Shown here in pieces: positions 1 to 64,000 of a DNA stretch of 64,000 nt. This DNA comes from Amycolatopsis thermalba (GTDB lineage: Bacteria > Actinomycetota > Actinomycetes > Mycobacteriales > Pseudonocardiaceae): positions 1 through 64,000 of the forward strand of contig NZ_PQHW01000012.1 in NCBI RefSeq assembly GCF_003385215.1, written 5' to 3'. A program made the translations under genes and the position numbers. The notes below the pieces were generated by a model. It made no database searches, had not been told where the DNA came from, and worked only from the letters and a program-made list of their open reading frames with translations. Numbering within the stretch: the first letter of the stretch is position 1; each line of letters begins with the position of its first letter.

Positions 1-1
1 C

Positions 2-127
2 ACCGAGGCGTTAGCGATCTGGAACATCCACTACAACTACCATCGACCACACACTGCTGCCGGAGATCAGCCACCCGCGACCCGGCTCCACACCGGCGTC
101 ACCAATGTCACGGCCTCATACAGCTAG
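2..127 (+). pseudogene. IS481-like transposase, C-terminal end (enters from the left edge)
   Basis: Forty-one codons are open from base 2 to a TAG at 125-127. The peptide contains YNYHRPH and ends HTGVTNVTASYS, matching the C-terminal tail of the DDE integrase core in IS481-family transposases, where a YNxxRPH motif follows the catalytic Glu. The N-terminal part with the DDE triad lies outside the window, so I cannot tell an intact element from a remnant. No terminal inverted repeat is recognisable after the stop. The next gene starts only 10 bases later, so the element sits directly against its 5' end and may have replaced its promoter. Confidence 0.7.
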
Positions 128-137
128 CTTTTCGGGC

Positions 138-845
138 ATGGCAGAGCTCGGGTACCTGACCGCGTTGCGCAGGGACGGCGGCCGCTTGGCGGAAGCGGTG
201 CGAGACCTGCGTGCGCCGGTGCCGGCGTGCCCGGGCTGGGACGTGGCCGAGCTGGTCTGGCACACCGGCGAGGTCCACTGGTTCTGGCAGCGGATCGCGT
301 CCGGGGCGGTTTCCGGTCCGGACGACTACCGGGAGCCGCCGCGGCCGGCGGAGGGCGAGCTGGTGGCCTGGTTCGCCGAGGGCGTCGAGGTGCTGGCGGG
401 CACCCTGTCGGCGCTCGATCCGGCCGAGCCCAGGTGGACGTGGGGCCGGCCGGACGCCGGGTTCATCCAGCGGCGGATGGCCCTGGAGACGGCGGTGCAC
501 TGCTGGGACGCGCTGTCGGCGGCGGGGCGGGACGAACCGGTCGAGCGGGAGCTCGCGGTGGACGGGATCGACGAGTTCCTCCGGTTCGTCCTCCCGGACG
601 CCCCGCCGGCCGGCTTGACCGACGTGCACCTGCACGCGACGGACGGTCCGGGCGAGTGGCTGGTCCGGCCGTCCGGCGCGGGCTGGTCGGTGACGAGCGA
701 GCACACGAAGGCCACGACGGCGGTGCGCGGCACGGCGTCGGACCTGCTGCTCCTGCTGTGGCGCCGGAAGGGCCCCGAAGACGTCGAGGTACTCGGTGAC
801 GCCGGGGCGCTGGAGGAGTTCGTCGATGTTTCTCAACTGAATTAG
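138..845 (+). CDS. Maleylpyruvate isomerase family, mycothiol-dependent enzyme
   Basis: The 235-residue product starts MAELGYLTALRRDG and carries the PACPGWDVAELVWHTG segment typical of the DinB-like N-terminal domain of mycothiol-dependent maleylpyruvate isomerase family proteins; His in WHTGEVHW and a later His (AVHCWD) would form the metal site. The second half matches the family's C-terminal domain. These cytosolic enzymes use mycothiol as thiol cofactor, but the substrate here is unknown. I chose the ATG at 138 because the family begins about there; the ATG at 105 would overlap the transposase. No clear ribosome binding site precedes either start. Confidence 0.75.
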   Translation: MAELGYLTALRRDGGRLAEAVRDLRAPVPACPGWDVAELVWHTGEVHWFWQRIASGAVSGPDDYREPPRPAEGELVAWFAEGVEVLAGTLSALDPAEPRWTWGRPDAGFIQRRMALETAVHCWDALSAAGRDEPVERELAVDGIDEFLRFVLPDAPPAGLTDVHLHATDGPGEWLVRPSGAGWSVTSEHTKATTAVRGTASDLLLLLWRRKGPEDVEVLGDAGALEEFVDVSQLN

Positions 846-1426
846 CGAAGCTGCCGCGACGAGCCGGCGTGCGCAAGGGGGCGCGCCCGGCTTCGCTCGG
901 CCTGGCGCGCACGTCGCCGGGCGCCCCGGCGACTGCGGCTGCGCGACTGCACGCGTCGGCTGGCACGGGTGGTTGGCTGGCCCGGGAGGGCGGCCGGTAC
1001 GGGTGGCCGGCTGGCACCAGTGGCTGGCTGGCACGGGTGGCCGGCCGGCACCGTTCCGCGATGGCCGGGGGCTGCGCTGCCCGCCACAGCGGGCTCGGCT
1101 CAGCCGGGGCCAGCCCGCTGGGTACAACTGCGCGACCGCACGCGGTCGGCCGGCATGGGTGGCCGGTCGGCACGGCTGGCCGGGCTGGCACCGCTGGCCA
1201 CCCGGCGCCCCTGGTCAGCCAGCACCGCCCGGCGATGGCCGCTGCGCTGCCCGCCACAGCAGACCCGGCCCAGCCGGGACCTCCGCCGGGCCGCCCCGGG
1301 AAGCTCGGCTCCCCTGCCGGCGCGGCACCCATCGGTGCCGTGTGCTTCTCAGCGCGTCCGGATACCGGTGAGGCCGGCGGCCCGCCCCAGCCGGGGCGGA
1401 AGCAACCCCGCCGGGCCGAGCGGCGC
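846..1426. repeat. Convergent intergenic region with 17-bp tandem repeats inside a duplicated block
   Basis: No convincing gene lies between the two convergent genes. Six units of a 17-bp repeat, consensus GGCTGGCACGGGTGGCC, start at 958, 975, 992, 1009, 1026 and 1043. Three more start near 1148, 1165 and 1182. Each cluster is preceded by GCGAC(T/C)GCACGCG (941 and 1130) and followed by CTGCGCTGCCCGCCACAGC (1072-1090 and 1242-1260), so a block of about 170-190 bp has been duplicated with divergence. Open frames on both strands here are low-complexity and look like by-products of GC content. Confidence 0.75.
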
Positions 1427-2179
1427 CTACGCGAACGGCCACCACCCCAGGATCGCCTCGGTCACCATCGCCGGCGCCTCCAACGGCGTCAGGTGCCCGG
1501 ACTGGGGCACGACCACCAGCTCGCCCTTGGGCAGGGACTCGGCCATGGCCTGGGCGGCATCCGGTGGGGTGAGGCCGTCCTGCTCGCCCACCACGACCAG
1601 CGCGGCCGCGGCGACGGCGGCCAGCAGCTCGGTGGCATCCGGGCGGTTGGCCATCGCGCGGGCGGCCCACGCCACGCCCGCCGCCTGTTGGCTGTCGACG
1701 AGGTCGCGCACCGTCTCCACCACGTCGGGGCGCGTCTCGCGGGTTTCGGCGCTGAGCAGGTTCGGCAGCATCGACTCGGCGAGCCAGCCGGTGACGCCCT
1801 CGGACTCCGCGCGCTTCGCCAGGTCCCGCCGGGCCTGGGCCGCCTCGGGCGAGTCCGCGGTCGCCTTCGTGTCGATGAGGACCAGGCCGGCGACGCGCTC
1901 GGGCGCGGCGCGCAGCACGGCCATGGTCACGTAGCCGCCCATGGAGCAGCCGCCGAGCACGACCTGCTCCAGGTCGAGCTTGTCCAGCAGGGCGATCACG
2001 TCCCGGGCCGCGTCCTCCAGACCGGGTTCGCGGCTGGTGCCGGGCAGCGGCGTCCGTCCGAGGCCCCGCTGGTCGGGCGTGATCAGGCGGTGCCGCGTGG
2101 TGAGTCCGTCACGCATGGGGTTCCACATGCGCGCGTCCACCGGGAAGGCGTGGAGGAGAACCAGGGGAAGATCAGCCAT
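1427..2179 (-). CDS. Alpha/beta hydrolase
   Basis: A 250-residue alpha/beta hydrolase with the full triad: HAF oxyanion loop near residue 10, nucleophile elbow GCSMGG with Ser79, acidic residue in GEQDGLTPP and His in SGHLTPLE. The cap and order of motifs match the 3-oxoadipate enol-lactonase/haloperoxidase-like branch, but no substrate can be assigned. The start chosen is the ATG at 2179, where homology to the family (MADLPLVLLHAFPVD) begins; the frame runs open much farther upstream but that part is the antisense of the acetyltransferase gene. Divergent from the acetyltransferase with a 39-bp gap. Confidence 0.85.
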   Translation of the reverse strand: MADLPLVLLHAFPVDARMWNPMRDGLTTRHRLITPDQRGLGRTPLPGTSREPGLEDAARDVIALLDKLDLEQVVLGGCSMGGYVTMAVLRAAPERVAGLVLIDTKATADSPEAAQARRDLAKRAESEGVTGWLAESMLPNLLSAETRETRPDVVETVRDLVDSQQAAGVAWAARAMANRPDATELLAAVAAAALVVVGEQDGLTPPDAAQAMAESLPKGELVVVPQSGHLTPLEAPAMVTEAILGWWPFA

Positions 2180-2218
2180 ACCCGAGATTGTGCTGGACCA
2201 GCGCGATACCGTCGCCAG

Positions 2219-2728
2219 GTGAGCGTCGAGTGGCGGGAGATCCGCACGGACCGCCTCTTGCTGCGGCCGTTGGGCCCGCAGGACCGGGACGACGTCGTCG
2301 AGATCCAGACCGATCCGCGGACCAACCGCTACCACCCCGCGCCGCCCGGCCCGGAGGAGACCGAGGTCAAGCTCACGGCCTGGCTCGAGCACTGGAAGGC
2401 TCACGGGTTCGGCTACCTGGCGGTGGTGCCGCTCGACACCGGTGAAGTGGCGGGCATCGGCGGGCTGCAGCACCTGGAGTTCGGCGGCGCCCGGCTGCTG
2501 AACCTCTACTACCGGTTCCGGCCCGAGGCGTGGGGCCGCGGGTACGCGACGGAGATGGCCCGGGCGGTGATCGACTGGGCCGAGCGGGAGCTGCCCGAAC
2601 TCCCGGTGCAGATCAGCGTGAACATCGCGAACGAGCCGTCGCTGCGGGTCGCCGAGCGGCTCGGGTTCACCGCCTACACCGAGACGTTCTACGACGGCGC
2701 GGTGTCCCGCCACTTCCGGAAGCTCTAG
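2219..2728 (+). CDS. GNAT family N-acetyltransferase
   Basis: A 169-residue RimJ/RimL-type acetyltransferase. It begins with the family signature IRTDRLLLRPL and carries the acetyl-CoA pyrophosphate-binding loop as RPEAWGRGYATEM near residue 100, followed by NEPSLRVAERLGF, the conserved helix that positions the cofactor. The target amine (protein N-terminus, antibiotic or small molecule) is not predictable. The GTG at 2219 is chosen because the fold begins immediately after it and an upstream extension would run into the divergent hydrolase. Its stop overlaps the convergent zinc-ribbon gene by four bases. Confidence 0.85.
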   Translation: MSVEWREIRTDRLLLRPLGPQDRDDVVEIQTDPRTNRYHPAPPGPEETEVKLTAWLEHWKAHGFGYLAVVPLDTGEVAGIGGLQHLEFGGARLLNLYYRFRPEAWGRGYATEMARAVIDWAERELPELPVQISVNIANEPSLRVAERLGFTAYTETFYDGAVSRHFRKL

Positions 2729-3024
2729 AACCGCTTCCGCGTCGGGCCGCGGCGGTCGCGGGCCTGCCAGCAGGCACGGTGCCAGTGCCTGCGGTCGGTG
2801 ATCGAACCCAGTTCGCCGGCGGGCCAGGCCACCACGTGCGGGACGCCGGGCTGGATCTCGTGGTCGCAGCCCGGGCAGCGGTACACCTTGGTCGCGTGGC
2901 TGCCCGGCACGCTGCGCACGAGCCAGTCACCGTCCGGACCGGACTCGGCGCGCGCCCAACCGGAAGCCGCCCCGGCGCGGTCGGCGTCGGGGCGGCCACG
3001 GTGTTGTCGGTTGCGGCGCGGCAC
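2725..3024 (-). CDS. Small zinc-ribbon protein of unknown function
   Basis: A 99-residue, Arg-rich protein conserved in actinomycetes and often labelled ATP/GTP-binding protein without visible nucleotide motifs. It holds a metal-ribbon arrangement: CPGCDHEIQPGVPH followed about 30 residues later by HWHRACW, so two Cys plus His/Cys could bind one zinc. This resembles HNH-like or treble-clef knuckles, but the catalytic residues of an HNH nuclease are not clear. No partner is implied by the neighbours: it converges with the acetyltransferase and lies 16 bases from the stop of the MFS gene. Confidence 0.6.
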   Translation of the reverse strand: MPRRNRQHRGRPDADRAGAASGWARAESGPDGDWLVRSVPGSHATKVYRCPGCDHEIQPGVPHVVAWPAGELGSITDRRHWHRACWQARDRRGPTRKRF

Positions 3025-3040
3025 CCGGCCACGGTATCGC

Positions 3041-4474
3041 CTACGCGGTGCCGTCGGCCTTGCGGCGGAAGGTGAGTGCCACCACGAAGGCCAGGCACGC
3101 GATCACCATCGAGCCGGTGAAGGCGGCGGTCATCCCGGTGACGAGCACCTCGTGCGGCGAGCCGGTCGCGGTGCGCGTCGCGGTGCCGAAGATGGTGACC
3201 ACGATGGCCAGGCCGAGCGTCGAGCCGGTCTGCTGCATCGTCTGCAGCACACCGCCCGCCGCACCGGCGTCCCGCGCCGGGACGCTGCTCATGATGATCA
3301 CGTTGAGCGGTGAGAACGCCAGCCCCATGCCCAGTCCCATCAGGATCGTGGGGCCGAGCAGGCCGGGCAGGTACGTGGTGCCGGTGGCGAGCTGCGTCAG
3401 CCACGCCATCCCGGCGATCATCGACAGGGTCCCGGCGATCGCGACGGGCTTGGGCCCGAACCGGGGCAGCAGCCGCGGGATGGCCCGGCTCAGCGCGAAC
3501 ACCAGCACCGCCATCGGCAGGAACGCAAAGCCCGTGCCGAGCGCGTTCATCCCCCGCACGTCCTGCAGGTACTGGGTCATGAAGAAGAACATCGACATGC
3601 CGGCCATCGGCCCGAGGAAGAAGTTGGCGTAGGCGGCGGCGCGGTTGCGGTCGGCGAACAGCCGCAGCGGCAGCAACGGCTCGGCGGTGCGGGCCTCGAC
3701 GGCGAGGAACACGCCGATCAGGACCACACCGGTGATCAGCGAGACCATCGTCAGCGTGCCCGTCCAGCCCGATTCGGCGGCGCGGATGAATCCGTAGACC
3801 AGTGCCGCGACCCCGGCCGTCCCGGTCACCGCGCCGGGCAGGTCGAGCCGTGGTCGCTGCCGGGGTGGTTCCACCACGAACCGGGCGGCCAGAGCGGCCA
3901 CGACCAGCCCGAACGGCACGTTGATGAACAGCACGGCCCGCCACGACAGCCACTCGGTGAGCAGCCCGCCGAGGATGAGACCGACCGCGAACCCGGCGCT
4001 GGACATGCCGGAGAACAGGGCCAGCGCCCGCACCCGGGCCCGGGGTTCGGTGATGGTCGTGGTGAGCAGGGCCAGCGTGCTCGGCCCCGCGGCGGCGGCG
4101 CCGAGGCCCTGCGCGACCCGGGCGACGATCAGCCATTCGGCCGAACCGGCCAGACCGCCGGCGAGCGAGGCGGCGGTGAACAGCAGCACACCGCCGATGA
4201 ACATCCGTTTGCGGCCGAACAGGTCGCCGGCGCGTCCGCCGAGCAGCAGCAGACCACCGAAGACGAGGGTGTAGCTCGACATCACCCAGCTCAGCGAGGC
4301 CGCGGTGAACCCGAGGTCCGCCTGGATGCGGGGCAGCGCGACGTTCATGACGGTGATGTCGAGGACGATCATCAGCTGGCAGGTGAGCAGGGTTGCCAGC
4401 ACCACGCCGGGGCGTGGCCGCGCCGCGGTCGCGGCGACAGCCGTGCCGGACGCGGGCAGCGTTGTCTCAGGCAA
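3041..4474 (-). CDS. MFS drug efflux transporter, DHA2 (14-helix) family
   Basis: A 477-residue integral membrane protein with 14 hydrophobic segments. LDITVMNVALPRI in helix 1 is the DHA2 motif, GGRAGDLFGRKRMF between helices 2 and 3 is the MFS motif A, and SSAGFAVGLILGG in helix 5 is the antiporter motif C. It should expel hydrophobic or cationic compounds in exchange for protons. I chose the TTG at 4474 because GGAG lies five bases upstream of it; the frame remains open upstream but that would include the operator DNA. It is divergent from a TetR regulator, so substrate-induced derepression is the likely control. Confidence 0.88.
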   Translation of the reverse strand: MPETTLPASGTAVAATAARPRPGVVLATLLTCQLMIVLDITVMNVALPRIQADLGFTAASLSWVMSSYTLVFGGLLLLGGRAGDLFGRKRMFIGGVLLFTAASLAGGLAGSAEWLIVARVAQGLGAAAAGPSTLALLTTTITEPRARVRALALFSGMSSAGFAVGLILGGLLTEWLSWRAVLFINVPFGLVVAALAARFVVEPPRQRPRLDLPGAVTGTAGVAALVYGFIRAAESGWTGTLTMVSLITGVVLIGVFLAVEARTAEPLLPLRLFADRNRAAAYANFFLGPMAGMSMFFFMTQYLQDVRGMNALGTGFAFLPMAVLVFALSRAIPRLLPRFGPKPVAIAGTLSMIAGMAWLTQLATGTTYLPGLLGPTILMGLGMGLAFSPLNVIIMSSVPARDAGAAGGVLQTMQQTGSTLGLAIVVTIFGTATRTATGSPHEVLVTGMTAAFTGSMVIACLAFVVALTFRRKADGTA

Positions 4475-4539
4475 GAAGACTCCATCGGAAGAGGGCGAAA
4501 AAAACGGACAAGCTCTCCGCTTCGATGGAGCTAGCATAT

Positions 4540-4587
4540 GGAGAAGGTCTCCGGTTGCGCAAGAGTATCCGGAGAATGTGTCCGGTT
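4540..4587. promoter_or_regulatory. Two copies of a 17-bp palindromic operator between pump and TetR gene
   Basis: GGAGAAGGTCTCCGGTT at 4540-4556 and GGAGAATGTGTCCGGTT at 4571-4587 match at 15 of 17 positions, and each contains an inverted repeat (GGAGA/TCTCC, and CCGGA/TCCGG when 4569 is included). Their starts are 31 bp apart, close to three helical turns, so both would face the same side of DNA. Position and geometry fit cooperative TetR dimers repressing both divergent genes. Confidence 0.7.
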
Positions 4588-4601
4588 TTGAGGTGAGGCG
4601 C

Positions 4602-5165
4602 ATGACAGCACCGCGGCCGATGCGGGCTGACGCACGGCGCAACTACGAGCGGATCCTGAACACCGCACGCGAGGCGTTCCTGGAGCACGGGCCGGACGCC
4701 CCGCTGGACGACATCGCGCGGCGGGCGGGCGTCGGGGCGGGCACCCTCTACCGGCACTTCCCGACTCGGGAGACACTGGTCGAGGCCGTCTACCGCGACG
4801 ACATCGAGCGGCTCAGCGCGGCCGCGCACCGGTTGCTGGCGGAGTACGAGCCGTCGGAAGCGCTGAACCGGTGGATGCGCGAGCAGGTCGCCTTCGTGCT
4901 GCACAAGCGCGGGCTGGCAGCCACGCTGAAGGCCGCGATGGACCGGGATTCGGACACGTTCGCCCTGTGCAAGGCGATGATGAACGAGGCCGCGGCGGCA
5001 GTGCTCAAGCCGGCGCAGGAGACGGGCGCCGTGCGCGCGGACGTGCGGCCGCGAGACCTGCTGCTGCTCGGCCACGGGGTGTCCATAGCGGCGGAGGGCA
5101 ACGACGAAACGGCGGAGCGCCTGCTCACGGTGATGCTGGACGGCCTCCGGCAGCCGAAAACCTGA
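4602..5165 (+). CDS. TetR family transcriptional repressor
   Basis: A 187-residue regulator. The N-terminal helix-turn-helix runs from ARRNYERILNTAREAF through DDIARRAGVGAGTLYRHFPTRETLVEAVY, the standard TetR DNA-binding block, followed by a divergent all-helical ligand domain. The ATG at 4602 has GAGG nine bases upstream. It is divergent from the DHA2 efflux gene and separated from it by a pair of palindromes that are its probable binding sites, which makes it the likely local repressor of that pump and of itself. The inducer is unknown. Confidence 0.88.
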   Translation: MTAPRPMRADARRNYERILNTAREAFLEHGPDAPLDDIARRAGVGAGTLYRHFPTRETLVEAVYRDDIERLSAAAHRLLAEYEPSEALNRWMREQVAFVLHKRGLAATLKAAMDRDSDTFALCKAMMNEAAAAVLKPAQETGAVRADVRPRDLLLLGHGVSIAAEGNDETAERLLTVMLDGLRQPKT

Positions 5166-5468
5166 GCCGGCGGCGCACGATCGCGACCGGGCCGAACCGC
5201 GCCACTGTGCGGCCGCGAGCACGGCCAATCCCACCGCTCCGCGACCGCACCAACTTCACCACCACATCACCGCGATCGGGCCAGCCCACACGCAGGACCG
5301 CGACCAGGCCCGAACCCCTCCGCTGCAGGACCGCGGCCAAGCCCGACCTCACCACCGCGCCACCACGAGCCCGACCACCTCAGCAATGCGCGATCGTCAC
5401 CGGGCCCAAACCCCACCACCGCGAGCAGGCCCAGCCTCACCACCGCACCACGACGAGCACAACGCACC
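5166..5468. repeat. Convergent intergenic region with degenerate 33- and 88-bp repeats
   Basis: No gene is apparent. GCAGGACCGCG(A/G)CCA begins at 5292 and again at 5325 (33 bp apart). CCTCACCACCGC begins at 5347 and 5435, and CTCAGC..TGCGCGATCG begins at 5379 and 5468, giving an 88-89-bp unit in two copies. The second copy runs into the last codons and stop of the phosphatase gene, so the duplication involved its 3' end. Confidence 0.6.
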
Positions 5469-6593
5469 TCAGCGGTGCGCGATCGCGAGTGGGACCAGCT
5501 GCTCGGCCGGTGTCAGGGAGCCGTGCTGGCCGATCAGCGCGGACTCCAGCGGCTCGGCGGTCCGGCGCAGCATCCCGAAGTCGTCCCGGGCGGCGGCGAT
5601 CACGTCGCCGAAACGGGGGCGCACCCGGTCGCTCACGCGTGGGCCCAGCCAGCCCGCGGCGATCGCCTCGTCGCGGCGGGCCACCCAGGCCCGCTCCCCC
5701 AGCACCGCGCACCAGGCAGCCAGCACGTCCTCCGTCGCGCCGGGCTCGGTGTACACGTTCCGCACCCGCGGGTCCCCGCCCAGCGCACGCACCCCCGCCT
5801 GCAACTCGGGCGTCGCGTCGAAGTCGATCACGTTCTCGTCCAGCGCGACCATCCCGTGGTCGGCCACCACCGCCAGCAGCCGTCCGGGCGGCAGACCGTC
5901 CACAAGCGACTCGACGAGCCGGTCGACCTGCCGCAGCTGCATCACCCACGCCGGCGAGCCCGGCCCGTAGCGGTGACCGAGCTCGTCGAGCTGGCTGTGG
6001 TAGGCGTAGCAGAAACCAGGCGACTCGCGCAGGGTCCGCAGCGTCTCCGCGGCCAGGTCGCCCATCGCGTACACGCCGCGGTAGGTCCCGCCCCGCTGCA
6101 CCGCCCTGGTCAGTGGCGACTTCGCGAACTTGGCGTCGGACACCACCACCGCCTCGACGCCCGCCGCGGCCGCGCGCTCGAAGGTCGTGGGCAGCGGCTG
6201 CACGTCCTCCGGCCGCAGGTCCAGCTCGCCACCGCCCGGATGCTCGCGCCACCGCAAGGCGTTGAGCACCCCGCAGCCCGGCACCTCGAACGTGTACCCC
6301 GCCATGCCGTGCTCACCGGACGCCAGCCCGGTCCCGATCGCGGCCAGCCCGGCGACCGTCGTCGACGGGCAGCCCACGGTCAGCGTCGCCCGCGCGAGCT
6401 CGGCGAGCACCGGCGCGTCGGCGGCGTGGTCACGCAACAGCTCGGCGCCCAGACCGTCGATCAGCAGGACGCAGGCGCCCGCGGACTCGGGCAGGTCGAG
6501 CGTGTTGACACACCCGCGCACACCCAAGGTCGCGAGGACGGAAGGCACCACGTCGGCAAGATGCCCCTGGCCGGACAGCGTCGGCAGCTCCAC
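5469..6593 (-). CDS. Alkaline phosphatase superfamily protein (nucleotide pyrophosphatase/phosphodiesterase type)
   Basis: A 374-residue protein of the NPP-like branch. Metal-binding and catalytic elements are visible in order: LLIDGLGAELL with the first Asp, the Thr nucleophile in GCPSTTVAGL, YHSQLDELGHRYG with Asp/His ligands, LAVVADHGMV with the Asp-His pair, and the last His in GQHGSLTP. It should hydrolyse phosphodiester or pyrophosphate bonds using two metal ions, usually zinc. No signal peptide is seen, so it may act in the cytosol. The GTG at 6593 is chosen because homology starts there; no strong ribosome site precedes it. The 3' end overlaps a repeat unit. Confidence 0.8.
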   Translation of the reverse strand: MELPTLSGQGHLADVVPSVLATLGVRGCVNTLDLPESAGACVLLIDGLGAELLRDHAADAPVLAELARATLTVGCPSTTVAGLAAIGTGLASGEHGMAGYTFEVPGCGVLNALRWREHPGGGELDLRPEDVQPLPTTFERAAAAGVEAVVVSDAKFAKSPLTRAVQRGGTYRGVYAMGDLAAETLRTLRESPGFCYAYHSQLDELGHRYGPGSPAWVMQLRQVDRLVESLVDGLPPGRLLAVVADHGMVALDENVIDFDATPELQAGVRALGGDPRVRNVYTEPGATEDVLAAWCAVLGERAWVARRDEAIAAGWLGPRVSDRVRPRFGDVIAAARDDFGMLRRTAEPLESALIGQHGSLTPAEQLVPLAIAHR

Positions 6594-6650
6594 GGCACCA
6601 GCTTGGCAGGAAGGTGGCTCCGGACGCACGCCGTGCCGGATAATGACGAC

Positions 6651-6857
6651 ATGCCGACCTACGCCTACCGCTGTCGCGAATGCACCGGCACCTTCGAGGT
6701 GAACCGGCCGATGAGCGAGTCGAGCGCGCCCGCGACCTGCCCCGAGGGACACACGGACACGGTCAAGCTGCTCACGACCGTCGCGCTCACCGGGTCGGCC
6801 GCCGGCGCGCCCGCGGGCGGCGGCTGCTGCTGCGGCGCCTGCGGCTGCGGTCACTGA
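6651..6857 (+). CDS. FmdB-type zinc-ribbon regulator-like small protein
   Basis: A 68-residue protein beginning MPTYAYRCRECTGTFEV, the FmdB family signature. Cys8, Cys11, Cys30 and His34 can make the zinc ribbon. The tail is a Gly/Cys run (GGGCCCGACGCGH) that may add a second metal site. The family takes its name from a putative regulator of formamidase in Methylophilus, but most members have no proven role. It is divergent from the phosphatase gene with a 57-bp gap and is followed by a tandem repeat array. Confidence 0.8.
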   Translation: MPTYAYRCRECTGTFEVNRPMSESSAPATCPEGHTDTVKLLTTVALTGSAAGAPAGGGCCCGACGCGH

Positions 6858-6917
6858 GTGGTGTAGTCCGCGAAGCCCTGCCCCGTCAGTCGTTCGGCGC
6901 GCGACGGGCTCGCGCGG

Positions 6918-7293
6918 TGTGGAACTCGCGGGCTAGCGCGCGGATTCACGGCGCGGGAGCGCGGAACTCGCGCGCGAATGTGGGAGTAGCGGCAGGAGCG
7001 CGGAACTCGCGGCACCGAGTGTGGGACTCGCGGCAACGCAACGTGGAACTCGCCCGCCCGAACGTGAGACTCGCGGGCCGAAACGTGAGACTCGCGGGCC
7101 GAAACGTGGGACTCGCGGGCTGGAGCGTGGAACTCGCGCGCCGGGAGGTGGGACTCGCCCGCCCGAACGTGGAACTCGCGCGCCGGAACGTGGAACTCGC
7201 ACGGGCGAACGTGGGACTCGCGCGTCGGGAGGTGGGACTCGCCCGCCCGAACGTGGGACTCGCGGCACCGCAACGTGGGACTCGCAGCGCCGA
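6918..7293. repeat. 21-bp tandem repeat array, locus 1
   Basis: The space between FmdB and dhaM is occupied by a tandem array with an exact 21-bp period. The anchor CGTGG(G/A)ACTCGC recurs at 7042, 7063, 7084, 7105, 7126, 7147, 7168, 7189, 7210, 7231, 7252 and 7273, with more degenerate units continuing the same phase back to about 6918 (roughly 18 in all). The complement of the core is GCGAGTCCCACGTTC. Because 21 is a multiple of three and the DNA is GC-rich, several frames are open, but substitutions between units are not synonymous in any frame, so I treat it as noncoding. Confidence 0.9.
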
Positions 7294-7322
7294 GTGGGCT
7301 CGCGGGTACCGGGGTGTGGGGC

Positions 7323-7997
7323 TCAGGCGGGTTCGCCGAAGTTGTCTTCCACCAGCTCCTGCACCACGCGCAGCGCCTCGGCCGCCTGGGGGCCTCCCGC
7401 GCGCACCTGGATCCGGTCGCCCTTGCGCGCGCCCAGCGCCATCAGCGCCAGCACGCTGTGCGCGTCCGCCTCCTGGTCGCCCAACCGCACACTCACCTCG
7501 GCCTCGATCGCGGCCAGGCTGCGCGCCAGCACCGCCGCGGGGCGGGCGTGCAGGCCGACCTCGTTGGTCAGCGTCAGCTCCACCGAGTCCCCCGCCGGCT
7601 CGGTCGCCGCGCCCAGTTCCGGGGGTGCGCCCGCCGCGGCCGCCGCCTCCAGGACCCCCGCCCGGTCCGCCCCGTTCTGCGCCGCGACCGCCGCCGCGAT
7701 CGTGCCCTCCACCAGCGGCGCGTCCGCGACGACGACCGCCTCCGGGTCGGCCAGCGACTCGACCGCCAGCTCCGCCGTCATCTGCGCGCTGCCCAGGTCG
7801 TAGAGCAGCACGACGCCGGACCCGGAATCGGCGCGCTGGACGGCCGCGACCACCGAGTCGTAGTCCGTCCCGATTCCACCGTCGGGCAGCCCGCCCGCGG
7901 GCACGATCGTCACGTCGGGCGCCATCTGCGCGGCGACCTCGGCGACCCCTTCGGCGAGCTTCGCGCTGTGCGACACCAGCACCAGTCCGACGCTCAT
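7323..7997 (-). CDS. dhaM: Dihydroxyacetone kinase phosphoryl donor subunit DhaM (EIIA-HPr fusion)
   Basis: A 224-residue two-domain protein. Residues 1-130 are the EIIA-Dha domain with the active His10 in LVLVSHSAKLAEG; residues 137-224 are an HPr domain with the active His150 in EVGLHARPAAVLARS. It passes phosphate from PEP via enzyme I to DhaL-ADP. The EI domain present in E. coli DhaM is absent, so an external enzyme I (ptsI) is required. The ATG overlaps the dhaL stop by four bases (ATGA), so the two are translationally coupled. Confidence 0.92.
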   Translation of the reverse strand: MSVGLVLVSHSAKLAEGVAEVAAQMAPDVTIVPAGGLPDGGIGTDYDSVVAAVQRADSGSGVVLLYDLGSAQMTAELAVESLADPEAVVVADAPLVEGTIAAAVAAQNGADRAGVLEAAAAAGAPPELGAATEPAGDSVELTLTNEVGLHARPAAVLARSLAAIEAEVSVRLGDQEADAHSVLALMALGARKGDRIQVRAGGPQAAEALRVVQELVEDNFGEPA

Positions 7998-8617
7998 CGC
8001 GCCGCCTTCGCGAACGCCTCGAGCAGCAGCGCCGTCGATCGCGCACCCGGGTCGAGGTGTCCCGCGCTGCGCTCCCCCAGGTAGGACGCCCGGCCCTTCC
8101 GCGCGACCAGGTCCACAGTGGACTGCGCACCGCTCGCCGCGCCCTCCGCGGCCGCGGCCAGGACCGCCGCGACGTCCGCGCCGCCCGCCTTCTCCGCCGC
8201 CGCGACCGCGGGCAGCAGGGCGTCGACCATCGTCTTGTCGCCCTCCACCGCCTTGCCGCGGGCCTGCACGCCCTCCAGCCCCGCCCGCAGCGCGGCCACG
8301 ACCTCCGCCGCGCCCAGCTCCGGCTGGTTCGACACCACCGTCGACGCCCGCAGGAAAGCCGTGCCGTACAACGGCCCCGCCGCGCCGCCGACCTTCGAAA
8401 TGAGCGTCGTCGCCGCGAGCTTGAGCACCGCGCCCGGCGTGTCCGGCACGGCGCCGTCCAGCGCGGCCACGACGGCCTGGAAACCGCGGTTCATGTTCTC
8501 CCCGTGGTCCCCGTCCCCGATCGCCCGGTCGAGTTCGATCAGCTCGGCGCGGTGCTCGGCGATCACGGCCGCGGCACCCCGCAACGCGTTCGCGACGCCC
8601 TCCGGCGTGCATCCCAT
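7994..8617 (-). CDS. dhaL: Dihydroxyacetone kinase, ADP-binding subunit DhaL
   Basis: A 207-residue DhaL/DAK2-domain protein. LDRAIGDGDHGENM places Asp30, Asp35 and Asp37 to coordinate the two magnesium ions of bound ADP, at the same spacing as E. coli DhaL. In the PTS-dependent kinase, ADP is a fixed cofactor rephosphorylated by DhaM and donates phosphate to dihydroxyacetone held on DhaK. The gene lies four bases after dhaK and overlaps dhaM, forming a dhaKLM operon on the minus strand. Confidence 0.93.
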   Translation of the reverse strand: MGCTPEGVANALRGAAAVIAEHRAELIELDRAIGDGDHGENMNRGFQAVVAALDGAVPDTPGAVLKLAATTLISKVGGAAGPLYGTAFLRASTVVSNQPELGAAEVVAALRAGLEGVQARGKAVEGDKTMVDALLPAVAAAEKAGGADVAAVLAAAAEGAASGAQSTVDLVARKGRASYLGERSAGHLDPGARSTALLLEAFAKAAR

Positions 8618-8621
8618 GTCC

Positions 8622-9623
8622 TCAGGCCTTCCAGCGCAGTGCGGCGGTGTTCACCGGCGCGTCCCACAGTTCCGTCAGCTCGTCGTCGAGCTTGAGCAGG
8701 GTCAGGCTGATGCCCTGCATCTCCAGGCTGGTGATGTAGGGACCCACCAGCCGGCGTTCGACCATGATGCCGCGATCGGCCAGCAGCCGCTCGGCGATGC
8801 CGTGCGCGAGGTACAGCTCGACCAGCGGGGTGGCGCCCATCGAGTTGGTGAACAGCAGCACCCGGTCACCCTCGCCGAACGGCAGGTCCTCCACGATCGC
8901 CCCGACCATGCGCGCCACCAGCGCATCGGCCGGCTCGGCCGGGATCCGCTCCCGGCCCGGCTCGCCGTGGATGCCGATGCCGAACTCGATCTCGTCGGCG
9001 CCCAGGTCGAAGCTGGGCTCGCCGACGTGCGGCACGGTCGGCGCGGTGAGCGCGACCCCGATCGAGCGGACCTGGCCGATGACCTTGCGCGCCAGCGCCT
9101 CCACCGCGTCCAGCGAGTCGCCCCGCTCGGCGGCGGCACCGGCGATCTTCTCCAGCAGCACCGTGCCGCCGACGCCCCGGCGCCCGGCCGTGTAGGTCGA
9201 ATCGGCGACCGCGACGTCGTCGTCGATCACCACGCTGCGCACGTCCAGGTCCTCGGCCGCGGCCAGCTCGCCCGCGGTCTCGAAGTTCAGCACGTCACCG
9301 GTGTAGTTCTTGACGATCAGCAGCGCCCCGGCCTCGCCGGTGGTCGCGCTGATCGCGGCCTGCACGGCGTCCGGCGTCGGCGAGGTGAACACCGCGCCCG
9401 GCACCGCCGCGTCGAGCATGCCGAGCCCGACGAACCCGCCGTGCAGCGGCTCGTGCCCGGACCCGCCGCCGGAGATCACCGCGACCTTGCCAGCCACCGG
9501 CGCGTCGGCGCGCACCACCACGTTCGGGTCCTCCTGGACACGCAGGATGTCCGCGTGCGCGGCGGCCAGCCCGCGCAGCGACTCGGTGACCACGTCCGCC
9601 GGGTCGTTGATGATCTTCTTCAT
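8622..9623 (-). CDS. dhaK: Dihydroxyacetone kinase, substrate-binding subunit DhaK
   Basis: A 333-residue DAK1-domain protein, first gene of dhaKLM. His219 in GIGIHGEPG corresponds to the histidine that binds dihydroxyacetone as a hemiaminal (His218 in E. coli), and SGGGSGHEPLHGG holds the second active-site His57. It forms dihydroxyacetone phosphate for glycolysis. A GGAGG lies five bases before the ATG. The operon feeds C3 units from glycerol or dihydroxyacetone; no local regulator gene is adjacent. Confidence 0.95.
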   Translation of the reverse strand: MKKIINDPADVVTESLRGLAAAHADILRVQEDPNVVVRADAPVAGKVAVISGGGSGHEPLHGGFVGLGMLDAAVPGAVFTSPTPDAVQAAISATTGEAGALLIVKNYTGDVLNFETAGELAAAEDLDVRSVVIDDDVAVADSTYTAGRRGVGGTVLLEKIAGAAAERGDSLDAVEALARKVIGQVRSIGVALTAPTVPHVGEPSFDLGADEIEFGIGIHGEPGRERIPAEPADALVARMVGAIVEDLPFGEGDRVLLFTNSMGATPLVELYLAHGIAERLLADRGIMVERRLVGPYITSLEMQGISLTLLKLDDELTELWDAPVNTAALRWKA

Positions 9624-9657
9624 GCCCGCCTCCTGACTCCGTCGTCGCCCCTTCCTA

Positions 9658-10659
9658 TCAGGACTTGGGCAGCTTCGGCAGGATCGTGCCGACGATGCGC
9701 CGGGCCTTTCCGCACGAGTCGTCCCCGGCGGCGTCGTCGTGGAAGTTGTCGTAGGTGAACTTGACGATCTCGCCCTCGCCGTCGCCGGTCTTCAGGTGGG
9801 TCCAGGCGATGACGCAGCTGTTGCCCGCGTTGGTCCGTTTCTCCTGGTAGCCGGTGACGCCGCCGCCGAGGTCGACGCGGGTGCCGTTGTCGCCCTCGGA
9901 CGGCTCGACGGTCTCGGAGATCCGCAGGTACCCGTCGGCGTTGCCGCCGGACCAGTGGCAGTCGTGCAGACCGCTGGCACCCTTCTCGGTGCCCCGGCCG
10001 AGGACCTCGGCCACCACGGCGTCGTCGGCGAGCGCGCACGGGTCCAGCGGCACCGCCGAGTTCGCCGGACGGCTGAGCCGGGGCGGCCCGGCGTGCATCC
10101 TGGCCACGACCTCGCGGATCACCGTCATCCCGGCGCCGCAGGCGTCCCCACCCTCGTAGGTGACCTGGACGGAGATGCCCAGCGAGGACGTCCGGTGGGT
10201 GACCGCCGAGACGACGCAGCCCTCGTTCTCGGCGGTGTCCGGGTTGTCCAGGTCGTTCTCGACGACCGGCAGGCCTTCCACGACGCCGGCCTCGGGCGCG
10301 ATGGACAGGGGAATGCTGTCGCCCATCGTGAGGCTCAGCCGGGCCTGCTTGCCGCCGGCGTCGGTCACCTCGACGCTGCAGCTGTCCAGGTCGCTGGAGT
10401 AGGGGCTGTCCTCGACCGGCGTGCCGACGCCGCTGACGGTGTCACCCCGCAGCAGGCCGCACGGGTCGACGGTGCGCTGCACGTCCAGCGCGACCTCCGG
10501 GTCGTCGACCGGGACCGCCGCCGCGCTGGTCTGCGTGACGGTGGTGCGCGGGAAGTTCTGCTTGCCCAGATCGGGCCCGCCGCACGCGGAAACGGCCAGG
10601 GCGAGCAGGACCACGGGGACGAAACGGCGAGGCCGGGCGACACGGAGCACGCAGAGCAC
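9658..10659 (-). CDS. DUF3558-like secreted lipoprotein
   Basis: A protein of about 333 residues with a basic N-terminus, a hydrophobic stretch (FVPVVLLALAVSAC) and lipobox VSAC, so it should be cleaved and lipidated at the Cys and anchored outside the membrane. The mature part has Cys pairs typical of DUF3558-like actinobacterial lipoproteins (VDPCGLL, LDPCALA, DSCSVEV, HDCHW) in two repeated halves. Function unknown. The GTG at 10659 is one of two possible starts (also GTG 10650); neither has a strong ribosome site. It lies 34 bases upstream of dhaK but is probably unrelated to it. Confidence 0.7.
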   Translation of the reverse strand: MLCVLRVARPRRFVPVVLLALAVSACGGPDLGKQNFPRTTVTQTSAAAVPVDDPEVALDVQRTVDPCGLLRGDTVSGVGTPVEDSPYSSDLDSCSVEVTDAGGKQARLSLTMGDSIPLSIAPEAGVVEGLPVVENDLDNPDTAENEGCVVSAVTHRTSSLGISVQVTYEGGDACGAGMTVIREVVARMHAGPPRLSRPANSAVPLDPCALADDAVVAEVLGRGTEKGASGLHDCHWSGGNADGYLRISETVEPSEGDNGTRVDLGGGVTGYQEKRTNAGNSCVIAWTHLKTGDGEGEIVKFTYDNFHDDAAGDDSCGKARRIVGTILPKLPKS

Positions 10660-10697
10660 CGTAGCCGCCCGGCCTCGCCGGGATGTTCCGAACCTTC

Positions 10698-10970
10698 CTA
10701 TTCGGCCGGGGTCTCGCCGTCCTCCGACACCGGGACCCGGATCGGCCGCACGAGCGCCCACAGCACGAACAGCGCGGTGAACACCAGCAGGCCGATGCCG
10801 GCCCACAGGTTGATGTTCACCCCCGCCGCCTTCTGCAGCTCGGCCTCGTCGGTGAACGCGATTCCCATGATCGTCAGGACCACGCCGTAGACACCGGTCA
10901 GCAGCGCGATGATCAGCCGGATGTCGAACGCGCCTGCCCGGCGCGTGCCGGCGGGGGTTTCGCTAGCCAT
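10698..10970 (-). CDS. Small two-helix membrane protein, probable symporter partner
   Basis: A 90-residue protein with two transmembrane segments (IIALLTGVYGVVLTIMGIAF and a second of about 20 residues) and hydrophilic ends. A GGAGG lies nine bases before the ATG at 10970. The gene begins 13 bases after the symporter stop, so the two are almost surely co-transcribed. Small partner subunits are known for some sodium/solute symporters, which makes an accessory role plausible, but I do not recognise the family with certainty. Confidence 0.65.
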   Translation of the reverse strand: MASETPAGTRRAGAFDIRLIIALLTGVYGVVLTIMGIAFTDEAELQKAAGVNINLWAGIGLLVFTALFVLWALVRPIRVPVSEDGETPAE

Positions 10971-10983
10971 GTCTGCCAACCTC

Positions 10984-12684
10984 CTAGAAGGCGATGTTCA
11001 GCGCGATCGTGATGACCAGGACGATGCCCGCGAGCAGGCCCGGGTTGCGGTACCAGCCCGCGTCCTCGCCGGTCGTGGAGTGCTGGCGCGACTCCTTGGG
11101 GGTCAGCGAGTAGACCAGCCCGGTCAGCTCCGAAGCCTCGCGCGGCCGCGTCACCGAGGACACGGCGACGCTGACCACGATGTCGACCACGAACGCCGCA
11201 CCGGCGCCGATGAAGCTGGCGCCCTGGCCGGGCAGGTCCCACACCCCGGTCTCGGCGAGCAGGAACACCACGATCGCCGACGCGGTACCGGACAGCAGGC
11301 CGATCCAGGCCGCCGCGGGCGTCATCCGCTTCCAGAACATGCCCAGGATGAACGTGGCGAACAGCGGCGCGTTGAAGAACGAGAACAGCTGCTGCAGGTA
11401 GTCCATCAGGTTCGAGTACTGCGAGGCGATCCCGGCCGTGCCGATGGCGAGGATCGTGGCGCCCGCGGTGACCCAGCGGCCCATGTTCAGGTAGTACGAG
11501 TCCGGCTTGTCCTTCTTGATGTAGGCCTGCCAGATGTCGTACGTGAACACGGTGTTGAACGAGCTCAGGTTCGCCGCCATACCGGCCATGAACGAGGCCA
11601 GCAGACCGGCGATCGCGACACCCAGCACACCGTTGGGCAGCAGGTCGCGCATGAGCAGCAGCAGCGCGTCGTTGAAGGTCGCGCCGCTGGGGGCGGACCC
11701 GCCGTCGAGCAGGGCCTGCTTGTTCTGGCCCTGCAGCTCGGTGACCGTGACCGCGGCGATCATGCCGGGGATGATCACGATGAACGGGACCAGCATCTTC
11801 GGGAACGCGCCGATGATCGGCGTGCGGCGGGCCGCGGACATGCTCTTCGACGCCATAGCGCGCTGGACCTCGACGAAGTTCGTGGTCCAGTAGCCGAAGG
11901 ACAGCACGAAGCCGAGACCGAACACCAGGCCCAGCACCGACAGGAAGTTGCTGCCGAACCCGGTCAGCTGGTTGCCCGGCCAGGAGCTCAGCTGCTCCGC
12001 GCCGCCGGGGCTGTTCGTGACCTTGTCGACCAGGCCGTTCCAGCCGCCGACCTTGTAGAGGCCGACGATCGTCAGCGGCACCAGCGCGGCGACGATGACG
12101 AAGAACTGCAGCACCTCGTTGTAGATGGCGGCGGACAGGCCGCCGAGCGCGGTGTAGGCGAGCACGATGACCGCGGCGATGACGATCGAGAACCAGATCG
12201 GCCAGCCCAGCAGCAGGTTCACCACGCTGGCCAGCAGGTACAGGTTCGCCCCGGCGATGAGGATCTGCGCCAGGGCGAAGCTGATGCCGTTGGTCAGGTG
12301 GGCGCCGGTGCCGAAGCGGCGCCGCATGAACTCCGGCACGCTGCGGACCTTCGACCCGTAGTAGAACGGCATCATCACGATGCCGAGGAACAGCATCGCG
12401 GGGATCGCGCCGATCCAGAAGTAGTGGGCGGTCGGCAGGCCGTACTGCGCGCCGTTGGCCGACATCCCCATCACTTCGATGGCGCCGAGGTTGGCGGAGA
12501 TGAAGGCGAGCCCGGTGACCCAGGCCGGCAGGGAACGGCCGGACAGGAAGAAGTCGATGCTGCTCGACACCTGTTTCCGGGCCAGGTAGCCGATGCCGAG
12601 CACCAGCACGAAGTAGAACGCGAGCAACACGTAGTCGATCGCGTGCGCATCAAGTCGCAGGTTCGCTGCGGCTAGGACATGCAC
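10984..12684 (-). CDS. Sodium:solute symporter (SSS/SGLT family)
   Basis: A 566-residue membrane protein with about 13-14 helices. It opens with YVLLAFYFVLVLGIGYLARK and SIDFFLSGRSLPAW, signatures of the SSS family, and the FISANLGAIEVMG segment around helix 2 is typical of SGLT-like sugar carriers. It should import a small organic solute with sodium; sugar is the best guess but is not proven. The GTG at 12684 is preceded by GGAGG seven bases upstream, which fixes the start. It is the first gene of a two-gene unit with the small membrane protein. Confidence 0.85.
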   Translation of the reverse strand: MHVLAAANLRLDAHAIDYVLLAFYFVLVLGIGYLARKQVSSSIDFFLSGRSLPAWVTGLAFISANLGAIEVMGMSANGAQYGLPTAHYFWIGAIPAMLFLGIVMMPFYYGSKVRSVPEFMRRRFGTGAHLTNGISFALAQILIAGANLYLLASVVNLLLGWPIWFSIVIAAVIVLAYTALGGLSAAIYNEVLQFFVIVAALVPLTIVGLYKVGGWNGLVDKVTNSPGGAEQLSSWPGNQLTGFGSNFLSVLGLVFGLGFVLSFGYWTTNFVEVQRAMASKSMSAARRTPIIGAFPKMLVPFIVIIPGMIAAVTVTELQGQNKQALLDGGSAPSGATFNDALLLLMRDLLPNGVLGVAIAGLLASFMAGMAANLSSFNTVFTYDIWQAYIKKDKPDSYYLNMGRWVTAGATILAIGTAGIASQYSNLMDYLQQLFSFFNAPLFATFILGMFWKRMTPAAAWIGLLSGTASAIVVFLLAETGVWDLPGQGASFIGAGAAFVVDIVVSVAVSSVTRPREASELTGLVYSLTPKESRQHSTTGEDAGWYRNPGLLAGIVLVITIALNIAF

Positions 12685-12869
12685 CGATGCACCTCCGGGA
12701 GTCCAACATCTCCGAACAAAAATCACCACGATCGAGTGACGAGCGCACATTACTACGCGGTATCCCGGCTGTGCACGCCAGCAGGCACGCCTTGACCGTG
12801 TCGAGATCAAACCGGTGACAACCCAACAGCGCAGCGTCACACGGCGCAACTCGGACCCCCGGACGCACG
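12685..12869. promoter_or_regulatory. Upstream region of the symporter operon
   Basis: About 185 bp between the nucS terminator and the symporter start must hold the symporter promoter. It is less GC-rich near the gene (ACAAAAATCACC at 12716 onward). TGTG and TCAC half-sites occur (reverse strand, about 12735-12749) but with one base too few for a Crp/GlxR box, so I assign no regulator. Confidence 0.3.
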
Positions 12870-12909
12870 ACGGCCCCCGCACGGCTCGTGGTCGCCGCGC
12901 GGGGGCCGT
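12870..12909 (-). terminator. Hairpin terminator after nucS
   Basis: An 11-bp perfect inverted repeat, ACGGCCCCCGC at 12870-12880 and GCGGGGGCCGT at 12899-12909, starts ten bases past the nucS stop. No T-run follows, as is usual in actinomycetes. Confidence 0.75.
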
Positions 12910-12919
12910 CGATCGCAGG

Positions 12920-13579
12920 TCAGAACAGGCGGAGGTCGTCCGATTCGGTGCCGCGCAGGGCGTCGTAGTCCAGCGTGAGGCAGCGGATGCCGCGGTCCTC
13001 GGCGAGCGTGCGGGCCTGCGGCTTGATCAGCTGCGCGGCGAACACGCCCTGCACCGGCGCCAGCAGCGGGTCGCGGTTGAGCAGCTCCAGGTAGCGGGTC
13101 AGCTGCTCGACGCCGTCGATCTCGCCGCGGCGCTTGATCTCGACCGCCACCGAACCGCCGTCGGCGTCGCGGGCGAGGATGTCGACCGGCCCGATCGCCG
13201 TCGGGTACTCGCGGCGGACCAGCGTGTACCCCTCGCCGAGCGTGGTGATGTGCTCGGCCAGCAGCTCCTGCAGGTGCGCCTCGACGCCGTCCTTCTGCAG
13301 GCCCGGCTCGGCGCCGAGGTCGTGGCTGATCTCGTCGATCCGCTCCTCGATCGTGATGACGAGCTTCTCGCCTGCCTTGTTCTGCACCGTCCAGATGTCA
13401 TCGTCCTCGATCAGCCAGCACGGTGGGCTCATCCAGTTCAGCGGCTTGTAGGCGCGGTCGTCGGAGTGCACCGACACCGAGCCGTCGGCCTTGATGAGCA
13501 GCAACCGGGTGGCCATCGGGAGGTGGGCCGTCAGGCGGCCGGCGTAGTCCACTTGGCAACGAGCGATCACGAGACGCAC
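12920..13579 (-). CDS. nucS: Mismatch-specific endonuclease NucS/EndoMS
   Basis: A 219-residue protein starting [16 protein letters not shown], the conserved NucS N-terminal DNA-binding domain, with SPPCWL typical of actinobacterial members. The C-terminal RecB-like nuclease domain shows Asp133 (GPVDILA), Glu147 and Lys149 (VAVEIKRRG). NucS makes double-strand breaks at G:T, G:G and T:T mismatches and provides the non-MutS mismatch repair of actinomycetes, working with the beta clamp. The GTG at 13579 fits the family start exactly. It is divergent from a Nudix hydrolase gene 37 bases away. Confidence 0.93.
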
Positions 13580-13616
13580 CCGGCGAGGGTAGAAGATGCT
13601 TCGGCAGACTGGTCGC

Positions 13617-14153
13617 GTGGATCCCATCGAACGGCTCGGCTCGCGCGAGGTGTACCGGAACGACTGGATGACGGTGCGCGAGGACGCCATCCGCCGCCCG
13701 GACGGCTCGCCCGGCATCTACGGCGTGGTCGACAAGCCCGCCTACGCGCTGGTGATCCCGCTCGACGGCGACCGGCTGCACCTGGTCGAGCAGTACCGGT
13801 ACCCGCTGGGCCTGCGGCGGTGGGAGTTCCCGCAGGGCACCGCGCCCGGGCTGGCCGAGCTGGACCCGCTCGAGCTGGCGGCGCGGGAGCTGCGGGAGGA
13901 GACCGGGCTGGTGGCCGGTTCGCTGACCGACCTCGGGCTGCTCGACGTCGCGCCGGGCATGTCGAGCCAGCGCGGCCGGGTCTACCTGGCGACGGAGCTG
14001 GCCGAGGGGCCGCACGAGCGCGAGCACGAGGAACAGGACATGCGCACGGCGTGGTTCGGCCGGGACGAGTTCGAGAAGATGATCACGCGCGGGGAGATCA
14101 CGGACGCCCAGTCGATCGCCGCGTACGGACTCCTGCTGCTGCACGAACGCTAG
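13617..14153 (+). CDS. Nudix hydrolase, ADP-ribose pyrophosphatase type
   Basis: A 178-residue protein with the Nudix core [11 protein letters not shown] preceded by [10 protein letters not shown], the arrangement of ADP-ribose/NDP-sugar pyrophosphatases; the Glu residues bind magnesium. It probably hydrolyses ADP-ribose or related nucleoside diphosphate derivatives in the cytosol. The GTG at 13617 is chosen because homologues begin [16 protein letters not shown]; an in-frame ATG at 13596 would leave almost no space for the divergent nucS promoter. No clear ribosome site, so the message may be leaderless. Confidence 0.85.
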
Positions 14154-14217
14154 CTGCGCCGCGCGCGGCAGCGGGGCCGGCGGCGAGGGCGTTTTCCGCG
14201 CCGCCGCGCCCGTCAGG

Positions 14218-14835
14218 TCAGCCGCCCGGGTAGGAGCAGATCGCGGCGACGATGTTCGAGTTCTCGGCGACCGGCTTGCCGTCCACGGTGATCTTGCAGC
14301 TGTTCGGCTGGGCGTCGATGTCGGTGGTCACCGGGGTGACCGTGATCGACGTGAAGCCGAGGTCCTCGACGCCCAGGGCCCTGGACCAGGTCTGCCCGGC
14401 CTCGACGATCTCCTGGTTGTTCACGCTGAGCCCGCTGGTCCAGTTGAGGTTGCTCCGCTGGCCAGTGGTCACCTCGAGCAGGATCTGGTGCGCTGCGGCG
14501 GCCGGGTCGCCACTGGTCGGGGTCGAGTCGTTGACCTCGTCGACCGCGGCGCCGAAGACGGCGGCCCACAGGATGCAGACCACCAGGCCGACCGCGGAGC
14601 ACACGACACCGGCGATGGCGAGCCCCTTGTTCGTCGCGGCGCCCTTGGTGGCGCGGGACAGGCCGACCAGCGACAGGATCAGGCCGATGATGACCAGCGG
14701 CCACGCCACGACGCCGACGAGCGGGATGAAGGCGAACACGAGGCCGACGAGGCCGAGGACGAAACCCGCGGTTCCGAGGCCGTTCTTCGGCGGCGCGGGA
14801 GTGGGCGCGGGCGAGGCGTAGGGCGGATGAGTCAC
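14218..14835 (-). CDS. DUF4190-type membrane protein with extracytoplasmic C-terminus
   Basis: A 205-residue protein: a Pro/Ala-rich N-terminal tail, then three hydrophobic segments between about 19 and 100 in the DUF4190 pattern (GLGTAGFVLGLVGLVFAFIP; LVIIGLILSLVGL; GLAIAGVVCSAVGLVVCIL), then a 100-residue soluble domain with two Cys that could form a disulfide outside the cell. The fold of the last part resembles small secreted domains found behind DUF4190 in actinomycetes; the role is unknown. Converges with the Nudix gene. Confidence 0.65.
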   Translation of the reverse strand: MTHPPYASPAPTPAPPKNGLGTAGFVLGLVGLVFAFIPLVGVVAWPLVIIGLILSLVGLSRATKGAATNKGLAIAGVVCSAVGLVVCILWAAVFGAAVDEVNDSTPTSGDPAAAAHQILLEVTTGQRSNLNWTSGLSVNNQEIVEAGQTWSRALGVEDLGFTSITVTPVTTDIDAQPNSCKITVDGKPVAENSNIVAAICSYPGG

Positions 14836-15020
14836 GAGTGTTCCTTGACGGGCACGCGCAGCGGGCCGTCCCGCTGCGTCACACCGTCAATCGCCGCGCG
14901 CTCGCGCTTGTAACAGCGTTCAAGCGGACCAGCCGGCAGAAGTGGATCTTGACCGGGACCGTCCACAGTGGCACTGAGCTGCACGGACGATCACCGTTCC
15001 GGCCACGACGGAACTCAGTG

Positions 15021-15039
15021 GCTGAACTTTCAGTTCACC
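15021..15039 (-). terminator. Short hairpin downstream of the enoyl-CoA hydratase gene
   Basis: TGAACT (15023-15028), loop TTC, AGTTCA (15032-15037), extended by further G-C pairs outside one mismatch. It lies about 26 bases past the stop of the minus-strand gene and could end its transcript. The remaining bases of 14836-15020 show nothing I can name. Confidence 0.45.
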
Positions 15040-15064
15040 CGAACGGCGCAGCGAAAACCACGGC

Positions 15065-15838
15065 TCAGGCGGGCCACTCCGGCTTCCGCTTCTCCAGGAA
15101 CGACGCCATCCCCTCCCGCGCCGCGGGGGTCTGCGACGCCGCCGCCATCACCTCGACCGCGATCGCGTACGCGTCGGCCTCCGGGCGGTCCAGCTGGGTG
15201 TACAGGGTCTGCTTCCCGAGCGCCTTGCTGGCCCGGCTGCCGCGCGTGGCCCGGCCCAGCAGCTCGGCCACCGCGGTGTCCAGGTCCGCGTCCGGCACCA
15301 CCCGGTTCACCAGGCCCCACTCCAGCGCCGTCGCCGCGTCGATGACGTCTCCGGTCAGCGCCAGCTCCATCAGCCGCTTGCGCCCGATCGACCGCGCGAC
15401 CGGCACCGCCGGCGTGTGGCAGAACCAGCCGCCCTTGCCGCCGGGCAGCGCGAAGCCCGCCGACTCGGCCGCGACCGCCAGGTCACACGACGCCACCAGC
15501 TGGCACCCCGCCGCCGTGGCCAGCCCGTGCACCCGCGCGATCACCACCTGCGGCACCGACTCCATCGTCCGCATCAGCCGCGTGCACAGGGTGAGCAGGC
15601 GCCGCACCCCGTCCAGGTCCCGCGCGGCCACGTCGCCGAAGTCGTGGCCCGCCGAGAACACCGGGCCAGCCCCCGCCAGCACGATGCCCGTCGCGTCGGT
15701 CGCCGCCGCCTCCTCGAACGCCGCCAGCAGCTCGGCCAGGTGGGCTTCGGAGAGTGAGTTGCGGCGCGCGGCGCGGTTCATCGTGATCGTCACCGTCGCG
15801 TCGTCGCGCTTGACCAGGATGTGCTCGTACTCGGCCAT
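15065..15838 (-). CDS. Enoyl-CoA hydratase/isomerase family protein (ECHDC3-like)
   Basis: A 257-residue crotonase-fold protein. The two oxyanion-hole segments are present (SAGHDFGDV near 65 and GLATAAGCQLVA near 107). The region that normally carries the catalytic Glu pair reads ALPGGKGGWFCHTPAVPVA, like ECHDC3-type proteins, instead of the classic PEVxLGLIPGAGG, so hydratase activity is doubtful and another acyl-CoA reaction is possible. Monocistronic on the minus strand. Confidence 0.8.
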   Translation of the reverse strand: MAEYEHILVKRDDATVTITMNRAARRNSLSEAHLAELLAAFEEAAATDATGIVLAGAGPVFSAGHDFGDVAARDLDGVRRLLTLCTRLMRTMESVPQVVIARVHGLATAAGCQLVASCDLAVAAESAGFALPGGKGGWFCHTPAVPVARSIGRKRLMELALTGDVIDAATALEWGLVNRVVPDADLDTAVAELLGRATRGSRASKALGKQTLYTQLDRPEADAYAIAVEVMAAASQTPAAREGMASFLEKRKPEWPA

Positions 15839-15962
15839 ACTCCGACGCTACCTCTTGGCGGCCGTGTTGTGCTCCCCCTGACGAGGGTCGGGGTGGTGCG
15901 CTGCCGTTCGGGTCCTGCTCGCCGGGACATCCACCGGATCGTCCACCTCGCGCTGGCGGTGA

Positions 15963-16469
15963 TGCAGCAGGTGGAGGCGGGCACGGCAGGGCACGCCGGC
16001 CTCCGGGAAGCCGTTCGACGAACACCCGCGACGGCACGTGTCCGGGCCTGCCGGGATGCGCGCCACGACCACGACCACCCTGCGGCTGGTCATCGACCTG
16101 GTGCTGGGTGTGCTGACACTCGCCGTTCTGGCGCTCGGAATCCGGGGTGTGGCACGCGCTCGCCACTGGGCGACGCGGATGGCGGGGCGGCCGTGGTGGC
16201 GCGTGGTTCTCCGGCTGGCGCCGGGACTGGTGACGGTCGTGGTGCTCGTGACTCTGCCGGGCCTGCTGGGTGCGGTCGTCGGCGGCGGGCGGGACCTGAC
16301 GTTCGAACAGGTCGCGTACTACTCGCCGGCGCTCGTCGACTGGATCGCGTCCGCGACGCTGGTCCAGGCGGCCGCGCTCGTCGCGCGCTCGACGGCGTTC
16401 CGCGGGGTCAGCCCCGGTCGAGCACGGCCTGCAGGAACTCCCGCGTTCGTTCGTGGTCCGGGTTCGTGA
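15963..16469 (+). pseudogene. Remnant of a serine hydrolase with C-terminal membrane domain
   Basis: A frame open after a TGA at 15960-15962 reads SGKPFDEHPRRHVSGPAGM, similar to the part of beta-lactamase-like serine hydrolases just before their PxGM motif, and then jumps directly to a C-terminal membrane domain (LRLVIDLVLGVLTLAVLALG; AYYSPALVDWIASATLVQAA) typical of the same family. The catalytic SxxK domain upstream and the central region are missing, so a large internal deletion is likely. The 3' end overlaps the convergent ehuA gene by 62 bases. A short membrane protein starting at ATG 16056 cannot be excluded. Confidence 0.5.
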
Positions 16470-17190
16470 ACAGCTTCTCCGGCGGCGCGTCCTCGATGAT
16501 CTGCCCGTGGTCGAACATCAGGACCCGGTCCGAGACGTCCCGCGCGAACTGCATCTCGTGCGTCACGCAGAGGAACGTGATGTCCGTGGTCGACGCGATG
16601 TCCTTGAGCACCTTCAGCACACCGGCCACCAGTTCCGGGTCCAGCGCGGAGGTGACCTCGTCCAGCAGCAGCACCTCCGGCCGCATCGCGAGCGCCCGCG
16701 CGATCGCCACGCGCTGCTGCTGTCCGCCGGACAGCTGGGACGGGTGGGCGTCGGCCTTCTCGCTCAGCCCGACCATCTCCAGCAGCTCCCGGCCGCGCTG
16801 CTCGGCCTCCTGGCGGGACAGCCCCAGCGCCCGGATCGGCGCCTCGGTGACGTTCTGCAGCACCTTCATGTTCGGGAACAGGTTGAACTGCTGGAACACC
16901 ATCCCGATCCGCCTGCGCATGCGCCGCTGGTGCTTCTCGCCCGCCGGCACGAACTTCCCGTTCTTCTCCACGTGCGAGAGGCACTCGCCGCCGACGAAGA
17001 TCCGTCCCTCGTTCACCTGCTCCAGCGTCATCAGCAACCGCAGGATCGTGGTCTTGCCCGAACCGCTGGGCCCGATCAGGGTCACGAACTCGCCCGGCCG
17101 GACCGAGAAGTCCAGCTCCCGCAACACCACGTGGTCGCCGAACTTCTTCACGACCCCCTCGAACCGGATCATCTCAGAGCTGTCCGACAC
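16408..17190 (-). CDS. ehuA: Ectoine/hydroxyectoine ABC transporter, ATPase EhuA
   Basis: A 260-residue polar-amino-acid-type ABC ATPase: Walker A GPSGSGKTT (about 40-48), Q-loop VFQQFNLFP, signature LSGGQQQRVAIARAL, Walker B VLLLDEVTSALDPE and H-loop VTHEM. FEGVVKKFGDHVVLRELDF and RLLMTLEQVNEG match EhuA. It powers uptake of compatible solutes, used for osmoprotection or as nutrients. It is the last gene of ehuBCDA and overlaps ehuD by 17 bases. The ectoine assignment rests mainly on the binding protein; general polar amino-acid uptake is the alternative. Confidence 0.85.
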   Translation of the reverse strand: MSDSSEMIRFEGVVKKFGDHVVLRELDFSVRPGEFVTLIGPSGSGKTTILRLLMTLEQVNEGRIFVGGECLSHVEKNGKFVPAGEKHQRRMRRRIGMVFQQFNLFPNMKVLQNVTEAPIRALGLSRQEAEQRGRELLEMVGLSEKADAHPSQLSGGQQQRVAIARALAMRPEVLLLDEVTSALDPELVAGVLKVLKDIASTTDITFLCVTHEMQFARDVSDRVLMFDHGQIIEDAPPEKLFTNPDHERTREFLQAVLDRG

Positions 17191-17830
17191 GGCGTTCCAA
17201 CCTTCGCACCAGGATCGACGACGGGTAACTGACCAGCAGGAAAAGGATGCCGGCCAGGGTGTAGGGCTCGATCACCCGGAAGGTCTCCGCGCCCTGCTCC
17301 TTCGCCTGGTTCAGCACCTCGAAAATACCTATGCTGATCAGCAGCGGTGTTTCCTTGAACATCGAGATCATGTAGTTGCCGAGCGCGGGCAGCACCCGCG
17401 GCACCGCCTGCGGCAGGACGATCCCGGTCCACACGCGCGTCCGCGGGATGCTCAGCGCCGTCGCGGCCTCCCACTGTCCTTTCGGGACGGCGTCGATGCC
17501 CGCGCGGTACACCTCGGAGGTGTAGGTCGCGTAGTGGATGCCCAGCGCGATCACGCCGGTGAGGAACGCCGACGGCCGGATGTCCAGTGCCGGCCACAGC
17601 AGGTAGAAGACGATGAACACCTGGATCAGCAGCGGCGTGCTGCGCACCAGCTCGATGAACAGGTACATCGCCTGGCTCAGCACCGGGATCCGCGCCCGCC
17701 GCACCAGGGCGAACACCAGGCCCAGCAGGTAGGCGACGAGCGAGCCGAGCACCGTCAGCTCGACGGTGACCAGCAACCCCTCCAGCAGTACCGGAACGGA
17801 GTCCCAGAAGTAGTCCCAGTCCCAGTCCAT
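17174..17830 (-). CDS. ehuD: Ectoine/hydroxyectoine ABC transporter, permease EhuD
   Basis: A 218-residue permease of the His/Glu/Gln/Arg three-TM-pair family with five helices. ELVRSTPLLIQVFIVFYLL and the EAA coupling loop GQWEAATALSIPRTRVWTGI (about residues 140-160), which docks on the ATPase, are clear. Its start overlaps the ehuC stop by one base and its end overlaps ehuA, indicating coupled translation of the membrane complex. Confidence 0.85.
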   Translation of the reverse strand: MDWDWDYFWDSVPVLLEGLLVTVELTVLGSLVAYLLGLVFALVRRARIPVLSQAMYLFIELVRSTPLLIQVFIVFYLLWPALDIRPSAFLTGVIALGIHYATYTSEVYRAGIDAVPKGQWEAATALSIPRTRVWTGIVLPQAVPRVLPALGNYMISMFKETPLLISIGIFEVLNQAKEQGAETFRVIEPYTLAGILFLLVSYPSSILVRRLERRVGQL

Positions 17831-18537
17831 CAGGTGATCACCCCCGCCTTGGCGAACGCCTTCTCCCGGGACGGTGGCTCACGCCCGAGCCGCTTGGCGA
17901 GCACCCGTTCCAGCAGGCGCATGACCGTGGTGATGACCACCGCGATCGCCAGGTAGCACAACAGCTCGACGCCGTAGATCAGCACCAGCTGGCTGCCGTA
18001 GAGCGGCCGCAGCAGCTCGCCCTTTTCGGTGATCTCGCCGGCCGAGATGAAGTACAGCAGCGCCGTGCTCTTCATCAGCTGGATGAAGAGGTTGTTGAAC
18101 GGTGGCAGCATCTCCACCACCGCCTGCGGCAGGATCACCCGGAACATCCGCTGCGCCGGGCTGAACGACAACGCCACCGCGCCCTCGCGCTGCGCCCGCG
18201 GCACCGACTGCACCGCGCCGCGCACGATTTCGGCACCGTAGGCGCCGTGGTTGAGCCCGAGCACGATGATGCCGGCGAACAACGGGACCAGTTTGAACCC
18301 GACCATCGCCGGGAGCACGAAGTACAGCCAGAACAGCTGCACGACCTCCGACGTGCCGCGGAAGCCCTCGACGTAGACCCGGCTGACGAACCGCACCGCA
18401 CGGGAGCGCGACAGCATCGCGAGCCCGGCGACGAACGCCAGCACGATCGTCAGCGCGATGCCGCCGGCGGCCGCGGCCACCGTCGCGCCGAGTCCACTGA
18501 GGATGGTCGAGATGATGTTGGATGTCGAGTCGGACAC
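17830..18537 (-). CDS. ehuC: Ectoine/hydroxyectoine ABC transporter, permease EhuC
   Basis: A 235-residue inner-membrane permease. EGFRGTSEVVQLFWLYFVLP and the coupling-loop region REGAVALSFSPAQRMFRVIL identify the polar amino-acid permease family, and the gene order B-C-D-A is that of ehu operons. With EhuD it forms the heterodimeric channel. It starts 22 bases after the binding-protein gene ends. Confidence 0.85.
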   Translation of the reverse strand: MSDSTSNIISTILSGLGATVAAAAGGIALTIVLAFVAGLAMLSRSRAVRFVSRVYVEGFRGTSEVVQLFWLYFVLPAMVGFKLVPLFAGIIVLGLNHGAYGAEIVRGAVQSVPRAQREGAVALSFSPAQRMFRVILPQAVVEMLPPFNNLFIQLMKSTALLYFISAGEITEKGELLRPLYGSQLVLIYGVELLCYLAIAVVITTVMRLLERVLAKRLGREPPSREKAFAKAGVIT

Positions 18538-18559
18538 GACGCGTCCCCGGGCTCGAGCG

Positions 18560-19453
18560 TCAGGCCGCGCAGAGTTTGTCGGTGGTCAGGTCGGCTGTGG
18601 GCAGGTTGCTCTGGTCGAACCCGAACGGCGACGCGATCCGCAGCCATTCCCCGTTGTCGTGCAACGTCTTCAGCTGCTGGTTGAAGGCGTCGCGCAGGGA
18701 CGTGTCCTCCTTGCGGAACACGAAACCGCCCGCGGTCTGCACCGGCTGGCCGTTCTCCGTCGGCTGGAAGCCGGGCGTGACCTCGACCCCGGAGTTCGGG
18801 TTCTGCTTCACCAGCCACTTCAGCGAGATGTCGGTGAGCGCGGCGCAGTACACGCGCCCGGCGGTCACCGCGCGCAGCATGTTGTCCTGCGTGTCCAGGG
18901 TTTCGATCTGGTCCTCGGCCACCCCGGCGGCGGTGGCGAAACCCTTCTCCACCGCGGCGGAGAGCACCGCGACCTTGACCTTCTTGGCGGCGACGTCGGC
19001 GAGGGTGTTGATGCCCTGCGGGTTCCCGCTGGGGACCAGCAACGCGGTCAGCGCCGAGTAGTCCGGATCGGAGAACAGCGCCGCGTTGCAGCGCACCGGC
19101 GTGATGTTCATGCCCGCGGCGACGATGTCGAACTGCTTCGCGTTCAGCGCGGGAATCAACTGGTCGAACGGCACCACGCTGGCCTGCACGGTGTCGATCC
19201 CGAGCCCCTTGCACACCGCGCGCGCCACCTCCGGCGCTTCACCGGTCGTGTTGCCCGAGGCGTCGGCGAACCCGTAGGGCGCCTCGTTGGCGATGCCGAT
19301 CCGGATCGTCTTGGAACTTCTCGCCGCGTCGAGGGTGTTCCCGCTCTCGGTGCTCTGGCAGGCCGCCAACAGGGTCGGCCCCGCCACCGCCGCGGCGCCC
19401 ACGACCGCCGATCGCCGGAAGAAGTCCCGTCGCGTCCACTGACCGTGCGTCAT
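18560..19453 (-). CDS. ehuB: Ectoine/hydroxyectoine-binding lipoprotein EhuB
   Basis: A 297-residue solute-binding protein. The N-terminus has a twin-arginine motif (WTRRDFFRRSA) and ends in the lipobox LLAAC, so it is probably exported folded by Tat and lipid-anchored. NEAPYGFADASGNTTGEAPE followed by FDIVAAGMNITPVRC is highly characteristic of EhuB, with aromatic and Asp residues contributing to ectoine binding. The ATG at 19453 is preferred; an upstream in-frame GTG at 19489 lies in the predicted operator. It is the first gene of ehuBCDA. Confidence 0.88.
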   Translation of the reverse strand: MTHGQWTRRDFFRRSAVVGAAAVAGPTLLAACQSTESGNTLDAARSSKTIRIGIANEAPYGFADASGNTTGEAPEVARAVCKGLGIDTVQASVVPFDQLIPALNAKQFDIVAAGMNITPVRCNAALFSDPDYSALTALLVPSGNPQGINTLADVAAKKVKVAVLSAAVEKGFATAAGVAEDQIETLDTQDNMLRAVTAGRVYCAALTDISLKWLVKQNPNSGVEVTPGFQPTENGQPVQTAGGFVFRKEDTSLRDAFNQQLKTLHDNGEWLRIASPFGFDQSNLPTADLTTDKLCAA

Positions 19454-19470
19454 CTTCGTCGCACCCCTTA

Positions 19471-19520
19471 TTCGGTTCAGCCGGTTCACCGAACGTAGGC
19501 GGTGCGTCCGATGGGGTCAA
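19471..19520 (-). promoter_or_regulatory. Promoter and operator-like palindrome of ehuBCDA
   Basis: On the minus strand, TTGACC (19515-19520) and TACGTT (19492-19497) are separated by exactly 17 bp, a good actinobacterial sigma-A promoter. Immediately downstream, TTCGGT at 19471-19476 and ACCGAA at 19488-19493 form an inverted repeat that also contains the direct repeat CGGTTCA. A repressor bound there would block initiation. Confidence 0.55.
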
Positions 19521-19607
19521 AAGATGCAACGAGATCGCCACTCGCTGTTATCGGAAAGAGATCAACGTTGCGTGTGGACAATGCGCACGGAACGTGACAG
19601 AACTGGC

Positions 19608-21629
19608 TCAGCCCTGGGGCAATCCGTGACGTTCCCGCACCACCGAAACGATCTCGTCCATGATCCCGGTCAGCTCGTAGTCCTTCGGCGTGAAGACGCG
19701 CGCGATGCCGCGCTCGACGAGCAGCCGCGCGTCCTCGGGCGGGATGATGCCGCCGACGATCACCGGGATGTCCCCGGCACCGGCCGCGCGGAGCCCGTCG
19801 ACCACCTGCGGCACGACCTCGAGGTGCGAGCCGGAGAGCACCGACAGGCCGACGACGTGCACGCCCTCCTGCACCGCGGCCGCCACGATCTGCTCGGGCG
19901 TGAGGCGGATGCCCTGGTAAATGACCTCGAACCCGACGTCGCGAGCCCGCACGGCGACCTGCTCGGCGCCGTTGGAGTGCCCGTCCAGGCCCGGCTTGCC
20001 GACCAGGATCCGCAGCTTCTCGCCCAGTTCCTCGCCGGTCGAGCGCACCCGGTCGCGCACGCGGGACAGCTCGGCCGCGTCCCCCGACATGGCCGCCGCG
20101 GACACCCCGGTCGGCGCCCGGTACTCGCCGAACACCTCGCGCAGCGCGCCGGCCCACTCCCCGGTGGTCACCCCGGCCGCCGCGCACGCCAGCGTGGCGT
20201 CGAACAGGTTCTCCGAGGTCTTCGCGACCTCGCGCAGCCGCGCCAGCGCCTCGTCGACCGCCGTCTGGTCGCGCTGCCGGCGCCACTCCGCCAGCGCGGT
20301 GACTGCCTGCTTCTCCACCGCCGGGTCGACGGTCTCGATCGCCTTGGCGCCCTCGGCCTGCAGCGGGCTCGGCTCGGTGGTCTCGAACCTGTTGACGCCG
20401 ACGATGATCCGCTCGCCGGCCTCGACCTCGCGCCGGTATTCGGCGAGCGAGGCGACCAGCTGCGACTTCATGTACCCGCTTTCCACCGCGGCCACCGCAC
20501 CGCCGAGATCGGCCACCTGCTCGATCTCCGCGCGGGCGCCGGACACGATCTCCTCCACTTTGGACTCGATCACGTGCGACCCGGCGAAGATGTCCTCGTA
20601 CTCCAGCAGATCGGTCTCGTAGGCCAGCACCTGCTGCATGCGCAGCGCCCACTGCTGGTCCCACGGCCGCGGCAGACCGAGCGCCTCGTTCCAGGCCGGC
20701 AGCTGGATCGCGCGGGCCCGGGCGTCCCGCGACAGCGCGACGCCGAGCATCTCCAGCACGATCCGCTGGACGTTGTTCTCCGGCTGGGCCTCGGTCAGGC
20801 CGAGCGAGTTGACCTGGACGCCGTAGCGCAGGCGGCGCGCCTTCGGGTCCTCGACGCCGTAGCGCTCGCGCGTGATCTCGTCCCAGAGCCGGGCGAACGC
20901 GCGCATCTTGCACATCTCTTCGACGAACCGCACGCCGGCGTTGACGAAGAACGAGATCCGGCCGACGACCTTGGCCATGTCGGCCTGCTCGACCTGGCCG
21001 GAGTCGCGGACGGCGTCCAGCACGGCGATCGCGGTGGACAACGCGTAGGCGACCTCCTGCGTCGGCGTCGCGCCGGCCTCCTGCAGGTGGTAGCTGCAGA
21101 TGTTGATCGGGTTCCACTTCGGGATGTGGTGCACCGTCCAGGCGATCACGTCGGTGATCAGGCGCAGGCTCGGCGCGGGCGGGAAGATGTAGGTCCCGCG
21201 GGAGAGGTACTCCTTGATGATGTCGTTCTGGGTGGTGCCGGTGAGCTTGGCGAGCACCTCGTCGCGGTCGCGGCCCTCGGCGTCGGCCTGTTCCCGGGCG
21301 ACGGTCACGTAGAGCGCGAGCAGCCACATGGCCGGCGCGTTGATCGTCATCGAGGTGTTGGCCTCGGCCAGCGGGATGCCGGTGAACAGGCGGCGCATGT
21401 CACCGATGTGGGAGACGGGCACGCCGACCTTGCCGACCTCGCCCTTGGCCAGCGGGTGGTCGGGGTCGTAGCCGGTCTGGGTGGGCAGGTCGAAGGCCAC
21501 CGAGAGGCCGGTCTGGCCCTTGGCGAGGTTGCGGCGGTACAGCTCGTTGGAGGCCGCCGCCGACGAATGCCCCGCGTAGGTGCGCATGACCCAGGGGCGG
21601 TCCCGCTCGCGATCCGTGGGGTAGGGCAT
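19608..21629 (-). CDS. ecm: Ethylmalonyl-CoA mutase (MeaA-type), coenzyme B12-dependent
   Basis: A single-chain 673-residue mutase. It starts with the MeaA/Ecm signature RPWVMRTYAGHSSA, has the substrate TIM barrel over the first 500 residues (NLAKGQTGLSVAFDLPTQTG; NPINICSYHLQEAGATP) and a C-terminal B12 domain with the base-off motif LDGHSNG, whose His ligates cobalt. It converts ethylmalonyl-CoA to methylsuccinyl-CoA in the ethylmalonyl-CoA pathway of acetate assimilation and precursor supply. GGAGG seven bases before the ATG fixes the start. Crotonyl-CoA carboxylase/reductase is not nearby. A cobalamin adenosyltransferase lies 4.3 kb away. Confidence 0.9.
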   Translation of the reverse strand: MPYPTDRERDRPWVMRTYAGHSSAAASNELYRRNLAKGQTGLSVAFDLPTQTGYDPDHPLAKGEVGKVGVPVSHIGDMRRLFTGIPLAEANTSMTINAPAMWLLALYVTVAREQADAEGRDRDEVLAKLTGTTQNDIIKEYLSRGTYIFPPAPSLRLITDVIAWTVHHIPKWNPINICSYHLQEAGATPTQEVAYALSTAIAVLDAVRDSGQVEQADMAKVVGRISFFVNAGVRFVEEMCKMRAFARLWDEITRERYGVEDPKARRLRYGVQVNSLGLTEAQPENNVQRIVLEMLGVALSRDARARAIQLPAWNEALGLPRPWDQQWALRMQQVLAYETDLLEYEDIFAGSHVIESKVEEIVSGARAEIEQVADLGGAVAAVESGYMKSQLVASLAEYRREVEAGERIIVGVNRFETTEPSPLQAEGAKAIETVDPAVEKQAVTALAEWRRQRDQTAVDEALARLREVAKTSENLFDATLACAAAGVTTGEWAGALREVFGEYRAPTGVSAAAMSGDAAELSRVRDRVRSTGEELGEKLRILVGKPGLDGHSNGAEQVAVRARDVGFEVIYQGIRLTPEQIVAAAVQEGVHVVGLSVLSGSHLEVVPQVVDGLRAAGAGDIPVIVGGIIPPEDARLLVERGIARVFTPKDYELTGIMDEIVSVVRERHGLPQG

Positions 21630-21761
21630 CGGTGCACCTCCAGATGAACGACACACAGAGCGTACTCGCCGGTAACTTCGCGCGCAGCCCCGCAAGGACG
21701 CACGTCACTGGGTGCGAAATCGGCCTGACCCCATGATGACGCCCGGGTTAGCCTGTCGGGT

Positions 21762-22385
21762 GTGACGTGGAGCCTGTACGCGAGTTACCTGGTGTTCGCC
21801 CTGCTGATCGCCGTGGTGCCGGGGCCGGACACGATGGTGGTGCTGAAGAACGCCCTGGCCGGCGGCGCACGCGGCGGGTTGTTCACGTGTTCGGGCATCG
21901 CGCTGGGCAACTTCGTGCAGGCGACGGCGGTCGGGCTCGGGCTGGGCACGCTGATCGTGCAGGTGCGGCCGCTGTTCGAGACCGTGCGCTGGGCCGGCGT
22001 GGCCTACCTGTGCTGGCTGGGGTTCCAGGCGCTGCGCGGCGCGTGGCGCGGGAACTACGAGGCGCTCGCCGGGCTGGACCGGCGGCGCGGCAACGGGCTG
22101 CGGCGGTTCCGCGAGGGGTTCCTGTCCAACATCACCAACCCGAAGGTGATGGCCTTCTACCTGTCGGTGCTGCCGCAGTTCCTCGACCCGGCGACGACCG
22201 GGGCGGCCGAGGCGCTGCTGCTGGCCTACACGGTGCTGGTGGTGGGCACGGTGTGGCAGCTGACGCTGTTGTTCCTGGTGCGCTGGGCGAAGACCTGGCT
22301 GAACCGGCGCCGCGTCCGCCGCACGATGGACGCGGTCACCGGCACCGCGCTGATCGGCTTCGGCGTCGGGCTGGCGGTGGAGTGA
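21762..22385 (+). CDS. LysE family exporter
   Basis: A 207-residue membrane protein with six hydrophobic segments. VPGPDTMVVLKNALAGG after helix 1 and NITNPKVMAFYLSVLPQF in the middle are the RhtB/LysE family signatures. It should export amino acids or related metabolites. GTG start at 21762; divergent from the mutase gene with a 132-bp gap; its stop is one base from the stop of the convergent Uma2 gene. Confidence 0.85.
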   Translation: MTWSLYASYLVFALLIAVVPGPDTMVVLKNALAGGARGGLFTCSGIALGNFVQATAVGLGLGTLIVQVRPLFETVRWAGVAYLCWLGFQALRGAWRGNYEALAGLDRRRGNGLRRFREGFLSNITNPKVMAFYLSVLPQFLDPATTGAAEALLLAYTVLVVGTVWQLTLLFLVRWAKTWLNRRRVRRTMDAVTGTALIGFGVGLAVE

Positions 22386-22386
22386 G

Positions 22387-22962
22387 TCAGAGCAGCGCGG
22401 CGAGGTCCAGCGTGACGGGGAACGGGTCGTGCAGGCTGACCTTGCCGGTGTCCACACCCGCGGAGGCGTAGACGCGAGTGGTGGGGTCGAGCCGGTAGCG
22501 GAAGAGCTGGATCAGCCGCGGGTCGTCGTTCGGGTTCTCAACCCGCCAGAAGTGCGGGATTCGCGCGTCGGCGTACTCACCCGGCTTGTCGATCCGGTCC
22601 GCCGTCATCGACCCGGGCGACATGACTTCGACCACGAGAAGGCAGTGCTCCGGACGGAGCACCGCGTCCTCGTCCAGCGACGAGTCGTACACCACGAGAT
22701 CCGGTCTGCGGTTGAGCAGCGGCACGTCGCGGAGCCGCAGATCGACATCGAAATCGGCCTCATAGCCCGGGCCGCTCGCCTCGGCGAGGAGGTAGGACAG
22801 GTTGCGGATGATTCGCTGATGCACCCTGCGGGGGGCCGGATTCACGACAATGGCTCCATCGACGATTTCCAGACTGCGGCACACTTCCTCCGGAAGGGCT
22901 TCGTAGTCTGCCGCCGTCAACCCGTCGGGCGGGAGCACCATCCACTCGGGCAGCGCCGTCAT
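22387..22962 (-). CDS. Uma2 family endonuclease-like protein (DUF820)
   Basis: A 191-residue PD-(D/E)XK-fold protein. LNRRPDLVVYDSS carries the catalytic Asp and LLVVEVMSPGS the Glu, followed by DKPGEYADARIPHFW, the usual Uma2 sequence. These proteins occur in many copies in actinomycetes and cyanobacteria and their substrates are unknown. No toxin, antitoxin or transposase partner is adjacent. Confidence 0.8.
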   Translation of the reverse strand: MTALPEWMVLPPDGLTAADYEALPEEVCRSLEIVDGAIVVNPAPRRVHQRIIRNLSYLLAEASGPGYEADFDVDLRLRDVPLLNRRPDLVVYDSSLDEDAVLRPEHCLLVVEVMSPGSMTADRIDKPGEYADARIPHFWRVENPNDDPRLIQLFRYRLDPTTRVYASAGVDTGKVSLHDPFPVTLDLAALL

Positions 22963-23036
22963 CCGACCCCCAACCTCTGTGAGTTCCTGAGTTCGAGGCT
23001 ACTTGACTTCCAACACCGTTGGAAGTAAAGGCGCGG

Positions 23037-24311
23037 TCAGGCGCGCTCCGCCGCGCCGATGACCCGCTCCACGCGCGCGCCCAGCCGATTCAGATTCTCC
23101 ACGAAGTACGGGTATCCGCGGTCGATGTGGAACACGTCCCAGATCTCGGTGACCCCGTCCGCGCGCAGCCCGCCCAGCACCAGGCCCGCGCCGGCGCGGA
23201 TGTCGGATGCCCAGACCGGCGCGGAGGACAGCTTCTCGACCCCGCGGACCACCGCGTGGTGGCCGTCGGTGCGGGCGTCGGCGCCCAGGCGGACCATCTC
23301 CTCGATGAACCGGAACCGCGCCTCGTACACGTTCTCCGTGATCATCGACGTGCCCTCGGACACCGCGGACAGCGCAACGGCGAACGGCTGCAGGTCCGTG
23401 GCGAACCCCGGGTAGGGCAGCGTCACGAAGTCGACCGCCTTGGGCCGGTCGTTCTGCACCACCCGGAAACCGCTCTCGTCGAACGTCGTGATCTCGGCTC
23501 CGGCCATCCGCAGCTTCTCCAGCACCAGGTCCAGGTGGTGCGGGTTGACGCCCTTGACCGTCAGGTCACCGCGGGTCATCGCCGCCGCGAACGCCCACGT
23601 CGCCCCCACGATCCGGTCGCCGATCACGCGGTGCTCGGTCGGGTGGAGCTCGGTCACGCCCTGCACGGTCAGCGTCGACGTGCCGGCGCCCTCGATCTGC
23701 GCGCCCATCTGGTTCAGCATCACGCAGATGTCGACGATCTCCGGCTCGCGCGCGGCGTTGTCGATCACGGTCGTGCCCTCGGCCAGGACCGCGGCCATCA
23801 GGATGTTCTCGGTCGCGCCGACGCTCGGGAAGTCCAGCCAGATCTGCGCGCCCTTGAGGTGATCGGCCTTGGCGACGACGCAGCCGTGCTCGATGGTGCT
23901 CGTCGCGCCGAGCGCGCGCAGCCCGTTCTGGTGCATGTCCAGCGGCCGGGAACCGATCGCGTCCCCGCCCGGCAGCGCGACGACGGCCCGCTTGAGCCGC
24001 CCGACCAGCGGCCCGAGCACGCACACGGACGCGCGCAGCTTGCCCATCGCGGGCGAGTCGGCCCGGTGGGACAGCTCGGACGGGGTCGTGATCTTCGCGG
24101 TGTCGCCGTCCAGGACCACCTCGCACCCGACGCTGCGCAGCACGTCCGCCATCAGCGGGACGTCCAGGATCTGCGGGCAGTTGGTGATCGTGGTGGTGCC
24201 CTCGGCGAGGAGCGCGGCCGCCATCAGCTTCAGAACACTGTTCTTGGCTCCGACGACCTCGACCTCGCCCACCAGCCGCGCACCACCGTGCACGTCGAAG
24301 TGCTCGCTCAT
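23037..24311 (-). CDS. murA: UDP-N-acetylglucosamine 1-carboxyvinyltransferase MurA, Asp117 variant
   Basis: A 424-residue enzyme catalysing the first committed step of peptidoglycan synthesis, transfer of enolpyruvate from PEP to UDP-GlcNAc. [18 protein letters not shown] near residue 21 holds the conserved Lys. The loop that normally reads PGGCAIGxRP is [14 protein letters not shown] here: the Cys attacked by fosfomycin is Asp117. The same change occurs in Mycobacterium and gives intrinsic fosfomycin resistance. The ATG at 24311 is the family start; nearby in-frame ATGs at 24320 and 24323 are alternatives. Confidence 0.95.
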
Positions 24312-24454
24312 GGCCGTCATCATGCCTTCCGGTTCGGGCACCCGAACGGAGGGGCGGGACATAACAGAGGGCGACCGACTTCGCACTATCGTGTGAAACA
24401 CTGTGGCCTCTCACGGCGATTACGCGCCCGGATGGCCCACTGACTGGGGGTACC

Positions 24455-25969
24455 TTGAGCGAAATGTTGACCCCACCGGCGCCGCCGTCCCTGCCCGAGG
24501 TGCAGCGGGCGGAGATCGACGGCGTGCCGGTCTTCTGGACCGACCAGCCCGGCCGGCTCAGCGCGAGCCTGCTGTTCGGGGTCGGCCTCGCCCACGAGTC
24601 GTTCCTGGAGACGGGGATCACGCACCTCGTCGAGCACCTGGCCATGCGGCGGGTGCGCACGAGCCGCTACGAGAACAACGCCTCGACCGAGGTCCTGCAC
24701 ACCAGTTTCGACGTCACCAGCACCCCGGAGACCGTCGCGGAGCACCTGCGGCGCGTGTGCGAGTCCCTGGCGGACCTGGACACCGGGCCGCTGCGGCTGG
24801 AGCGGGGCGTGCTGCTGGCCGAGGAGCGCGGCAACGAGGGTCCCGGCGTGACCGCGTGGCTGCCGTCCGGGCTGTGGTTCGGCAACCGCGCGTTCGGCCT
24901 GGCCGGCAACGTCCAGCTCGCCGCCGTCCACGCCGGTCCGCAGCAGGCGCGTGAGTGGTGCGCGCGCTGGTTCCACCGCGGCAACGCCGCGCTCGTGCTG
25001 TCCGGCCCTCCCCCGGCCGGTCTGACGCTCCCCCTGCCCGACGGCCCGCCGCGGCAGCCGGTGACCGCCGCGCCGTTCGACCTGCCCACCCCCGCGCAGA
25101 CGAGCATCCCCAACGGCGTGGTGGGCTGCGCGCTGGTCGACTGGACCGCGGAGACCGCGTGCGCGGCCGGGGTCCTCATCCACCGGCTCACCGACCGGCT
25201 GCGGCACCTCGAGGGCCTGGTCTACGACATCGCCTTCGACCACCAGATGGTGGACGCCCGACGCGCCGTCCTGGGGTTCGGCACCGACGTGCCGGACAAG
25301 CAGGCCGCCCGGGTCGTCGACGCGATCCGCACCGAGCTGGCCGAGCTGGGCCGCGGCGGACCGACCGAGGAGGAGCTGGCGGTCGACCGGGCCGGGCTCG
25401 CCGAGGAGGTCGCCGAGCGGGACTTCGCCGTCTACCGGGCGTTCGACGCGGCGATGAGCGAGCTGACCGGGTGGCCGTCGGCGGCCGAGCACCAGCAGCG
25501 GGTGCTGGCCGGGCTCGATCCGGCGGCGGTCGCGGCGGCCGCGCGGGACCTGGCCGGGCGGCTGGTGCTGTGCGCGCCGGAGCAGCACGTGCCGCGGGAC
25601 CTGCCGGAACTGCCCGGCAGCCCGCTGCCCGCGCCGCCGGGGCGGGAGATGAAGCGGGCGCTGGTCGGGTCGACCGCGCCGCGCGGCTACCGGCTCGTGG
25701 TGGGCGAGGAGGGTCTGTCCACGTACTTCGGGCAGAACCCGTCGCCCGCGGCCGTCGTGCGGTTCGACGACCTCGCCGGGGTCGGCATCGAGCACACCGA
25801 CGGGCAGCTGCCGATCCTGCACCTGTTCGGCACGCACGGCGGGGCGATCACCGTGCGCCCCGGCGACTGGCGCGGCGGCCGGGCGCTGGTGCGGGACCTG
25901 CGGGCGCGAATCGATTCCGGGGTGTGTTTCGAGGCTCCGGAGGCCATGCGGCTGTTCGAGCAGTCGTAA
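24455..25969 (+). CDS. M16-like zinc peptidase homologue with C-terminal PH-like domain
   Basis: A 504-residue protein. The inverted zinc motif HxxEH appears as THLVEHL (His57, Glu60, His61), and LERGVLLAEERG about 62 residues later supplies the third ligand (Glu123/124), a shorter spacing than in typical M16 peptidases. Two M16 half-domains run to about 390, then a small beta-rich domain (YRLVVGEEGLSTYFG to WRGGRALVRDL) resembles a PH-like fold. The TTG at 24455 has GGGGG four bases upstream; an ATG at 24464 is possible. Divergent from murA; it likely shares a transcript with the following adenosyltransferase. Substrate unknown. Confidence 0.6.
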   Translation: MSEMLTPPAPPSLPEVQRAEIDGVPVFWTDQPGRLSASLLFGVGLAHESFLETGITHLVEHLAMRRVRTSRYENNASTEVLHTSFDVTSTPETVAEHLRRVCESLADLDTGPLRLERGVLLAEERGNEGPGVTAWLPSGLWFGNRAFGLAGNVQLAAVHAGPQQAREWCARWFHRGNAALVLSGPPPAGLTLPLPDGPPRQPVTAAPFDLPTPAQTSIPNGVVGCALVDWTAETACAAGVLIHRLTDRLRHLEGLVYDIAFDHQMVDARRAVLGFGTDVPDKQAARVVDAIRTELAELGRGGPTEEELAVDRAGLAEEVAERDFAVYRAFDAAMSELTGWPSAAEHQQRVLAGLDPAAVAAAARDLAGRLVLCAPEQHVPRDLPELPGSPLPAPPGREMKRALVGSTAPRGYRLVVGEEGLSTYFGQNPSPAAVVRFDDLAGVGIEHTDGQLPILHLFGTHGGAITVRPGDWRGGRALVRDLRARIDSGVCFEAPEAMRLFEQS

Positions 25970-25979
25970 GGTGCTCGGT

Positions 25980-26552
25980 ATGCCGGTACGGATCAACCGC
26001 GTGTACACCAGGGTCGGCGACAACGGCACGACCGCGCTCGGGGACGGCTCACGCGTGCCGAAGACCGACCCGCGGCTGGCCGCCTACGCCGACGTCGACG
26101 AGACGAACTCGGTGGTCGGGCTGGCGCTCGCGATGGGCGGTCTCGACGAGGAGATCGCGGTGGTGCTGCGCCGCGTGCAGAACGACCTGTTCGACGTCGG
26201 GGCGGACCTGTGCTCGCCGGTGGTGCCCGATCCGGAGTTCCCCCCGCTGCGCATCACCGAGGCCTACATCGAACGGCTGGAGGGCTGGTGCGATGCGTTC
26301 AACGAGCGCCTGCCGAAGCTGACGTCGTTCATCCTGCCGGGCGGCACCCCGGGCGCGGCGTTCCTGCACCAGGCGCGCACGGTGAGCCGCCGGGCCGAGC
26401 GGGCGGGGTGGGCGCTGGTGGAGGCCGACCCGGACCGGACGAACACGCTGGCGGTCAAGTACCTCAACCGGCTGTCCGACCTGCTCTTCATCCTGGCCCG
26501 CCTGGCCAACCCCGAGGGCGACGTGCTGTGGAAACCCGGCGGCGAGGCCTGA
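25980..26552 (+). CDS. Cob(I)alamin adenosyltransferase, PduO type
   Basis: A 190-residue ATP:cobalamin adenosyltransferase. RVYTRVGDNGTTALGDGSRV is the N-terminal ATP-binding motif, with the conserved FILPGGTPGAAFLHQARTVSRRAER helix region and an NRLSDLLFILAR C-terminus. It makes adenosylcobalamin, the cofactor of the ethylmalonyl-CoA mutase in this window and of methylmalonyl-CoA mutase. The ATG at 25980 has AAGGTG upstream; it follows the peptidase stop by ten bases, and the same gene lies beside murA in mycobacteria. Confidence 0.9.
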   Translation: MPVRINRVYTRVGDNGTTALGDGSRVPKTDPRLAAYADVDETNSVVGLALAMGGLDEEIAVVLRRVQNDLFDVGADLCSPVVPDPEFPPLRITEAYIERLEGWCDAFNERLPKLTSFILPGGTPGAAFLHQARTVSRRAERAGWALVEADPDRTNTLAVKYLNRLSDLLFILARLANPEGDVLWKPGGEA

Positions 26553-26622
26553 TCGGTTCACCCCGGGCCGGCATGCGGACATCCTCATACCCGCCACCCG
26601 CGCGGCGATCTAGGTTCGTGCC

Positions 26623-27069
26623 ATGAGCGACAACACACCGCTGCCGGGAAGCATCCGGCTGCCGGACGGGTCCTGGGTCCGCGGGCGCGGCCTGCGCCGC
26701 CCCCAGCCCACCGGCCCCGCGCCCCGATTCGGCCTCTACCTGGGCTCCGCGCGGCTGCGTCGCGAGCACGACGCCGGCCTCGGGTGGCCGCACACCTGGC
26801 TGGACTGGCCGGACTTCCGGCTGCCCCGCGACGAGAACGCCGCCGTCCGGGAAATCCGCGCCCTGCACGAGCGGGCGCGCGCGGGCGAAGCCGTCGAGGT
26901 CGCCTGTGCCGGCGGGGTCGGGCGGACCGGCACGGTCATCGCCTGCCTCGCCGTTCTGAGCGGCGTCGACCCCGCCGAGGCCGTCGCCTGGACACGGCAG
27001 CACCACCACCCCCGGGCGGTCGAAACGCCGGGGCAACGCCGCTGGGTGCGCCGGTTCACCCCAGGCTGA
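26623..27069 (+). CDS. Dual-specificity/tyrosine-type protein phosphatase
   Basis: A 148-residue protein with the cysteine phosphatase loop CAGGVGRTG (nucleophile Cys95, Arg101: the CX5R motif) and an upstream LDWPDF segment whose Asp could be the general acid. It should dephosphorylate phosphotyrosine or other phosphoesters in the cytosol. It starts 70 bases after the adenosyltransferase and its stop is one base from that of the convergent DUF2550 gene. Confidence 0.75.
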   Translation: MSDNTPLPGSIRLPDGSWVRGRGLRRPQPTGPAPRFGLYLGSARLRREHDAGLGWPHTWLDWPDFRLPRDENAAVREIRALHERARAGEAVEVACAGGVGRTGTVIACLAVLSGVDPAEAVAWTRQHHHPRAVETPGQRRWVRRFTPG

Positions 27070-27070
27070 A

Positions 27071-27505
27071 TCAGGAAGCTCTCGGCACCTGGCGTCCCGG
27101 CGGAGCGGACTCCAGCCAGGACAGGAAACCGGTCAGCGCGTCCGGCCCCATCGCGATCTCGATGGGCTCCTGGACCGCCGACTCGCAGCGCAGGACCGTC
27201 GCGTCCGAGGGCACCGCGTAGGCCTCGGTGCCGATCGGATCGCGGCGGTCGGCGATCATCAACGTCTCGCGTTCGAACACCCGGTCCGGGCCGGTGCGCA
27301 GGCTCCACACCCGGTACCAGGCGAACACCTCACCCTCGTAACGCCCCAGGCCCAGGTGCCAGCCGGCGCGCGCGTTGTCCGGATCCCACCGCAACGCGAC
27401 GCTCACCCCGCCCTGGCGACGCATCCGCCCCCAGCGGAAGCTGTACCAGAACGCGACGACGGCAAGACCGAGCAGGACGACCAGGACAACGAGGGTGATT
27501 TCCAC
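27071..27505 (-). CDS. DUF2550 membrane-anchored protein
   Basis: A 144-residue protein with one N-terminal transmembrane helix (ITLVVLVVLLGLAVVAFWYS) and a basic, beta-rich cytosolic domain containing RWGRMRRQGG and LRWDPDNARAGWHLGLGRY. It belongs to the DUF2550 family found directly behind atpC in actinobacteria (Rv1312 position in Mycobacterium tuberculosis). Role unknown; co-transcription with the ATP synthase operon is likely, with a 24-bp gap to atpC. Confidence 0.8.
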   Translation of the reverse strand: MEITLVVLVVLLGLAVVAFWYSFRWGRMRRQGGVSVALRWDPDNARAGWHLGLGRYEGEVFAWYRVWSLRTGPDRVFERETLMIADRRDPIGTEAYAVPSDATVLRCESAVQEPIEIAMGPDALTGFLSWLESAPPGRQVPRAS

Positions 27506-27529
27506 GGCCGGCTCCTGCTCGTCGCCGGA

Positions 27530-27895
27530 TCAGACCGACTGACCGGCCGCGCGGAGCCGGGCGGTCGCTCTGGCGCGCTCCGCCTCGTCCTCGGCGCTCA
27601 GCGCGGACCGGGCGGCCTCGACGTCGATCTCGTCGGCCAGCTCCGCGGTCTCGGCGAGCACGCTCACCCGCTCGGCGGTCACGGACAGGAAGCCACCGTG
27701 GACCGCGGCGCGGACGGTCTCACCGTCCGTGGTCGTCACCTTGACGACCCCACCCTCGACGAGCTGACCGAGTACCGGTTCGTGACCCGGCATCAGGCCG
27801 ATCTCACCCTCAGTGGTCTGCGCGACCACGAACGTCGCCTGGCCGGACCAGAGACGGCGCTCGACGGCGACAAGCTCGACGGTCATCTCAGCCAC
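27530..27895 (-). CDS. atpC: ATP synthase F1 epsilon subunit
   Basis: A 121-residue epsilon subunit: [17 protein letters not shown] begins the N-terminal beta-sandwich that contacts the c-ring, with [16 protein letters not shown] the family signature and a C-terminal helical part. It couples gamma rotation to the ring and restrains ATP hydrolysis. It is separated from atpD by 114 bp containing a strong hairpin, unlike the tight spacing in the rest of the operon. Confidence 0.93.
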
Positions 27896-27954
27896 GTGGT
27901 TCTCCTTCGTTCCCGCGCCGATGAGCGCAGTCTAATAGGTTCGCGACCGGTTAC

Positions 27955-28003
27955 GACAACGGCGGGGTGAGAGTCCTTAAAGGACACCCGCCCCGCCGTC
28001 GTC
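27955..28003 (-). terminator. Hairpin between atpD and atpC
   Basis: ACGGCGGGG (27959-27967) pairs with CCCCGCCGT (27991-27999), extended outward by GAC/GTC and inward by GTCC/GGAC around a small AT loop. It begins seven bases past the atpD stop. There is no T-run, so it may be a partial terminator or a stabilising 3' stem. Further downstream, CCTATTAGACT (minus strand, about 27930) resembles a promoter -10 region that could serve atpC. Confidence 0.6.
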
Positions 28004-28009
28004 CCGACA

Positions 28010-29434
<1,425 letters not shown>

Positions 29435-30385
29435 CTACTCATCACTTCCTACAGCGGCGAGCGCATCGGCCCCACCGACGATTTCGCTGATCTCCTGCGT
29501 GATCTGGGCCTGTCGCGCCTGGTTGGCCAGCCGGGTGTAGGTCTCCACCAGCTCGCTGGCGTTGTCCGACGCCGACTTCATGGCGGTGCGCCGGGCGGCC
29601 AGCTCGGAAGCGGCCGACTCGAGCAGAGCCGAAAAGATCCGCGTGTTGATGTACTTCGGCAGCAGGGCCGACAGCAGCCGGTCCGCGCTGGGCTCGAACT
29701 CGTACGCCGGGAGGATCTCGCCGGACTGAGCGGTGCCCTCCGCGCCGTCTTCCACGTACTCGACCTCGAGCGGCGCCATCCGCCTGGCGACCGGGGTCTG
29801 GGTCAGCATCGACTTGAACTCGGTGTACACGATGTGCACCTCGTCCACGCCCAGGATGCCGTCCTCGCCCGGGCCGTTCGCGTCGTCGTCCGCGCCGGCG
29901 AGGAACGCCTTGGTCAGCGTCTCGCCCGCGGCGGCGGCGTTCTCGTAGTGCGGCTGGTCGGAGAACCCGGTCCAGCTGTCGACGACCTCGCGGTTGCGGA
30001 ACCGGTAGTAGTTCAGGCCCTTGCCGCCGATGACGTAGACCTGGGGCTCCTTGCCCTCCGAGCGCAGCAGCGAGAGCAGCTCCTCGGTGGCCCGCAGCAC
30101 GTTGGTGTTGTAACCACCGCACAGGCCCTTGTCACTGGTCACCACCAGCACGGCCGCCCGCTTCGGGTTGGGCCGCTCGACGAGGAACGGGTCGTCGAGG
30201 CTCGCGGCCCCGCTCGCCAGGGCGGAGAGCACCTTGGTGATCTCCTCGGCGTACGGGCGCGAAGCCTCGACCCGTGCCTGGGCACGGCCGATCCGCGAGG
30301 TGGCGATCAGTTCCATCGCCTTGGTGATCTTGCCGATCGATTTCGTCGCCCGGATCTTTGCCCGGAGCTCGCGAAGTTGCGCCAT
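29435..30385 (-). CDS. atpG: ATP synthase F1 gamma subunit
   Basis: A 316-residue central stalk protein. Long N- and C-terminal helices ([21 protein letters not shown] and the tail [20 protein letters not shown]) form the coiled coil; [15 protein letters not shown] is conserved. A 15-residue acidic insertion ([20 protein letters not shown]) resembles the actinobacterial gamma loop that limits ATP hydrolysis in mycobacteria. Directly abuts atpD. Confidence 0.96.
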
Positions 30386-30396
30386 GAGCTATCCGG

Positions 30397-32040
30397 TCAC
30401 TTCGTCGGGGCGGGCTTGTTGACCTTGACGGTCTCCTGCCCGACCTTGTCGGCGTCCATCGCCTCGGCCTCGGCCTCGTTCACGAGCTGCTCACCCGAAG
30501 AGGTGGTGAAGCCCTTCTTGAACTCGGCGGTGGCGGCGGCGACGCGCTCGGCGAGCTCGTCGGTCCACTTACCCTTGTCGCGGATCTCGGCGAGGATGTC
30601 GTCGTGCTTGTGGCGGATGTTCTCCAGCAGCTCGGAGTTGAACCGGGCCACGTCCTCCACCGGCACGTCGTCGAAGTGACCCTTGGTGCCCAGGTACACG
30701 GTGATGACCTGCTGCTCGACCGGGATCGGCGAGTACTGGGGCTGCTTGAGCACCTCGTACAGGCGGGCACCGCGGTCCAGCTGGGCACGCGAGGTCGGGT
30801 CCAGGTCGGAGGCGAAGGCGGCGAACGCCTGCAGCTCCTGGTACTGGGACAGGTCGATCCGCAGCGAACCGGACACCGTCTTCATCGCCTTGATCTGCGC
30901 GTCACCACCGACCCGGGAAACCGAGGTGGTCACGTCGACCGCGGGGCGCTGACCCGAGTTGAACAGGTCGGACTGGAAGAAGCACTGCCCGTCGGTGATC
31001 GAGATGACGTTGGTGGGGATGTAGGCCGAGATGTCGTTGGCCTTGGTCTCGATGACCGGCAGACCGGTCAGCGAGCCGCCACCCAGCTCGTCCGACAGCT
31101 TCGCGCAGCGCTCGAGCAGCCGGGAGTGCAAGTAGAAGACGTCGCCGGGGAACGCCTCGCGGCCCGGCGGGCGGCGCAGCAGCAGCGAGAGCGCGCGGTA
31201 GGCGTCGGCCTGCTTGGACAGGTCGTCGAACACGATCAGGACGTGCTTGCCCTGGTACATCCAGTGCTGGCCGAGCGCCGACCCGGTGTAGGGGGCCAGC
31301 CACTTGAAGCCGGCGGAGTCCGACGCGGGGGCCGCGACGATGGTGGTGTACTCCAGCGCGCCCGCGTCCTCGAGGGACTTGCGGACACCGGCGATGGTGG
31401 AGCCCTTCTGGCCGATCGCGACGTAGATGCAGCGGACCTGCTTGTTCGGGTCGCCGGTCGCCCAGTTGGCCTTCTGGTTGATGATCGTGTCGACGCAGAC
31501 CGCGGTCTTGCCGGTCTTGCGGTCACCGATGATCAGCTGGCGCTGGCCGCGGCCGATCGGGGTCATCGCGTCGATCGCGGTGATGCCGGTCTGCAGCGGC
31601 TCGGACACCGGCTGGCGCTGCACGACCGAGGCGGCCTGCAGCTCCAGCGCGCGCCGGTCCTCGGCCACGATGTCGCCGAGGCCGTCGATCGGCTTGCCGA
31701 GCGGGTCGATGACGCGGCCCAGGAAGGCCTCGCCGACCGGGATCGAGAGGATCTGGCCGGTGCGCTTGACCTCCTGACCCTCTTCGATCTTCTCGTAGTT
31801 ACCGAGGATGACGACACCGATCCGGCGCGGCTCCAGGTTCTGCGCCACACCGAGGATGCCGCCGGGGAACTCCAGCAGCTCGTTGGCCATGGTCGAGGGC
31901 AGACCCTCGACGTGGGCAACGCCGTCGCCGGTGTCCACGACGACGCCGACCTCTTCCCGGTTGACTTCGGGTGAGTAACTCGAGACGTAGTTCTCGATCG
32001 CGCTACGGATCTCGTCCGAGGAGATCGTCAGCTCCGCCAT
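30397..32040 (-). CDS. atpA: ATP synthase F1 alpha subunit
   Basis: A 547-residue non-catalytic subunit. [13 protein letters not shown] (about 170) is the P-loop and [15 protein letters not shown] the family signature. The C-terminus extends about 35 residues beyond enterobacterial AtpA (ending [20 protein letters not shown] region), like the mycobacterial alpha extension known to suppress ATP hydrolysis. The ATG at 32040 ([16 protein letters not shown]) is preceded by GGAACG. Eleven bases separate it from atpG. Confidence 0.96.
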
Positions 32041-32089
32041 GTCGTTCCCGCTCTCTCGTTCCTGCAGGTGTGCAAAGTCTTGTGTGGTG

Positions 32090-32914
32090 TCAGGCCAGCT
32101 GCCTGCGCAGCTCGGCGATCCGGCCGGCGGTGCTGCCGTCGATGACCTCGTCGCCCACCCGGACGACGAGCCCGCCACCGAGGCGGGCGTCGATCTCGAC
32201 GTGCAGCCCGATCGGCCGCCCGTAGATCCGGCGCAGCTGCTCGGCCAGCCGCTCCCGCTGCTCCGCGGACAGCTCGCTCGCGCTCGTGACGTACGCGACC
32301 GAGCGCTCGCGGCGCTCCGCGGCCAGCTGGACCAGCTCGTCCAGCTTGATCCCGACGCTGCGACCCGCCGACCGGCCGACGACCTGCTCGGCCAGGGCCA
32401 GGGTGATGTCGTCCACCTTGCCCTGCAGCAGGTCGCGCAGCAGCCTGCGCTTCGCGTCACCGGGTGCCGTCTGGTCGGACAGCGTCTGCTCCAGCTCCGG
32501 GTTGCTTCCCACGATACGGGCGATCCGGAACAACTGGTCCTCGACGGCGTCCAGCTTCCCGGCCTTTTCCGCACTGGTCAGCAGCGCGTGCCGGCCGAGC
32601 GACTCCGTCCCGTCGAGCAGTTCCCGCGGGCTGGACCAGCGTGCCGCGACCACGGCGTCGAGCACGCGCAGGGTCTGCTCGGACACCTTGCCGGCCAGCA
32701 CCGAGCGGACCAGCCGGGTGCGGGCGCCCGGGTCGGACGAGGCGTCGGCGACCGCACGGCGCAGGCCGATCTCCCTGCCGAGCAGGTCGACCACGGCCAG
32801 CAGTTCATTGCCGAGAGCGGCCGGGTCGGCGCCGGCCTCGCCGGTGACCTCGGCGAGCCGGGTCTCGGCGGAGGCGAGCGCTTCGCGGCTCGCGGCGTGC
32901 AGCGTCAGCGTCAT
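32090..32914 (-). CDS. atpH: ATP synthase F1 delta subunit
   Basis: A 274-residue peripheral-stalk protein, about 100 residues longer than E. coli delta. The core delta domain starts near 10 and the C-terminal domain ends [19 protein letters not shown], the family signature. In mycobacteria delta is fused to a second b-type subunit; here it is separate, with a normal-length b gene next door. The atpF stop is five bases upstream. Confidence 0.92.
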
Positions 32915-32919
32915 CTGGG

Positions 32920-33471
32920 CTACTTTCCTGCTCCGTTACCGGCGCTGCTGCCGAGCTCGGCGAGGAACCGGTCGACCGTGCCACGGCGACGGACCTCGTC
33001 CTCGAGGTGCTCCCCGACGATCCGGCTCGCCAGCTCGATCGAGTTGCGGCCCAGCTCGTTGCGCAGCTCCGTGACGATCTGTGCCTTCTGGGCCTGCAGC
33101 GCGGCGTGGCCCTGGGCGATGATCCGGGCGGCCTCGTCCTGGGCCTCGGCCCGCAGCTCCTCCTTGATCCGCTCCGCCTCGAGGCGAGCGTCGTCGCGGA
33201 TCTTGGCGGCCTCGGAGTAGGCGTCCTTGAGCTGTGCCTGGTACTTCGCGAGCGCCTCTTCGGCTTCGGCCTGCGCCTTCTCCGCCTTGGCGATGCCACC
33301 CTCGATGGCCGCCGTGCGCTCCTCGTACATCTTCTCGAAGCGGGGCACGGCGAACTTCTTGAGCAGCCACAGCAGGATCAGGAAGGCCACCAGGCCGAGG
33401 ATGATCTCGCTGAGGTGCGGCAGCACCGGGTTCGGCGCTTCCGCAGCCAGCACGATCTGGGTCTTCACCAC
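32920..33471 (-). CDS. atpF: ATP synthase Fo b subunit
   Basis: A 183-residue stator subunit: one N-terminal transmembrane helix (IILGLVAFLILLWLLKKF) followed by a long Ala/Glu-rich coiled coil (EKMYEERTAAIEGGIAKAEK onward) that bridges membrane and F1. Located between atpE and atpH in the usual order. Confidence 0.94.
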   Translation of the reverse strand: MVKTQIVLAAEAPNPVLPHLSEIILGLVAFLILLWLLKKFAVPRFEKMYEERTAAIEGGIAKAEKAQAEAEEALAKYQAQLKDAYSEAAKIRDDARLEAERIKEELRAEAQDEAARIIAQGHAALQAQKAQIVTELRNELGRNSIELASRIVGEHLEDEVRRRGTVDRFLAELGSSAGNGAGK

Positions 33472-33500
33472 AACGACTCCTTCAGCGGTGAGCGGTTAAC

Positions 33501-33758
33501 TCAGGCGGCGGAGGCGATGAAGTAGACGACCAGACCGATCAGGGCGAGCACCTCGGTAAGCACGAAGGTGGTCCAGGCGATACCCATGAGCTTGCCCTGG
33601 GCCTCCGGCTGACGGGCGGTGCCGTTGATGACGGCGGCCCAGATCAGACCCACACCGATGCCCGGGCCGATCGCGCCCAGACCGTAGCCGATGGCGGCGA
33701 GACCCGGGTTGAGGTTGACAGCGGTCTCAGCGGCCTGGGCAAGAACGATGTTGCTCAC
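33501..33758 (-). CDS. atpE: ATP synthase Fo c subunit
   Basis: An 85-residue hairpin of two membrane helices joined by the polar loop GTARQPEA. Glu69 in [12 protein letters not shown] is the proton-binding carboxylate. There are no extra polar residues of a sodium site nearby, so the ring should be proton-driven. It forms the rotating ring. Confidence 0.95.
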
Positions 33759-33821
33759 TTGCGTTTCCCTTTCACTCGGTCCGCTACCACGCGGATCGGG
33801 GGCTTTTCGGTTCGTTTTCTT

Positions 33822-34604
33822 CTAGTGGTCTTCGGCGAGCGCGGCGCCGATGTAGTTCGCCGAGAGAACGGCGAACACATACGCCTGGATCACCTGGATC
33901 AGCGCTTCCACGAAGGTCATCAGGATGGCGAACGCCCACGAGACCAGCGAGATGGGCTTGAAGACCCCGCCCGCGTGGAGCAGCAGGAACTCACCCGCGA
34001 GCGTGAACACCAGCAGGATCAGGTGGCCGGCGAACATCGCGGCGAACACCCGGACCGCCAGCGTGAGCGGGTTGAGGACGAACTTCTGCAGGAACTCGAT
34101 CGGCGTCAGCAGGATGTAGATCGGGCCGGGCGCACCCGGCGGGACGGTCGCGTGCTTGAGGTAGCCCACGAAGCCGTGCCGCTTGAACCCGACGTAGTGG
34201 TACACCGGGTAGACCACCAGCAGCGACAGCGCGATCGGGAAACCGATGTGCGAGAACGTCGGGAACTGGACGATCGGGATGATCCCGAACAGGTTGTTGA
34301 TCAGCACGAAGCTGAACAGCGTCAGCACCAGCGGGATGAACGGCTTGAAGTCCTTCGACCCGATCTGCTCACGCGCGATGCCGTTGCGCGCGAAGTCGTA
34401 GACGTACTCCGCGGCGAACTGCGCCTTGCCCGGCACGACCTTCAGCTTGCGCGAGGTCAGCAGGAAGAAAGCCGCGATGATGATCACCGACAGCACGACG
34501 AGGATCATCGGCTTGGAGACGCCGAGGAAGATCGGCGGCAGGTCGAAGTCTCCGGCACCCGGGGGCGCGAACGTGTCGCCCTCGGCCAATACCAGCGCGC
34601 CCAA
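33822..34604 (-). CDS. atpB: ATP synthase Fo a subunit
   Basis: A 260-residue channel subunit with five to six helices. The essential Arg sits in LAVRVFAAMFAGHLI, and IQAYVFAVLSANYIGAAL is the C-terminal helix signature. It forms the proton half-channels against the c-ring. The start is the TTG at 34604 with GGAG five bases upstream. First F-type gene proper of the operon, after a 370-bp gap from atpI. Confidence 0.94.
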   Translation of the reverse strand: MGALVLAEGDTFAPPGAGDFDLPPIFLGVSKPMILVVLSVIIIAAFFLLTSRKLKVVPGKAQFAAEYVYDFARNGIAREQIGSKDFKPFIPLVLTLFSFVLINNLFGIIPIVQFPTFSHIGFPIALSLLVVYPVYHYVGFKRHGFVGYLKHATVPPGAPGPIYILLTPIEFLQKFVLNPLTLAVRVFAAMFAGHLILLVFTLAGEFLLLHAGGVFKPISLVSWAFAILMTFVEALIQVIQAYVFAVLSANYIGAALAEDH

Positions 34605-34974
34605 CTGGGCTCCTTCCGGTTCTCCCGGCCGGCGTTCACTCCGCCGGGGGAATCGTCACGATCTGGACTTAACGTACCCGATACGTTTCGGGTGGTTGGA
34701 GGCGGATCCCCTGAGTGAACACCGCGTGTACTTTCAGCCACTTGGGGGTTTCGGTACTACGATCTCCGACGGCAGAATCGGCCCACCCGGCTCAGGGGCC
34801 ATCCGTCTCGATCGCCACGTTGCCGGTCGGGGTTCCACATCGGGAGCGCGGCCCGGAGCCCACCTCCACGATCCGGACGATACCAGCCGGTAAATCGACA
34901 CCGTACGGGCGTACTCCTAATTGAGTCCCCACCCGCCGCGTGATCGCCGGAATCCGGCGCTGACCTGCGGGAGG
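34605..34974. promoter_or_regulatory. atpI-atpB intergenic region with two palindromes
   Basis: No gene is seen in these 370 bases, which probably hold the main atpBEFHAGDC promoter on the minus strand. AACGTA (34671-34676) and TACGTT (34682-34687) form a perfect inverted repeat with a 5-bp centre, about 67 bp upstream of the atpB start. GTACG-GG-CGTAC lies at 34903-34914. Both are candidate operators; I cannot name the regulator. Confidence 0.45.
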
Positions 34975-35406
34975 TCAGCCCGGGATGATCGTCGGGATCT
35001 TGGTCTTGCGGAACGCCAGGAACTCCGCCGCGGCCCACACCAGGATGACCGCCAGCGTGGTGAACGCGAGCGCGTAGCGGTTGAAGGAGTCCACGCCCCT
35101 GAGGGCGGTCATGACGCCGAACAGGACCAGCACCTTGAGGATGTAGCCGCCGATCGCCACGGCCATCACCATGAACGGGTCGAGCGCGGCGGACTTGCGC
35201 ATCATGAACAGCGTGACCAGGGACGACGCGAAGGCGATGACACCGCCGACCAGCGAGCCGAGCAGGCCGGGGACCCCGGACAGGATCGTCGAGACGACCA
35301 CGCCGATCACCACCGTGGCCAGCGCCGGCCACAGCGCGAAGCGCAGCATCGCGTCGGCCAGCTTGAGCACCGACTGCGCGTGCGGGTTCTCGGTCTTGTC
35401 GGTCAT
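34975..35406 (-). CDS. atpI: AtpI-like membrane protein (ATP synthase subunit I position)
   Basis: A 143-residue protein with four hydrophobic segments (ALATVVIGVVVSTILSGVPG; GSLVGGVIAFASSLVTLF; MVMAVAIGGYILKVLVLFG; YALAFTTLAVILVWAAAEFL). It occupies the atpI position before atpB, as Rv1303 does in mycobacteria; AtpI-like proteins assist c-ring assembly. Sequence similarity to classical AtpI is weak, so the symbol rests on context. It overlaps the preceding wecA-type gene by four bases (ATGA). Confidence 0.75.
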   Translation of the reverse strand: MTDKTENPHAQSVLKLADAMLRFALWPALATVVIGVVVSTILSGVPGLLGSLVGGVIAFASSLVTLFMMRKSAALDPFMVMAVAIGGYILKVLVLFGVMTALRGVDSFNRYALAFTTLAVILVWAAAEFLAFRKTKIPTIIPG

Positions 35407-36563
35407 GACACTCCCTGGTTCCGCGACCTCAGACGCGGAATGACGGACACGATCGCGGCGAGGACGAGGCCCGCGCCGACAATCCAGAGTACCGCCGTCG
35501 TGTCGAACAGCGTCACCGAGACCGCGCCGAAGCCGAGCAGGCCCGCCCACAGGTAGATCAGCAGCACCGCGCGGCGCTGCGAGTGGCCGATCTCCAGCAG
35601 GCGGTGGTGCAGGTGCATCTTGTCCGCCGCGAACGGGCTCTCGCCGCGCCGGGTGCGCCGGATGACGGCCATCAGCAGGTCGAGGACCGGCAGGAACAGC
35701 ACCGCGACGACGACCAGCAGCGGCGACAGCAGCGCCAGCGCGTCGGAGCCGCCGAACCGGGTGTAGTTGATCTTCCCGGAGGCCGAGGTGGTAGCGCCGG
35801 CCAGCATCAGGCCGATCATCATCGAACCGGAGTCGCCCATGAAGATCTTCGCGGGCTGGAAGTTGTGCGGCAGGAAGCCCAGGCACGCGCCGGCCAGCGT
35901 GGCGGCGATCAGCGCGGGCGGGTAGACGCCGACGTCGCCGCCCTGCGAGTTGAGCAGGCCGAGCGAGAACGCACAGGTCGCGGCCGCGGCGATGAAGCCC
36001 AGCCCGGCGGCCAGGCCGTCCAGCCCGTCGACGAAGTTCAGCGCGTTGACCAGCACCACCACGAGCAGCACCATCAGCAGCCCGCCCTGGTTGTTGTCCA
36101 GGGTGACGACCGAGCCGAGCGCGTCGCCGTTGCCGCCCCAGGGCACCCAGAAGACGTTCCACTGCACGCCGAAGATGACCAGGATGCCGGCGCACATGAC
36201 CTGGCCGGCGAGCTTGGTCCAGGCGTCGATCTCGAAGCGGTCGTCCAGCGCGCCGATGAGCACGATGACGCCGCCGCCGATGAGGACGCCGACCGGGTCG
36301 AGGGAGAAGTCGAACGCGCGGCGCAGCACCGGCAGCTGGTGGGCCATCGCCATGCCGCCGACGACGCCCAGGTACATGCCGACGCCACCCATCCGCGGGA
36401 TCGGGATGACGTGCACGTCGCGGGCGCGCGGGTTGGCGATCGCGCCGAGGCGGATCGCCAGGCGCCGGATGACGCCGGTGAGCAGGAACGTCAGGGTCGC
36501 GGCGATCAGGCCGACGAGGATGTACTCCCGGATCGGGAGGCCGGCGGTGGTTACGGGGGTCAT
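35403..36563 (-). CDS. wecA: Polyprenyl-phosphate GlcNAc-1-phosphate transferase (MraY/WecA family)
   Basis: A 386-residue membrane enzyme with about 11 helices. Cytoplasmic motifs are all present: IPRMGGVGMYLG, GALDDRFEIDAWTKL, NALNFVDGLDGLAAG, FMGDSGSM and the HLHHRLLEIGHS His box. It transfers GlcNAc-1-phosphate to the lipid carrier; in mycobacteria the orthologue (Rv1302) starts the arabinogalactan linker. It overlaps tsaC by one base and atpI by four, so this is one operon. Confidence 0.93.
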   Translation of the reverse strand: MTPVTTAGLPIREYILVGLIAATLTFLLTGVIRRLAIRLGAIANPRARDVHVIPIPRMGGVGMYLGVVGGMAMAHQLPVLRRAFDFSLDPVGVLIGGGVIVLIGALDDRFEIDAWTKLAGQVMCAGILVIFGVQWNVFWVPWGGNGDALGSVVTLDNNQGGLLMVLLVVVLVNALNFVDGLDGLAAGLGFIAAAATCAFSLGLLNSQGGDVGVYPPALIAATLAGACLGFLPHNFQPAKIFMGDSGSMMIGLMLAGATTSASGKINYTRFGGSDALALLSPLLVVVAVLFLPVLDLLMAVIRRTRRGESPFAADKMHLHHRLLEIGHSQRRAVLLIYLWAGLLGFGAVSVTLFDTTAVLWIVGAGLVLAAIVSVIPRLRSRNQGVS

Positions 36564-37213
36564 CAGGCCGCGGTCTTCACCGGTGCGCCGAGCACCTCGC
36601 TCACCGCTTCGGCGCTCACTGCGCCGGCCCGCAGCAGGACGGGCTCGTCCCCGGTCAGGTCGACGACGGACGAGGGCAGCGCCTCCCGGCTGGGCCCGGC
36701 GTCGAGGTAGACCGACACGGACTCGCCGAGCTGTTCCCGCGCCTCCTCCGCGTCGGCCGCGGCGGGCCGTCCGGCGACGTTGGCGCTGGAGACGGCCATC
36801 GGGCCGACCTCGCGCAGCAGCTCCAGCGCGACCGGGTGCAGCGGCATCCGCAGCATGACGGTGCCGCGGGTGGTGCCCAGGTCCCAGCGCAGGCTCGGCG
36901 CGTGCGAGAGCACAATGGACAGATCACCGGGCCAGAAGGCCTCGATGAGGGCGCGTGCCTGCGGCGGCACCCCGAGGACCAGACCGTCTATTGTGGACCA
37001 GGAACCGACCAGGACGCCGACGGGCAGGTCGGGACCGCGGTTCTTCGCCCGCAGCAGCGCGCGCACGGCGGCCGAGTCGAACGCGTCCGCCCCGATGCCG
37101 TACACCGTGTCCGTGGGCAGCACGACCAGCCGCCCCGAACGGACCGCGCTCGCCGCCGCGGCCAGCCCCTCGGCCCGCGTCTCCGGACGGCTGCAGTCGT
37201 ACACCGCGCTCAT
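36563..37213 (-). CDS. tsaC: L-threonylcarbamoyladenylate synthase (Sua5/YrdC family)
   Basis: A 216-residue Sua5/YrdC/YwlC protein. VVLPTDTVYGIGADAFDS and the basic SxxK-type substrate pocket RAKNRGPDLPVGVLVG are clear, and SSANVAGRPAAADAEEA matches the family's C-terminal part. It condenses Thr, bicarbonate and ATP to threonylcarbamoyl-AMP for t6A37 of ANN-decoding tRNAs. Same position as Rv1301. Confidence 0.93.
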   Translation of the reverse strand: MSAVYDCSRPETRAEGLAAAASAVRSGRLVVLPTDTVYGIGADAFDSAAVRALLRAKNRGPDLPVGVLVGSWSTIDGLVLGVPPQARALIEAFWPGDLSIVLSHAPSLRWDLGTTRGTVMLRMPLHPVALELLREVGPMAVSSANVAGRPAAADAEEAREQLGESVSVYLDAGPSREALPSSVVDLTGDEPVLLRAGAVSAEAVSEVLGAPVKTAA

Positions 37214-37325
37214 GGGGTGAAGACTATTCCGAAGCGTGTAACGGCTCGGTTGCGGGTGGCGGTCACGCTCCGGCCGTCGTGGCGCAGTGAGGACGACCCG
37301 AGTCAGGAGGGGGCCGCGCTGGGGT

Positions 37326-38189
37326 TCAGCCGCGTAGTGCTGTCACGAAACGGGGGCGTCCGGCGAGGTCGCGGTGGTCCTGGACCTCCGTCAGCACCTT
37401 CCGCGACGCCACCAGCGCCGGGGCGGCCGAGCCGTGGGTGTCGTCGTGTTCGATGGCCAGTCCGCCGCCGGGCTTGAGGAGCCTGCAGGCGGTCGCCACG
37501 GCTTGCCGGACCACCGCCAGGCCGCCGTCGGGGGCGAAGACCGCTTGCGGCGGGTCGAAGTCGACCACCTCGGGCGGCAGGTCGCCGCCCGGGGGGACGT
37601 ACGGCGGGTTGCACACCACCAGGTCCACCAGGCCGTCCAGCTCCGCGAAGATGGTGTTGTCGCCGACGTCCCCGGAGTACAGGCGGATCGGGGTGTCCCC
37701 CGCCGCCGCCTGCTTGTCCGCGTTGTGCCGCGCCCACGCCAGCGCGTTCGGGTCGATGTCCACGGCGTACACCACCGCGTCCGGCCGCTCGTGCGCGATC
37801 GCCAGCGCCAGCGCCCCCGACCCGGTGCACAGGTCCACCACCACCGGGTACTCGCGCCCGTGGATGTGCCGCAACCCCCACTCGACCAGCAGCTCCGTCT
37901 CCGGCCGCGGGATGAACACCCCGGGGCCGACGTCCAGCGTGATCCCGGCGAACCCGGCCCACCCGGTGAGGTGCTGCAGCGGCACCCGCTTCGCGCGCTG
38001 GGCGACCAGCTTGCCGATCGCCTCCACCACCGGCGGGTCGACGAGCGGCACCAGCGGCAGGCGACCGCGCTCGACACCCAGCACGTGGGCGGCGATCAGC
38101 TCGGCGTCGGCGCGCGGAGACGCCACGCCCGCCTCCTCCAGGATGCGCATCGCCTCGAGGATCGCCAGTCGCAACGGTTGCCGCTTCAC
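37326..38189 (-). CDS. prmC: Peptide chain release factor N5-glutamine methyltransferase
   Basis: A 287-residue SAM-dependent methyltransferase. An N-terminal helical domain is followed by VVDLCTGSGALALAIAHE (SAM motif I) and the catalytic VVCNPPYVPPG. It methylates the Gln of the GGQ motif of release factors, including the PrfA encoded 1.2 kb upstream. GTG start at 38189. In mycobacteria prmC follows prfA directly; here a MerR/hydrolase pair has been placed between them. Confidence 0.92.
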   Translation of the reverse strand: MKRQPLRLAILEAMRILEEAGVASPRADAELIAAHVLGVERGRLPLVPLVDPPVVEAIGKLVAQRAKRVPLQHLTGWAGFAGITLDVGPGVFIPRPETELLVEWGLRHIHGREYPVVVDLCTGSGALALAIAHERPDAVVYAVDIDPNALAWARHNADKQAAAGDTPIRLYSGDVGDNTIFAELDGLVDLVVCNPPYVPPGGDLPPEVVDFDPPQAVFAPDGGLAVVRQAVATACRLLKPGGGLAIEHDDTHGSAAPALVASRKVLTEVQDHRDLAGRPRFVTALRG

Positions 38190-38211
38190 GCTCCCAACTT
38201 TTCCACAGCCG

Positions 38212-38559
38212 TCAGCCGGCGGTGGGGACGTATGCCGCGAGCGCACCGCGCGTCTGACGCAGATCGTCGATGCGCTCGTCCAGGGCGTCCAGCTGCTCAC
38301 GGAGCGTGCTCACCACTTCGGGGCACATGTCCAGTTCCGGCTTCTCCCCCCGCGCGCACGGCAGCAGCTTCCGGATCACGCACGTCGACAACCCCGCGGC
38401 CAGCAAGGCGCGGATCTGCCGCACGGTGATCACCGCGTCGTCGTCGTAGACGCGGTAGCCGTTGGTGTCCCGCTGCGTGCTCAGCAGCCCCTGCTCCTCG
38501 TAGTACCGCAGCAACCGCTGGCTCACGCCGGTCCGAACGGACAACTCCCCGATCCGCAT
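38212..38559 (-). CDS. MerR family transcriptional regulator
   Basis: A 115-residue regulator: MRIGELSVRTGVSQRLLRYY is the winged helix-turn-helix, followed by GLLSTQRDTNGYRVYDDDAV and a C-terminal coiled coil (VVSTLREQLDALDERIDDLR). The effector domain is very short, so if it senses anything it does so through the LLPCARGEKPELDMC loop with its two Cys. Divergent from a hydrolase gene whose promoter has MerR-type geometry. Confidence 0.88.
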   Translation of the reverse strand: MRIGELSVRTGVSQRLLRYYEEQGLLSTQRDTNGYRVYDDDAVITVRQIRALLAAGLSTCVIRKLLPCARGEKPELDMCPEVVSTLREQLDALDERIDDLRQTRGALAAYVPTAG

Positions 38560-38579
38560 GCGACCTCGCTCACTCGACG

Positions 38580-38611
38580 TTGACCTTCACACCGATGTCA
38601 AAACCTAACGT
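38580..38611 (+). promoter_or_regulatory. MerR-type promoter with dyad, driving a leaderless hydrolase message
   Basis: TTGACC (38580-38585) and TAACGT (38606-38611) are spaced 20 bp, the lengthened spacer of MerR-activated promoters, and TTGAC/GTCAA (38580-38584 and 38597-38601) form an inverted repeat inside it. The expected transcript start falls at or next to the ATG at 38618, and no ribosome site precedes that ATG. Confidence 0.6.
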
Positions 38612-38617
38612 CGCGGC

Positions 38618-39355
38618 ATGACCGAACATTTCGCACCCGTCGTCCGCGGATCCGGTCCCGGCCTGCTGCTCGCCCACGGCGCCGGCGGCAGCGTCCAGGC
38701 GAACTTCGGGCCCATCCTGGACGACCTCGCCCAGACGCACACCGTGGTCGGCCGGGACTACCCGGTGGCGGACCGGCCGTCGCTGGACGGACTGGCCGAT
38801 GCCCTGGTGCAGACGGCGGTGGACGCCGGCGTGGAGCGCTTCACGATCCTCGGCTACTCGCTGGGCACGGCCGTCGCGGTGCGCGCCGTCACGCGTCACC
38901 CGGAGCGGGTGACCGGGCTGGTGCTGACCGCCGGGTTCGCCCGGCCGTCCAACCAGATGCGGCTCGCCCTCGCGGTGTGGCGCGAGCTGCTCGACCTCGG
39001 GAACGAGGAGCTGCTGGCGAAGTACGTGACCTTCGCCGGGGTCGGCGGGCAGTTCCTGAACGCCCTGACGCCGCGCGAACTCGAGGAAGCGGTGGCCGGC
39101 GTGGTCGTGCCGGATGGCACGGCGGAGCTGGTCGACCTCGTGGCCTCGGTGGACACCACCGCCGAGCTGGGCCGCGTCACCGTGCCGACACGCGTCATCG
39201 GCACCCGCCAGGACGTCCTGGTGCCGATCGACGTGCAGCGCGACCTCGCCGAGGGGATCCCCGGGGCCGAGTACCTGGAGATCGCGAGCGGCCACTCGAT
39301 GCAGGCCGAGGCCCGCGACGAGTGGCTCGCCCGGATCCGGGAGTTCCGTCACTGA
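38618..39355 (+). CDS. Alpha/beta hydrolase, probable MerR target
   Basis: A 245-residue alpha/beta hydrolase: [10 protein letters not shown] oxyanion loop, nucleophile elbow [10 protein letters not shown], acidic residue in GTRQDVLVP and His in ASGHSMQAE. The substrate is not predictable. It is divergent from the MerR gene, and its last bases overlap the 3' end of prfA by seven. This pair is an insertion into an otherwise conserved gene block. Confidence 0.85.
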
Positions 39356-40419
39356 CCGGCCGAGGCCAGCCGCTCCTCGCGGTCGGCGGCGGCCAGCGCG
39401 TCCAGCACGGCGTCGAGGTCGCCGTCGAGGACCTGGTCCAGGTTGTACGCCTTGTAGTTCACCCGGTGGTCGGAGATCCGGTTCTCCGGGAAGTTGTAGG
39501 TGCGCACCCGCTCGGAGCGGTCGACCGTGCGGACCTGCGACTTGCGGGCGTCGGCGGCCTTGGCGGCGGCCTCTTCCTCCGCCATGGCCTGCAGCCGCGC
39601 CTGCAGCACCTGGATGGCGCGCGCGCGGTTCTGGATCTGCGACTTCTCGTTCTGGCAGGACACGACGATCCCGGTGGGCAGGTGGGTCACCCGCACGGCC
39701 GAGTCGGTGGTGTTGACGCTCTGCCCGCCGGGGCCGGACGACCGGAACACGTCGATGCGCAGGTCGTTCGGGTCGATCTCGACCTCGACCTCCTCCGGCT
39801 CCGGGTAGATCAGGACGCCCGCGGCGGAGGTGTGGATCCGGCCCTGTGACTCGGTCGCCGGGACGCGCTGCACGCGGTGCACGCCACCCTCGAACTTCAG
39901 CCGCGCCCAGACCCCGTCGGCATCCGTTCCCTTGCTCTTCACCGCGACTGTGACGTCCTTGTAGCCGCCCAGGTCGGAGTGCACCGCGTCGAGCACCTCG
40001 GCCTTCCAGCCGTGCCGCTCCGCGTAGCGCAGGTACATGCGCAGCAGGTCGCCGGCGAACAGGGCGGACTCCTCGCCGCCCTCACCGGACTTGATCTCCA
40101 TCAGCACGTCCGAGCCGTCGTACGGGTCGCGCGGCAGCAGCAGCTCCGTCAGCCGGGACTCCAGCTGCGGGATGCGCGCGGCGATCTCCTCGGCCTCGGC
40201 GGCGAACGTGGAGTCCTCGTCGGCCAGCTCGCGCGCCGTGCCGAGGTCGTCCCGGGCCTGGTCCAGCTCGTTGATGACCTTGACGATCGGGCTCAGCTCG
40301 GCGTAGCGGCGGCCGAGTTTGCGCGCCCGGCCCTGGTCGGCGTGCACGGCCGGATCCGCCAGCTGCTTCTCCAGCTCGGCGTACTCGTCGAGCAGCACGT
40401 GCAGGGAGGACGAATCCAC
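39349..40419 (-). CDS. prfA: Peptide chain release factor 1
   Basis: A 356-residue RF1. The stop-codon-reading PxT motif is PAT in [16 protein letters not shown], specific for UAA/UAG, and the catalytic GGQ is in [17 protein letters not shown]. PrmC, encoded nearby, methylates the GGQ glutamine. The GTG at 40419 has GGAAGG eight bases upstream. It follows rpmE through a terminator-like hairpin. Confidence 0.96.
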
Positions 40420-40454
40420 GACCGCACCTTCCTCTCGTTCCGGTGACACAAAAG

Positions 40455-40489
40455 CGGCGCCCACCCCCGGTGGTCGGGAGTGGGCGCCG
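40455..40489 (-). terminator. Intrinsic terminator between rpmE and prfA
   Basis: CGGCGCCCAC (40455-40464) pairs perfectly with GTGGGCGCCG (40480-40489). On the minus strand the stem is followed by TTTTGTGTC, a short U-run, so it is a good intrinsic terminator for rpmE, possibly leaky into prfA. Confidence 0.8.
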
Positions 40490-40498
40490 GTGGTGAAG

Positions 40499-40729
40499 CT
40501 ACTTGGCGTCGGCCTTCTTGCCGGCCCGCTTGCCGTAGCGCGCCTCGAAGCGCGCCACCCGGCCGCCGGTGTCCATGATCTTCTGCTTGCCGGTGTAGAA
40601 GGGGTGGCAGTTCGAGCAGATTTCGACCGTGATGGCACCGGAGGTCTTGGTGCTGCGGGTGGTGAAGGTGTTGCCGCAACCACAGGTGACCGTGGTGGGC
40701 ACGTACTCGGGGTGGATACCGCTCTTCAT
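40499..40729 (-). CDS. rpmE: 50S ribosomal protein L31, zinc-binding form
   Basis: A 76-residue L31: [20 protein letters not shown] has the first CxC pair and [16 protein letters not shown] the second CxxC, so this is the C+ zinc-containing form. It bridges the subunits of the ribosome. Gene order rho-(NlpC)-rpmE-prfA is as in mycobacteria apart from the inserted gene. Confidence 0.97.
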
Positions 40730-40868
40730 GGAGTCCTCTCTCGGTGGCCGCCGGGTCCCCGCGGCGTTCTTCGACACGTGGGGTGAACCGGAGCCGGACG
40801 TTAGCGGATTGATTCTGCCAGACGCGCTGACATGCAGGTCAACGCCCCCCGGGCGGCGCATATTCCGG

Positions 40869-40897
40869 GTACGGGACGTGTACGGGTTTTGTACGGG
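40869..40897 (+). promoter_or_regulatory. Three GTACGGG heptamers with 11-bp period upstream of the NlpC-like gene
   Basis: GTACGGG occurs at 40869, 40880 and 40891, each separated by a 4-bp gap, so one copy per helical turn on the same face. This is the architecture of OmpR/PhoP-class and SARP binding sites. It lies 53-81 bp upstream of the secreted NlpC/P60-like gene, and a little farther from the divergent rpmE. Confidence 0.6.
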
Positions 40898-40949
40898 CGC
40901 GCGGGAGGCTCTCGCCCGAGACCCGGACCCGCCGGGTGAGGAGGAGCCG

Positions 40950-41444
40950 ATGTCCCGCAGCATCAAATCCGTCGCCGTCGCCGCCCTCGCGGCCGCCGCG
41001 CTCACGGTGGTCCCGCTCACGAGCCAGGCCGCCACCCTCGCCGAAGCCCCCAGCAGCGACGTTTCGATCCTCGCCGCGGGTGACGGCACCCCGTCCGGCG
41101 CGGTCGCCTGGTTCAAGGCCCGCATCGGCAGCACCGCCTACCAGGGCTACTGCGAGAAGGCCGTGGAGAACGCCTACGGCACCACCGGGGTGTGGGCCTC
41201 GGCCAACGCGCACTGGAACGGTGCCAGCCCCAAGCACGCCGGTGACCGCAACCCGCCGCTGGGCGCGTTCGTGTACTGGAACATCGCCTCGCCCTACGGG
41301 CACGTCGGCATCTCCGACGGCGCCGGCGGCTTCTACGCGACCAGCGTCGGCGGCAAGATCGGGCACGTCACCAAGGCCCAAGGCGGCTACAGCTACTACA
41401 GCAACTACCGCGGCTGGACCCCGGCGGCGGTCCCGCACCGCTAG
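40950..41444 (+). CDS. Secreted NlpC/P60-like cysteine hydrolase domain protein
   Basis: A 164-residue exported protein. A signal peptide ([21 protein letters not shown]) precedes cleavage near residue 27. The mature part has Cys68 in [14 protein letters not shown], followed by [20 protein letters not shown] with His118, the Cys-His arrangement of NlpC/P60 or CHAP cell-wall hydrolases. GAGGAG precedes the ATG. It sits between rpmE and rho, an insertion relative to mycobacterial order. A peptidoglycan substrate is inferred, not shown. Confidence 0.7.
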
Positions 41445-41454
41445 GACGACGCGA

Positions 41455-41491
41455 AAACGGCCACCCTTCCCGGCGGGGAGGGTGGCCGTTT
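41455..41491. terminator. Bidirectional terminator between NlpC-like gene and rho
   Basis: AAACGGCCACCCT (41455-41467) and AGGGTGGCCGTTT (41479-41491) make a 13-bp perfect stem with an 11-base loop, with A/T runs at both outer edges. It lies between convergent stops at 41444 and 41508 and can serve both strands. Confidence 0.9.
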
Positions 41492-41507
41492 CGCCGGCTA
41501 CGAACGA

Positions 41508-43502
41508 TCAGTCGTCGTCGGACGCCAGAGCCGTCTTGCTGACCTGCATCAGGAACTCGATGTTGGTCTTGGTCTTGCGCAGGCGGGACAGCAGCAGGTC
41601 GATGGCCTGCTGCGAGTCCAGCGCGTGCAGGACCCGGTGCAGCTTGTGCGTGACCGCCAGCTCGTCCGGCGAGAGCAGCAGCTCCTCCTTGCGGGTGCCG
41701 GACGGGTTGACGTCCACCGCCGGGAAGACGCGCCGCTCGGCGATCTTGCGGTCGAGCTTGAGCTCGGCGTTGCCGGTGCCCTTGAACTCCTCGAAGATCA
41801 CCGTGTCACCGGTGGACCCGGTCTCGACCATCGCCGTGGCGAAGATCGTCAGCGAGCCGCCGTTCTCGATGTTGCGCGCCGCGCCGAGGAAGCGCTTCGG
41901 CGGGAACAACGCGGTCGAGTCGACACCACCGGAAAGGATTCGGCCGGACGCCGGGGCCGCCAGGTTGTAGGCGCGGCCCAGACGGGTGATCGAGTCGAGC
42001 AGGACCACCACGTCCATGCCCATCTCCACCAGGCGCTTGGCGCGCTCGATGGACAGCTCGGCCACCGAGGTGTGGTCCGACGGCGGGCGGTCGAAGGTCG
42101 AGGCGATGACCTCGCCCTTCACCGACCGCTGCATGTCGGTGACCTCTTCCGGACGCTCGTCGACGAGAACGACCATCAGGTGGCACTCGGGGTTGTTCGT
42201 GGTGATCGCGTTCGCGATGTCCTGCATGATCGTGGTCTTGCCCGCCTTCGGCGGCGACACGATCAGGGCGCGCTGCCCCTTGCCGACCGGCATGACCAGG
42301 TCGATCACGCGGGTGGTCAGCTTGTGCGGTTCGGTCTCCAGGCGCAGCCGCTCGTTGGGGTAGAGCGGGGTCAGCTTGGTGAACTCGGGGCGGCGCTTGG
42401 CCTCCTCCGGGTCCAGGCCGTTGACGCTGTCGACGCGCACCAGCGGGTTGAACTTCTGGCGCTGCTGCTCGCCCTCGCGCGGCTGCTTGACCACACCGGT
42501 GATGGCGTCACCGCGGCGCAGGCCGTGCTTGCGGACCAGCGACAGCGACACGTACACGTCGTTCGGCCCGGGCAGGTAGCCCGAGGTGCGCACGAACGCG
42601 TAGTTGTCCAGGACGTCGAGGATGCCGGCGACCGGCAGCAGCACGTCGTCCTCGCGGATCTCGGTGTCCGCGCCGCCCTCACCCCGGTTGCCACCACGGC
42701 GGCGGCGGTCCCGGAACCGGCGGCCGCGACGGCCGCCCTCGTCGTCGTCCGCGTTGTTCTGGCCGCCACCGGAGTTCTGGCCGCCGCCCGCGTTCTGCTT
42801 GGACTGGCCGCCACCGGAGCCGGAGTCCCGGTTGTTCTGCCTGCGCTGGTCGCCACCGCCCTGCTGGGACTGGTCGCCACCGCGCTGCGGGTCGTTGCCG
42901 CCGCGCTGCTCGCGCTGGTCGCCGCCGCCGCGGTTGTCGTTGCCGCCGCGGTTGTCGTTGCCGCCGCGGTTGTCCGGGCTGCCTGCGGCGCGGTTCGCGC
43001 CACGGCGACGGCGGGCGCCGCCCTCGCGCCGCGGGCCGTCCTCGGCCTGCTGGGGCGCCTCGGCGCCGTTCCCGGGCTTGTCGGCCGGAGCGGGCTTGTC
43101 GGCCTTCTCCACCACCGGAGCGGGCTTCTCGGCCGGCGCCTCGGCCTGCCGGGGCGCCTTCTCGGCGGGCTTGGTCTGCGCAGACTCGGTCTGGGCAGAC
43201 TCGGCCTGGGCAGGAGCCTCCACCTTCGCGGCGATGCCGTCGAGGGGCAGGGTCTCGTCGGCGGCGCGCTTGCGCGGGGCCTTGCCCTGGCGCTCGCGGA
43301 TCGCGGCGATCAGGTCGCCCTTGCGCATCCCCTTCGTGTCGCCGATGCCCAGCTGGGTGGCGAGTTCCCGCAGGTCGGCGATCACCATGCCGGACAGGCC
43401 GCCACTGCGGCGCTTCGGCGCGGCGGTGCCGTTGCTCTCCCCTGGCTCAGCGTTCGTCGCGGCGGCCGCCACGTCGCCGCTCAAAAGATCGGTGTTGCTC
43501 AC
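41508..43502 (-). CDS. rho: Transcription termination factor Rho with long disordered insertion
   Basis: A 664-residue hexameric RNA helicase. The N-terminal Rho_N helix bundle (GLSGMVIADLRELATQLGIG) is followed by a disordered region of about 200 residues: an Ala/Glu/Pro-rich part, then an Arg/Gly/Asn/Gln-rich part with repeated DNRGGN motifs and RRRRGGNRGEGG. The RNA-binding CSD begins near 285 and the motor contains PPKAGKTT (Walker A), VVLVDERPEEV and DSITRLGRAYN. Such insertions are known in high-GC actinobacterial Rho and add RNA affinity. GTG start with AAGGA upstream. Confidence 0.95.
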   Translation of the reverse strand: MSNTDLLSGDVAAAATNAEPGESNGTAAPKRRSGGLSGMVIADLRELATQLGIGDTKGMRKGDLIAAIRERQGKAPRKRAADETLPLDGIAAKVEAPAQAESAQTESAQTKPAEKAPRQAEAPAEKPAPVVEKADKPAPADKPGNGAEAPQQAEDGPRREGGARRRRGANRAAGSPDNRGGNDNRGGNDNRGGGDQREQRGGNDPQRGGDQSQQGGGDQRRQNNRDSGSGGGQSKQNAGGGQNSGGGQNNADDDEGGRRGRRFRDRRRRGGNRGEGGADTEIREDDVLLPVAGILDVLDNYAFVRTSGYLPGPNDVYVSLSLVRKHGLRRGDAITGVVKQPREGEQQRQKFNPLVRVDSVNGLDPEEAKRRPEFTKLTPLYPNERLRLETEPHKLTTRVIDLVMPVGKGQRALIVSPPKAGKTTIMQDIANAITTNNPECHLMVVLVDERPEEVTDMQRSVKGEVIASTFDRPPSDHTSVAELSIERAKRLVEMGMDVVVLLDSITRLGRAYNLAAPASGRILSGGVDSTALFPPKRFLGAARNIENGGSLTIFATAMVETGSTGDTVIFEEFKGTGNAELKLDRKIAERRVFPAVDVNPSGTRKEELLLSPDELAVTHKLHRVLHALDSQQAIDLLLSRLRKTKTNIEFLMQVSKTALASDDD

Positions 43503-43894
43503 ACATGTCCTTCCTGACCGATCCACGCCTCCAGGTGGATCAGCGGACTACCGCCCGCGTCCGATCGCGGAACGGTCTGCTCCTGCCCGGTGTGGCTTCC
43601 CCGGCCGGGACACGCGGGTCACAGCGGCCGGGCCGCCACACGGGGTTCTCGCGTGTTCCTGGTGGAACGCGCCGAATTCGTGTCACCGTAGCTACCGGAA
43701 ACCCGCCTAGGTCAATCCCTGCACCAGCTATGCGGAATTATCGACTCAACGAGAGAATACGATCCGGGATGGAACCCCCGGGACCGACACCGGGTGCGGA
43801 TTGCGCGCGGTGATCGAACGCCCCCGAGGGTAGACCGACCGGGCACGAGGTGCAACAACCACCCCCCGGCGTGCCGCGAATCTCCGCACGGAAT
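43503..43894 (-). promoter_or_regulatory. rho upstream region
   Basis: These 392 bases between thrB and rho contain no supported gene. On the minus strand TTGACC (43710-43715) and TACGGT (43685-43690) are 19 bp apart and could be the rho promoter, giving a leader of about 175 nt. A long leader would suit Rho autoregulation, which is known in other bacteria; I see no terminator-like stem in it. Confidence 0.35.
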
Positions 43895-44776
43895 CTACCG
43901 GCCCGTGACCTGAACCCCGGTCTGGTCGACCGGCAGCTCGATGACTTCGAACCCTGCAACGTCCACGGCGGCCGGAATTATTCCGTCGACCGTGAGCGCC
44001 AGCACGGTCGGGCCGGCGCCGGACACCGTCGCCGCGACCCCGGCGGCCCGCAGCTCGCGCACCAGGCGCCCGGTCGCCGGGTAGGCGGGGGCGCGGTAGT
44101 CCTGGTGCAGGCGGTCCTCGGTGGCCGGCAGCAGCAGCGACGGGTCGCTGGTCAGGGCGTGCACCGCCAGCGCCGCGCGGCCGGCGGAGAACGCGGCGTC
44201 GGGATGCGGCACCTGCGCCGGCAGCAGCCCGCGCGTCGCCTCGGTCGACGACTTCACCGACGGCACGGCCACGACCGGGCGGATCGACGGGTGCGGCGTC
44301 AGCCGTTCGGCGTGGAAGCGGCCCTTCTCACACCACGCCAGGACGAAACCACCCAGCAGGCTGGCGGCGGCGTTGTCCGCGTGCCCCTCGAACTCGGCGG
44401 CCAGCTGGACCGCGTCGCCGTCCAGGGACCGGCCCGCCAGGGCGTACCCGGCGGCGATCCCGGAGACCACCGCCGCGGCCGACGACCCGAGCCCGCGCGC
44501 GTGCGGGATCTTGTTGAAGCACCGCAGATGCAGCCCCGGCGGCGTGACGCCGAGGTGCTCGCACGCGCGCCGCAGCGCCCGCACCACCAGGTGCGTCTCG
44601 TCGGTCGGCACGTCCTCGACCCCGCCGGCCCCGGCGTCGAACACCTCGACCTTGAGACCGGCGTCGGTGACCTGCACCTCGACGACGTCGTGCAGCGCGA
44701 GCGCCAGCCCGAGCGCGTCGAAGCCCGGGCCGAGGTTCGCGCTCGACGCCGGGACGGTCACCTTCAACGCGGTCAC
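43895..44776 (-). CDS. thrB: Homoserine kinase
   Basis: A 293-residue GHMP kinase. [20 protein letters not shown] is the N-terminal signature and [14 protein letters not shown] the ATP-binding motif 2; [10 protein letters not shown] is motif 3. It phosphorylates homoserine for threonine synthesis. GTG at 44776 overlaps the thrC stop by four bases. Confidence 0.95.
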
Positions 44777-45837
44777 GTCAGCTCCAGCGCGGCGGCCACC
44801 GCCCGCGGGTCCACCGCCAGCGGCTCGACCTCGACGTTGCCCTCCAGCGCGGTGCCCGGGTCCTTGAGGCCGTGGCCGGTGACGGTGCACACCACGGTCG
44901 ACCCCTTCGGCAGACGGCCGTCGGCGGCGGTGGCGAGCAGGCCCGCGAAGCTGGTCGCCGACGCCGGCTCGACGAACACGCCCTCCTTGCTGGCCAGCAG
45001 CCGGTACGCGGCGAGGATCTGCTCGTCGGTCACCGCCTCGAACAGGCCGCCGGAGGCGTTCTTCGCCTTGACCGCGCCCTCCCACGAGGCCGGGCTGCCG
45101 ACGCGGATCGCGGTCGCGATGGTCTCCGGCTCGGGCACCGGCTCACCCTTGACCAGCGGCGCGGCGCCGGCCGCCTGGAACCCGAACATGCGCGGGGTGT
45201 TCTTCACCACACCGTCGGCGGCGTACTCGGAGTACCCGGCCCAGTAGGCGGTGATGTTGCCCGCGTTGCCCACCGGCAGGCAGTGGATGTCCGGCGCCTC
45301 GCCGAGCACGTCGCAGATCTCCCAGGCGGCGGTCTTCTGACCGATCAGCCGCACCGGGTTGACCGAGTTGACCAGCGTGACCGGGTGGTCGATCGCGGTC
45401 TTGCGGGCCAGCTCCAGGCAGTCGTCGAAGTTGCCGTCGATCTGCAGGATGCGGGCGCCGTGCAGGATGGCCTGCGCGAGCTTGCCCATCGCGATCTTGC
45501 CCTGCGGGATGAGGACCGCGCAGGTCAGGCCGGCGCGCGCGGCGTAGGCCGCGGCCGAGGCCGAGGTGTTGCCGGTGGAGGCGCAGATGACCGCCTGCAG
45601 GCCGCTGGCCTTGGCGTGGGTGATCGCCACCGTCATGCCGCGGTCCTTGAACGACCCGGTGGGGTTGGCGCCCTCGACCTTGAGGTAGACCGTCGAGCCG
45701 GTCAGCTCGGACAGGTGCGGGGCGGGCATCAGCGGCGTGTTGCCCTCGCCGAGGGTGATGACCTCCGCCCCGGCCGGCACCGGTACCCGGTCGGCGTACG
45801 CCTCGATGATCCCGGGCCAGCCGGCCTTCGCAGTCAT
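44773..45837 (-). CDS. thrC: Threonine synthase
   Basis: A 354-residue PLP enzyme of the short type. Lys64 in [14 protein letters not shown] forms the Schiff base; [17 protein letters not shown] binds the PLP phosphate. It converts O-phosphohomoserine to threonine. Start overlaps the hom stop by four bases. Confidence 0.96.
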
Positions 45838-47150
45838 GAATCCTCGCCTTCCACCCGCATCACGCTCACGACCTCGTTGACGACGTCCATTTTCCCGATG
45901 GCCTCGACGGTCGCCTCCAGCGCCGCGTCCGGTGCGAGGTGCGTCACGATGACCAGGCTGGCCGTGTCGTGCCGGTCACGCTGCCGGACCGCGGCGATGC
46001 TCACCTCGTGCGCCGCGAACACCTGCGCGACCTGGGCGAGGACACCCGGCTTGTCGGCGACGTCGAGGCTGACGTGGTAGCGCGTCGGGGTCTGGCCCAT
46101 CGGCCGCACCGGCAGCTGGGCGTGCGCCGACTCGCGCGGGCCGCGGCCGCCGACCACCCGGTTGCGGGCCACCGCGACCAGGTCGCCGAGCACCGCGCTG
46201 GCCGTCGGCGCGCCACCGGCACCCTGGCCGTAGAACATCAGGCTGCCCGCCGCGTCGGCCTCGACGAACACCGCGTTGAACGCGCCGCCCACGTTCGCCA
46301 GCGGGTGGGTGCGCGGGATCATCACCGGGTGCACGCGCACCGACACCGACTCGGTGCCGTCCTCGCCCTCGACGCGTTCGCAGATCGAGAGCAGCTTCAC
46401 CGTGCGGCCCAGTGCCTTCGCCGCCGCGATGTCGGAGGCCGACACGTTCGAGATGCCCTCGCGGTGCACGTCGGACGCGGTGACGCGGGTGTGGAAGGCC
46501 AGCGAGGCGAGGATGGCCGCCTTGGACGCGGCGTCGTAGCCGTCCACGTCCGCGGTCGGGTCCGCCTCCGCGTAGCCGAGGCGGCTGGCCTCGTCCAGGG
46601 TCTCGGCGTAACCGGCGCCCGTGGAGTCCATCGCGGACAGGATGAAGTTGGTGGTGCCGTTGACGATGCCCATCACCTTGGTGATGCGGTCACCGGCCAG
46701 CGACTCGCGCAGCGGGCGCAGCAGCGGGATCGCCCCGGCCACCGCGGCCTCGAAGTAGAGGTCGGCGCCGCTGGCGTCGGCCGCCTCGAACAGCTCCGCG
46801 GAGTACTCGGCCAGCAGCGCCTTGTTCGCGGTGACGACCGACTTCCCCTTGCGCAGCGCGGTGAGCAGCCATTCGCGCACCGGGTCGATGCCGCCGATCA
46901 GCTCGACCACGACGTCCACATCGGACTCCACCAGCGCGGCGGCGTCGTTGGTCAGCAGGTGCTGCGGCAGCTCGGGGTGCTTGTCCGGGCGGCGCACCGC
47001 GATGCCGGCCAGCTCGACCGGAGCCCCGGCGCGGGCGGCCAGCTCGTCGGCGTGCTCGGTGAGCAGGCGCGCGACCTCGGTGCCGACCGTGCCGCAGCCG
47101 AGCAGCGCCACGCGCACCGTCTTGCCGTCTACAGTGGACATTTCAGTCAC
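45834..47150 (-). CDS. hom: Homoserine dehydrogenase
   Basis: A 438-residue enzyme: [18 protein letters not shown] is the NAD(P)-binding Rossmann motif, [11 protein letters not shown] and the Lys/Asp catalytic segment follow, and residues from about 350 form an ACT domain ([20 protein letters not shown]) for threonine feedback. GTG start in a four-base overlap with lysA. Confidence 0.96.
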
Positions 47151-48583
47151 GACACCTCCAGCTGCAGCATGTCGTCGATCGTCTCGCGGCGCAGCAGCAG
47201 CCGCGCGCTGCCGTTGCGGACCGCGACGACCGCCGGGCGCGGCTGCCGGTTGTAGTTGCTGGCCATGGAGTAGCAGTAGGCGCCCGTCGCGGCGACGGCG
47301 AGCTGGTCGCCCGGGGCGAGGGTGTCGGGCAGCCAGCAGTCCCGCACGACGATGTCGCCGGACTCGCAGTGCTTGCCCACGACGCGGCTCAGCGCCGCGC
47401 CGACCTGGTCGGTGGCCCCGTCGTCACTCGCGCGCGACACCAGCCGGACGTCGTACACCGCGTCGTAGAGCGGCGTGCGGATGTTGTCGCTCATGCCGCC
47501 GTCCACGCTGACGTAGCGCCGGGACTCGTTGTCCCCCAGCGACACGTCCTTGATGGTGCCCACCTCGTACAGCGTGACGGTGCCCGGACCGGCGATGGCG
47601 CGGCCCGGCTCGCCCGCGATGCGCGGCACCGGCAGCCCGGCGAACTCGCACTCCTTGCGGACGATCTCGCGGATCTGCGTGATCATCTGCGCCGGCGGCG
47701 GCGGGTTGTCCTTGTCGGTGTAGGCGATGCCGAAACCACCGCCGAGGTCCACCAGCGACAGCTGCTCCAGCAGCTGCTCGCCGTGCTCCTTGACCAGCTC
47801 GGCCATCAGCCCGATGACCCGGCGCGCGGCGACCTCGAAGCCGTCCGCGTCGAAGATCTGCGACCCGATGTGGCTGTGCAGCCCGACCAGGCGCAGCGAC
47901 GGCGCGTTGAGCACCCGGCGCACCGCCTCCGCGGCGTCGCCCGCGGCCAGCGAGAAGCCGAACTTCTGGTCCTCGTGGGCGGTCGCGATGAACTCGTGCG
48001 TGTGCGCCTCGACACCGACCGTGACGCGGATCAGCACCTTCTGCTCGACGTCGAGCCGCGCGGCGACGTCGGCCAGCCGCGCGATCTCGTAGTAGGAGTC
48101 CAGCACGACCGTGCCGACGCCGGCACCGACCGCGGTCTCCAGCTCGGCGACCGACTTGTTGTTGCCGTGGAAGGTGATCCGCTCGGCCGGGAACCCGGCG
48201 CGCAGCGCGACGGCCAGCTCGCCGCCGCTGGCCACGTCCAGGCTCAGGCCCTGCGCGGCGACCCAGCGGGCCACCTCGGTGCACAGGAACGCCTTGGCCG
48301 CGTAGTGCACCAGCGACGGGTCGTCGAACGCCTCGGCGTACTCGGCGCAGCGCGACTTGAAATCGGCCTCGTCGACGACGAACAGCGGCGTGCCGTAGGT
48401 CTCGGCCAGCTCGCGCACGTCGACGCCGGCGATGCGCACGACGCCGTCCGGGGCGCGGTAGGCGTTGCGCGGCCAGACCTTCGGGTAGAGCCGGTCGAGC
48501 TCGGCGGAACTGGACGGGGGGAAACCGGAGTTGTCGGCGTGCGGGTAGACCTCCGCGTGCCGCGGGCCGGCGGGGTGAGCCAT
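47147..48583 (-). CDS. lysA: Diaminopimelate decarboxylase
   Basis: A 478-residue PLP enzyme of fold type III. Lys97 in [10 protein letters not shown] binds [12 protein letters not shown] and GGGFGIAYT bind its phosphate; [13 protein letters not shown] holds the active-site Cys. It forms lysine from meso-diaminopimelate, leaving some for the cell wall. Six bases from argS and overlapping hom, so one operon. Confidence 0.96.
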
Positions 48584-48589
48584 GAGGGG

Positions 48590-50245
48590 TTACATCCGTT
48601 CCGGAGCGGAGACACCGAGCAGGGCGAGGCCGTTGGCGAACACCTGGCGCGCCGCCTCGCACAGAGCGAGCCGGGCGTAGGTGAGCGGGGTGGCCTCCTC
48701 GTCGCCCTTGGGCAGGACCTGCGCGACGGCGTAGAACTTGTGGAACGCGCCGGCGAGGCTTTCCAGGTAGCGCGCCACGCGGTGCGGTTCACGCAGCTCG
48801 GCGGCGCGCTGCACGACCGTCGGGAACTCCCCGATCGTGCGGATGAGGTCACCCTCGCGGTCGAGGGTGAGCAGCCCGAAGTCTGCGTCGTTGTCGAACT
48901 TCAGTCCGAGGTCGGCGGCGTGGCGCTGGAGCGAGGCGAGCCGGGCGTGCGCGTACTGCACGTAGTACACCGGGTTCTCGTCGCTGCTCTTGCGCAGCAG
49001 GTCGAGGTCGATGTCGATGCTGGAGTCGACCGAGTAGCGGGTCAGCTCGTAGCGGGCGGCGTCCACGCCCACGGCCTCGACCAGGTCCTCCATGGTGATC
49101 ACCGTGCCGGCGCGCTTGCTCATCCGGACCGGCTTGCCCTCGCTGACCAGGTTCACCAGCTGGCCGATCAGCACCTCGACGACGGCCGGGTCGTGGCCCA
49201 TCGCGGACGCGGCGGCCTTGAGCCGGGCGATGTAGCCGTGGTGGTCCGCGCCGAGCATGTAGATGCACAGGTCGAAGCCGCGGCCGATCTTGTCCTGCAG
49301 GTAGGCGATGTCACCGGCGATGTAGGCGGGGGCGCCGTCGCTCTTGATGACCACGCGGTCCTTGTCGTCACCGAACTCGGTGGAGCGCAGCCACCAGGCG
49401 CCGTCGGCGTGGTAGAGGCGGCCGTTCTCCTTCAGGCCCTCGACCGCCTTCTCCACCGCGCCGGACTGGTGGAGCGAGTCCTCGTGGAAGTAGACGTCGA
49501 AGTCCGTGCCGAACTCGTGCAGGCTCTTCTTGATCTCGCCGAACATCAGCTCGACGCCCACGCGCCGGAAGGTCTCGTGGCGCTCGGTCTCGGGCAGCGA
49601 CAGCGCGCTGGGCTCCTGGCGCAGCACCTCGGCGGCGATGTCGGTGATGTAGGCGCCGGCGTAGCCGTCCTCCGGCGCGGGCTCGCCCTTCGCGGCCGCG
49701 ATCAGGGACCGGACGAACCGGTCGATCTGCGCGCCGGCGTCGTTGAAGTAGTACTCGCGGGTAACCTCGGCGCCCTGCGACTCCAGGACGCGGCCGAGCG
49801 CGTCGCCCACCGCCGCCCAGCGGGTGCCGCCCAGGTGGACCGGGCCGGTCGGGTTGGCCGAGACGAACTCCAGGTTGATCTTGCGTCCGGCCAGCGCGTC
49901 ACCGCGGCCGTAGGCGTCGCCGAGGGTGAGCACCTGGCGGATCTGCTCACCCTGGGCGTCGGCGGCCAGCCGGAGGTTCACGAAACCGGGGCCGGCGATC
50001 TCCGCGGAGGCGATGCCGTCGGCGGCCGCGAGCGCGTCGGCCAGGTCCTGGGCGAAGTCGCGCGGGGCCAGGCCGGCCTTCTTCGCCACCTGCAACGCGA
50101 CGTTGGTGGCGTAGTCTCCGTGTTCCGGGTTGCGCGGGCGCTCGACCGTCACCGCGGCGGGGAGCACGGCGGTGTCGGCGCCTCGGGCGGAAAGCACCTG
50201 CGCGGCGGACGTACGGACCAGGTCAGCTAGGGCCTCGGGAGTCAC
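48590..50245 (-). CDS. argS: Arginyl-tRNA synthetase
   Basis: A 551-residue class I synthetase. The HIGH signature is altered to HLGG (137-140, in [18 protein letters not shown]), a form usual in actinobacterial ArgRS; the KMSKS equivalent is VRMSKRAG. Arg-tRNA N-terminal additional domain over the first 90 residues and anticodon-binding DALR domain at the end. GTG start at 50245. It heads argS-lysA-hom-thrC-thrB. Confidence 0.95.
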
Positions 50246-50276
50246 CAGCCGAGTGTAAGGGCCACGACCTCGGCCG

Positions 50277-50308
50277 TTGACAGGGACCGAACACGGGGTC
50301 CCTAAACT
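50277..50308 (+). promoter_or_regulatory. Promoter with 20-bp spacer and internal dyad upstream of the DUF3105 gene
   Basis: TTGACA (50277-50282) and TAAACT (50303-50308) have a 20-bp spacer, and AGGGACC (50282-50288) with GGTCCCT (50297-50303) form an inverted repeat within it. Long spacer plus internal dyad is the arrangement used by MerR-family activators such as CueR. Confidence 0.5.
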
Positions 50309-50347
50309 CTACCCGGGTATATCCACTTGACGGGAGACGCGGGAGCC

Positions 50348-51151
50348 ATGGCCAGCGGCACGAAGAAGAAGGGCGCACCGAAGAAGGGCAGCGTGAAGGC
50401 GGCCCGCGGCTCGGTGGTGTCCAAGAAGGGTGTGCCCTGGGGCACGATCGTCTCGGTGGTCGCGGTGGTCGCGCTCGCCGCCGTGGTGGTCGGGTACTAC
50501 CTGGTCCAGTCGGCGCCCAAGCGCGCGCTGGCCAGCTGGGCGCCCACGGCGGACAAGCCGGACCCGTCGCTGAGCATCCCGGGCATCGTCACCGGCCAGT
50601 ACCAGGCCAGCGTGCACGTCCTGCCGACCGAGCGGGTGGCCTACGACCACACCCCGCCCTACGGCGGCCCGCACGACGGCTACTGGGCGGCGTGCAACGG
50701 CGTCGTGTACCCGGTCGCGGTGCGCACCGAGAACATGGTGCACTCGCTCGAACACGGTGCGGTGTGGATCGCCTACAACCCCGACCAGGTGACCGGTGAC
50801 GCGCTGAACACGCTCAAGTCCAAGGTCGAGGGCAAGCCGTACACGATGATGTCGCCCTACCCCGGCCTGGACAAGCCGGTCTCGCTGCAGTCGTGGGGTC
50901 ACCAGCTGAAGCTCGACTCGGCCACCGACGAGCGGATCGACCAGTTCATCACCGCGCTGCGGACCAACCAGAACACCTACCCGGAGGTCGGCGCCTCGTG
51001 CGACGCGCTGGGCGCGGGCGCCTTCGACCCGGACAACCCGCCGCCGTTCGACCCGACGCCGCCCGGCCCGGACGCGAAGCCGATGGACTACCAGGGCTCG
51101 GCCGGCACGCAGCAGGACACCGGGATGCCCAGCTCCGCCCCGACGTCCTGA
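50348..51151 (+). CDS. DUF3105 membrane-anchored protein
   Basis: A 267-residue protein with a Lys-rich cytosolic N-terminus, one membrane helix (TIVSVVAVVALAAVVVGYYL, about 37-56) and an external DUF3105 domain. Conserved His-rich motifs YDHTPPYGGPHDGYW and MVHSLEHGAVWIAY look like a metal site. The tail is Pro/Gln/Ser-rich. Function unknown. ATG 50348 is chosen over the in-frame TTG 50327. It is followed at five bases by the DUF305 gene, so the two form an operon. Confidence 0.8.
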   Translation: MASGTKKKGAPKKGSVKAARGSVVSKKGVPWGTIVSVVAVVALAAVVVGYYLVQSAPKRALASWAPTADKPDPSLSIPGIVTGQYQASVHVLPTERVAYDHTPPYGGPHDGYWAACNGVVYPVAVRTENMVHSLEHGAVWIAYNPDQVTGDALNTLKSKVEGKPYTMMSPYPGLDKPVSLQSWGHQLKLDSATDERIDQFITALRTNQNTYPEVGASCDALGAGAFDPDNPPPFDPTPPGPDAKPMDYQGSAGTQQDTGMPSSAPTS

Positions 51152-51156
51152 TCCTG

Positions 51157-51858
51157 ATGGCGGACGACGAAGCTCCGGTGGCGGACCGGCCGGGATCCCG
51201 GCCGGTCGTCATCGGCGCGTCGGTGATCGTGGTGCTGCTGGTCGGCGTGGTGCTCGGGATGTTCCTGACGCAGACCGCGCTGCGTCCGGAGTCCGCCGCC
51301 ACGCCCGGCGCGGGCTCGGTCGAGGTCGGGTTCGCGCAGGACATGTCGGTGCACCACCTGCAGGCCGTGACGATGGCGAGCTGGGAGCGGGGCCACACCA
51401 GCGATCCGCAGCTGGAGCAGCTGGCTTTCGACATCGAGTCCACGCAGCGGGAGCAGGTCGGCCGGATGAAGGGCTGGCTGATGCTGTGGGGTCAGCCGGA
51501 GCAGGCCACCGGCGAGTACATGACGTGGATGACGTCCGACGCGGGGCACGGCCACGCGGCGATGGCGCCGCCGTCGTCAGCCGCGGCGGCCGGGGCGCCG
51601 ATGCCCGGCATGGCGACCAACGACGAGCTGGCGAAGCTGCGGTCGCTGTCCGGGACCGAGCTGGACGTCTATTTCCTGCAGTTGATGCTGCGGCACCACC
51701 AGGGTGGTACGGAGATGGCGCAGTACGCGCACGATCACACGACCGTGCCGGCGGTGAAGGCGCTGACGCAGAGCATCCTGACGTCGCAGGGCGCGGAGAT
51801 GACGGTGATGCGGGACATGCTCACCGCGCGGGGCGCGCAGCCGCTGCCGTTCCCGTAA
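51157..51858 (+). CDS. DUF305 membrane-anchored His/Met-rich protein
   Basis: A 233-residue protein with one N-terminal membrane helix (VVIGASVIVVLLVGVVLGMFL) and an external ferritin-like DUF305 domain. FAQDMSVHHLQAVTMA and LQLMLRHHQGGTEMAQYA are the paired family motifs; a His/Met-rich linker (AGHGHAAMAPP, PMPGMA) lies between. DUF305 proteins are often found near copper resistance genes, so metal binding outside the membrane is plausible. Confidence 0.82.
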   Translation: MADDEAPVADRPGSRPVVIGASVIVVLLVGVVLGMFLTQTALRPESAATPGAGSVEVGFAQDMSVHHLQAVTMASWERGHTSDPQLEQLAFDIESTQREQVGRMKGWLMLWGQPEQATGEYMTWMTSDAGHGHAAMAPPSSAAAAGAPMPGMATNDELAKLRSLSGTELDVYFLQLMLRHHQGGTEMAQYAHDHTTVPAVKALTQSILTSQGAEMTVMRDMLTARGAQPLPFP

Positions 51859-51864
51859 CCAGCC

Positions 51865-52137
51865 GCGAGTCCCCCGCTCAGGTTCGCGAGTCCCACGTTC
51901 CAGCGGGCGAGTCCCACGCTCGGGTACGCGAGTTCCACGTTCAGGCTCGCGAGCCCCACGCTCAGGCCCGCGAGCCCCACGCTCAGGCCCGCGAGCCCCA
52001 CGCTCAGGCCCGCGAGCCCCACGCTCAGGCCCGCGAGCCCCACGCTCAGGCCCGCGAGCCCCACGCTCAGGCCCGCGAGCCCCACGCTCAGGCCCGCGAG
52101 CCCCACGGTCAGGTGCGCGAGTTCCGCGTTCGCGTGA
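51865..52137. repeat. 21-bp tandem repeat array, locus 2
   Basis: Thirteen units with an exact 21-bp period start with GCGAG at 51865, 51886, 51907, 51928, 51949, 51970, 51991, 52012, 52033, 52054, 52075, 52096 and 52117. The seven from 51949 to 52095 are identical (core GCGAGCCCCACGCTCAGG), the outer ones are diverged. The array fills the entire gap between the convergent DUF305 and CDF genes. The core is the complement of that in the array at 6918-7293, so the two are inverted copies of one family. Confidence 0.95.
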
Positions 52138-53055
52138 TCACCAGCTGAGTTCCTGGCAGCGGGACGCCGACTCGCGCGGTTCGCACTGCAGGGTGGCGTG
52201 CTCGATCGAGTAGTCGTCCTTGAGGAGCGTCTGCGCGGCGGCGAGCACCTCGGCCGGTTCGGCTTCGTGCTCCAGCGTGAGGTGCGCCGAGGCGACCTCC
52301 ATGCCCGAGGTGAGCGTCCACACGTGCAGGTCGTGCACGTCGCACACGCCGGCCAGCGCCGTCAGATCCGCGGAGATCCGTTCGACGTCCACGTCGGCAG
52401 GGGCGTGCTGGAACAGGATGCGCAGCGCGCGCCGGGCGAGGGTGAACGTGCGCGGCAGCACGAACAGTCCGATCGCGACACCGATGAGGGCGTCCGCGTA
52501 GCGCCAGCCGGTCGTCAGGGTGATCACGCCGCTGACGAGGACGCCGATCGAGCCGATCATGTCCGCGAGGACTTCCAGGTACGCGCCACGCAGGTTGAGG
52601 CTCTCCTTGGAGCCGTCGCGGAGCAGCGCGAAGGCCACGACGTTCGCGGCGAGACCACCGACCGCCACGAGCAGCACGGGCAGGCCGGGCACCTCGGGCG
52701 GGTTCGCGAGCCGCTCGACCGCCTCGTAGATCACGTAACCGGCCACCCCGAAGAGCAGGACGGCGTTGGCCAGCGCGGCGAGCACCTCGGCCCGGTAGAG
52801 CCCGAAGGTCCGCCGGTAGGTCGGCCCGGACCGCCGCGCCAGGACGATCGCCGTGAGGGCCATCGCGAGCCCGAGGACGTCGGTGAGCATGTGCCCGGCG
52901 TCGGAGATCAACGCCAGCGACCCGGTGACCACCCCGACGACCGCCTCGAGCACCAGGAAGGCGACCCCGATCCCGAGCGCCGCGGCGAGCCGGGGCAGAT
53001 AGCGAGCGGACGCGCTACCGGGTGGTTGGTGCCCGTGTCCGTGGCCGTGTCCCAT
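52138..53055 (-). CDS. Cation diffusion facilitator (CzcD-like zinc/cobalt exporter)
   Basis: A 305-residue CDF transporter with six helices. A His-rich start (MGHGHGHGHQ) precedes helix 1; LISDAGHMLTDVLG in helix 2 and LEVLADMIGSIGVL in helix 5 hold the metal site, with the His of the second pair replaced, as in several actinobacterial members. The C-terminal cytosolic domain (VCDVHDLHVWTLTSG) dimerises on metal binding. GGAGG nine bases before the ATG. Likely exports Zn, Co or Cd under control of a metal-sensing repressor. Confidence 0.9.
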   Translation of the reverse strand: MGHGHGHGHQPPGSASARYLPRLAAALGIGVAFLVLEAVVGVVTGSLALISDAGHMLTDVLGLAMALTAIVLARRSGPTYRRTFGLYRAEVLAALANAVLLFGVAGYVIYEAVERLANPPEVPGLPVLLVAVGGLAANVVAFALLRDGSKESLNLRGAYLEVLADMIGSIGVLVSGVITLTTGWRYADALIGVAIGLFVLPRTFTLARRALRILFQHAPADVDVERISADLTALAGVCDVHDLHVWTLTSGMEVASAHLTLEHEAEPAEVLAAAQTLLKDDYSIEHATLQCEPRESASRCQELSW

Positions 53056-53086
53056 GCGCTGGTGTCCTCCTCTGTCCCGCAGCCGG

Positions 53087-53115
53087 AATATATAGTGATA
53101 TGCGCATGTGTGCAA
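53087..53115 (-). promoter_or_regulatory. CDF gene promoter with palindrome in the spacer
   Basis: On the minus strand TTGCAC (53110-53115), a 17-bp spacer and TATATT (53087-53092) make a near-consensus promoter. The spacer contains the 8-bp palindrome ATGCGCAT (53100-53107), similar to the core of ArsR/SmtB-type metal sensor operators. A repressor there would block polymerase. Confidence 0.65.
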
Positions 53116-53244
53116 AAGCAGGTAAGGCTACCCTTCTTCGAGCAGCCTAACCGAGCGGCACCCCTGCCGCTCCCCACAAAGGGGTAGCCACTCACGGGGC
53201 GAAAACACCGGTGCGCTAGGCTGTGTCACGTCGCCCAGCGATGG

Positions 53245-53317
53245 GCCCTCGTAGCTCAGGGGATAGAGCACTGCCCTCCGGAGGCAGGTGTCGCAGGTTC
53301 GAATCCTGCCGAGGGCA
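53245..53317 (+). tRNA. tRNA-Arg (anticodon CCG)
   Basis: A complete cloverleaf: acceptor stem GCCCTCG/CGAGGGC, D-arm GCTC/GAGC, anticodon stem CTGCC/GGCAG with loop CTCCGGA giving anticodon CCG (reads CGG), and T-arm with loop TTCGAAT. Discriminator A at 53317; the following CC is genomic, full CCA is not encoded as ACCCC continues. Confidence 0.95.
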
Positions 53318-53330
53318 CCCCCTCGAAGCC

Positions 53331-53361
53331 AGCCCCTACCAGCGGGAACGCGGTAGGGGCT
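53331..53361 (+). terminator. Terminator after tRNA-Arg
   Basis: AGCCCCTACC (53331-53340) and GGTAGGGGCT (53352-53361) form a 10-bp perfect stem with an 11-base loop, 13 bases after the tRNA. No strong T-run follows. Confidence 0.8.
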
Positions 53362-53441
53362 GATTCATGTGCGCACAGCCGTCACCTCGTGCCGATTGCC
53401 TGCTCCGATCAACCATCACCCCGTTGCCGCCGTCCGGGTGC

Positions 53442-54032
53442 TCATCCGCGGAGGCGGTCGAGGTGGCGTTCGAGCAGGTGCCGGATTCGGGTGGCGGGCA
53501 TCTGGTCCGGAACGGTGACCGCGTGCACGGCGAGGCCGTCGAACAGCGCGTGGAGCAGGCCGGCTTCGAGGTCGAGATCGACGTCCGGGGCGAGCTGCCC
53601 GGTCGCGGACATCCCGTCGAGCAGTTCGCGGCACAGGCAGGCCAACCGGTGGTGAGCTTCCTCGTGCAAGGCTCTGGCTTCGGTGTCGACCAGCACCAGG
53701 GACAGGAACGCCACCCAGATCTCGGTCGCCACGTAGGAGTCCGGGTCCATCGGGAGCAGTCGTTCGAGCTGGGTCAGCGCCCGGTCGCGGGGGTCGGGGG
53801 GCGACTCCAGCTCGGTCAGGCGGCGTTCGGTCTCCTCGGAGATCGCACGCAGGGCGAACAGCAACAGCTCGGCCTGGGTGGAGAAGTAGTACTGGACCAA
53901 GCTCGGGGACCACCCGGCCGCATGGGCGATCGAGCGGATCGACGCGCCCTGCACGCCTCGCTCGCGGATGACCCGCCACACCGCTCGCACCAGCTCCCAG
54001 CGGCGCTGCTCGTGGTCAACGATCTTCGGCAC
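53442..54032 (-). CDS. TetR family regulator
   Basis: A 196-residue TetR-type protein: RRWELVRAVWRVIRERGVQG and SIRSIAHAAGWSPSLVQYYF form the DNA-binding domain; the C-terminal part resembles the BetI-like TetR_C_6 domain. GTG start with GGAGG four bases upstream. It is divergent from a CPBP membrane protease gene and probably represses it. Confidence 0.85.
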   Translation of the reverse strand: MPKIVDHEQRRWELVRAVWRVIRERGVQGASIRSIAHAAGWSPSLVQYYFSTQAELLLFALRAISEETERRLTELESPPDPRDRALTQLERLLPMDPDSYVATEIWVAFLSLVLVDTEARALHEEAHHRLACLCRELLDGMSATGQLAPDVDLDLEAGLLHALFDGLAVHAVTVPDQMPATRIRHLLERHLDRLRG

Positions 54033-54069
54033 GACTCCTCCTCATCCGACATTTCTACCCGAGGGCTTG

Positions 54070-54090
54070 TTTCTGTACAGTCGACCGAAA
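54070..54090. promoter_or_regulatory. Operator-like inverted repeat between TetR and CPBP genes
   Basis: An imperfect 21-bp palindrome with arms TTTCnGT and ACnGAAA, 38 bp from the TetR start and 27 bp from the protease start. Position suits a TetR site; symmetry is moderate. Confidence 0.4.
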
Positions 54091-54116
54091 TAAAACCGAT
54101 GGCGGAGGGGGACACG

Positions 54117-55055
54117 GTGGGCACGCGGACGGGGGCGAACGGGGCACCAGAGCGAGCGACTCGGGCCCGGGTCGTGGCACGAGCGTTGGTGATGGCGCTG
54201 GCGGGGACGTGCGTGATGGCCGGGGCGCTCGGCACCGCGGGCGCGATCGCGCAAGCGGTGCACAGCCGCACCGGCCTGGACGGCGTCCCCCGGCAGGCAC
54301 TGGCCGCGGTGATCTGCCTCGTGCTCGCCGTGTCGCTGATCGTGCTACTCCGCCGCGGGGTGGACCACCGGCCGATGTCCGGGCTCGGCCTCACCGGCCC
54401 CGCGGCGGGCCTGCGGTCGTTCGGGCTCGGGGTGCTGGTCACGGGCGGTTCGGCGGCCGCGCTGCTCGGTGCCGGCACGTGGGCGGGGTGGCTGGCGTGG
54501 GGACCGCTCGACGCGGCGAGACTCGTCGAGTTCGTCGTCGTCAACGCGCTGATCGCCGTCGCGCTCGAGGCGTTCCCGGAGGAGCTGGTCTTCCGCGGCT
54601 ACGTCTACGACACGCTCGATCAGGCGTTGCGCCGGTGGGTGGCTTTCCTCGTCACGGTGGTGTTGTTCACGTTCACCGGCGCGGGGTCATCGGTGGTTCA
54701 CGCGTGGGTGGGTGCGCTGCTGGGCATCGAGGTGCCGGCGCCCGCGTTCGCCCCGGTGGGTTCGGATCCGGTCTCGTACGCGGTCCTCTATCCGATCTTC
54801 GGCGCGGTGCTGCTGATCGCCCGGATCACCACCGGTTCGTTGTGGACGTCCATCGCCCTGCACCTGACCTACCTGACGGTCGTGCGTACCACGCTGGACG
54901 GCGCGGCGCGGTCCGCCGGCTGGTCCGCTACCCCCACCACCCCCGACGCCCTGCTGCTGGTGCCCGGGTTTCTGCTGCTGACCGGCGCGATGTTCCTGTT
55001 GCTCGGCCGGCGATCCCGCGTCAGGACCGCGAGCCGGTTCCGCAGGCGGCCATGA
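54117..55055 (+). CDS. CPBP family intramembrane metalloprotease
   Basis: A 312-residue protein with about eight helices. The first CPBP motif EExxxR is FPEELVFRGYVYD, and later His residues (SSVVHAWVG; IALHLTYLTV) complete the likely metal site of the Abi/CAAX-protease family. Substrates in bacteria are mostly unknown; some members confer bacteriocin immunity. The GTG at 54117 is preferred because GGAGG lies eight bases upstream; ATG 54099 is in frame. Divergent from a TetR gene. Confidence 0.8.
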   Translation: MGTRTGANGAPERATRARVVARALVMALAGTCVMAGALGTAGAIAQAVHSRTGLDGVPRQALAAVICLVLAVSLIVLLRRGVDHRPMSGLGLTGPAAGLRSFGLGVLVTGGSAAALLGAGTWAGWLAWGPLDAARLVEFVVVNALIAVALEAFPEELVFRGYVYDTLDQALRRWVAFLVTVVLFTFTGAGSSVVHAWVGALLGIEVPAPAFAPVGSDPVSYAVLYPIFGAVLLIARITTGSLWTSIALHLTYLTVVRTTLDGAARSAGWSATPTTPDALLLVPGFLLLTGAMFLLLGRRSRVRTASRFRRRP

Positions 55056-55109
55056 CATGTCCACCAGGTTGGTCGCGGCCTCCTCGTCGATCGGCTTGGT
55101 GGACAGCAA

Positions 55110-55640
55110 CTAGCGGTAGTACAGGGTGCCGCAGAGAACCTCGGCCGGGAAGCGCAGATCAGCGTCGGCGACCAGTTCCCCGGAAGGCTGGGCCCGGACG
55201 ATCCGATCGAAGGTGCTCTGTTCGACGGTCGCCAGGAACCGCTCGTGCAGGGTCGCCCGCAACTCGGCGTCGGACTGGGCCCCGGCGATCACCGCGCGGT
55301 ACACCGGCCGATCGGCGGCTGGGAGAGCGCGGGCGCCGACCGCAGGACCCGCTCGCGCAGGTCGGCCCGGACGTCGCCGGCGTCGTGGTAGTCCAGGTCG
55401 GTCGTCCACACCCGGCTGAGCGCGTCCAGCAGGATCGCGGCCATCGACAGCCAGCGCCGGTAGATCGTGTGCTTCCCGACGCCGGCGCGGAGCGCGACCG
55501 CCTCGATGTTCAGGCCCGCGTACCCGGCCTCGGTGGCCAGGTCGAGCGTCGCCTGCAGCAGCTCGTCCGTCCGTGCGGCGCCCCGGCGCCGAGGCTGGTC
55601 GGTCCTGCACGGTGCGTGCCGGTAATTCCGGAGGAGATCA
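55110..55640 (-). pseudogene. Frameshifted TetR family regulator
   Basis: Two minus-strand frames together make one TetR protein. The first carries the DNA-binding domain ([20 protein letters not shown], then [11 protein letters not shown]) and reads to about 55305-55330; the rest (YRAVIAGAQSDAELRATLHE to CGTLYYR) continues in another frame and ends at 55110. No good start is in frame with the first part either. A single-base change near 55310-55330 would rejoin the halves, so either a real pseudogene or a sequencing error. Confidence 0.75.
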
Positions 55641-55642
55641 TC

Positions 55643-56049
55643 ATGGGCAGCAGTGCGAGCGTGAAGCACGAGGGCTTCACGGCGGAGGAACGAACCGCGA
55701 TGCAGGACCACTCGAAGGAGCTGAAGGCCGCGGCCCGTCGCGGCTCCCGGGCGGACAAGGCGGCGCAGGCCGAGCAGGACGTGCTCGCGAAGATCGCGGA
55801 CATGGCACCGTCGGACAGAACGATGGCCGGCGCGTCCACCCCGTGGTCAGGGCCGCCGCGCCGGTCCTGGAACCGAAGCTGTGGTACGGGATGTCCGCCT
55901 ACGCGCTGGACGGCAAGGTCGTGTGCTTCTTCCAGAGCGCGGAGAAGTTCAAGGCCAGCTACGCCACCCTCGGGTTCAGTGACTAGGCGTCGCTCGACGA
56001 CGGTCCGATGTGGCCGGCCGGCTTCGCCCTGACCGCCCAGTCCGGATAG
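55643..56049 (+). pseudogene. DUF1801-like protein gene, broken by frameshift and stop
   Basis: GGAGGAG precedes the ATG. The frame encodes [20 protein letters not shown] and ends in sense near 55845, where the continuation ([20 protein letters not shown] to ATLGFSD) moves to another frame. A TAG at 55984-55986 then interrupts it, and the same frame continues past the stop with [14 protein letters not shown] to a TAG at 56047-56049, exactly the expected C-terminus. Two independent lesions argue for a true pseudogene. Confidence 0.8.
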
Positions 56050-56954
56050 GACATCCAGGCGCCCAGCGTGAGCCTGCTGGTGAAGTGGCGTTCTTCCCCC
56101 GTCACGGGGTCGCGGAACGCCAGCGTCTTCGCCAGCAGCTGCAGTGGGCGGGTGAAGTCGTCGAGGCCGGTTTCGGTCAGCGTGGGGTAGAAGCGGTCGC
56201 CGAGGATCGGGATGCCCAGGCCGGCCATGTGCACCCGCAGCTGGTGCGTGCGCCCGGTCGCCGGGACCAGCCGGTAGCGGCCGAGGCCGCGGGCGTGCTC
56301 GAGCAGTTCGATCCGGGTTTCCGCGTTGACCGGGCCGGGTTCTTCGCGGGCCGTGATGCTCCCGCGGTCCTTGACGATCCGGCTGCGCACGACCACGGGC
56401 AGGTCGAGGGCGGGATCGTGCCGGGCGATCGCCTCGTACTCCTTGGCGACGCGGCGATCGCGGAACAGCGTCTGGTAGCGGCCGCGGTGTTCGCGCCGCG
56501 TGACGAACATCAGCAGCCCGGCGGTGACGCGGTCCAGCCGGTGCGCGGGGCTGAGCTCGGGCAGTCCGAGGTCGCGCCGCAGCCGGACGAGCGCCGTCTC
56601 CAGCACGTGCCGCCCGCGCGGGATGGTGGCCAGGAAGTGCGGTTTGTCGACCACGACGAGGTGCTCGTCGCGGTGCACGACGCCGATCGGGAACGGCACG
56701 GGCACCTCGTCGGGCAGGTCGCGGTGGAACCACACGGACGCGCCCGGCCGGAACGGCGTGTCCGCGGTGACCGGCCCGTCCGCGCCGACGATCCGGCCCT
56801 CGGCGAGCATCTCGTCGAGCCGCCCCTCGGGCAGGCGCGTGAGGCGCTCGGCGAGGTGGTCGCGGATCGTGGCCCACGGCCCCTCGGCGGGCAGCTTCAG
56901 CCGGGCCGGGTCGAGCCCGTGGCGCTGCGGGAGCGGGGCGGGTTCGGCCACCAC
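55983..56954 (-). CDS. RluA-family pseudouridine synthase
   Basis: A protein of about 323 residues. The catalytic Asp is in [14 protein letters not shown], and [31 protein letters not shown] are family motifs; an S4-like N-terminal part covers the first 90 residues. It isomerises uridines in rRNA or tRNA; the site is not predictable. The start is uncertain: GTG 56954 leaves a 58-bp divergent promoter, while the ATG at 57014 would overlap the start of the VOC gene. Its 3' end overlaps the broken DUF1801 gene. Confidence 0.82.
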
Positions 56955-57012
56955 GCCAGGGTAGTCCGGCGTCGCCCAGCCGACGGGGACGGGCTGCGGC
57001 AGGATGATCGGC

Positions 57013-57405
57013 ATGACCCTGCCGATGTTCCGCCAGGTCGTCCTCGACTGCACCGACGCCCGGCGGCTCGCGGAGTTCTACCGCGAGCTGCTCGGGCTGG
57101 TGTACCGGCCGGGCGACGAGGACGGCCCGGCCGACTGGCTCGTGCTGCGCACCCCGGACGGGATCCCGCAGCTGGCCTTCCAGCAGGTCGACGCCCTGCC
57201 GGAGGCGACGTGGCCGGACGGCCCGGTGCCGCAGCAGCTGCACCTCGACCTGACGGTGCCGAGGAAGTCGGACCTGGCGGCCCAGCACGAGCGGGTGCTG
57301 CGGCTGGGCGCCCGGCTGCTGCGCGACCGCAGCGACGATCCCGACGAACCGCTCTACGTCTACGCCGATCCGGCCGGGCACCCGTTCTGCGTCTTCGTCG
57401 CCTAG
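57013..57405 (+). CDS. VOC/glyoxalase-fold protein
   Basis: A 130-residue protein with two beta-alpha-beta-beta-beta modules: FRQVVLDCTDARRLAEFYRE opens the first and QLHLDLTVPRKSDLAAQHER the second; YVYADPAGHPFCVFVA ends it. The family includes glyoxalase-like and resistance proteins; no specific ligand can be named. AGGA lies eight bases before ATG 57013. Its stop overlaps the convergent oxidoreductase by four bases. Confidence 0.82.
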   Translation: MTLPMFRQVVLDCTDARRLAEFYRELLGLVYRPGDEDGPADWLVLRTPDGIPQLAFQQVDALPEATWPDGPVPQQLHLDLTVPRKSDLAAQHERVLRLGARLLRDRSDDPDEPLYVYADPAGHPFCVFVA

Positions 57406-58307
57406 ACGGTCAGAACGATCTTCCCGCGCGTGCGTCCGGACTGGCTCAGCCGCCACGCTTCGGCGGCCTCGGCGAGTGGCAGGGCCTGATCGACGTGCAC
57501 CGTGAGCTTGCCGTCGTCGGCCAGGCGGGCCAGCTCGGCCAGCTCCGCGCCGTCCGGGCGGACCCACACGTAGCCGTGGGGGCCGACCTCCGGGTCGGCG
57601 ATCGAGGCGATCCGGTCGGCGCTCACGAATTCGCGGGAGATCTGCACCGCGTCACCGCCGACGAAGTCCACCGCGGCGTCGATCGGGCCGAGCTCGCGCA
57701 GCCGCTCGGCCAGGCCCTCGCCGTAGGTGACCGGCTCGGCACCCAGCGCGCGCAGGTAGTCGTGGTTGCGCTCGCTCGCCGTGCCGATCACCCGCGCGCC
57801 CAGGGCGACCGCGATCTGCGTGCCGAACGAGCCGACGCCGCCCGCGGCCGCGTGGATCAGCACCGTCTCACCGGCCTGGAGCCCAACGCGCTTGAGCGAC
57901 CGGTACGCGGTCTGGCCGGCCAGCGGCACGCCCGCGGCCTGCGCCCAGTCCAGCGACCGGGGCTTCTTCGCGAGCATGCGGACGTGCGCCGTCACCAGTT
58001 CCGCGTACGCGCCCTGCTGCACCCAGTCCTTGCGGATGTAGCCGAAGACCTCGTCGCCGACGGCGAACTCCCCCGCGTCCAGCCCGACCTTCTCGACCAC
58101 ACCCGCGACGTCCCACCCGGGCACGAGCGGGAACCGGACCTCCATCAGGGCGTCCAGCCCGCCGCCCGCGAGCTTCCAGTCGACCGGGTTGACGCCGGCC
58201 GCCTTGACCCTGACCAGCACTTCCGCCGGGCCGACCTTGGGGTCCGGGAGGTCGACCAGCCGGAGGTCGTCCGCCGAGCCGTACTCCTGCAGTGCGATTG
58301 CCTTCAT
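57402..58307 (-). CDS. NADP-dependent quinone oxidoreductase (zinc-independent MDR family)
   Basis: A 301-residue medium-chain dehydrogenase: MKAIALQEYGSADDLRLVDL start, AAGVNPVDWKLAGG, LVPGWDVAGVVEKVG and the cofactor motif AAAGGVGSFGTQIAVALGA. The catalytic zinc ligands of alcohol dehydrogenases are absent, placing it with quinone/enone reductases. Likely detoxifies quinones or enones with NADPH. Confidence 0.88.
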   Translation of the reverse strand: MKAIALQEYGSADDLRLVDLPDPKVGPAEVLVRVKAAGVNPVDWKLAGGGLDALMEVRFPLVPGWDVAGVVEKVGLDAGEFAVGDEVFGYIRKDWVQQGAYAELVTAHVRMLAKKPRSLDWAQAAGVPLAGQTAYRSLKRVGLQAGETVLIHAAAGGVGSFGTQIAVALGARVIGTASERNHDYLRALGAEPVTYGEGLAERLRELGPIDAAVDFVGGDAVQISREFVSADRIASIADPEVGPHGYVWVRPDGAELAELARLADDGKLTVHVDQALPLAEAAEAWRLSQSGRTRGKIVLTV

Positions 58308-58386
58308 GTTCGCGGCAACGGTCCACACGCGACGAGATATTCCGCCCGGCGCCGGGTTTCGCCGGTTCGTGGGCGGGCGCACCCGG

Positions 58387-59496
58387 TCATCGGGCGGGCG
58401 CGGCGGGCCGGACCGTGAACGTCTGCCAGCTCTCCGGCGTCACCGAGCACGGGCCGCCGGTGTGCACGTGCAGCCGTCCCGCCACGACGTCGAGCGAGAT
58501 CGTCGCCAGGCTCTCCCACCGCTCGTGCGGCGGCAACGACATGTCGGGATGCGCGCACACCGCCGCACCGTCCTCGGTGTGCGCGCACAACGCCCGCGCC
58601 CGCGCCGACAGATCCGCGGCCCCGAGTTCCGCGGTGTGCGCGCGCAGCCACGAGCCGCGGGCGAAGGTCGTCGACACGTCCTCGGTCGTCCGTTCCCCGG
58701 GGGCGAGCGCGGCGTCGAGGAAGTGGTTGGCGTGCCACAGAACCCCGTCCGCCGGGTCGATCACCCCGACCCCGGCCGGGCTCAGCTCCAGGCACCGCGC
58801 CCGGTCCGCCGTCACCACCGTGATCACCGACGACGCGGACAACCGCGCCGAGCGGGCCAGGTCGGTGGCTTCCTCGACGGTCGACGCCTCGTCCAGGATC
58901 CGCCGGGCCACCACGTGCACGGGCACCCCGATGTCCGCGTGGTCCGAGGCGTGCCGCAGCACGTTGAAGTGCACGCCGAGCCCGGCGGAGTTCACGCCGA
59001 TCTTGCCGACCACCCCGGCCTCGGTGAACGTGCACACGCCCGGCCACGACACGACGGTCATGGCGGCGCGCAGGGTGTCGTGCCAGTCCCACGTCTGCAC
59101 GGTCCGCGGCGATCCGTCCGCGAGCACCACCGACGTGGAGCACTCGCCCTCGCCGGTCACCGCGCCCGCGGCGAGGATTTCCGTGCGCCCGTTCAGCGCG
59201 CCCAGCTGCCACTCCGCCAAGCCGCTGCCCTCGGCCACGCCGCGGATCTCCGCGGCCAGCGACGGCGCCCACTCGTGCGTCGCCGCGAGTGCCGCCGCGC
59301 CCCACGCGCGCACCTGCTCGGCCCCGATGCCGTGCGCGGCGAACAGCCGCGCGTAGGCGTCGAACGCCGCCCGGATGTCGCCGGCGCAGGCGGCGCCCAG
59401 CGCACGCGGGTCCTCGGCCGGCACGGTGTGGATCGCCCGGTGCGTCGCGAACTGTTCGAGAGCCACGTCGTTCAGCTTGACGCTGGTGATGACCAC
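58387..59496 (-). CDS. Acyltransferase of the peptidase C45 (isopenicillin N acyltransferase-like) family
   Basis: A 369-residue Ntn-hydrolase-like protein. LNGRTEILAAG and GEGECSTSVV place the nucleophile Cys119, where C45 proenzymes cleave themselves to expose Cys as N-terminal residue; TVQTWDWHD and the GKIGVNSAGLGVHFNVL segment are family motifs. Members hydrolyse or transfer acyl groups on amides, including penicillin side chains. GTG start two bases after the MocR regulator stop, so the two are co-translated and probably functionally linked. Confidence 0.82.
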   Translation of the reverse strand: MVITSVKLNDVALEQFATHRAIHTVPAEDPRALGAACAGDIRAAFDAYARLFAAHGIGAEQVRAWGAAALAATHEWAPSLAAEIRGVAEGSGLAEWQLGALNGRTEILAAGAVTGEGECSTSVVLADGSPRTVQTWDWHDTLRAAMTVVSWPGVCTFTEAGVVGKIGVNSAGLGVHFNVLRHASDHADIGVPVHVVARRILDEASTVEEATDLARSARLSASSVITVVTADRARCLELSPAGVGVIDPADGVLWHANHFLDAALAPGERTTEDVSTTFARGSWLRAHTAELGAADLSARARALCAHTEDGAAVCAHPDMSLPPHERWESLATISLDVVAGRLHVHTGGPCSVTPESWQTFTVRPAAPAR

Positions 59497-59498
59497 CG

Positions 59499-60947
59499 TC
59501 AACCACGACGGGTCGCCAGCTCCGCGATGATCCGCACCCCCTCCTCGATCTCGCTCGCTGATCTGGCGGCGTAGCCCAGCACCAGGCCCGGCTCTCCCGG
59601 GAGCTGGCGATGCCACGACAGCGGCTGCACCTTCACCCCGCGGGCCAGCGCCGCCGCCGCCAGGTCCACATCGGACACACGCGCCGCGAAGGTGATCATC
59701 AGGTGCAGACCCGCCGCGGCGCCGTGCACCCGGGCGCCGGGGAGGTGGCGGCGCACCGCGGCGATCATCGCGTCGCGGCGGTGCCGGTGGCGCCGGCGCA
59801 CGACACGCAGGTGCCGCTCCAGCTCGCCCGACGTCATCAGGTGCGCCAGCACCAGCTGCGGCAGGACGGCGTTGCCCAGGTCGGCGTACCGCTTCGCGTC
59901 CACCAGATCCCGCTGGTACCGGGCGGGCACCAGCATCCACCCGATCCGCAGCGCCGGGGCGAGCAGCTTCGAGATGCTGCCGGCGTAGCAGACCCGCTCC
60001 GGCAGCATCGAGCGCAGCGCGGGCACCGGCGGGCGGTCGTAGCGGTGCTCGGCGTCGTAGTCGTCCTCGACGATCAGGCCACCCCAGCGCATGAGCTCGC
60101 GCCGCCGCTCGCCGCCGAGCACCACGCCCGTCGGGAACTGGTGCGCGGGCGTCAGCAGCACCGCGGGCGAGCGCAGGTCCGCCACCCGGATGCCGTCGTC
60201 GTCCACTGGCACCGGCGGGGTCGCCAGGCCGGCGTTGCGCAGGTGCTGCCGCGCGCCCAGCGATCCGGGGTCCTCCACCGCGACCTCGTCGATGCCGTGC
60301 GCGTGGAACACCGTCGCGAGCAGGCCGAGCGCCTGCGCGACCCCGGCCACCACGACGACATCGGCCGCGTCGACCCGGATGCCGCGGTTGCGGGCGAGCC
60401 AGTTCGCCACGGCCAGCCGGAACACCGGGGCGCCCCGCGGATCGCCGTACCCGAAATCGGCCGGCGGCAGGTCGCCGAGCACCACCCGTTCCGCACGCAG
60501 CCACGCCACCCGCGGGAACGCGGCCAGGTCCGGCACGCCGGGGGTGAGGTCGATGCGGGCCGGGGCGGCACGCAACCGGTCGAAGACGTCCGGCCGCGGC
60601 TCGAACACGACGTCCGCACTCGGCGCGGGCGGCGGTGCGGGCGACGCGGTGACGGGCACCGCCACCACGACAGTTCCGCCCCGGCCGCGCCCGGCGACGT
60701 GCCCGTCCTCCACGAGCCGCTGGTACGCCTCGGTGACCACACCGCGCGACACGCCCAGTTCGGCGGCCAGCGTCCGCGTCGCGGGCAGCCGGCTGCCGAC
60801 CGGCAGGCGGCCGTCGGCGATCGCGTCCCGCAGGCGCGCCGACAGCCACGCCGACCGGCCGCCCGGGGGCGCGTCCCCGATGTCGAGCTGGAGGAAGTCC
60901 GATCCGGTTGTGGACCTCTCGACCGGCTCGGCTTTGGACCTGTTCAC
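59499..60947 (-). CDS. MocR/PdxR-type regulator (GntR domain fused to aminotransferase domain)
   Basis: A 482-residue fusion. Residues 25-95 are a GntR winged helix (LSARLRDAIADGRLPVGSRL; TRTLAAELGVSRGVVTEAY). From about 125 a type I aminotransferase fold follows, with FGYGDPRG, VEDDYDAEHRYD and the PLP lysine in AGSISKLLAPALRIGW. MocR proteins sense PLP adducts and activate adjacent or divergent genes. Here that would be the C45 gene, which follows it, and the divergent LysE exporter. GTG at 60947. Confidence 0.9.
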   Translation of the reverse strand: MNRSKAEPVERSTTGSDFLQLDIGDAPPGGRSAWLSARLRDAIADGRLPVGSRLPATRTLAAELGVSRGVVTEAYQRLVEDGHVAGRGRGGTVVVAVPVTASPAPPPAPSADVVFEPRPDVFDRLRAAPARIDLTPGVPDLAAFPRVAWLRAERVVLGDLPPADFGYGDPRGAPVFRLAVANWLARNRGIRVDAADVVVVAGVAQALGLLATVFHAHGIDEVAVEDPGSLGARQHLRNAGLATPPVPVDDDGIRVADLRSPAVLLTPAHQFPTGVVLGGERRRELMRWGGLIVEDDYDAEHRYDRPPVPALRSMLPERVCYAGSISKLLAPALRIGWMLVPARYQRDLVDAKRYADLGNAVLPQLVLAHLMTSGELERHLRVVRRRHRHRRDAMIAAVRRHLPGARVHGAAAGLHLMITFAARVSDVDLAAAALARGVKVQPLSWHRQLPGEPGLVLGYAARSASEIEEGVRIIAELATRRG

Positions 60948-60975
60948 CGGACCAGTATCGCGCCAGGGTGGGGAC
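60911..60975. promoter_or_regulatory. MocR-LysE region with TGGACCT direct repeats
   Basis: TGGACCT occurs at 60911-60917 and 60935-60941 (24 bp apart), with GGACCA at 60949-60954. MocR regulators usually bind direct repeats near their own start, so these are candidate sites overlapping the start of the regulator gene. Confidence 0.35.
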
Positions 60976-61575
60976 ATGTCCGTCGAGTTCCTGCTCACCG
61001 CCCTGGTCGTCGTGGCCACGCCGGGCACCGGCGCGCTCCTGACCATGAGCGCGGGCCTGGCCCACGGCACGCGGGCGAGCGCCGTCGCCGCGGTGGGCTG
61101 CACGCTGGGGATCGTCCCGCACGCGGTCGCCGCGATCACCGGTCTCGCCGCGTTGCTGCACGCCAGCGCGGTCGCGTTCCAGGTGATCAAGTACGCCGGG
61201 GTGGCCTACCTGCTCTACCTGGCGTGGTCGGCGTTGCGCGAGAAGGACCAGACGCCCGGCGCGCCGGCCCCGCGGTCGGCCACGCGGGTGATCGTGTCCG
61301 CGGTGCTGGTGAACGTGCTGAACCCGAAGCTGACGATCTTCTTCTTCGCGTTCCTGCCGCAGTTCGTGCACGCCGGGGACCCGAACTCGCTGCTCACGAT
61401 GGTCGAGCTGAGCGCGGTGTTCATGGCGCTGACGCTGGTCGTGTTCCTCGCCTACGGCGCGGGCGCCGCCGCGATGCGCGACCGCGTGCTGTCCCGGCCG
61501 CGGGTGCGGGCCTGGATGCGGCGGATCTTCGCGGGCACGTTCGTCGCCCTCGCCGCACGGCTGGCCGCGGAATGA
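60976..61575 (+). CDS. LysE/RhtB family exporter
   Basis: A 199-residue six-helix exporter: VVVATPGTGALLTMSAGLAHG replaces the usual VPGPD motif by TPGTG, and NVLNPKLTIFFFAFLPQFV is the second signature. Divergent from the MocR-type regulator, which may control export of the product or substrate of the neighbouring acyltransferase. Confidence 0.85.
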   Translation: MSVEFLLTALVVVATPGTGALLTMSAGLAHGTRASAVAAVGCTLGIVPHAVAAITGLAALLHASAVAFQVIKYAGVAYLLYLAWSALREKDQTPGAPAPRSATRVIVSAVLVNVLNPKLTIFFFAFLPQFVHAGDPNSLLTMVELSAVFMALTLVVFLAYGAGAAAMRDRVLSRPRVRAWMRRIFAGTFVALAARLAAE

Positions 61576-62010
61576 TGCCCCGGCAGGATCAGGGCTCCAG
61601 GCCCTTCGCGACCACCTTCCCGGCCGCAACTCCCGTCAGCCGCAGGGTTTCGGCACGCAACCGGCTGGCCACCCGGGCGTCGAACTCCGGGCCGTGCACC
61701 GCGATCCGCCTGCCCTCGGCGAACGCGCTCAGCGGCTCGGCCGGCGGCGAATCGAGCACTCCGGCCGCGGCCGGAGCCGCCCAGCCGCGAGCAGTTCCCG
61801 TCAACCCGACAACCAGGCCGCGCCGAAAGTTGCCGCACCCGCTGGGGCGGCTTTCCCGGCAGGCGCGCCGAAGTTGCGCAGCCGCCCGGGTGCACTCCGA
61901 GCGGCCCCGGTCAACGGGCCGCGTCCAGCGCTGCCCGGCCTGTGGCTGTCCGAGTGGCCCCCGACCAGGCCGTGCCGGAGGCCGCCTTCTGCCTCCGGCA
62001 CGGCCGGCCC
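61576..62010. repeat. Convergent intergenic region with degenerate repeats and a possible gene remnant
   Basis: No intact gene is supported. The minus-strand frame ending at 61589 reads RIAVHGPEFDARVASRLRAE near its end and looks protein-like for about 60 codons, but it has no start and the upstream part is low-complexity, so it may be the 3' end of a lost gene of unknown family. GCGCCGAA(A)GTTGC occurs twice (about 61821 and 61866), each followed by GCA and a CCGC-rich stretch. Confidence 0.4.
61968..62005 (-). terminator. Strong hairpin after the formaldehyde dehydrogenase gene
   Basis: GGCCGTGCCGGAGGC (61968-61982) pairs perfectly over 15 bp with GCCTCCGGCACGGCC (61991-62005), with an 8-base loop, five bases past the gene's stop. 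It should terminate or stabilise that transcript. Confidence 0.85.
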
Positions 62011-63231
62011 TCACGCCGTGGTCAGCAGGCCGTGCGGGTCGAGCACGTACTTGCGTGCCGCGCCGCGGTCGAATTCCTGGTAGCCCCTCGGGGCTTCGGC
62101 CAGTGGGATCGGTGTTGCGTTGACCGCCTTCGCAATGTGGACCCGGTCGTGCAGGATCGCCATCATCAGGCGCCGGTGGTAGCGCATCACGGGGCACTGC
62201 CCGGTGGTGAACGCGTGCGACTTGGCCCAGCCCAGGCCGATCCGGATGGACAGCGAACCGTGCCGCGCGGCTTCGTCGGCCGCGCCCGGGTCGCCCGTCA
62301 CGTACAGCCCCGGAATGCCCAGCGCGCCGCCGGCCGCCGTGATGTCCATCAGCGAGTTCAGCACCGTCGCCGGGTGCTCGTCCGCCGCCTCCCTGCCGTG
62401 CCCGCGCGCCTCGAACCCGACGGCATCGACACCGCAGTCCACCTCGGGCACACCGAGGATCTCCGCGATCTGCTCCTTCGGATCGCCCTTCGACACGTCC
62501 ACCGTCTCGCAGCCGAAACTGCGCGCCTGCTCCAGCCGGTCCGCGTTCAGGTCACCGACGATCACCACCGCCGCCCCGAGCAGCCGCGCCGACGCCGCCG
62601 CGGCGAGCCCGACCGGTCCGGCGCCCGCGATGTACACCGTCGACCCGACACCCACGCCCGCGGTGACGCAGCCGTGGAAGCCGGTCGGGAAGATGTCGGA
62701 CAACATCGCCAGGTCGAGGATCTTCTCCATCGCCTGGTCGCGATCCGGGAACTTCAGCAGGTTCCAGTCCGCGTACGGCACCATCACGTACTCGGCCTGC
62801 CCGCCGACCCAGCCGCCCATGTCGACGTAGCCGTAAGCCGATCCGGGCCGGTCCGGGTTCACGTTCAGGCAGATCCCGGTCTTGCCCTCCTTGCAGTTGC
62901 GGCACCGCCCGCAGGCGATGTTGAACGGCACCGAGACCAGGTCACCCTCCTTGATGAACTCCACGTCCCGGCCGACCTCGACCACCTCGCCGGTGATCTC
63001 GTGGCCCAGCACCAGGCCTTCCGGCGCGGTCGTGCGGCCGCGCACCATGTGCTGGTCGCTGCCGCAAATGTTGGTCGCCACGTTCTTGAGAATGACACCG
63101 TGGTGAGTTTCGCGACCCACGTTGGCCTGGTGCACCCCGGGACCGTCCTTCATCGAGAAGGTCGGGTAGTCGATGGTGGCGACTTCGACCTTGCCAGGTC
63201 CCAGATAGGTGACTGCCTTGTTGCCCGCCAT
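62011..63231 (-). CDS. fdhA: Glutathione-independent formaldehyde dehydrogenase
   Basis: A 406-residue zinc dehydrogenase. Catalytic zinc ligands: Cys56 in NICGSDQH and His77/Glu78 in LVLGHEITGEV; structural zinc: Cys107, 110, 113 and 121 in ACGRCRNCKEGKTGIC. IAGAGPVGLAAAASARLLGA binds NAD. An insertion after GYVDMGGWVGGQAEY and the tail DRGAARKYVLDPHG match Pseudomonas putida-type FdhA, which oxidises formaldehyde as a dismutase without added thiol. GAGGAG precedes the ATG. Confidence 0.92.
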   Translation of the reverse strand: MAGNKAVTYLGPGKVEVATIDYPTFSMKDGPGVHQANVGRETHHGVILKNVATNICGSDQHMVRGRTTAPEGLVLGHEITGEVVEVGRDVEFIKEGDLVSVPFNIACGRCRNCKEGKTGICLNVNPDRPGSAYGYVDMGGWVGGQAEYVMVPYADWNLLKFPDRDQAMEKILDLAMLSDIFPTGFHGCVTAGVGVGSTVYIAGAGPVGLAAAASARLLGAAVVIVGDLNADRLEQARSFGCETVDVSKGDPKEQIAEILGVPEVDCGVDAVGFEARGHGREAADEHPATVLNSLMDITAAGGALGIPGLYVTGDPGAADEAARHGSLSIRIGLGWAKSHAFTTGQCPVMRYHRRLMMAILHDRVHIAKAVNATPIPLAEAPRGYQEFDRGAARKYVLDPHGLLTTA

Positions 63232-63361
63232 GACGCCTCCTCGTTCGCCGTTGAACGTCCAGGCTCGATGCTAGGAACACCCGCGGTGCCCGGCCTAGGG
63301 CCGGAAGACCATTCCGGTGCGCGCCGACCGGCCGGGCGCTGAACCGTCCACAGTGGAACGA

Positions 63362-63646
63362 TTAGGGCAGCAGGACGACCTGCACCGCGGTGAGGACACC
63401 GGCCGCGCCGACGGCGATGGCCGCCGCGCCCAGGACGCGGCGGGTGCTGCCGGTGGTCGGCGGGCGCCGCACGGCGACGAACCACAGCACCACGACCGCG
63501 GCGGCGCACCCCGCGGCGGCGATCTCCAGCGGGGCGTCGCGGACCAGCCCGCTGCGCAGCAGCAGAACGGCCGCGACGGCGGCGGCGAGCGCGGTGCGCT
63601 GCCAGGCCAGTGCGGTGCGCTCGGGCTGGAGCCCCGGGTCCCTCAT
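63362..63646 (-). CDS. DUF202 small membrane protein
   Basis: A 94-residue protein with the DUF202 start RDPGLQPERTALAWQRTALA followed by three hydrophobic segments (VAAVLLLRSGLV; IAAAGCAAAVVVLWFVAV; GAAAIAVGAAGVLTAVQVVL). Function unknown. Its ATG overlaps the stop of the preceding micro-ORF by four bases (ATGA). Confidence 0.8.
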   Translation of the reverse strand: MRDPGLQPERTALAWQRTALAAAVAAVLLLRSGLVRDAPLEIAAAGCAAAVVVLWFVAVRRPPTTGSTRRVLGAAAIAVGAAGVLTAVQVVLLP

Positions 63647-63723
63647 CGGACGGCGACCAGGACGACGAGACCGACAGCCACGGCCAAGGCGGTCCGCTCG
63701 GGCAGGAACCCCGGCTCCCTCAT
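63643..63723 (-). CDS. Duplicated junction micro-ORF 2 (26 residues)
   Basis: A 26-codon frame begins with a copy of the DUF202 start (MREPGFLPERTALA) and ends with VGLVVLVAVR, like the YidH C-terminus. It overlaps micro-ORF 1 and the DUF202 gene by ATGA at either end. It is either a tandem-duplication scar or a coupled single-helix micropeptide; sequence alone does not decide. Confidence 0.4.
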   Translation of the reverse strand: MREPGFLPERTALAVAVGLVVLVAVR

Positions 63724-63803
63724 CGGACCACGACCAGGACGACAACGAGCACGACAGCCGCGGCCGGAGCGGTCCGCCCGCACCGAAATCCCACGTCCCT
63801 CAT
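63720..63803 (-). CDS. Duplicated junction micro-ORF 1 (27 residues)
   Basis: A 27-codon frame starts MRDVGFRCGRTAPAA and ends VVLVVVLVVVR. It overlaps the stop of the YidH-like gene and the start of micro-ORF 2 by ATGA. The N-terminal half resembles the DUF202 start with two changed conserved residues, the C-terminal half resembles the YidH tail. Confidence 0.4.
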   Translation of the reverse strand: MRDVGFRCGRTAPAAAVVLVVVLVVVR

Positions 63804-64000
63804 CGGACCGTCACCAACGCCACGACAAGCACGACAGCCCCGGCGAGTGCGGCGGCCCAGCCGGCGACGAACGGCAACCACGTCATCGGCAGCGGACGCT
63901 TGTTGCGCATCGCGCGCTGGACGTGGGCCCAACGGCGGTAGGCGAACGCCGCGAGCAGCGTGCCGGTGACGGCGAGCAGCGCGGCCAGGCCGGCACGCAT
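63800..64000 (-). CDS. YidH-like DUF202 membrane protein, C-terminal part (runs off the right edge)
   Basis: Sixty-six codons read LLAVTGTLLAAFAYRRWAHV, then RNKRPLPMTWL and a final helix GWAAALAGAVVLVVALVTVR. This is the end of a YidH/DUF202 protein; the usual ERTYLAWxRT start would lie beyond base 64000. An ATG at the very edge is probably internal. It is the first of a chain of ATGA-overlapping frames. Confidence 0.7.
   Translation of the reverse strand: MRAGLAALLAVTGTLLAAFAYRRWAHVQRAMRNKRPLPMTWLPFVAGWAAALAGAVVLVVALVTVR

What the first reader, a model, noticed from the sequence alone, without database searches (positions are those of the whole stretch)
6918..52137. One repeat family at two convergent junctions, in opposite orientation
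The cores of the arrays at 6.9 and 51.9 kb are reverse complements, 44.6 kb apart, both between 3' ends of unrelated genes. A dispersed family tied to convergent ends could be a terminator substitute, a barrier to transcription collision, a chromosome-organising site or a source of small RNAs. This is the best candidate here for an undescribed system.
Basis: partly seen in the sequence, partly recalled or inferred. Interest (0 to 1): 0.75.

Follow-up and report, generated by a model that had tools for sequence, protein, structure and literature searches.

The report
Repeat arrays inserted at gene ends
A soil bacterium has repeatedly gained short tandem DNA repeats right behind the stop codons of its genes, most often between two genes that point at each other, while a close relative mostly lacks them at the spots compared.

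Summary
The arrays at 6919-7295 (+) and 51865-52137 (-) are one 21-bp family (15-bp core GARYGYRGRACTCGC plus 6 variable bases) in opposite orientation, each between the 3' ends of two genes. In 1.56 Mb of this genome, 36 of 53 classifiable array sites are convergent, 16 tandem and 1 divergent (background 260 of 1474 junctions convergent; odds ratio 11.3, P 2e-16). None of 60 sites lies inside a called gene. The link looks to be to transcription-unit 3' ends rather than to convergence itself. The arrays are young: 31 of 36 orthologous junctions in the close relative G010 (probably Amycolatopsis deserti) have no unit. The window's second array sits between a new TAA and a relic of the old TGA. 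One junction gained arrays separately in two lineages. Arrays are polar, 29 of 60 sites are inverted dyads, and core changes are 82% transitions against 36% in spacers. Best reading: a REP/MIRU-like, non-autonomous repeat family that seeds at stop codons and then amplifies; no Y1 (RAYT-type) transposase was found. A terminator or insulator role is possible for dyads but not shown. My literature searches found no description. The recognising factor is unknown.

The parts
6919..7295 (+). Array 1: 21-bp tandem array, 17 loose units, GTGGGACTCGC polarity on + strand; head (canonical units) near 7285, degenerate tail near 6919
51865..52137 (-). Array 2: 13 units, same family in the opposite orientation; head at the DUF305 stop, tail at the cation-efflux stop
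51856..51858 (+). Present TAA stop of the DUF305 gene; in G010 the same gene ends in TGA (CCG-TGATCACCA)
52135..52137 (+). TGA, read as the relic of the former DUF305 stop, on the far side of array 2 inside TGATCA
6654..6857 (+). Zn-ribbon (FmdB-like) gene whose 3' end faces array 1
   Evidence: PF09723, E 1.6e-11
7323..7997 (-). EIIA-man plus HPr (DhaM-like) gene whose 3' end faces array 1
   Evidence: PF03610 and PF00381
51157..51858 (+). DUF305 gene whose 3' end abuts array 2
   Evidence: PF03713, E 1.2e-45
52138..52953 (-). Cation-efflux (CDF) gene whose 3' end abuts array 2
   Evidence: PF01545 and PF16916
6851..6887 (-). Apparent remnant of the 3' end of a gene that G010 still has between the two flanking genes (2.4-kb spacer there); bordered by array 1
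   Evidence: by eye, gene identity not tested

Best explanation
This is a dispersed, non-autonomous repeat family that is repeatedly gained next to stop codons at transcription-unit 3' ends, most often at convergent stop-stop junctions, and then grows locally by 21-bp tandem duplication. Shown: position, absence from most orthologous sites of a close relative, gain at the sites with outgroups, likeness of units within an arm, array polarity, and constraint on the core. Inferred: copying from other array sites with the core recognised by a factor in trans; survival mainly where neither promoters nor reading frames are broken; any effect on termination is a by-product or a later use. The mobilising factor is unknown and is not a detectable Y1 (RAYT-type) transposase.
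For: Of 36 orthologous junctions compared with G010, 31 carry no unit (13 of 15 core positions or better; 27 of 36 with the looser cut of 12). Array 2 lies between a new TAA and the relic TGATCA, and 10 of 18 congeners have a stop-to-stop gap of 0-1 bp there. Site C79:47722 has a 4-bp gap in G002, G003, G010 and G017 but separate dyads in G000 and G013. Estimated breakpoints lie within 14 bp of a 3' stop in 35 of 35 non-divergent sites, taking the nearer stop at convergent ones. No site of 60 is inside a called gene and 1 of 53 is divergent. In 19 '+-' dyads spacers match within an arm (0.73) more than between sites (0.51) or between the two arms of a site (0.39). 31 of 60 sites share an exact 36-mer with another site. 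Pre-insertion gap size does not differ from that of array-free convergent junctions (P 0.40), as for tolerated insertion rather than need. Distribution is patchy: 20 of 297 family genomes, with very different copy numbers.
Against: No mobilising enzyme was found, and I saw no consistent target-site duplication at clean insertions (by eye). The core constraint and the head-to-tail order of unit types are more than simple minisatellite growth predicts. Five of 36 orthologous sites do hold units in G010, so some arrays are older than the split. Outgroups beyond G010 were seen at array 2 and at three other informative sites only; at a further one, C157:2655, outgroup spacers run from 6 to 269 bp and the history is unclear. 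Elsewhere gain against loss rests on one relative. Breakpoint distances are biased downwards because non-coding flanks stop aligning.
Confidence: 0.55

Rival explanations
1. The arrays are a functional bidirectional terminator or insulator: RNA copied from either side folds into a long hairpin (or loads Rho on the C-rich strand) and keeps convergent transcripts out of each other.
For: 3'-end and convergent location. 29 of 60 sites are inverted dyads by the loose definition, an arm being sometimes one unit; the 16 convergent dyads folded give mean z -9.4 ('+-') and -8.8 ('-+') against -3.0 in 20 array-free controls. In 11 of 21 head-to-head pairs the two 15-bp cores are exactly 7 nt apart. G010 has a minimal hairpin at one site, C142:40703, that is enlarged in G000 (by eye). 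At C212:85564 and C4:20785 an array stands where G010 has a hairpin (by eye).
Against: 31 of 60 sites have one polarity only, and the 12 convergent single arrays folded are no more stable than controls. No T4/A4 run in 36 convergent arrays against 17 of 70 controls. Simple hairpins (stem 10, at most one mismatch) are about as frequent in array spacers (21 of 36) as in controls (33 of 70). Arm-to-arm core match within a '+-' site (0.812) is not above that between sites (0.828), so no compensatory pairing. 12 of 24 convergent orthologous spacers in G010 are 10 bp or shorter, so that relative does without. Hairpins remain beside the array at C20 and C17 (by eye).
Confidence: 0.23
2. The 15-bp core is a binding site for a protein that occupies helically phased arrays (21 bp = two turns), as a roadblock to converging polymerases, a topology sink or a chromosome-organising site.
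For: Nine of 15 core positions differ in at most 10% of neighbouring-unit comparisons, and core changes are mostly transitions, unlike the spacer. Spacing is 21 bp. The core pattern occurs in several Pseudonocardiaceae genera.
Against: 277 of 297 family genomes have no match to the pattern used, and sites differ between close relatives, which does not suit an essential chromosome site. No candidate protein was looked for beyond Y1 transposases. Phasing was not tested against function.
Confidence: 0.12
3. Insertion is driven by convergent transcription or replication conflict: breaks at stop-stop junctions are repaired by copying array sequence, so position reflects where breaks occur.
For: Recurrent gain at the same 4-bp stop-stop spacer in two lineages and arrays where convergent stops overlap or abut in G010.
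Against: 16 of 53 sites are tandem, where no head-on collision is expected, and the rate per 3' end is similar for spaced tandem and convergent junctions.
Confidence: 0.08

Closest known systems
REP / BIME / REPIN sequences (PMC3733652, passages seen; PMC3116915, passages seen)
   Same: Short dispersed extragenic repeats, many per genome, mainly downstream of genes at unidirectional and convergent junctions, often as inverted pairs, sometimes in tandem, sometimes supplying the stop codon; copy number varies between strains.
   Different: REP units are palindromes tagged GTAG or CGTC, and RAYT transposases are linked to them. Here a single unit is not a palindrome, arrays are 21-bp periodic and polar, and no Y1 transposase was found in the 12 array-bearing genomes searched.
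Mycobacterial interspersed repetitive units, MIRU (one passage of PMC12548453; tandem copy variation recalled)
   Same: Apparently mobile short repeats of actinobacteria that insert at gene boundaries with little effect on the neighbour and vary in tandem copy number.
   Different: MIRUs are described as inserting at start codons with a short ORF coupled to the next gene; here insertion is at stop codons, mostly convergent, with a 21-bp unit.
Prokaryotic satellites / VNTR (PMC6749651, first of five parts read)
   Same: Tandem repeats; that survey lists 23 satellites in Amycolatopsis mediterranei.
   Different: Its abstract reports transposed satellite families only in Leptospira interrogans and Methanocella conradii; the part read describes no dispersed 3'-end family in actinobacteria.

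Membership tests
REP/REPIN (RAYT-mobilised) | Y1/RAYT tyrosine transposase in the genome | tested here: not met
   PF01797 in 2 of 28 genomes (G011, G087); neither is among the 12 array-bearing ones; 0 in G000. The search found the family in 5 of 14 control genomes, E. coli among them
REP/REPIN (RAYT-mobilised) | Unit is an imperfect palindrome with GTAG or CGTC tag | tested here: not met
   Unit consensus GARYGYRGRACTCGC plus 6 variable bases: neither tag in the core and not a palindrome (by eye)
REP/REPIN (RAYT-mobilised) | Inverted doublets, extragenic, downstream of genes | tested here: met
   29 of 60 sites dyads; 0 of 60 inside called genes; 88 of 106 junction ends are 3' ends
MIRU | Insertion at start codons of co-directed genes with a coupled ORF inside | tested here: not met
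   36 of 53 sites convergent, lying between stop codons; a coupled ORF was not looked for at the 16 tandem sites
Canonical intrinsic terminator | GC-rich hairpin followed by a T-run | tested here: not met
   0 terminator-like hits in either window array; no T4/A4 run in 36 convergent arrays
Known structured RNA | Match to an Rfam family | tested here: not met
   Window arrays only: no match at array 1 up to E 1; one at array 2, E 0.13 and 17.4 bits against a gathering score of 80
Transcription terminator (function) | RNA 3' ends map to the element | not testable with these tools
   no expression data

The most novel reading that the evidence does not exclude
Pseudonocardiaceae carry an undescribed system that writes polar 21-bp arrays into the stop-stop spacers of convergent genes, recognising a core by a purine/pyrimidine code (six positions that change mostly by transitions, as G-U-tolerant RNA pairing would allow), and thereby builds intergenic insulators where genes formerly abutted.
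Probability: 0.2. Interest if true: 0.85.

Novelty: new variant of a known kind. Interest (0 to 1): 0.6.

Why it matters
Some empty sites are exact enough to watch intergenic DNA being created between abutting convergent genes within one bacterial genus, including parallel gain at one 4-bp spacer. That makes it testable whether convergent genes need an insulator, and whether 3'-end repeats are parasites or parts. The arrays also seem to break assemblies in these genera: several contigs of this draft end inside or close to one.

Tried and rejected
RAYT/Y1 transposase as the mobiliser: rejected, absent from the 12 array-bearing genomes searched. Hairpin formation as a general explanation: rejected for single arrays, and compensatory pairing between the arms of 19 '+-' dyads not found. 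Arms as inverted duplicates: rejected for those 19, their spacers differ. Arrays as a cure for abutting stops: not supported, pre-insertion gaps are like those of array-free convergent junctions (P 0.40). Coding repeat: not supported, 0 of 60 sites lie inside a called gene. tRNA-like T-arm and CpG-deamination ideas were considered by eye and left untested. A fixed stop-proximal orientation rule for all arrays was suspected and dropped: both polarities occur next to stops. Net insert length as a multiple of 21: the window site has a 279-bp spacer against 0 bp in G010, of which 273 (13 x 21) lie in the array; other sites show no such rule (by eye). Literature: six repeat 11- and 12-mers searched as text gave 8 papers, none relevant by title and start of abstract. 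Topic searches were seen as listings; passages or parts of five papers from them were read. None described this family in what I saw.
Full report
OBSERVATION. Array 1 (6919-7295, +) and array 2 (51865-52137, -) are built from the same 21-bp unit in opposite orientation, about 44.6 kb apart, 75-77% complementary over up to 232 nt. Both lie between the 3' ends of two genes: Zn-ribbon / EIIA-HPr and DUF305 / cation efflux. The window is contig C24 of a 7.24-Mb, 222-contig draft genome. The nearest genome used, G010, has a contig of 569,082 bp, the same length as an A. deserti contig, so I take it to be A. deserti; that is an inference.

THE FAMILY IN ITS OWN GENOME. The exact 11-mer occurs 274 times (pattern read backwards 12); the two-unit pattern 133 times (control 0). 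I took 1,558,462 bases (including the window) and called genes with a home-made codon-usage caller. It was checked only on the window, where it first missed the small Zn-ribbon gene; a second pass recovered it. The stretches came from contigs known to hold the repeat, so array density is not estimated without bias. With a strict core definition (at least two units in register) there are 60 array sites: 36 convergent, 16 tandem, 1 divergent and 7 at contig edges; in all seven edge sites the one visible neighbour has its 3' end towards the array. None is inside a called gene. Background: 260 convergent, 944 tandem and 270 divergent of 1474 junctions. Fisher odds ratio 11.3, P 1.8e-16; against array-free junctions of 50 bp or more, 13.8, P 8e-18. 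Of 106 gene ends facing the 53 sites, 88 are 3' ends. The rate is 13.8% per convergent junction, which has two 3' ends, against 4.2% (16 of 385 with spacing of 50 bp or more or an array) to 6.6% (16 of 244 with spacing 100 bp or more) per tandem junction, which has one. So the link looks to be to transcription-unit 3' ends; convergence need not be special. In other genomes, from loci found by the same pattern, 32 of 63 classifiable sites are convergent, 26 tandem and 5 divergent, against 100 of 489 junctions convergent (odds ratio 5.4, P 6e-9). Fourteen further sites at locus ends were not classified; in 4 of them the visible neighbour has its 5' end towards the array. A. suaedae (6 of 14 convergent) and Pseudonocardia TRM90224 (8 of 20) show the bias more weakly than RYN_118 (13 of 21).

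ANATOMY. The unit is GARYGYRGRACTCGC plus six variable bases. With a loose definition (13 of 15 core positions) there are 485 units in the 60 sites: 31 sites have one polarity and 29 are dyads (19 '+-', 9 '-+', 1 mixed; an arm is sometimes a single unit). In '+-' pairs the two central 15-bp cores are exactly 7 nt apart in 11 of 21 cases; '-+' pairs show no fixed distance (22-89 nt, 10 cases). Arrays are polar. Reading GCGAGT..., the first unit is of the TGGG type in 63 of 84 runs of three or more units and the last in 7 of 84; the commonest last types are CAGA (28) and CGGA (20); 0 of 5000 permutations reached the observed order. In the 19 '+-' dyads, spacers agree within an arm (0.73), less between sites (0.51), and least between the two arms of one site (0.39): each arm seems to have grown on its own. 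Among 284 interior units chosen by period between two accepted units, 281 keep at least 13 of 15 core positions. Differences between neighbouring units are, in the core, 424 transitions and 91 transversions; in the spacer, 146 and 263 (P 9e-49; units within an array are not independent). Six core positions (3, 4, 6, 7, 9, 14) carry most of the change; the other nine differ in at most 10% of comparisons. A mostly-transition pattern would be tolerated by RNA pairing with G-U wobble, or by a protein that reads purine or pyrimidine; I cannot tell which. RNA folding of 28 of the 36 convergent sites (those of 60-300 bp), both strands, 15 shuffles each: dyads mean z -9.4 ('+-', 10 sites) and -8.8 ('-+', 6 sites), single arrays -1.8 and -1.7 (12 sites), 20 of 51 array-free controls -3.0. 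Arm-to-arm core identity is 0.812 within and 0.828 between '+-' sites, so arms do not covary.

YOUTH AND EMPTY SITES. Of 53 sites with both flanks, 40 aligned to G010; four with spacers outside -100 to 400 bp were dropped, leaving 36 (flank identity 85-98%). In 31 of these no unit (13 of 15 or better) lies in the G010 spacer; with a looser cut of 12 of 15 it is 27. The five with units are C212:97480, C124:39220, C142:40703, C30:13556 and C170:11365; at three of them, C124:39220, C142:40703 and C30:13556, G000 has visibly more units than G010. At array 2, G010 reads CCG-TGATCACCA, while the window reads CCG-TAA...array...GCG-TGATCACCA: the old TGA stop of DUF305 appears stranded behind the array. 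Of 18 congeners, 10 have a gap of 0-1 bp at this junction, five have array-free spacers of 4 to 112 bp, G009 and G013 have three and one units of the family, and one (G002) has another neighbour. At C79:47722 four species (G002, G003, G010, G017) have a 4-bp spacer, while G000 (145 bp) and G013 (82 bp) each have a dyad; G009 did not align on the right. At C177:12468, G002, G010 and G017 have overlapping stops (gap -4). At the tandem site C79:28150 none of six outgroups shows a marked core, in spacers of 118-357 bp (the longest was printed only in part), and G010 is also empty. At C157:2655 G010 has a 2-bp gap but five outgroups have 6 to 269 bp, one with a single weak unit-like match, and two did not align, so the history there is unclear. 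Estimated breakpoints lie within 14 bp of a 3' stop in 35 of 35 non-divergent sites (nearer stop at convergent ones), with the caveat that non-coding flanks align poorly. Convergent junctions with arrays had gaps in G010 (median 12 bp, n 26) not different from array-free convergent junctions of G000 (median 29.5 bp, n 224, P 0.40). At array 1 the history is rougher: G010 keeps a further gene in a 2.4-kb spacer plus degenerate repeats, and the window keeps what looks like that gene's 3' end beside the array.

DISTRIBUTION. A two-unit degenerate pattern is present in 20 of 297 family genomes (drawn evenly from a larger group), with 221 matches in G000, 88, 49, 48 and 33 in four other genomes, and 23 or fewer in the rest; all reversed controls are 0. 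A. deserti/G010 scores 0 with this pattern but 3 with the core pair, so pattern absence is not proof of absence. In Amycolatopsis sp. RYN_118 and A. suaedae the units often sit inside longer dispersed palindromic elements (by eye).

MECHANISM. Shown: placement at 3' ends, absence from most orthologous sites of a close relative, gain where informative outgroups were seen, likeness within arms, polarity, core constraint, and rarity in divergent spacers and genes. Inferred: copying from other sites (31 of 60 sites share an exact 36-mer with another site, although tandem growth from one shared unit could also give that) and filtering by selection. The factor is unknown; Y1 transposases are absent from the 12 array-bearing genomes searched. 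A terminator or insulator role fits the dyads but not the single arrays, and canonical terminators are absent from both window arrays. Simple hairpins are about as common in array spacers (21 of 36) as in controls (33 of 70), and T4/A4 runs are absent from arrays (0 of 36) but present in 17 of 70 controls. At two sites an array stands where G010 has a hairpin, and at two others the hairpin persists beside the array (by eye).

COMPARISON. It works like REP/REPIN repeats in placement and inverted pairing (passages) and like MIRUs in using gene boundaries (passage), but it fails defining features of both. No Rfam family matches the window arrays at its gathering score. The searches listed under Tried and rejected gave no earlier description in what I saw; the library holds open-licence papers only.

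Noticed in passing
window 63601-63852: About three copies of an 80-bp direct repeat (77% matches), each containing CCCTCATCGGAC; function and coding state not examined further
   Followed up: no
window 957-1199: Two degenerate arrays of a 17-bp unit (CGGCTGGCACGGGTGGC and a relative), unlike the 21-bp family in sequence
   Followed up: no
window 42756-42982: Several overlapping 18-, 21-, 24- and 45-bp tandem repeats, perhaps a repetitive coding stretch
   Followed up: no
L290 (G007), EIIA-HPr / Zn-ribbon junction: A different tandem repeat of roughly 110 bp fills the same junction, each copy seeming to hold a piece of the Zn-ribbon gene's 3' end (by eye)
   Followed up: no
L085, L090, L094, L113, L117, L121 (Amycolatopsis sp. 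RYN_118): The units sit in the middle of a longer dispersed element whose outer arms look complementary (by eye)
   Followed up: partly
L062, L092, L095, L096, L122 (A. suaedae): Arrays are embedded in dispersed composites that also carry cacgtgaaggccacc- or ccctcacggcat-type palindromic stretches (by eye)
   Followed up: no
G000 contigs C29, C47, C52, C61, C71, C75, C85, C88, C145: Contigs begin or end inside or close to arrays, so the family probably breaks the assembly and is undercounted
   Followed up: partly
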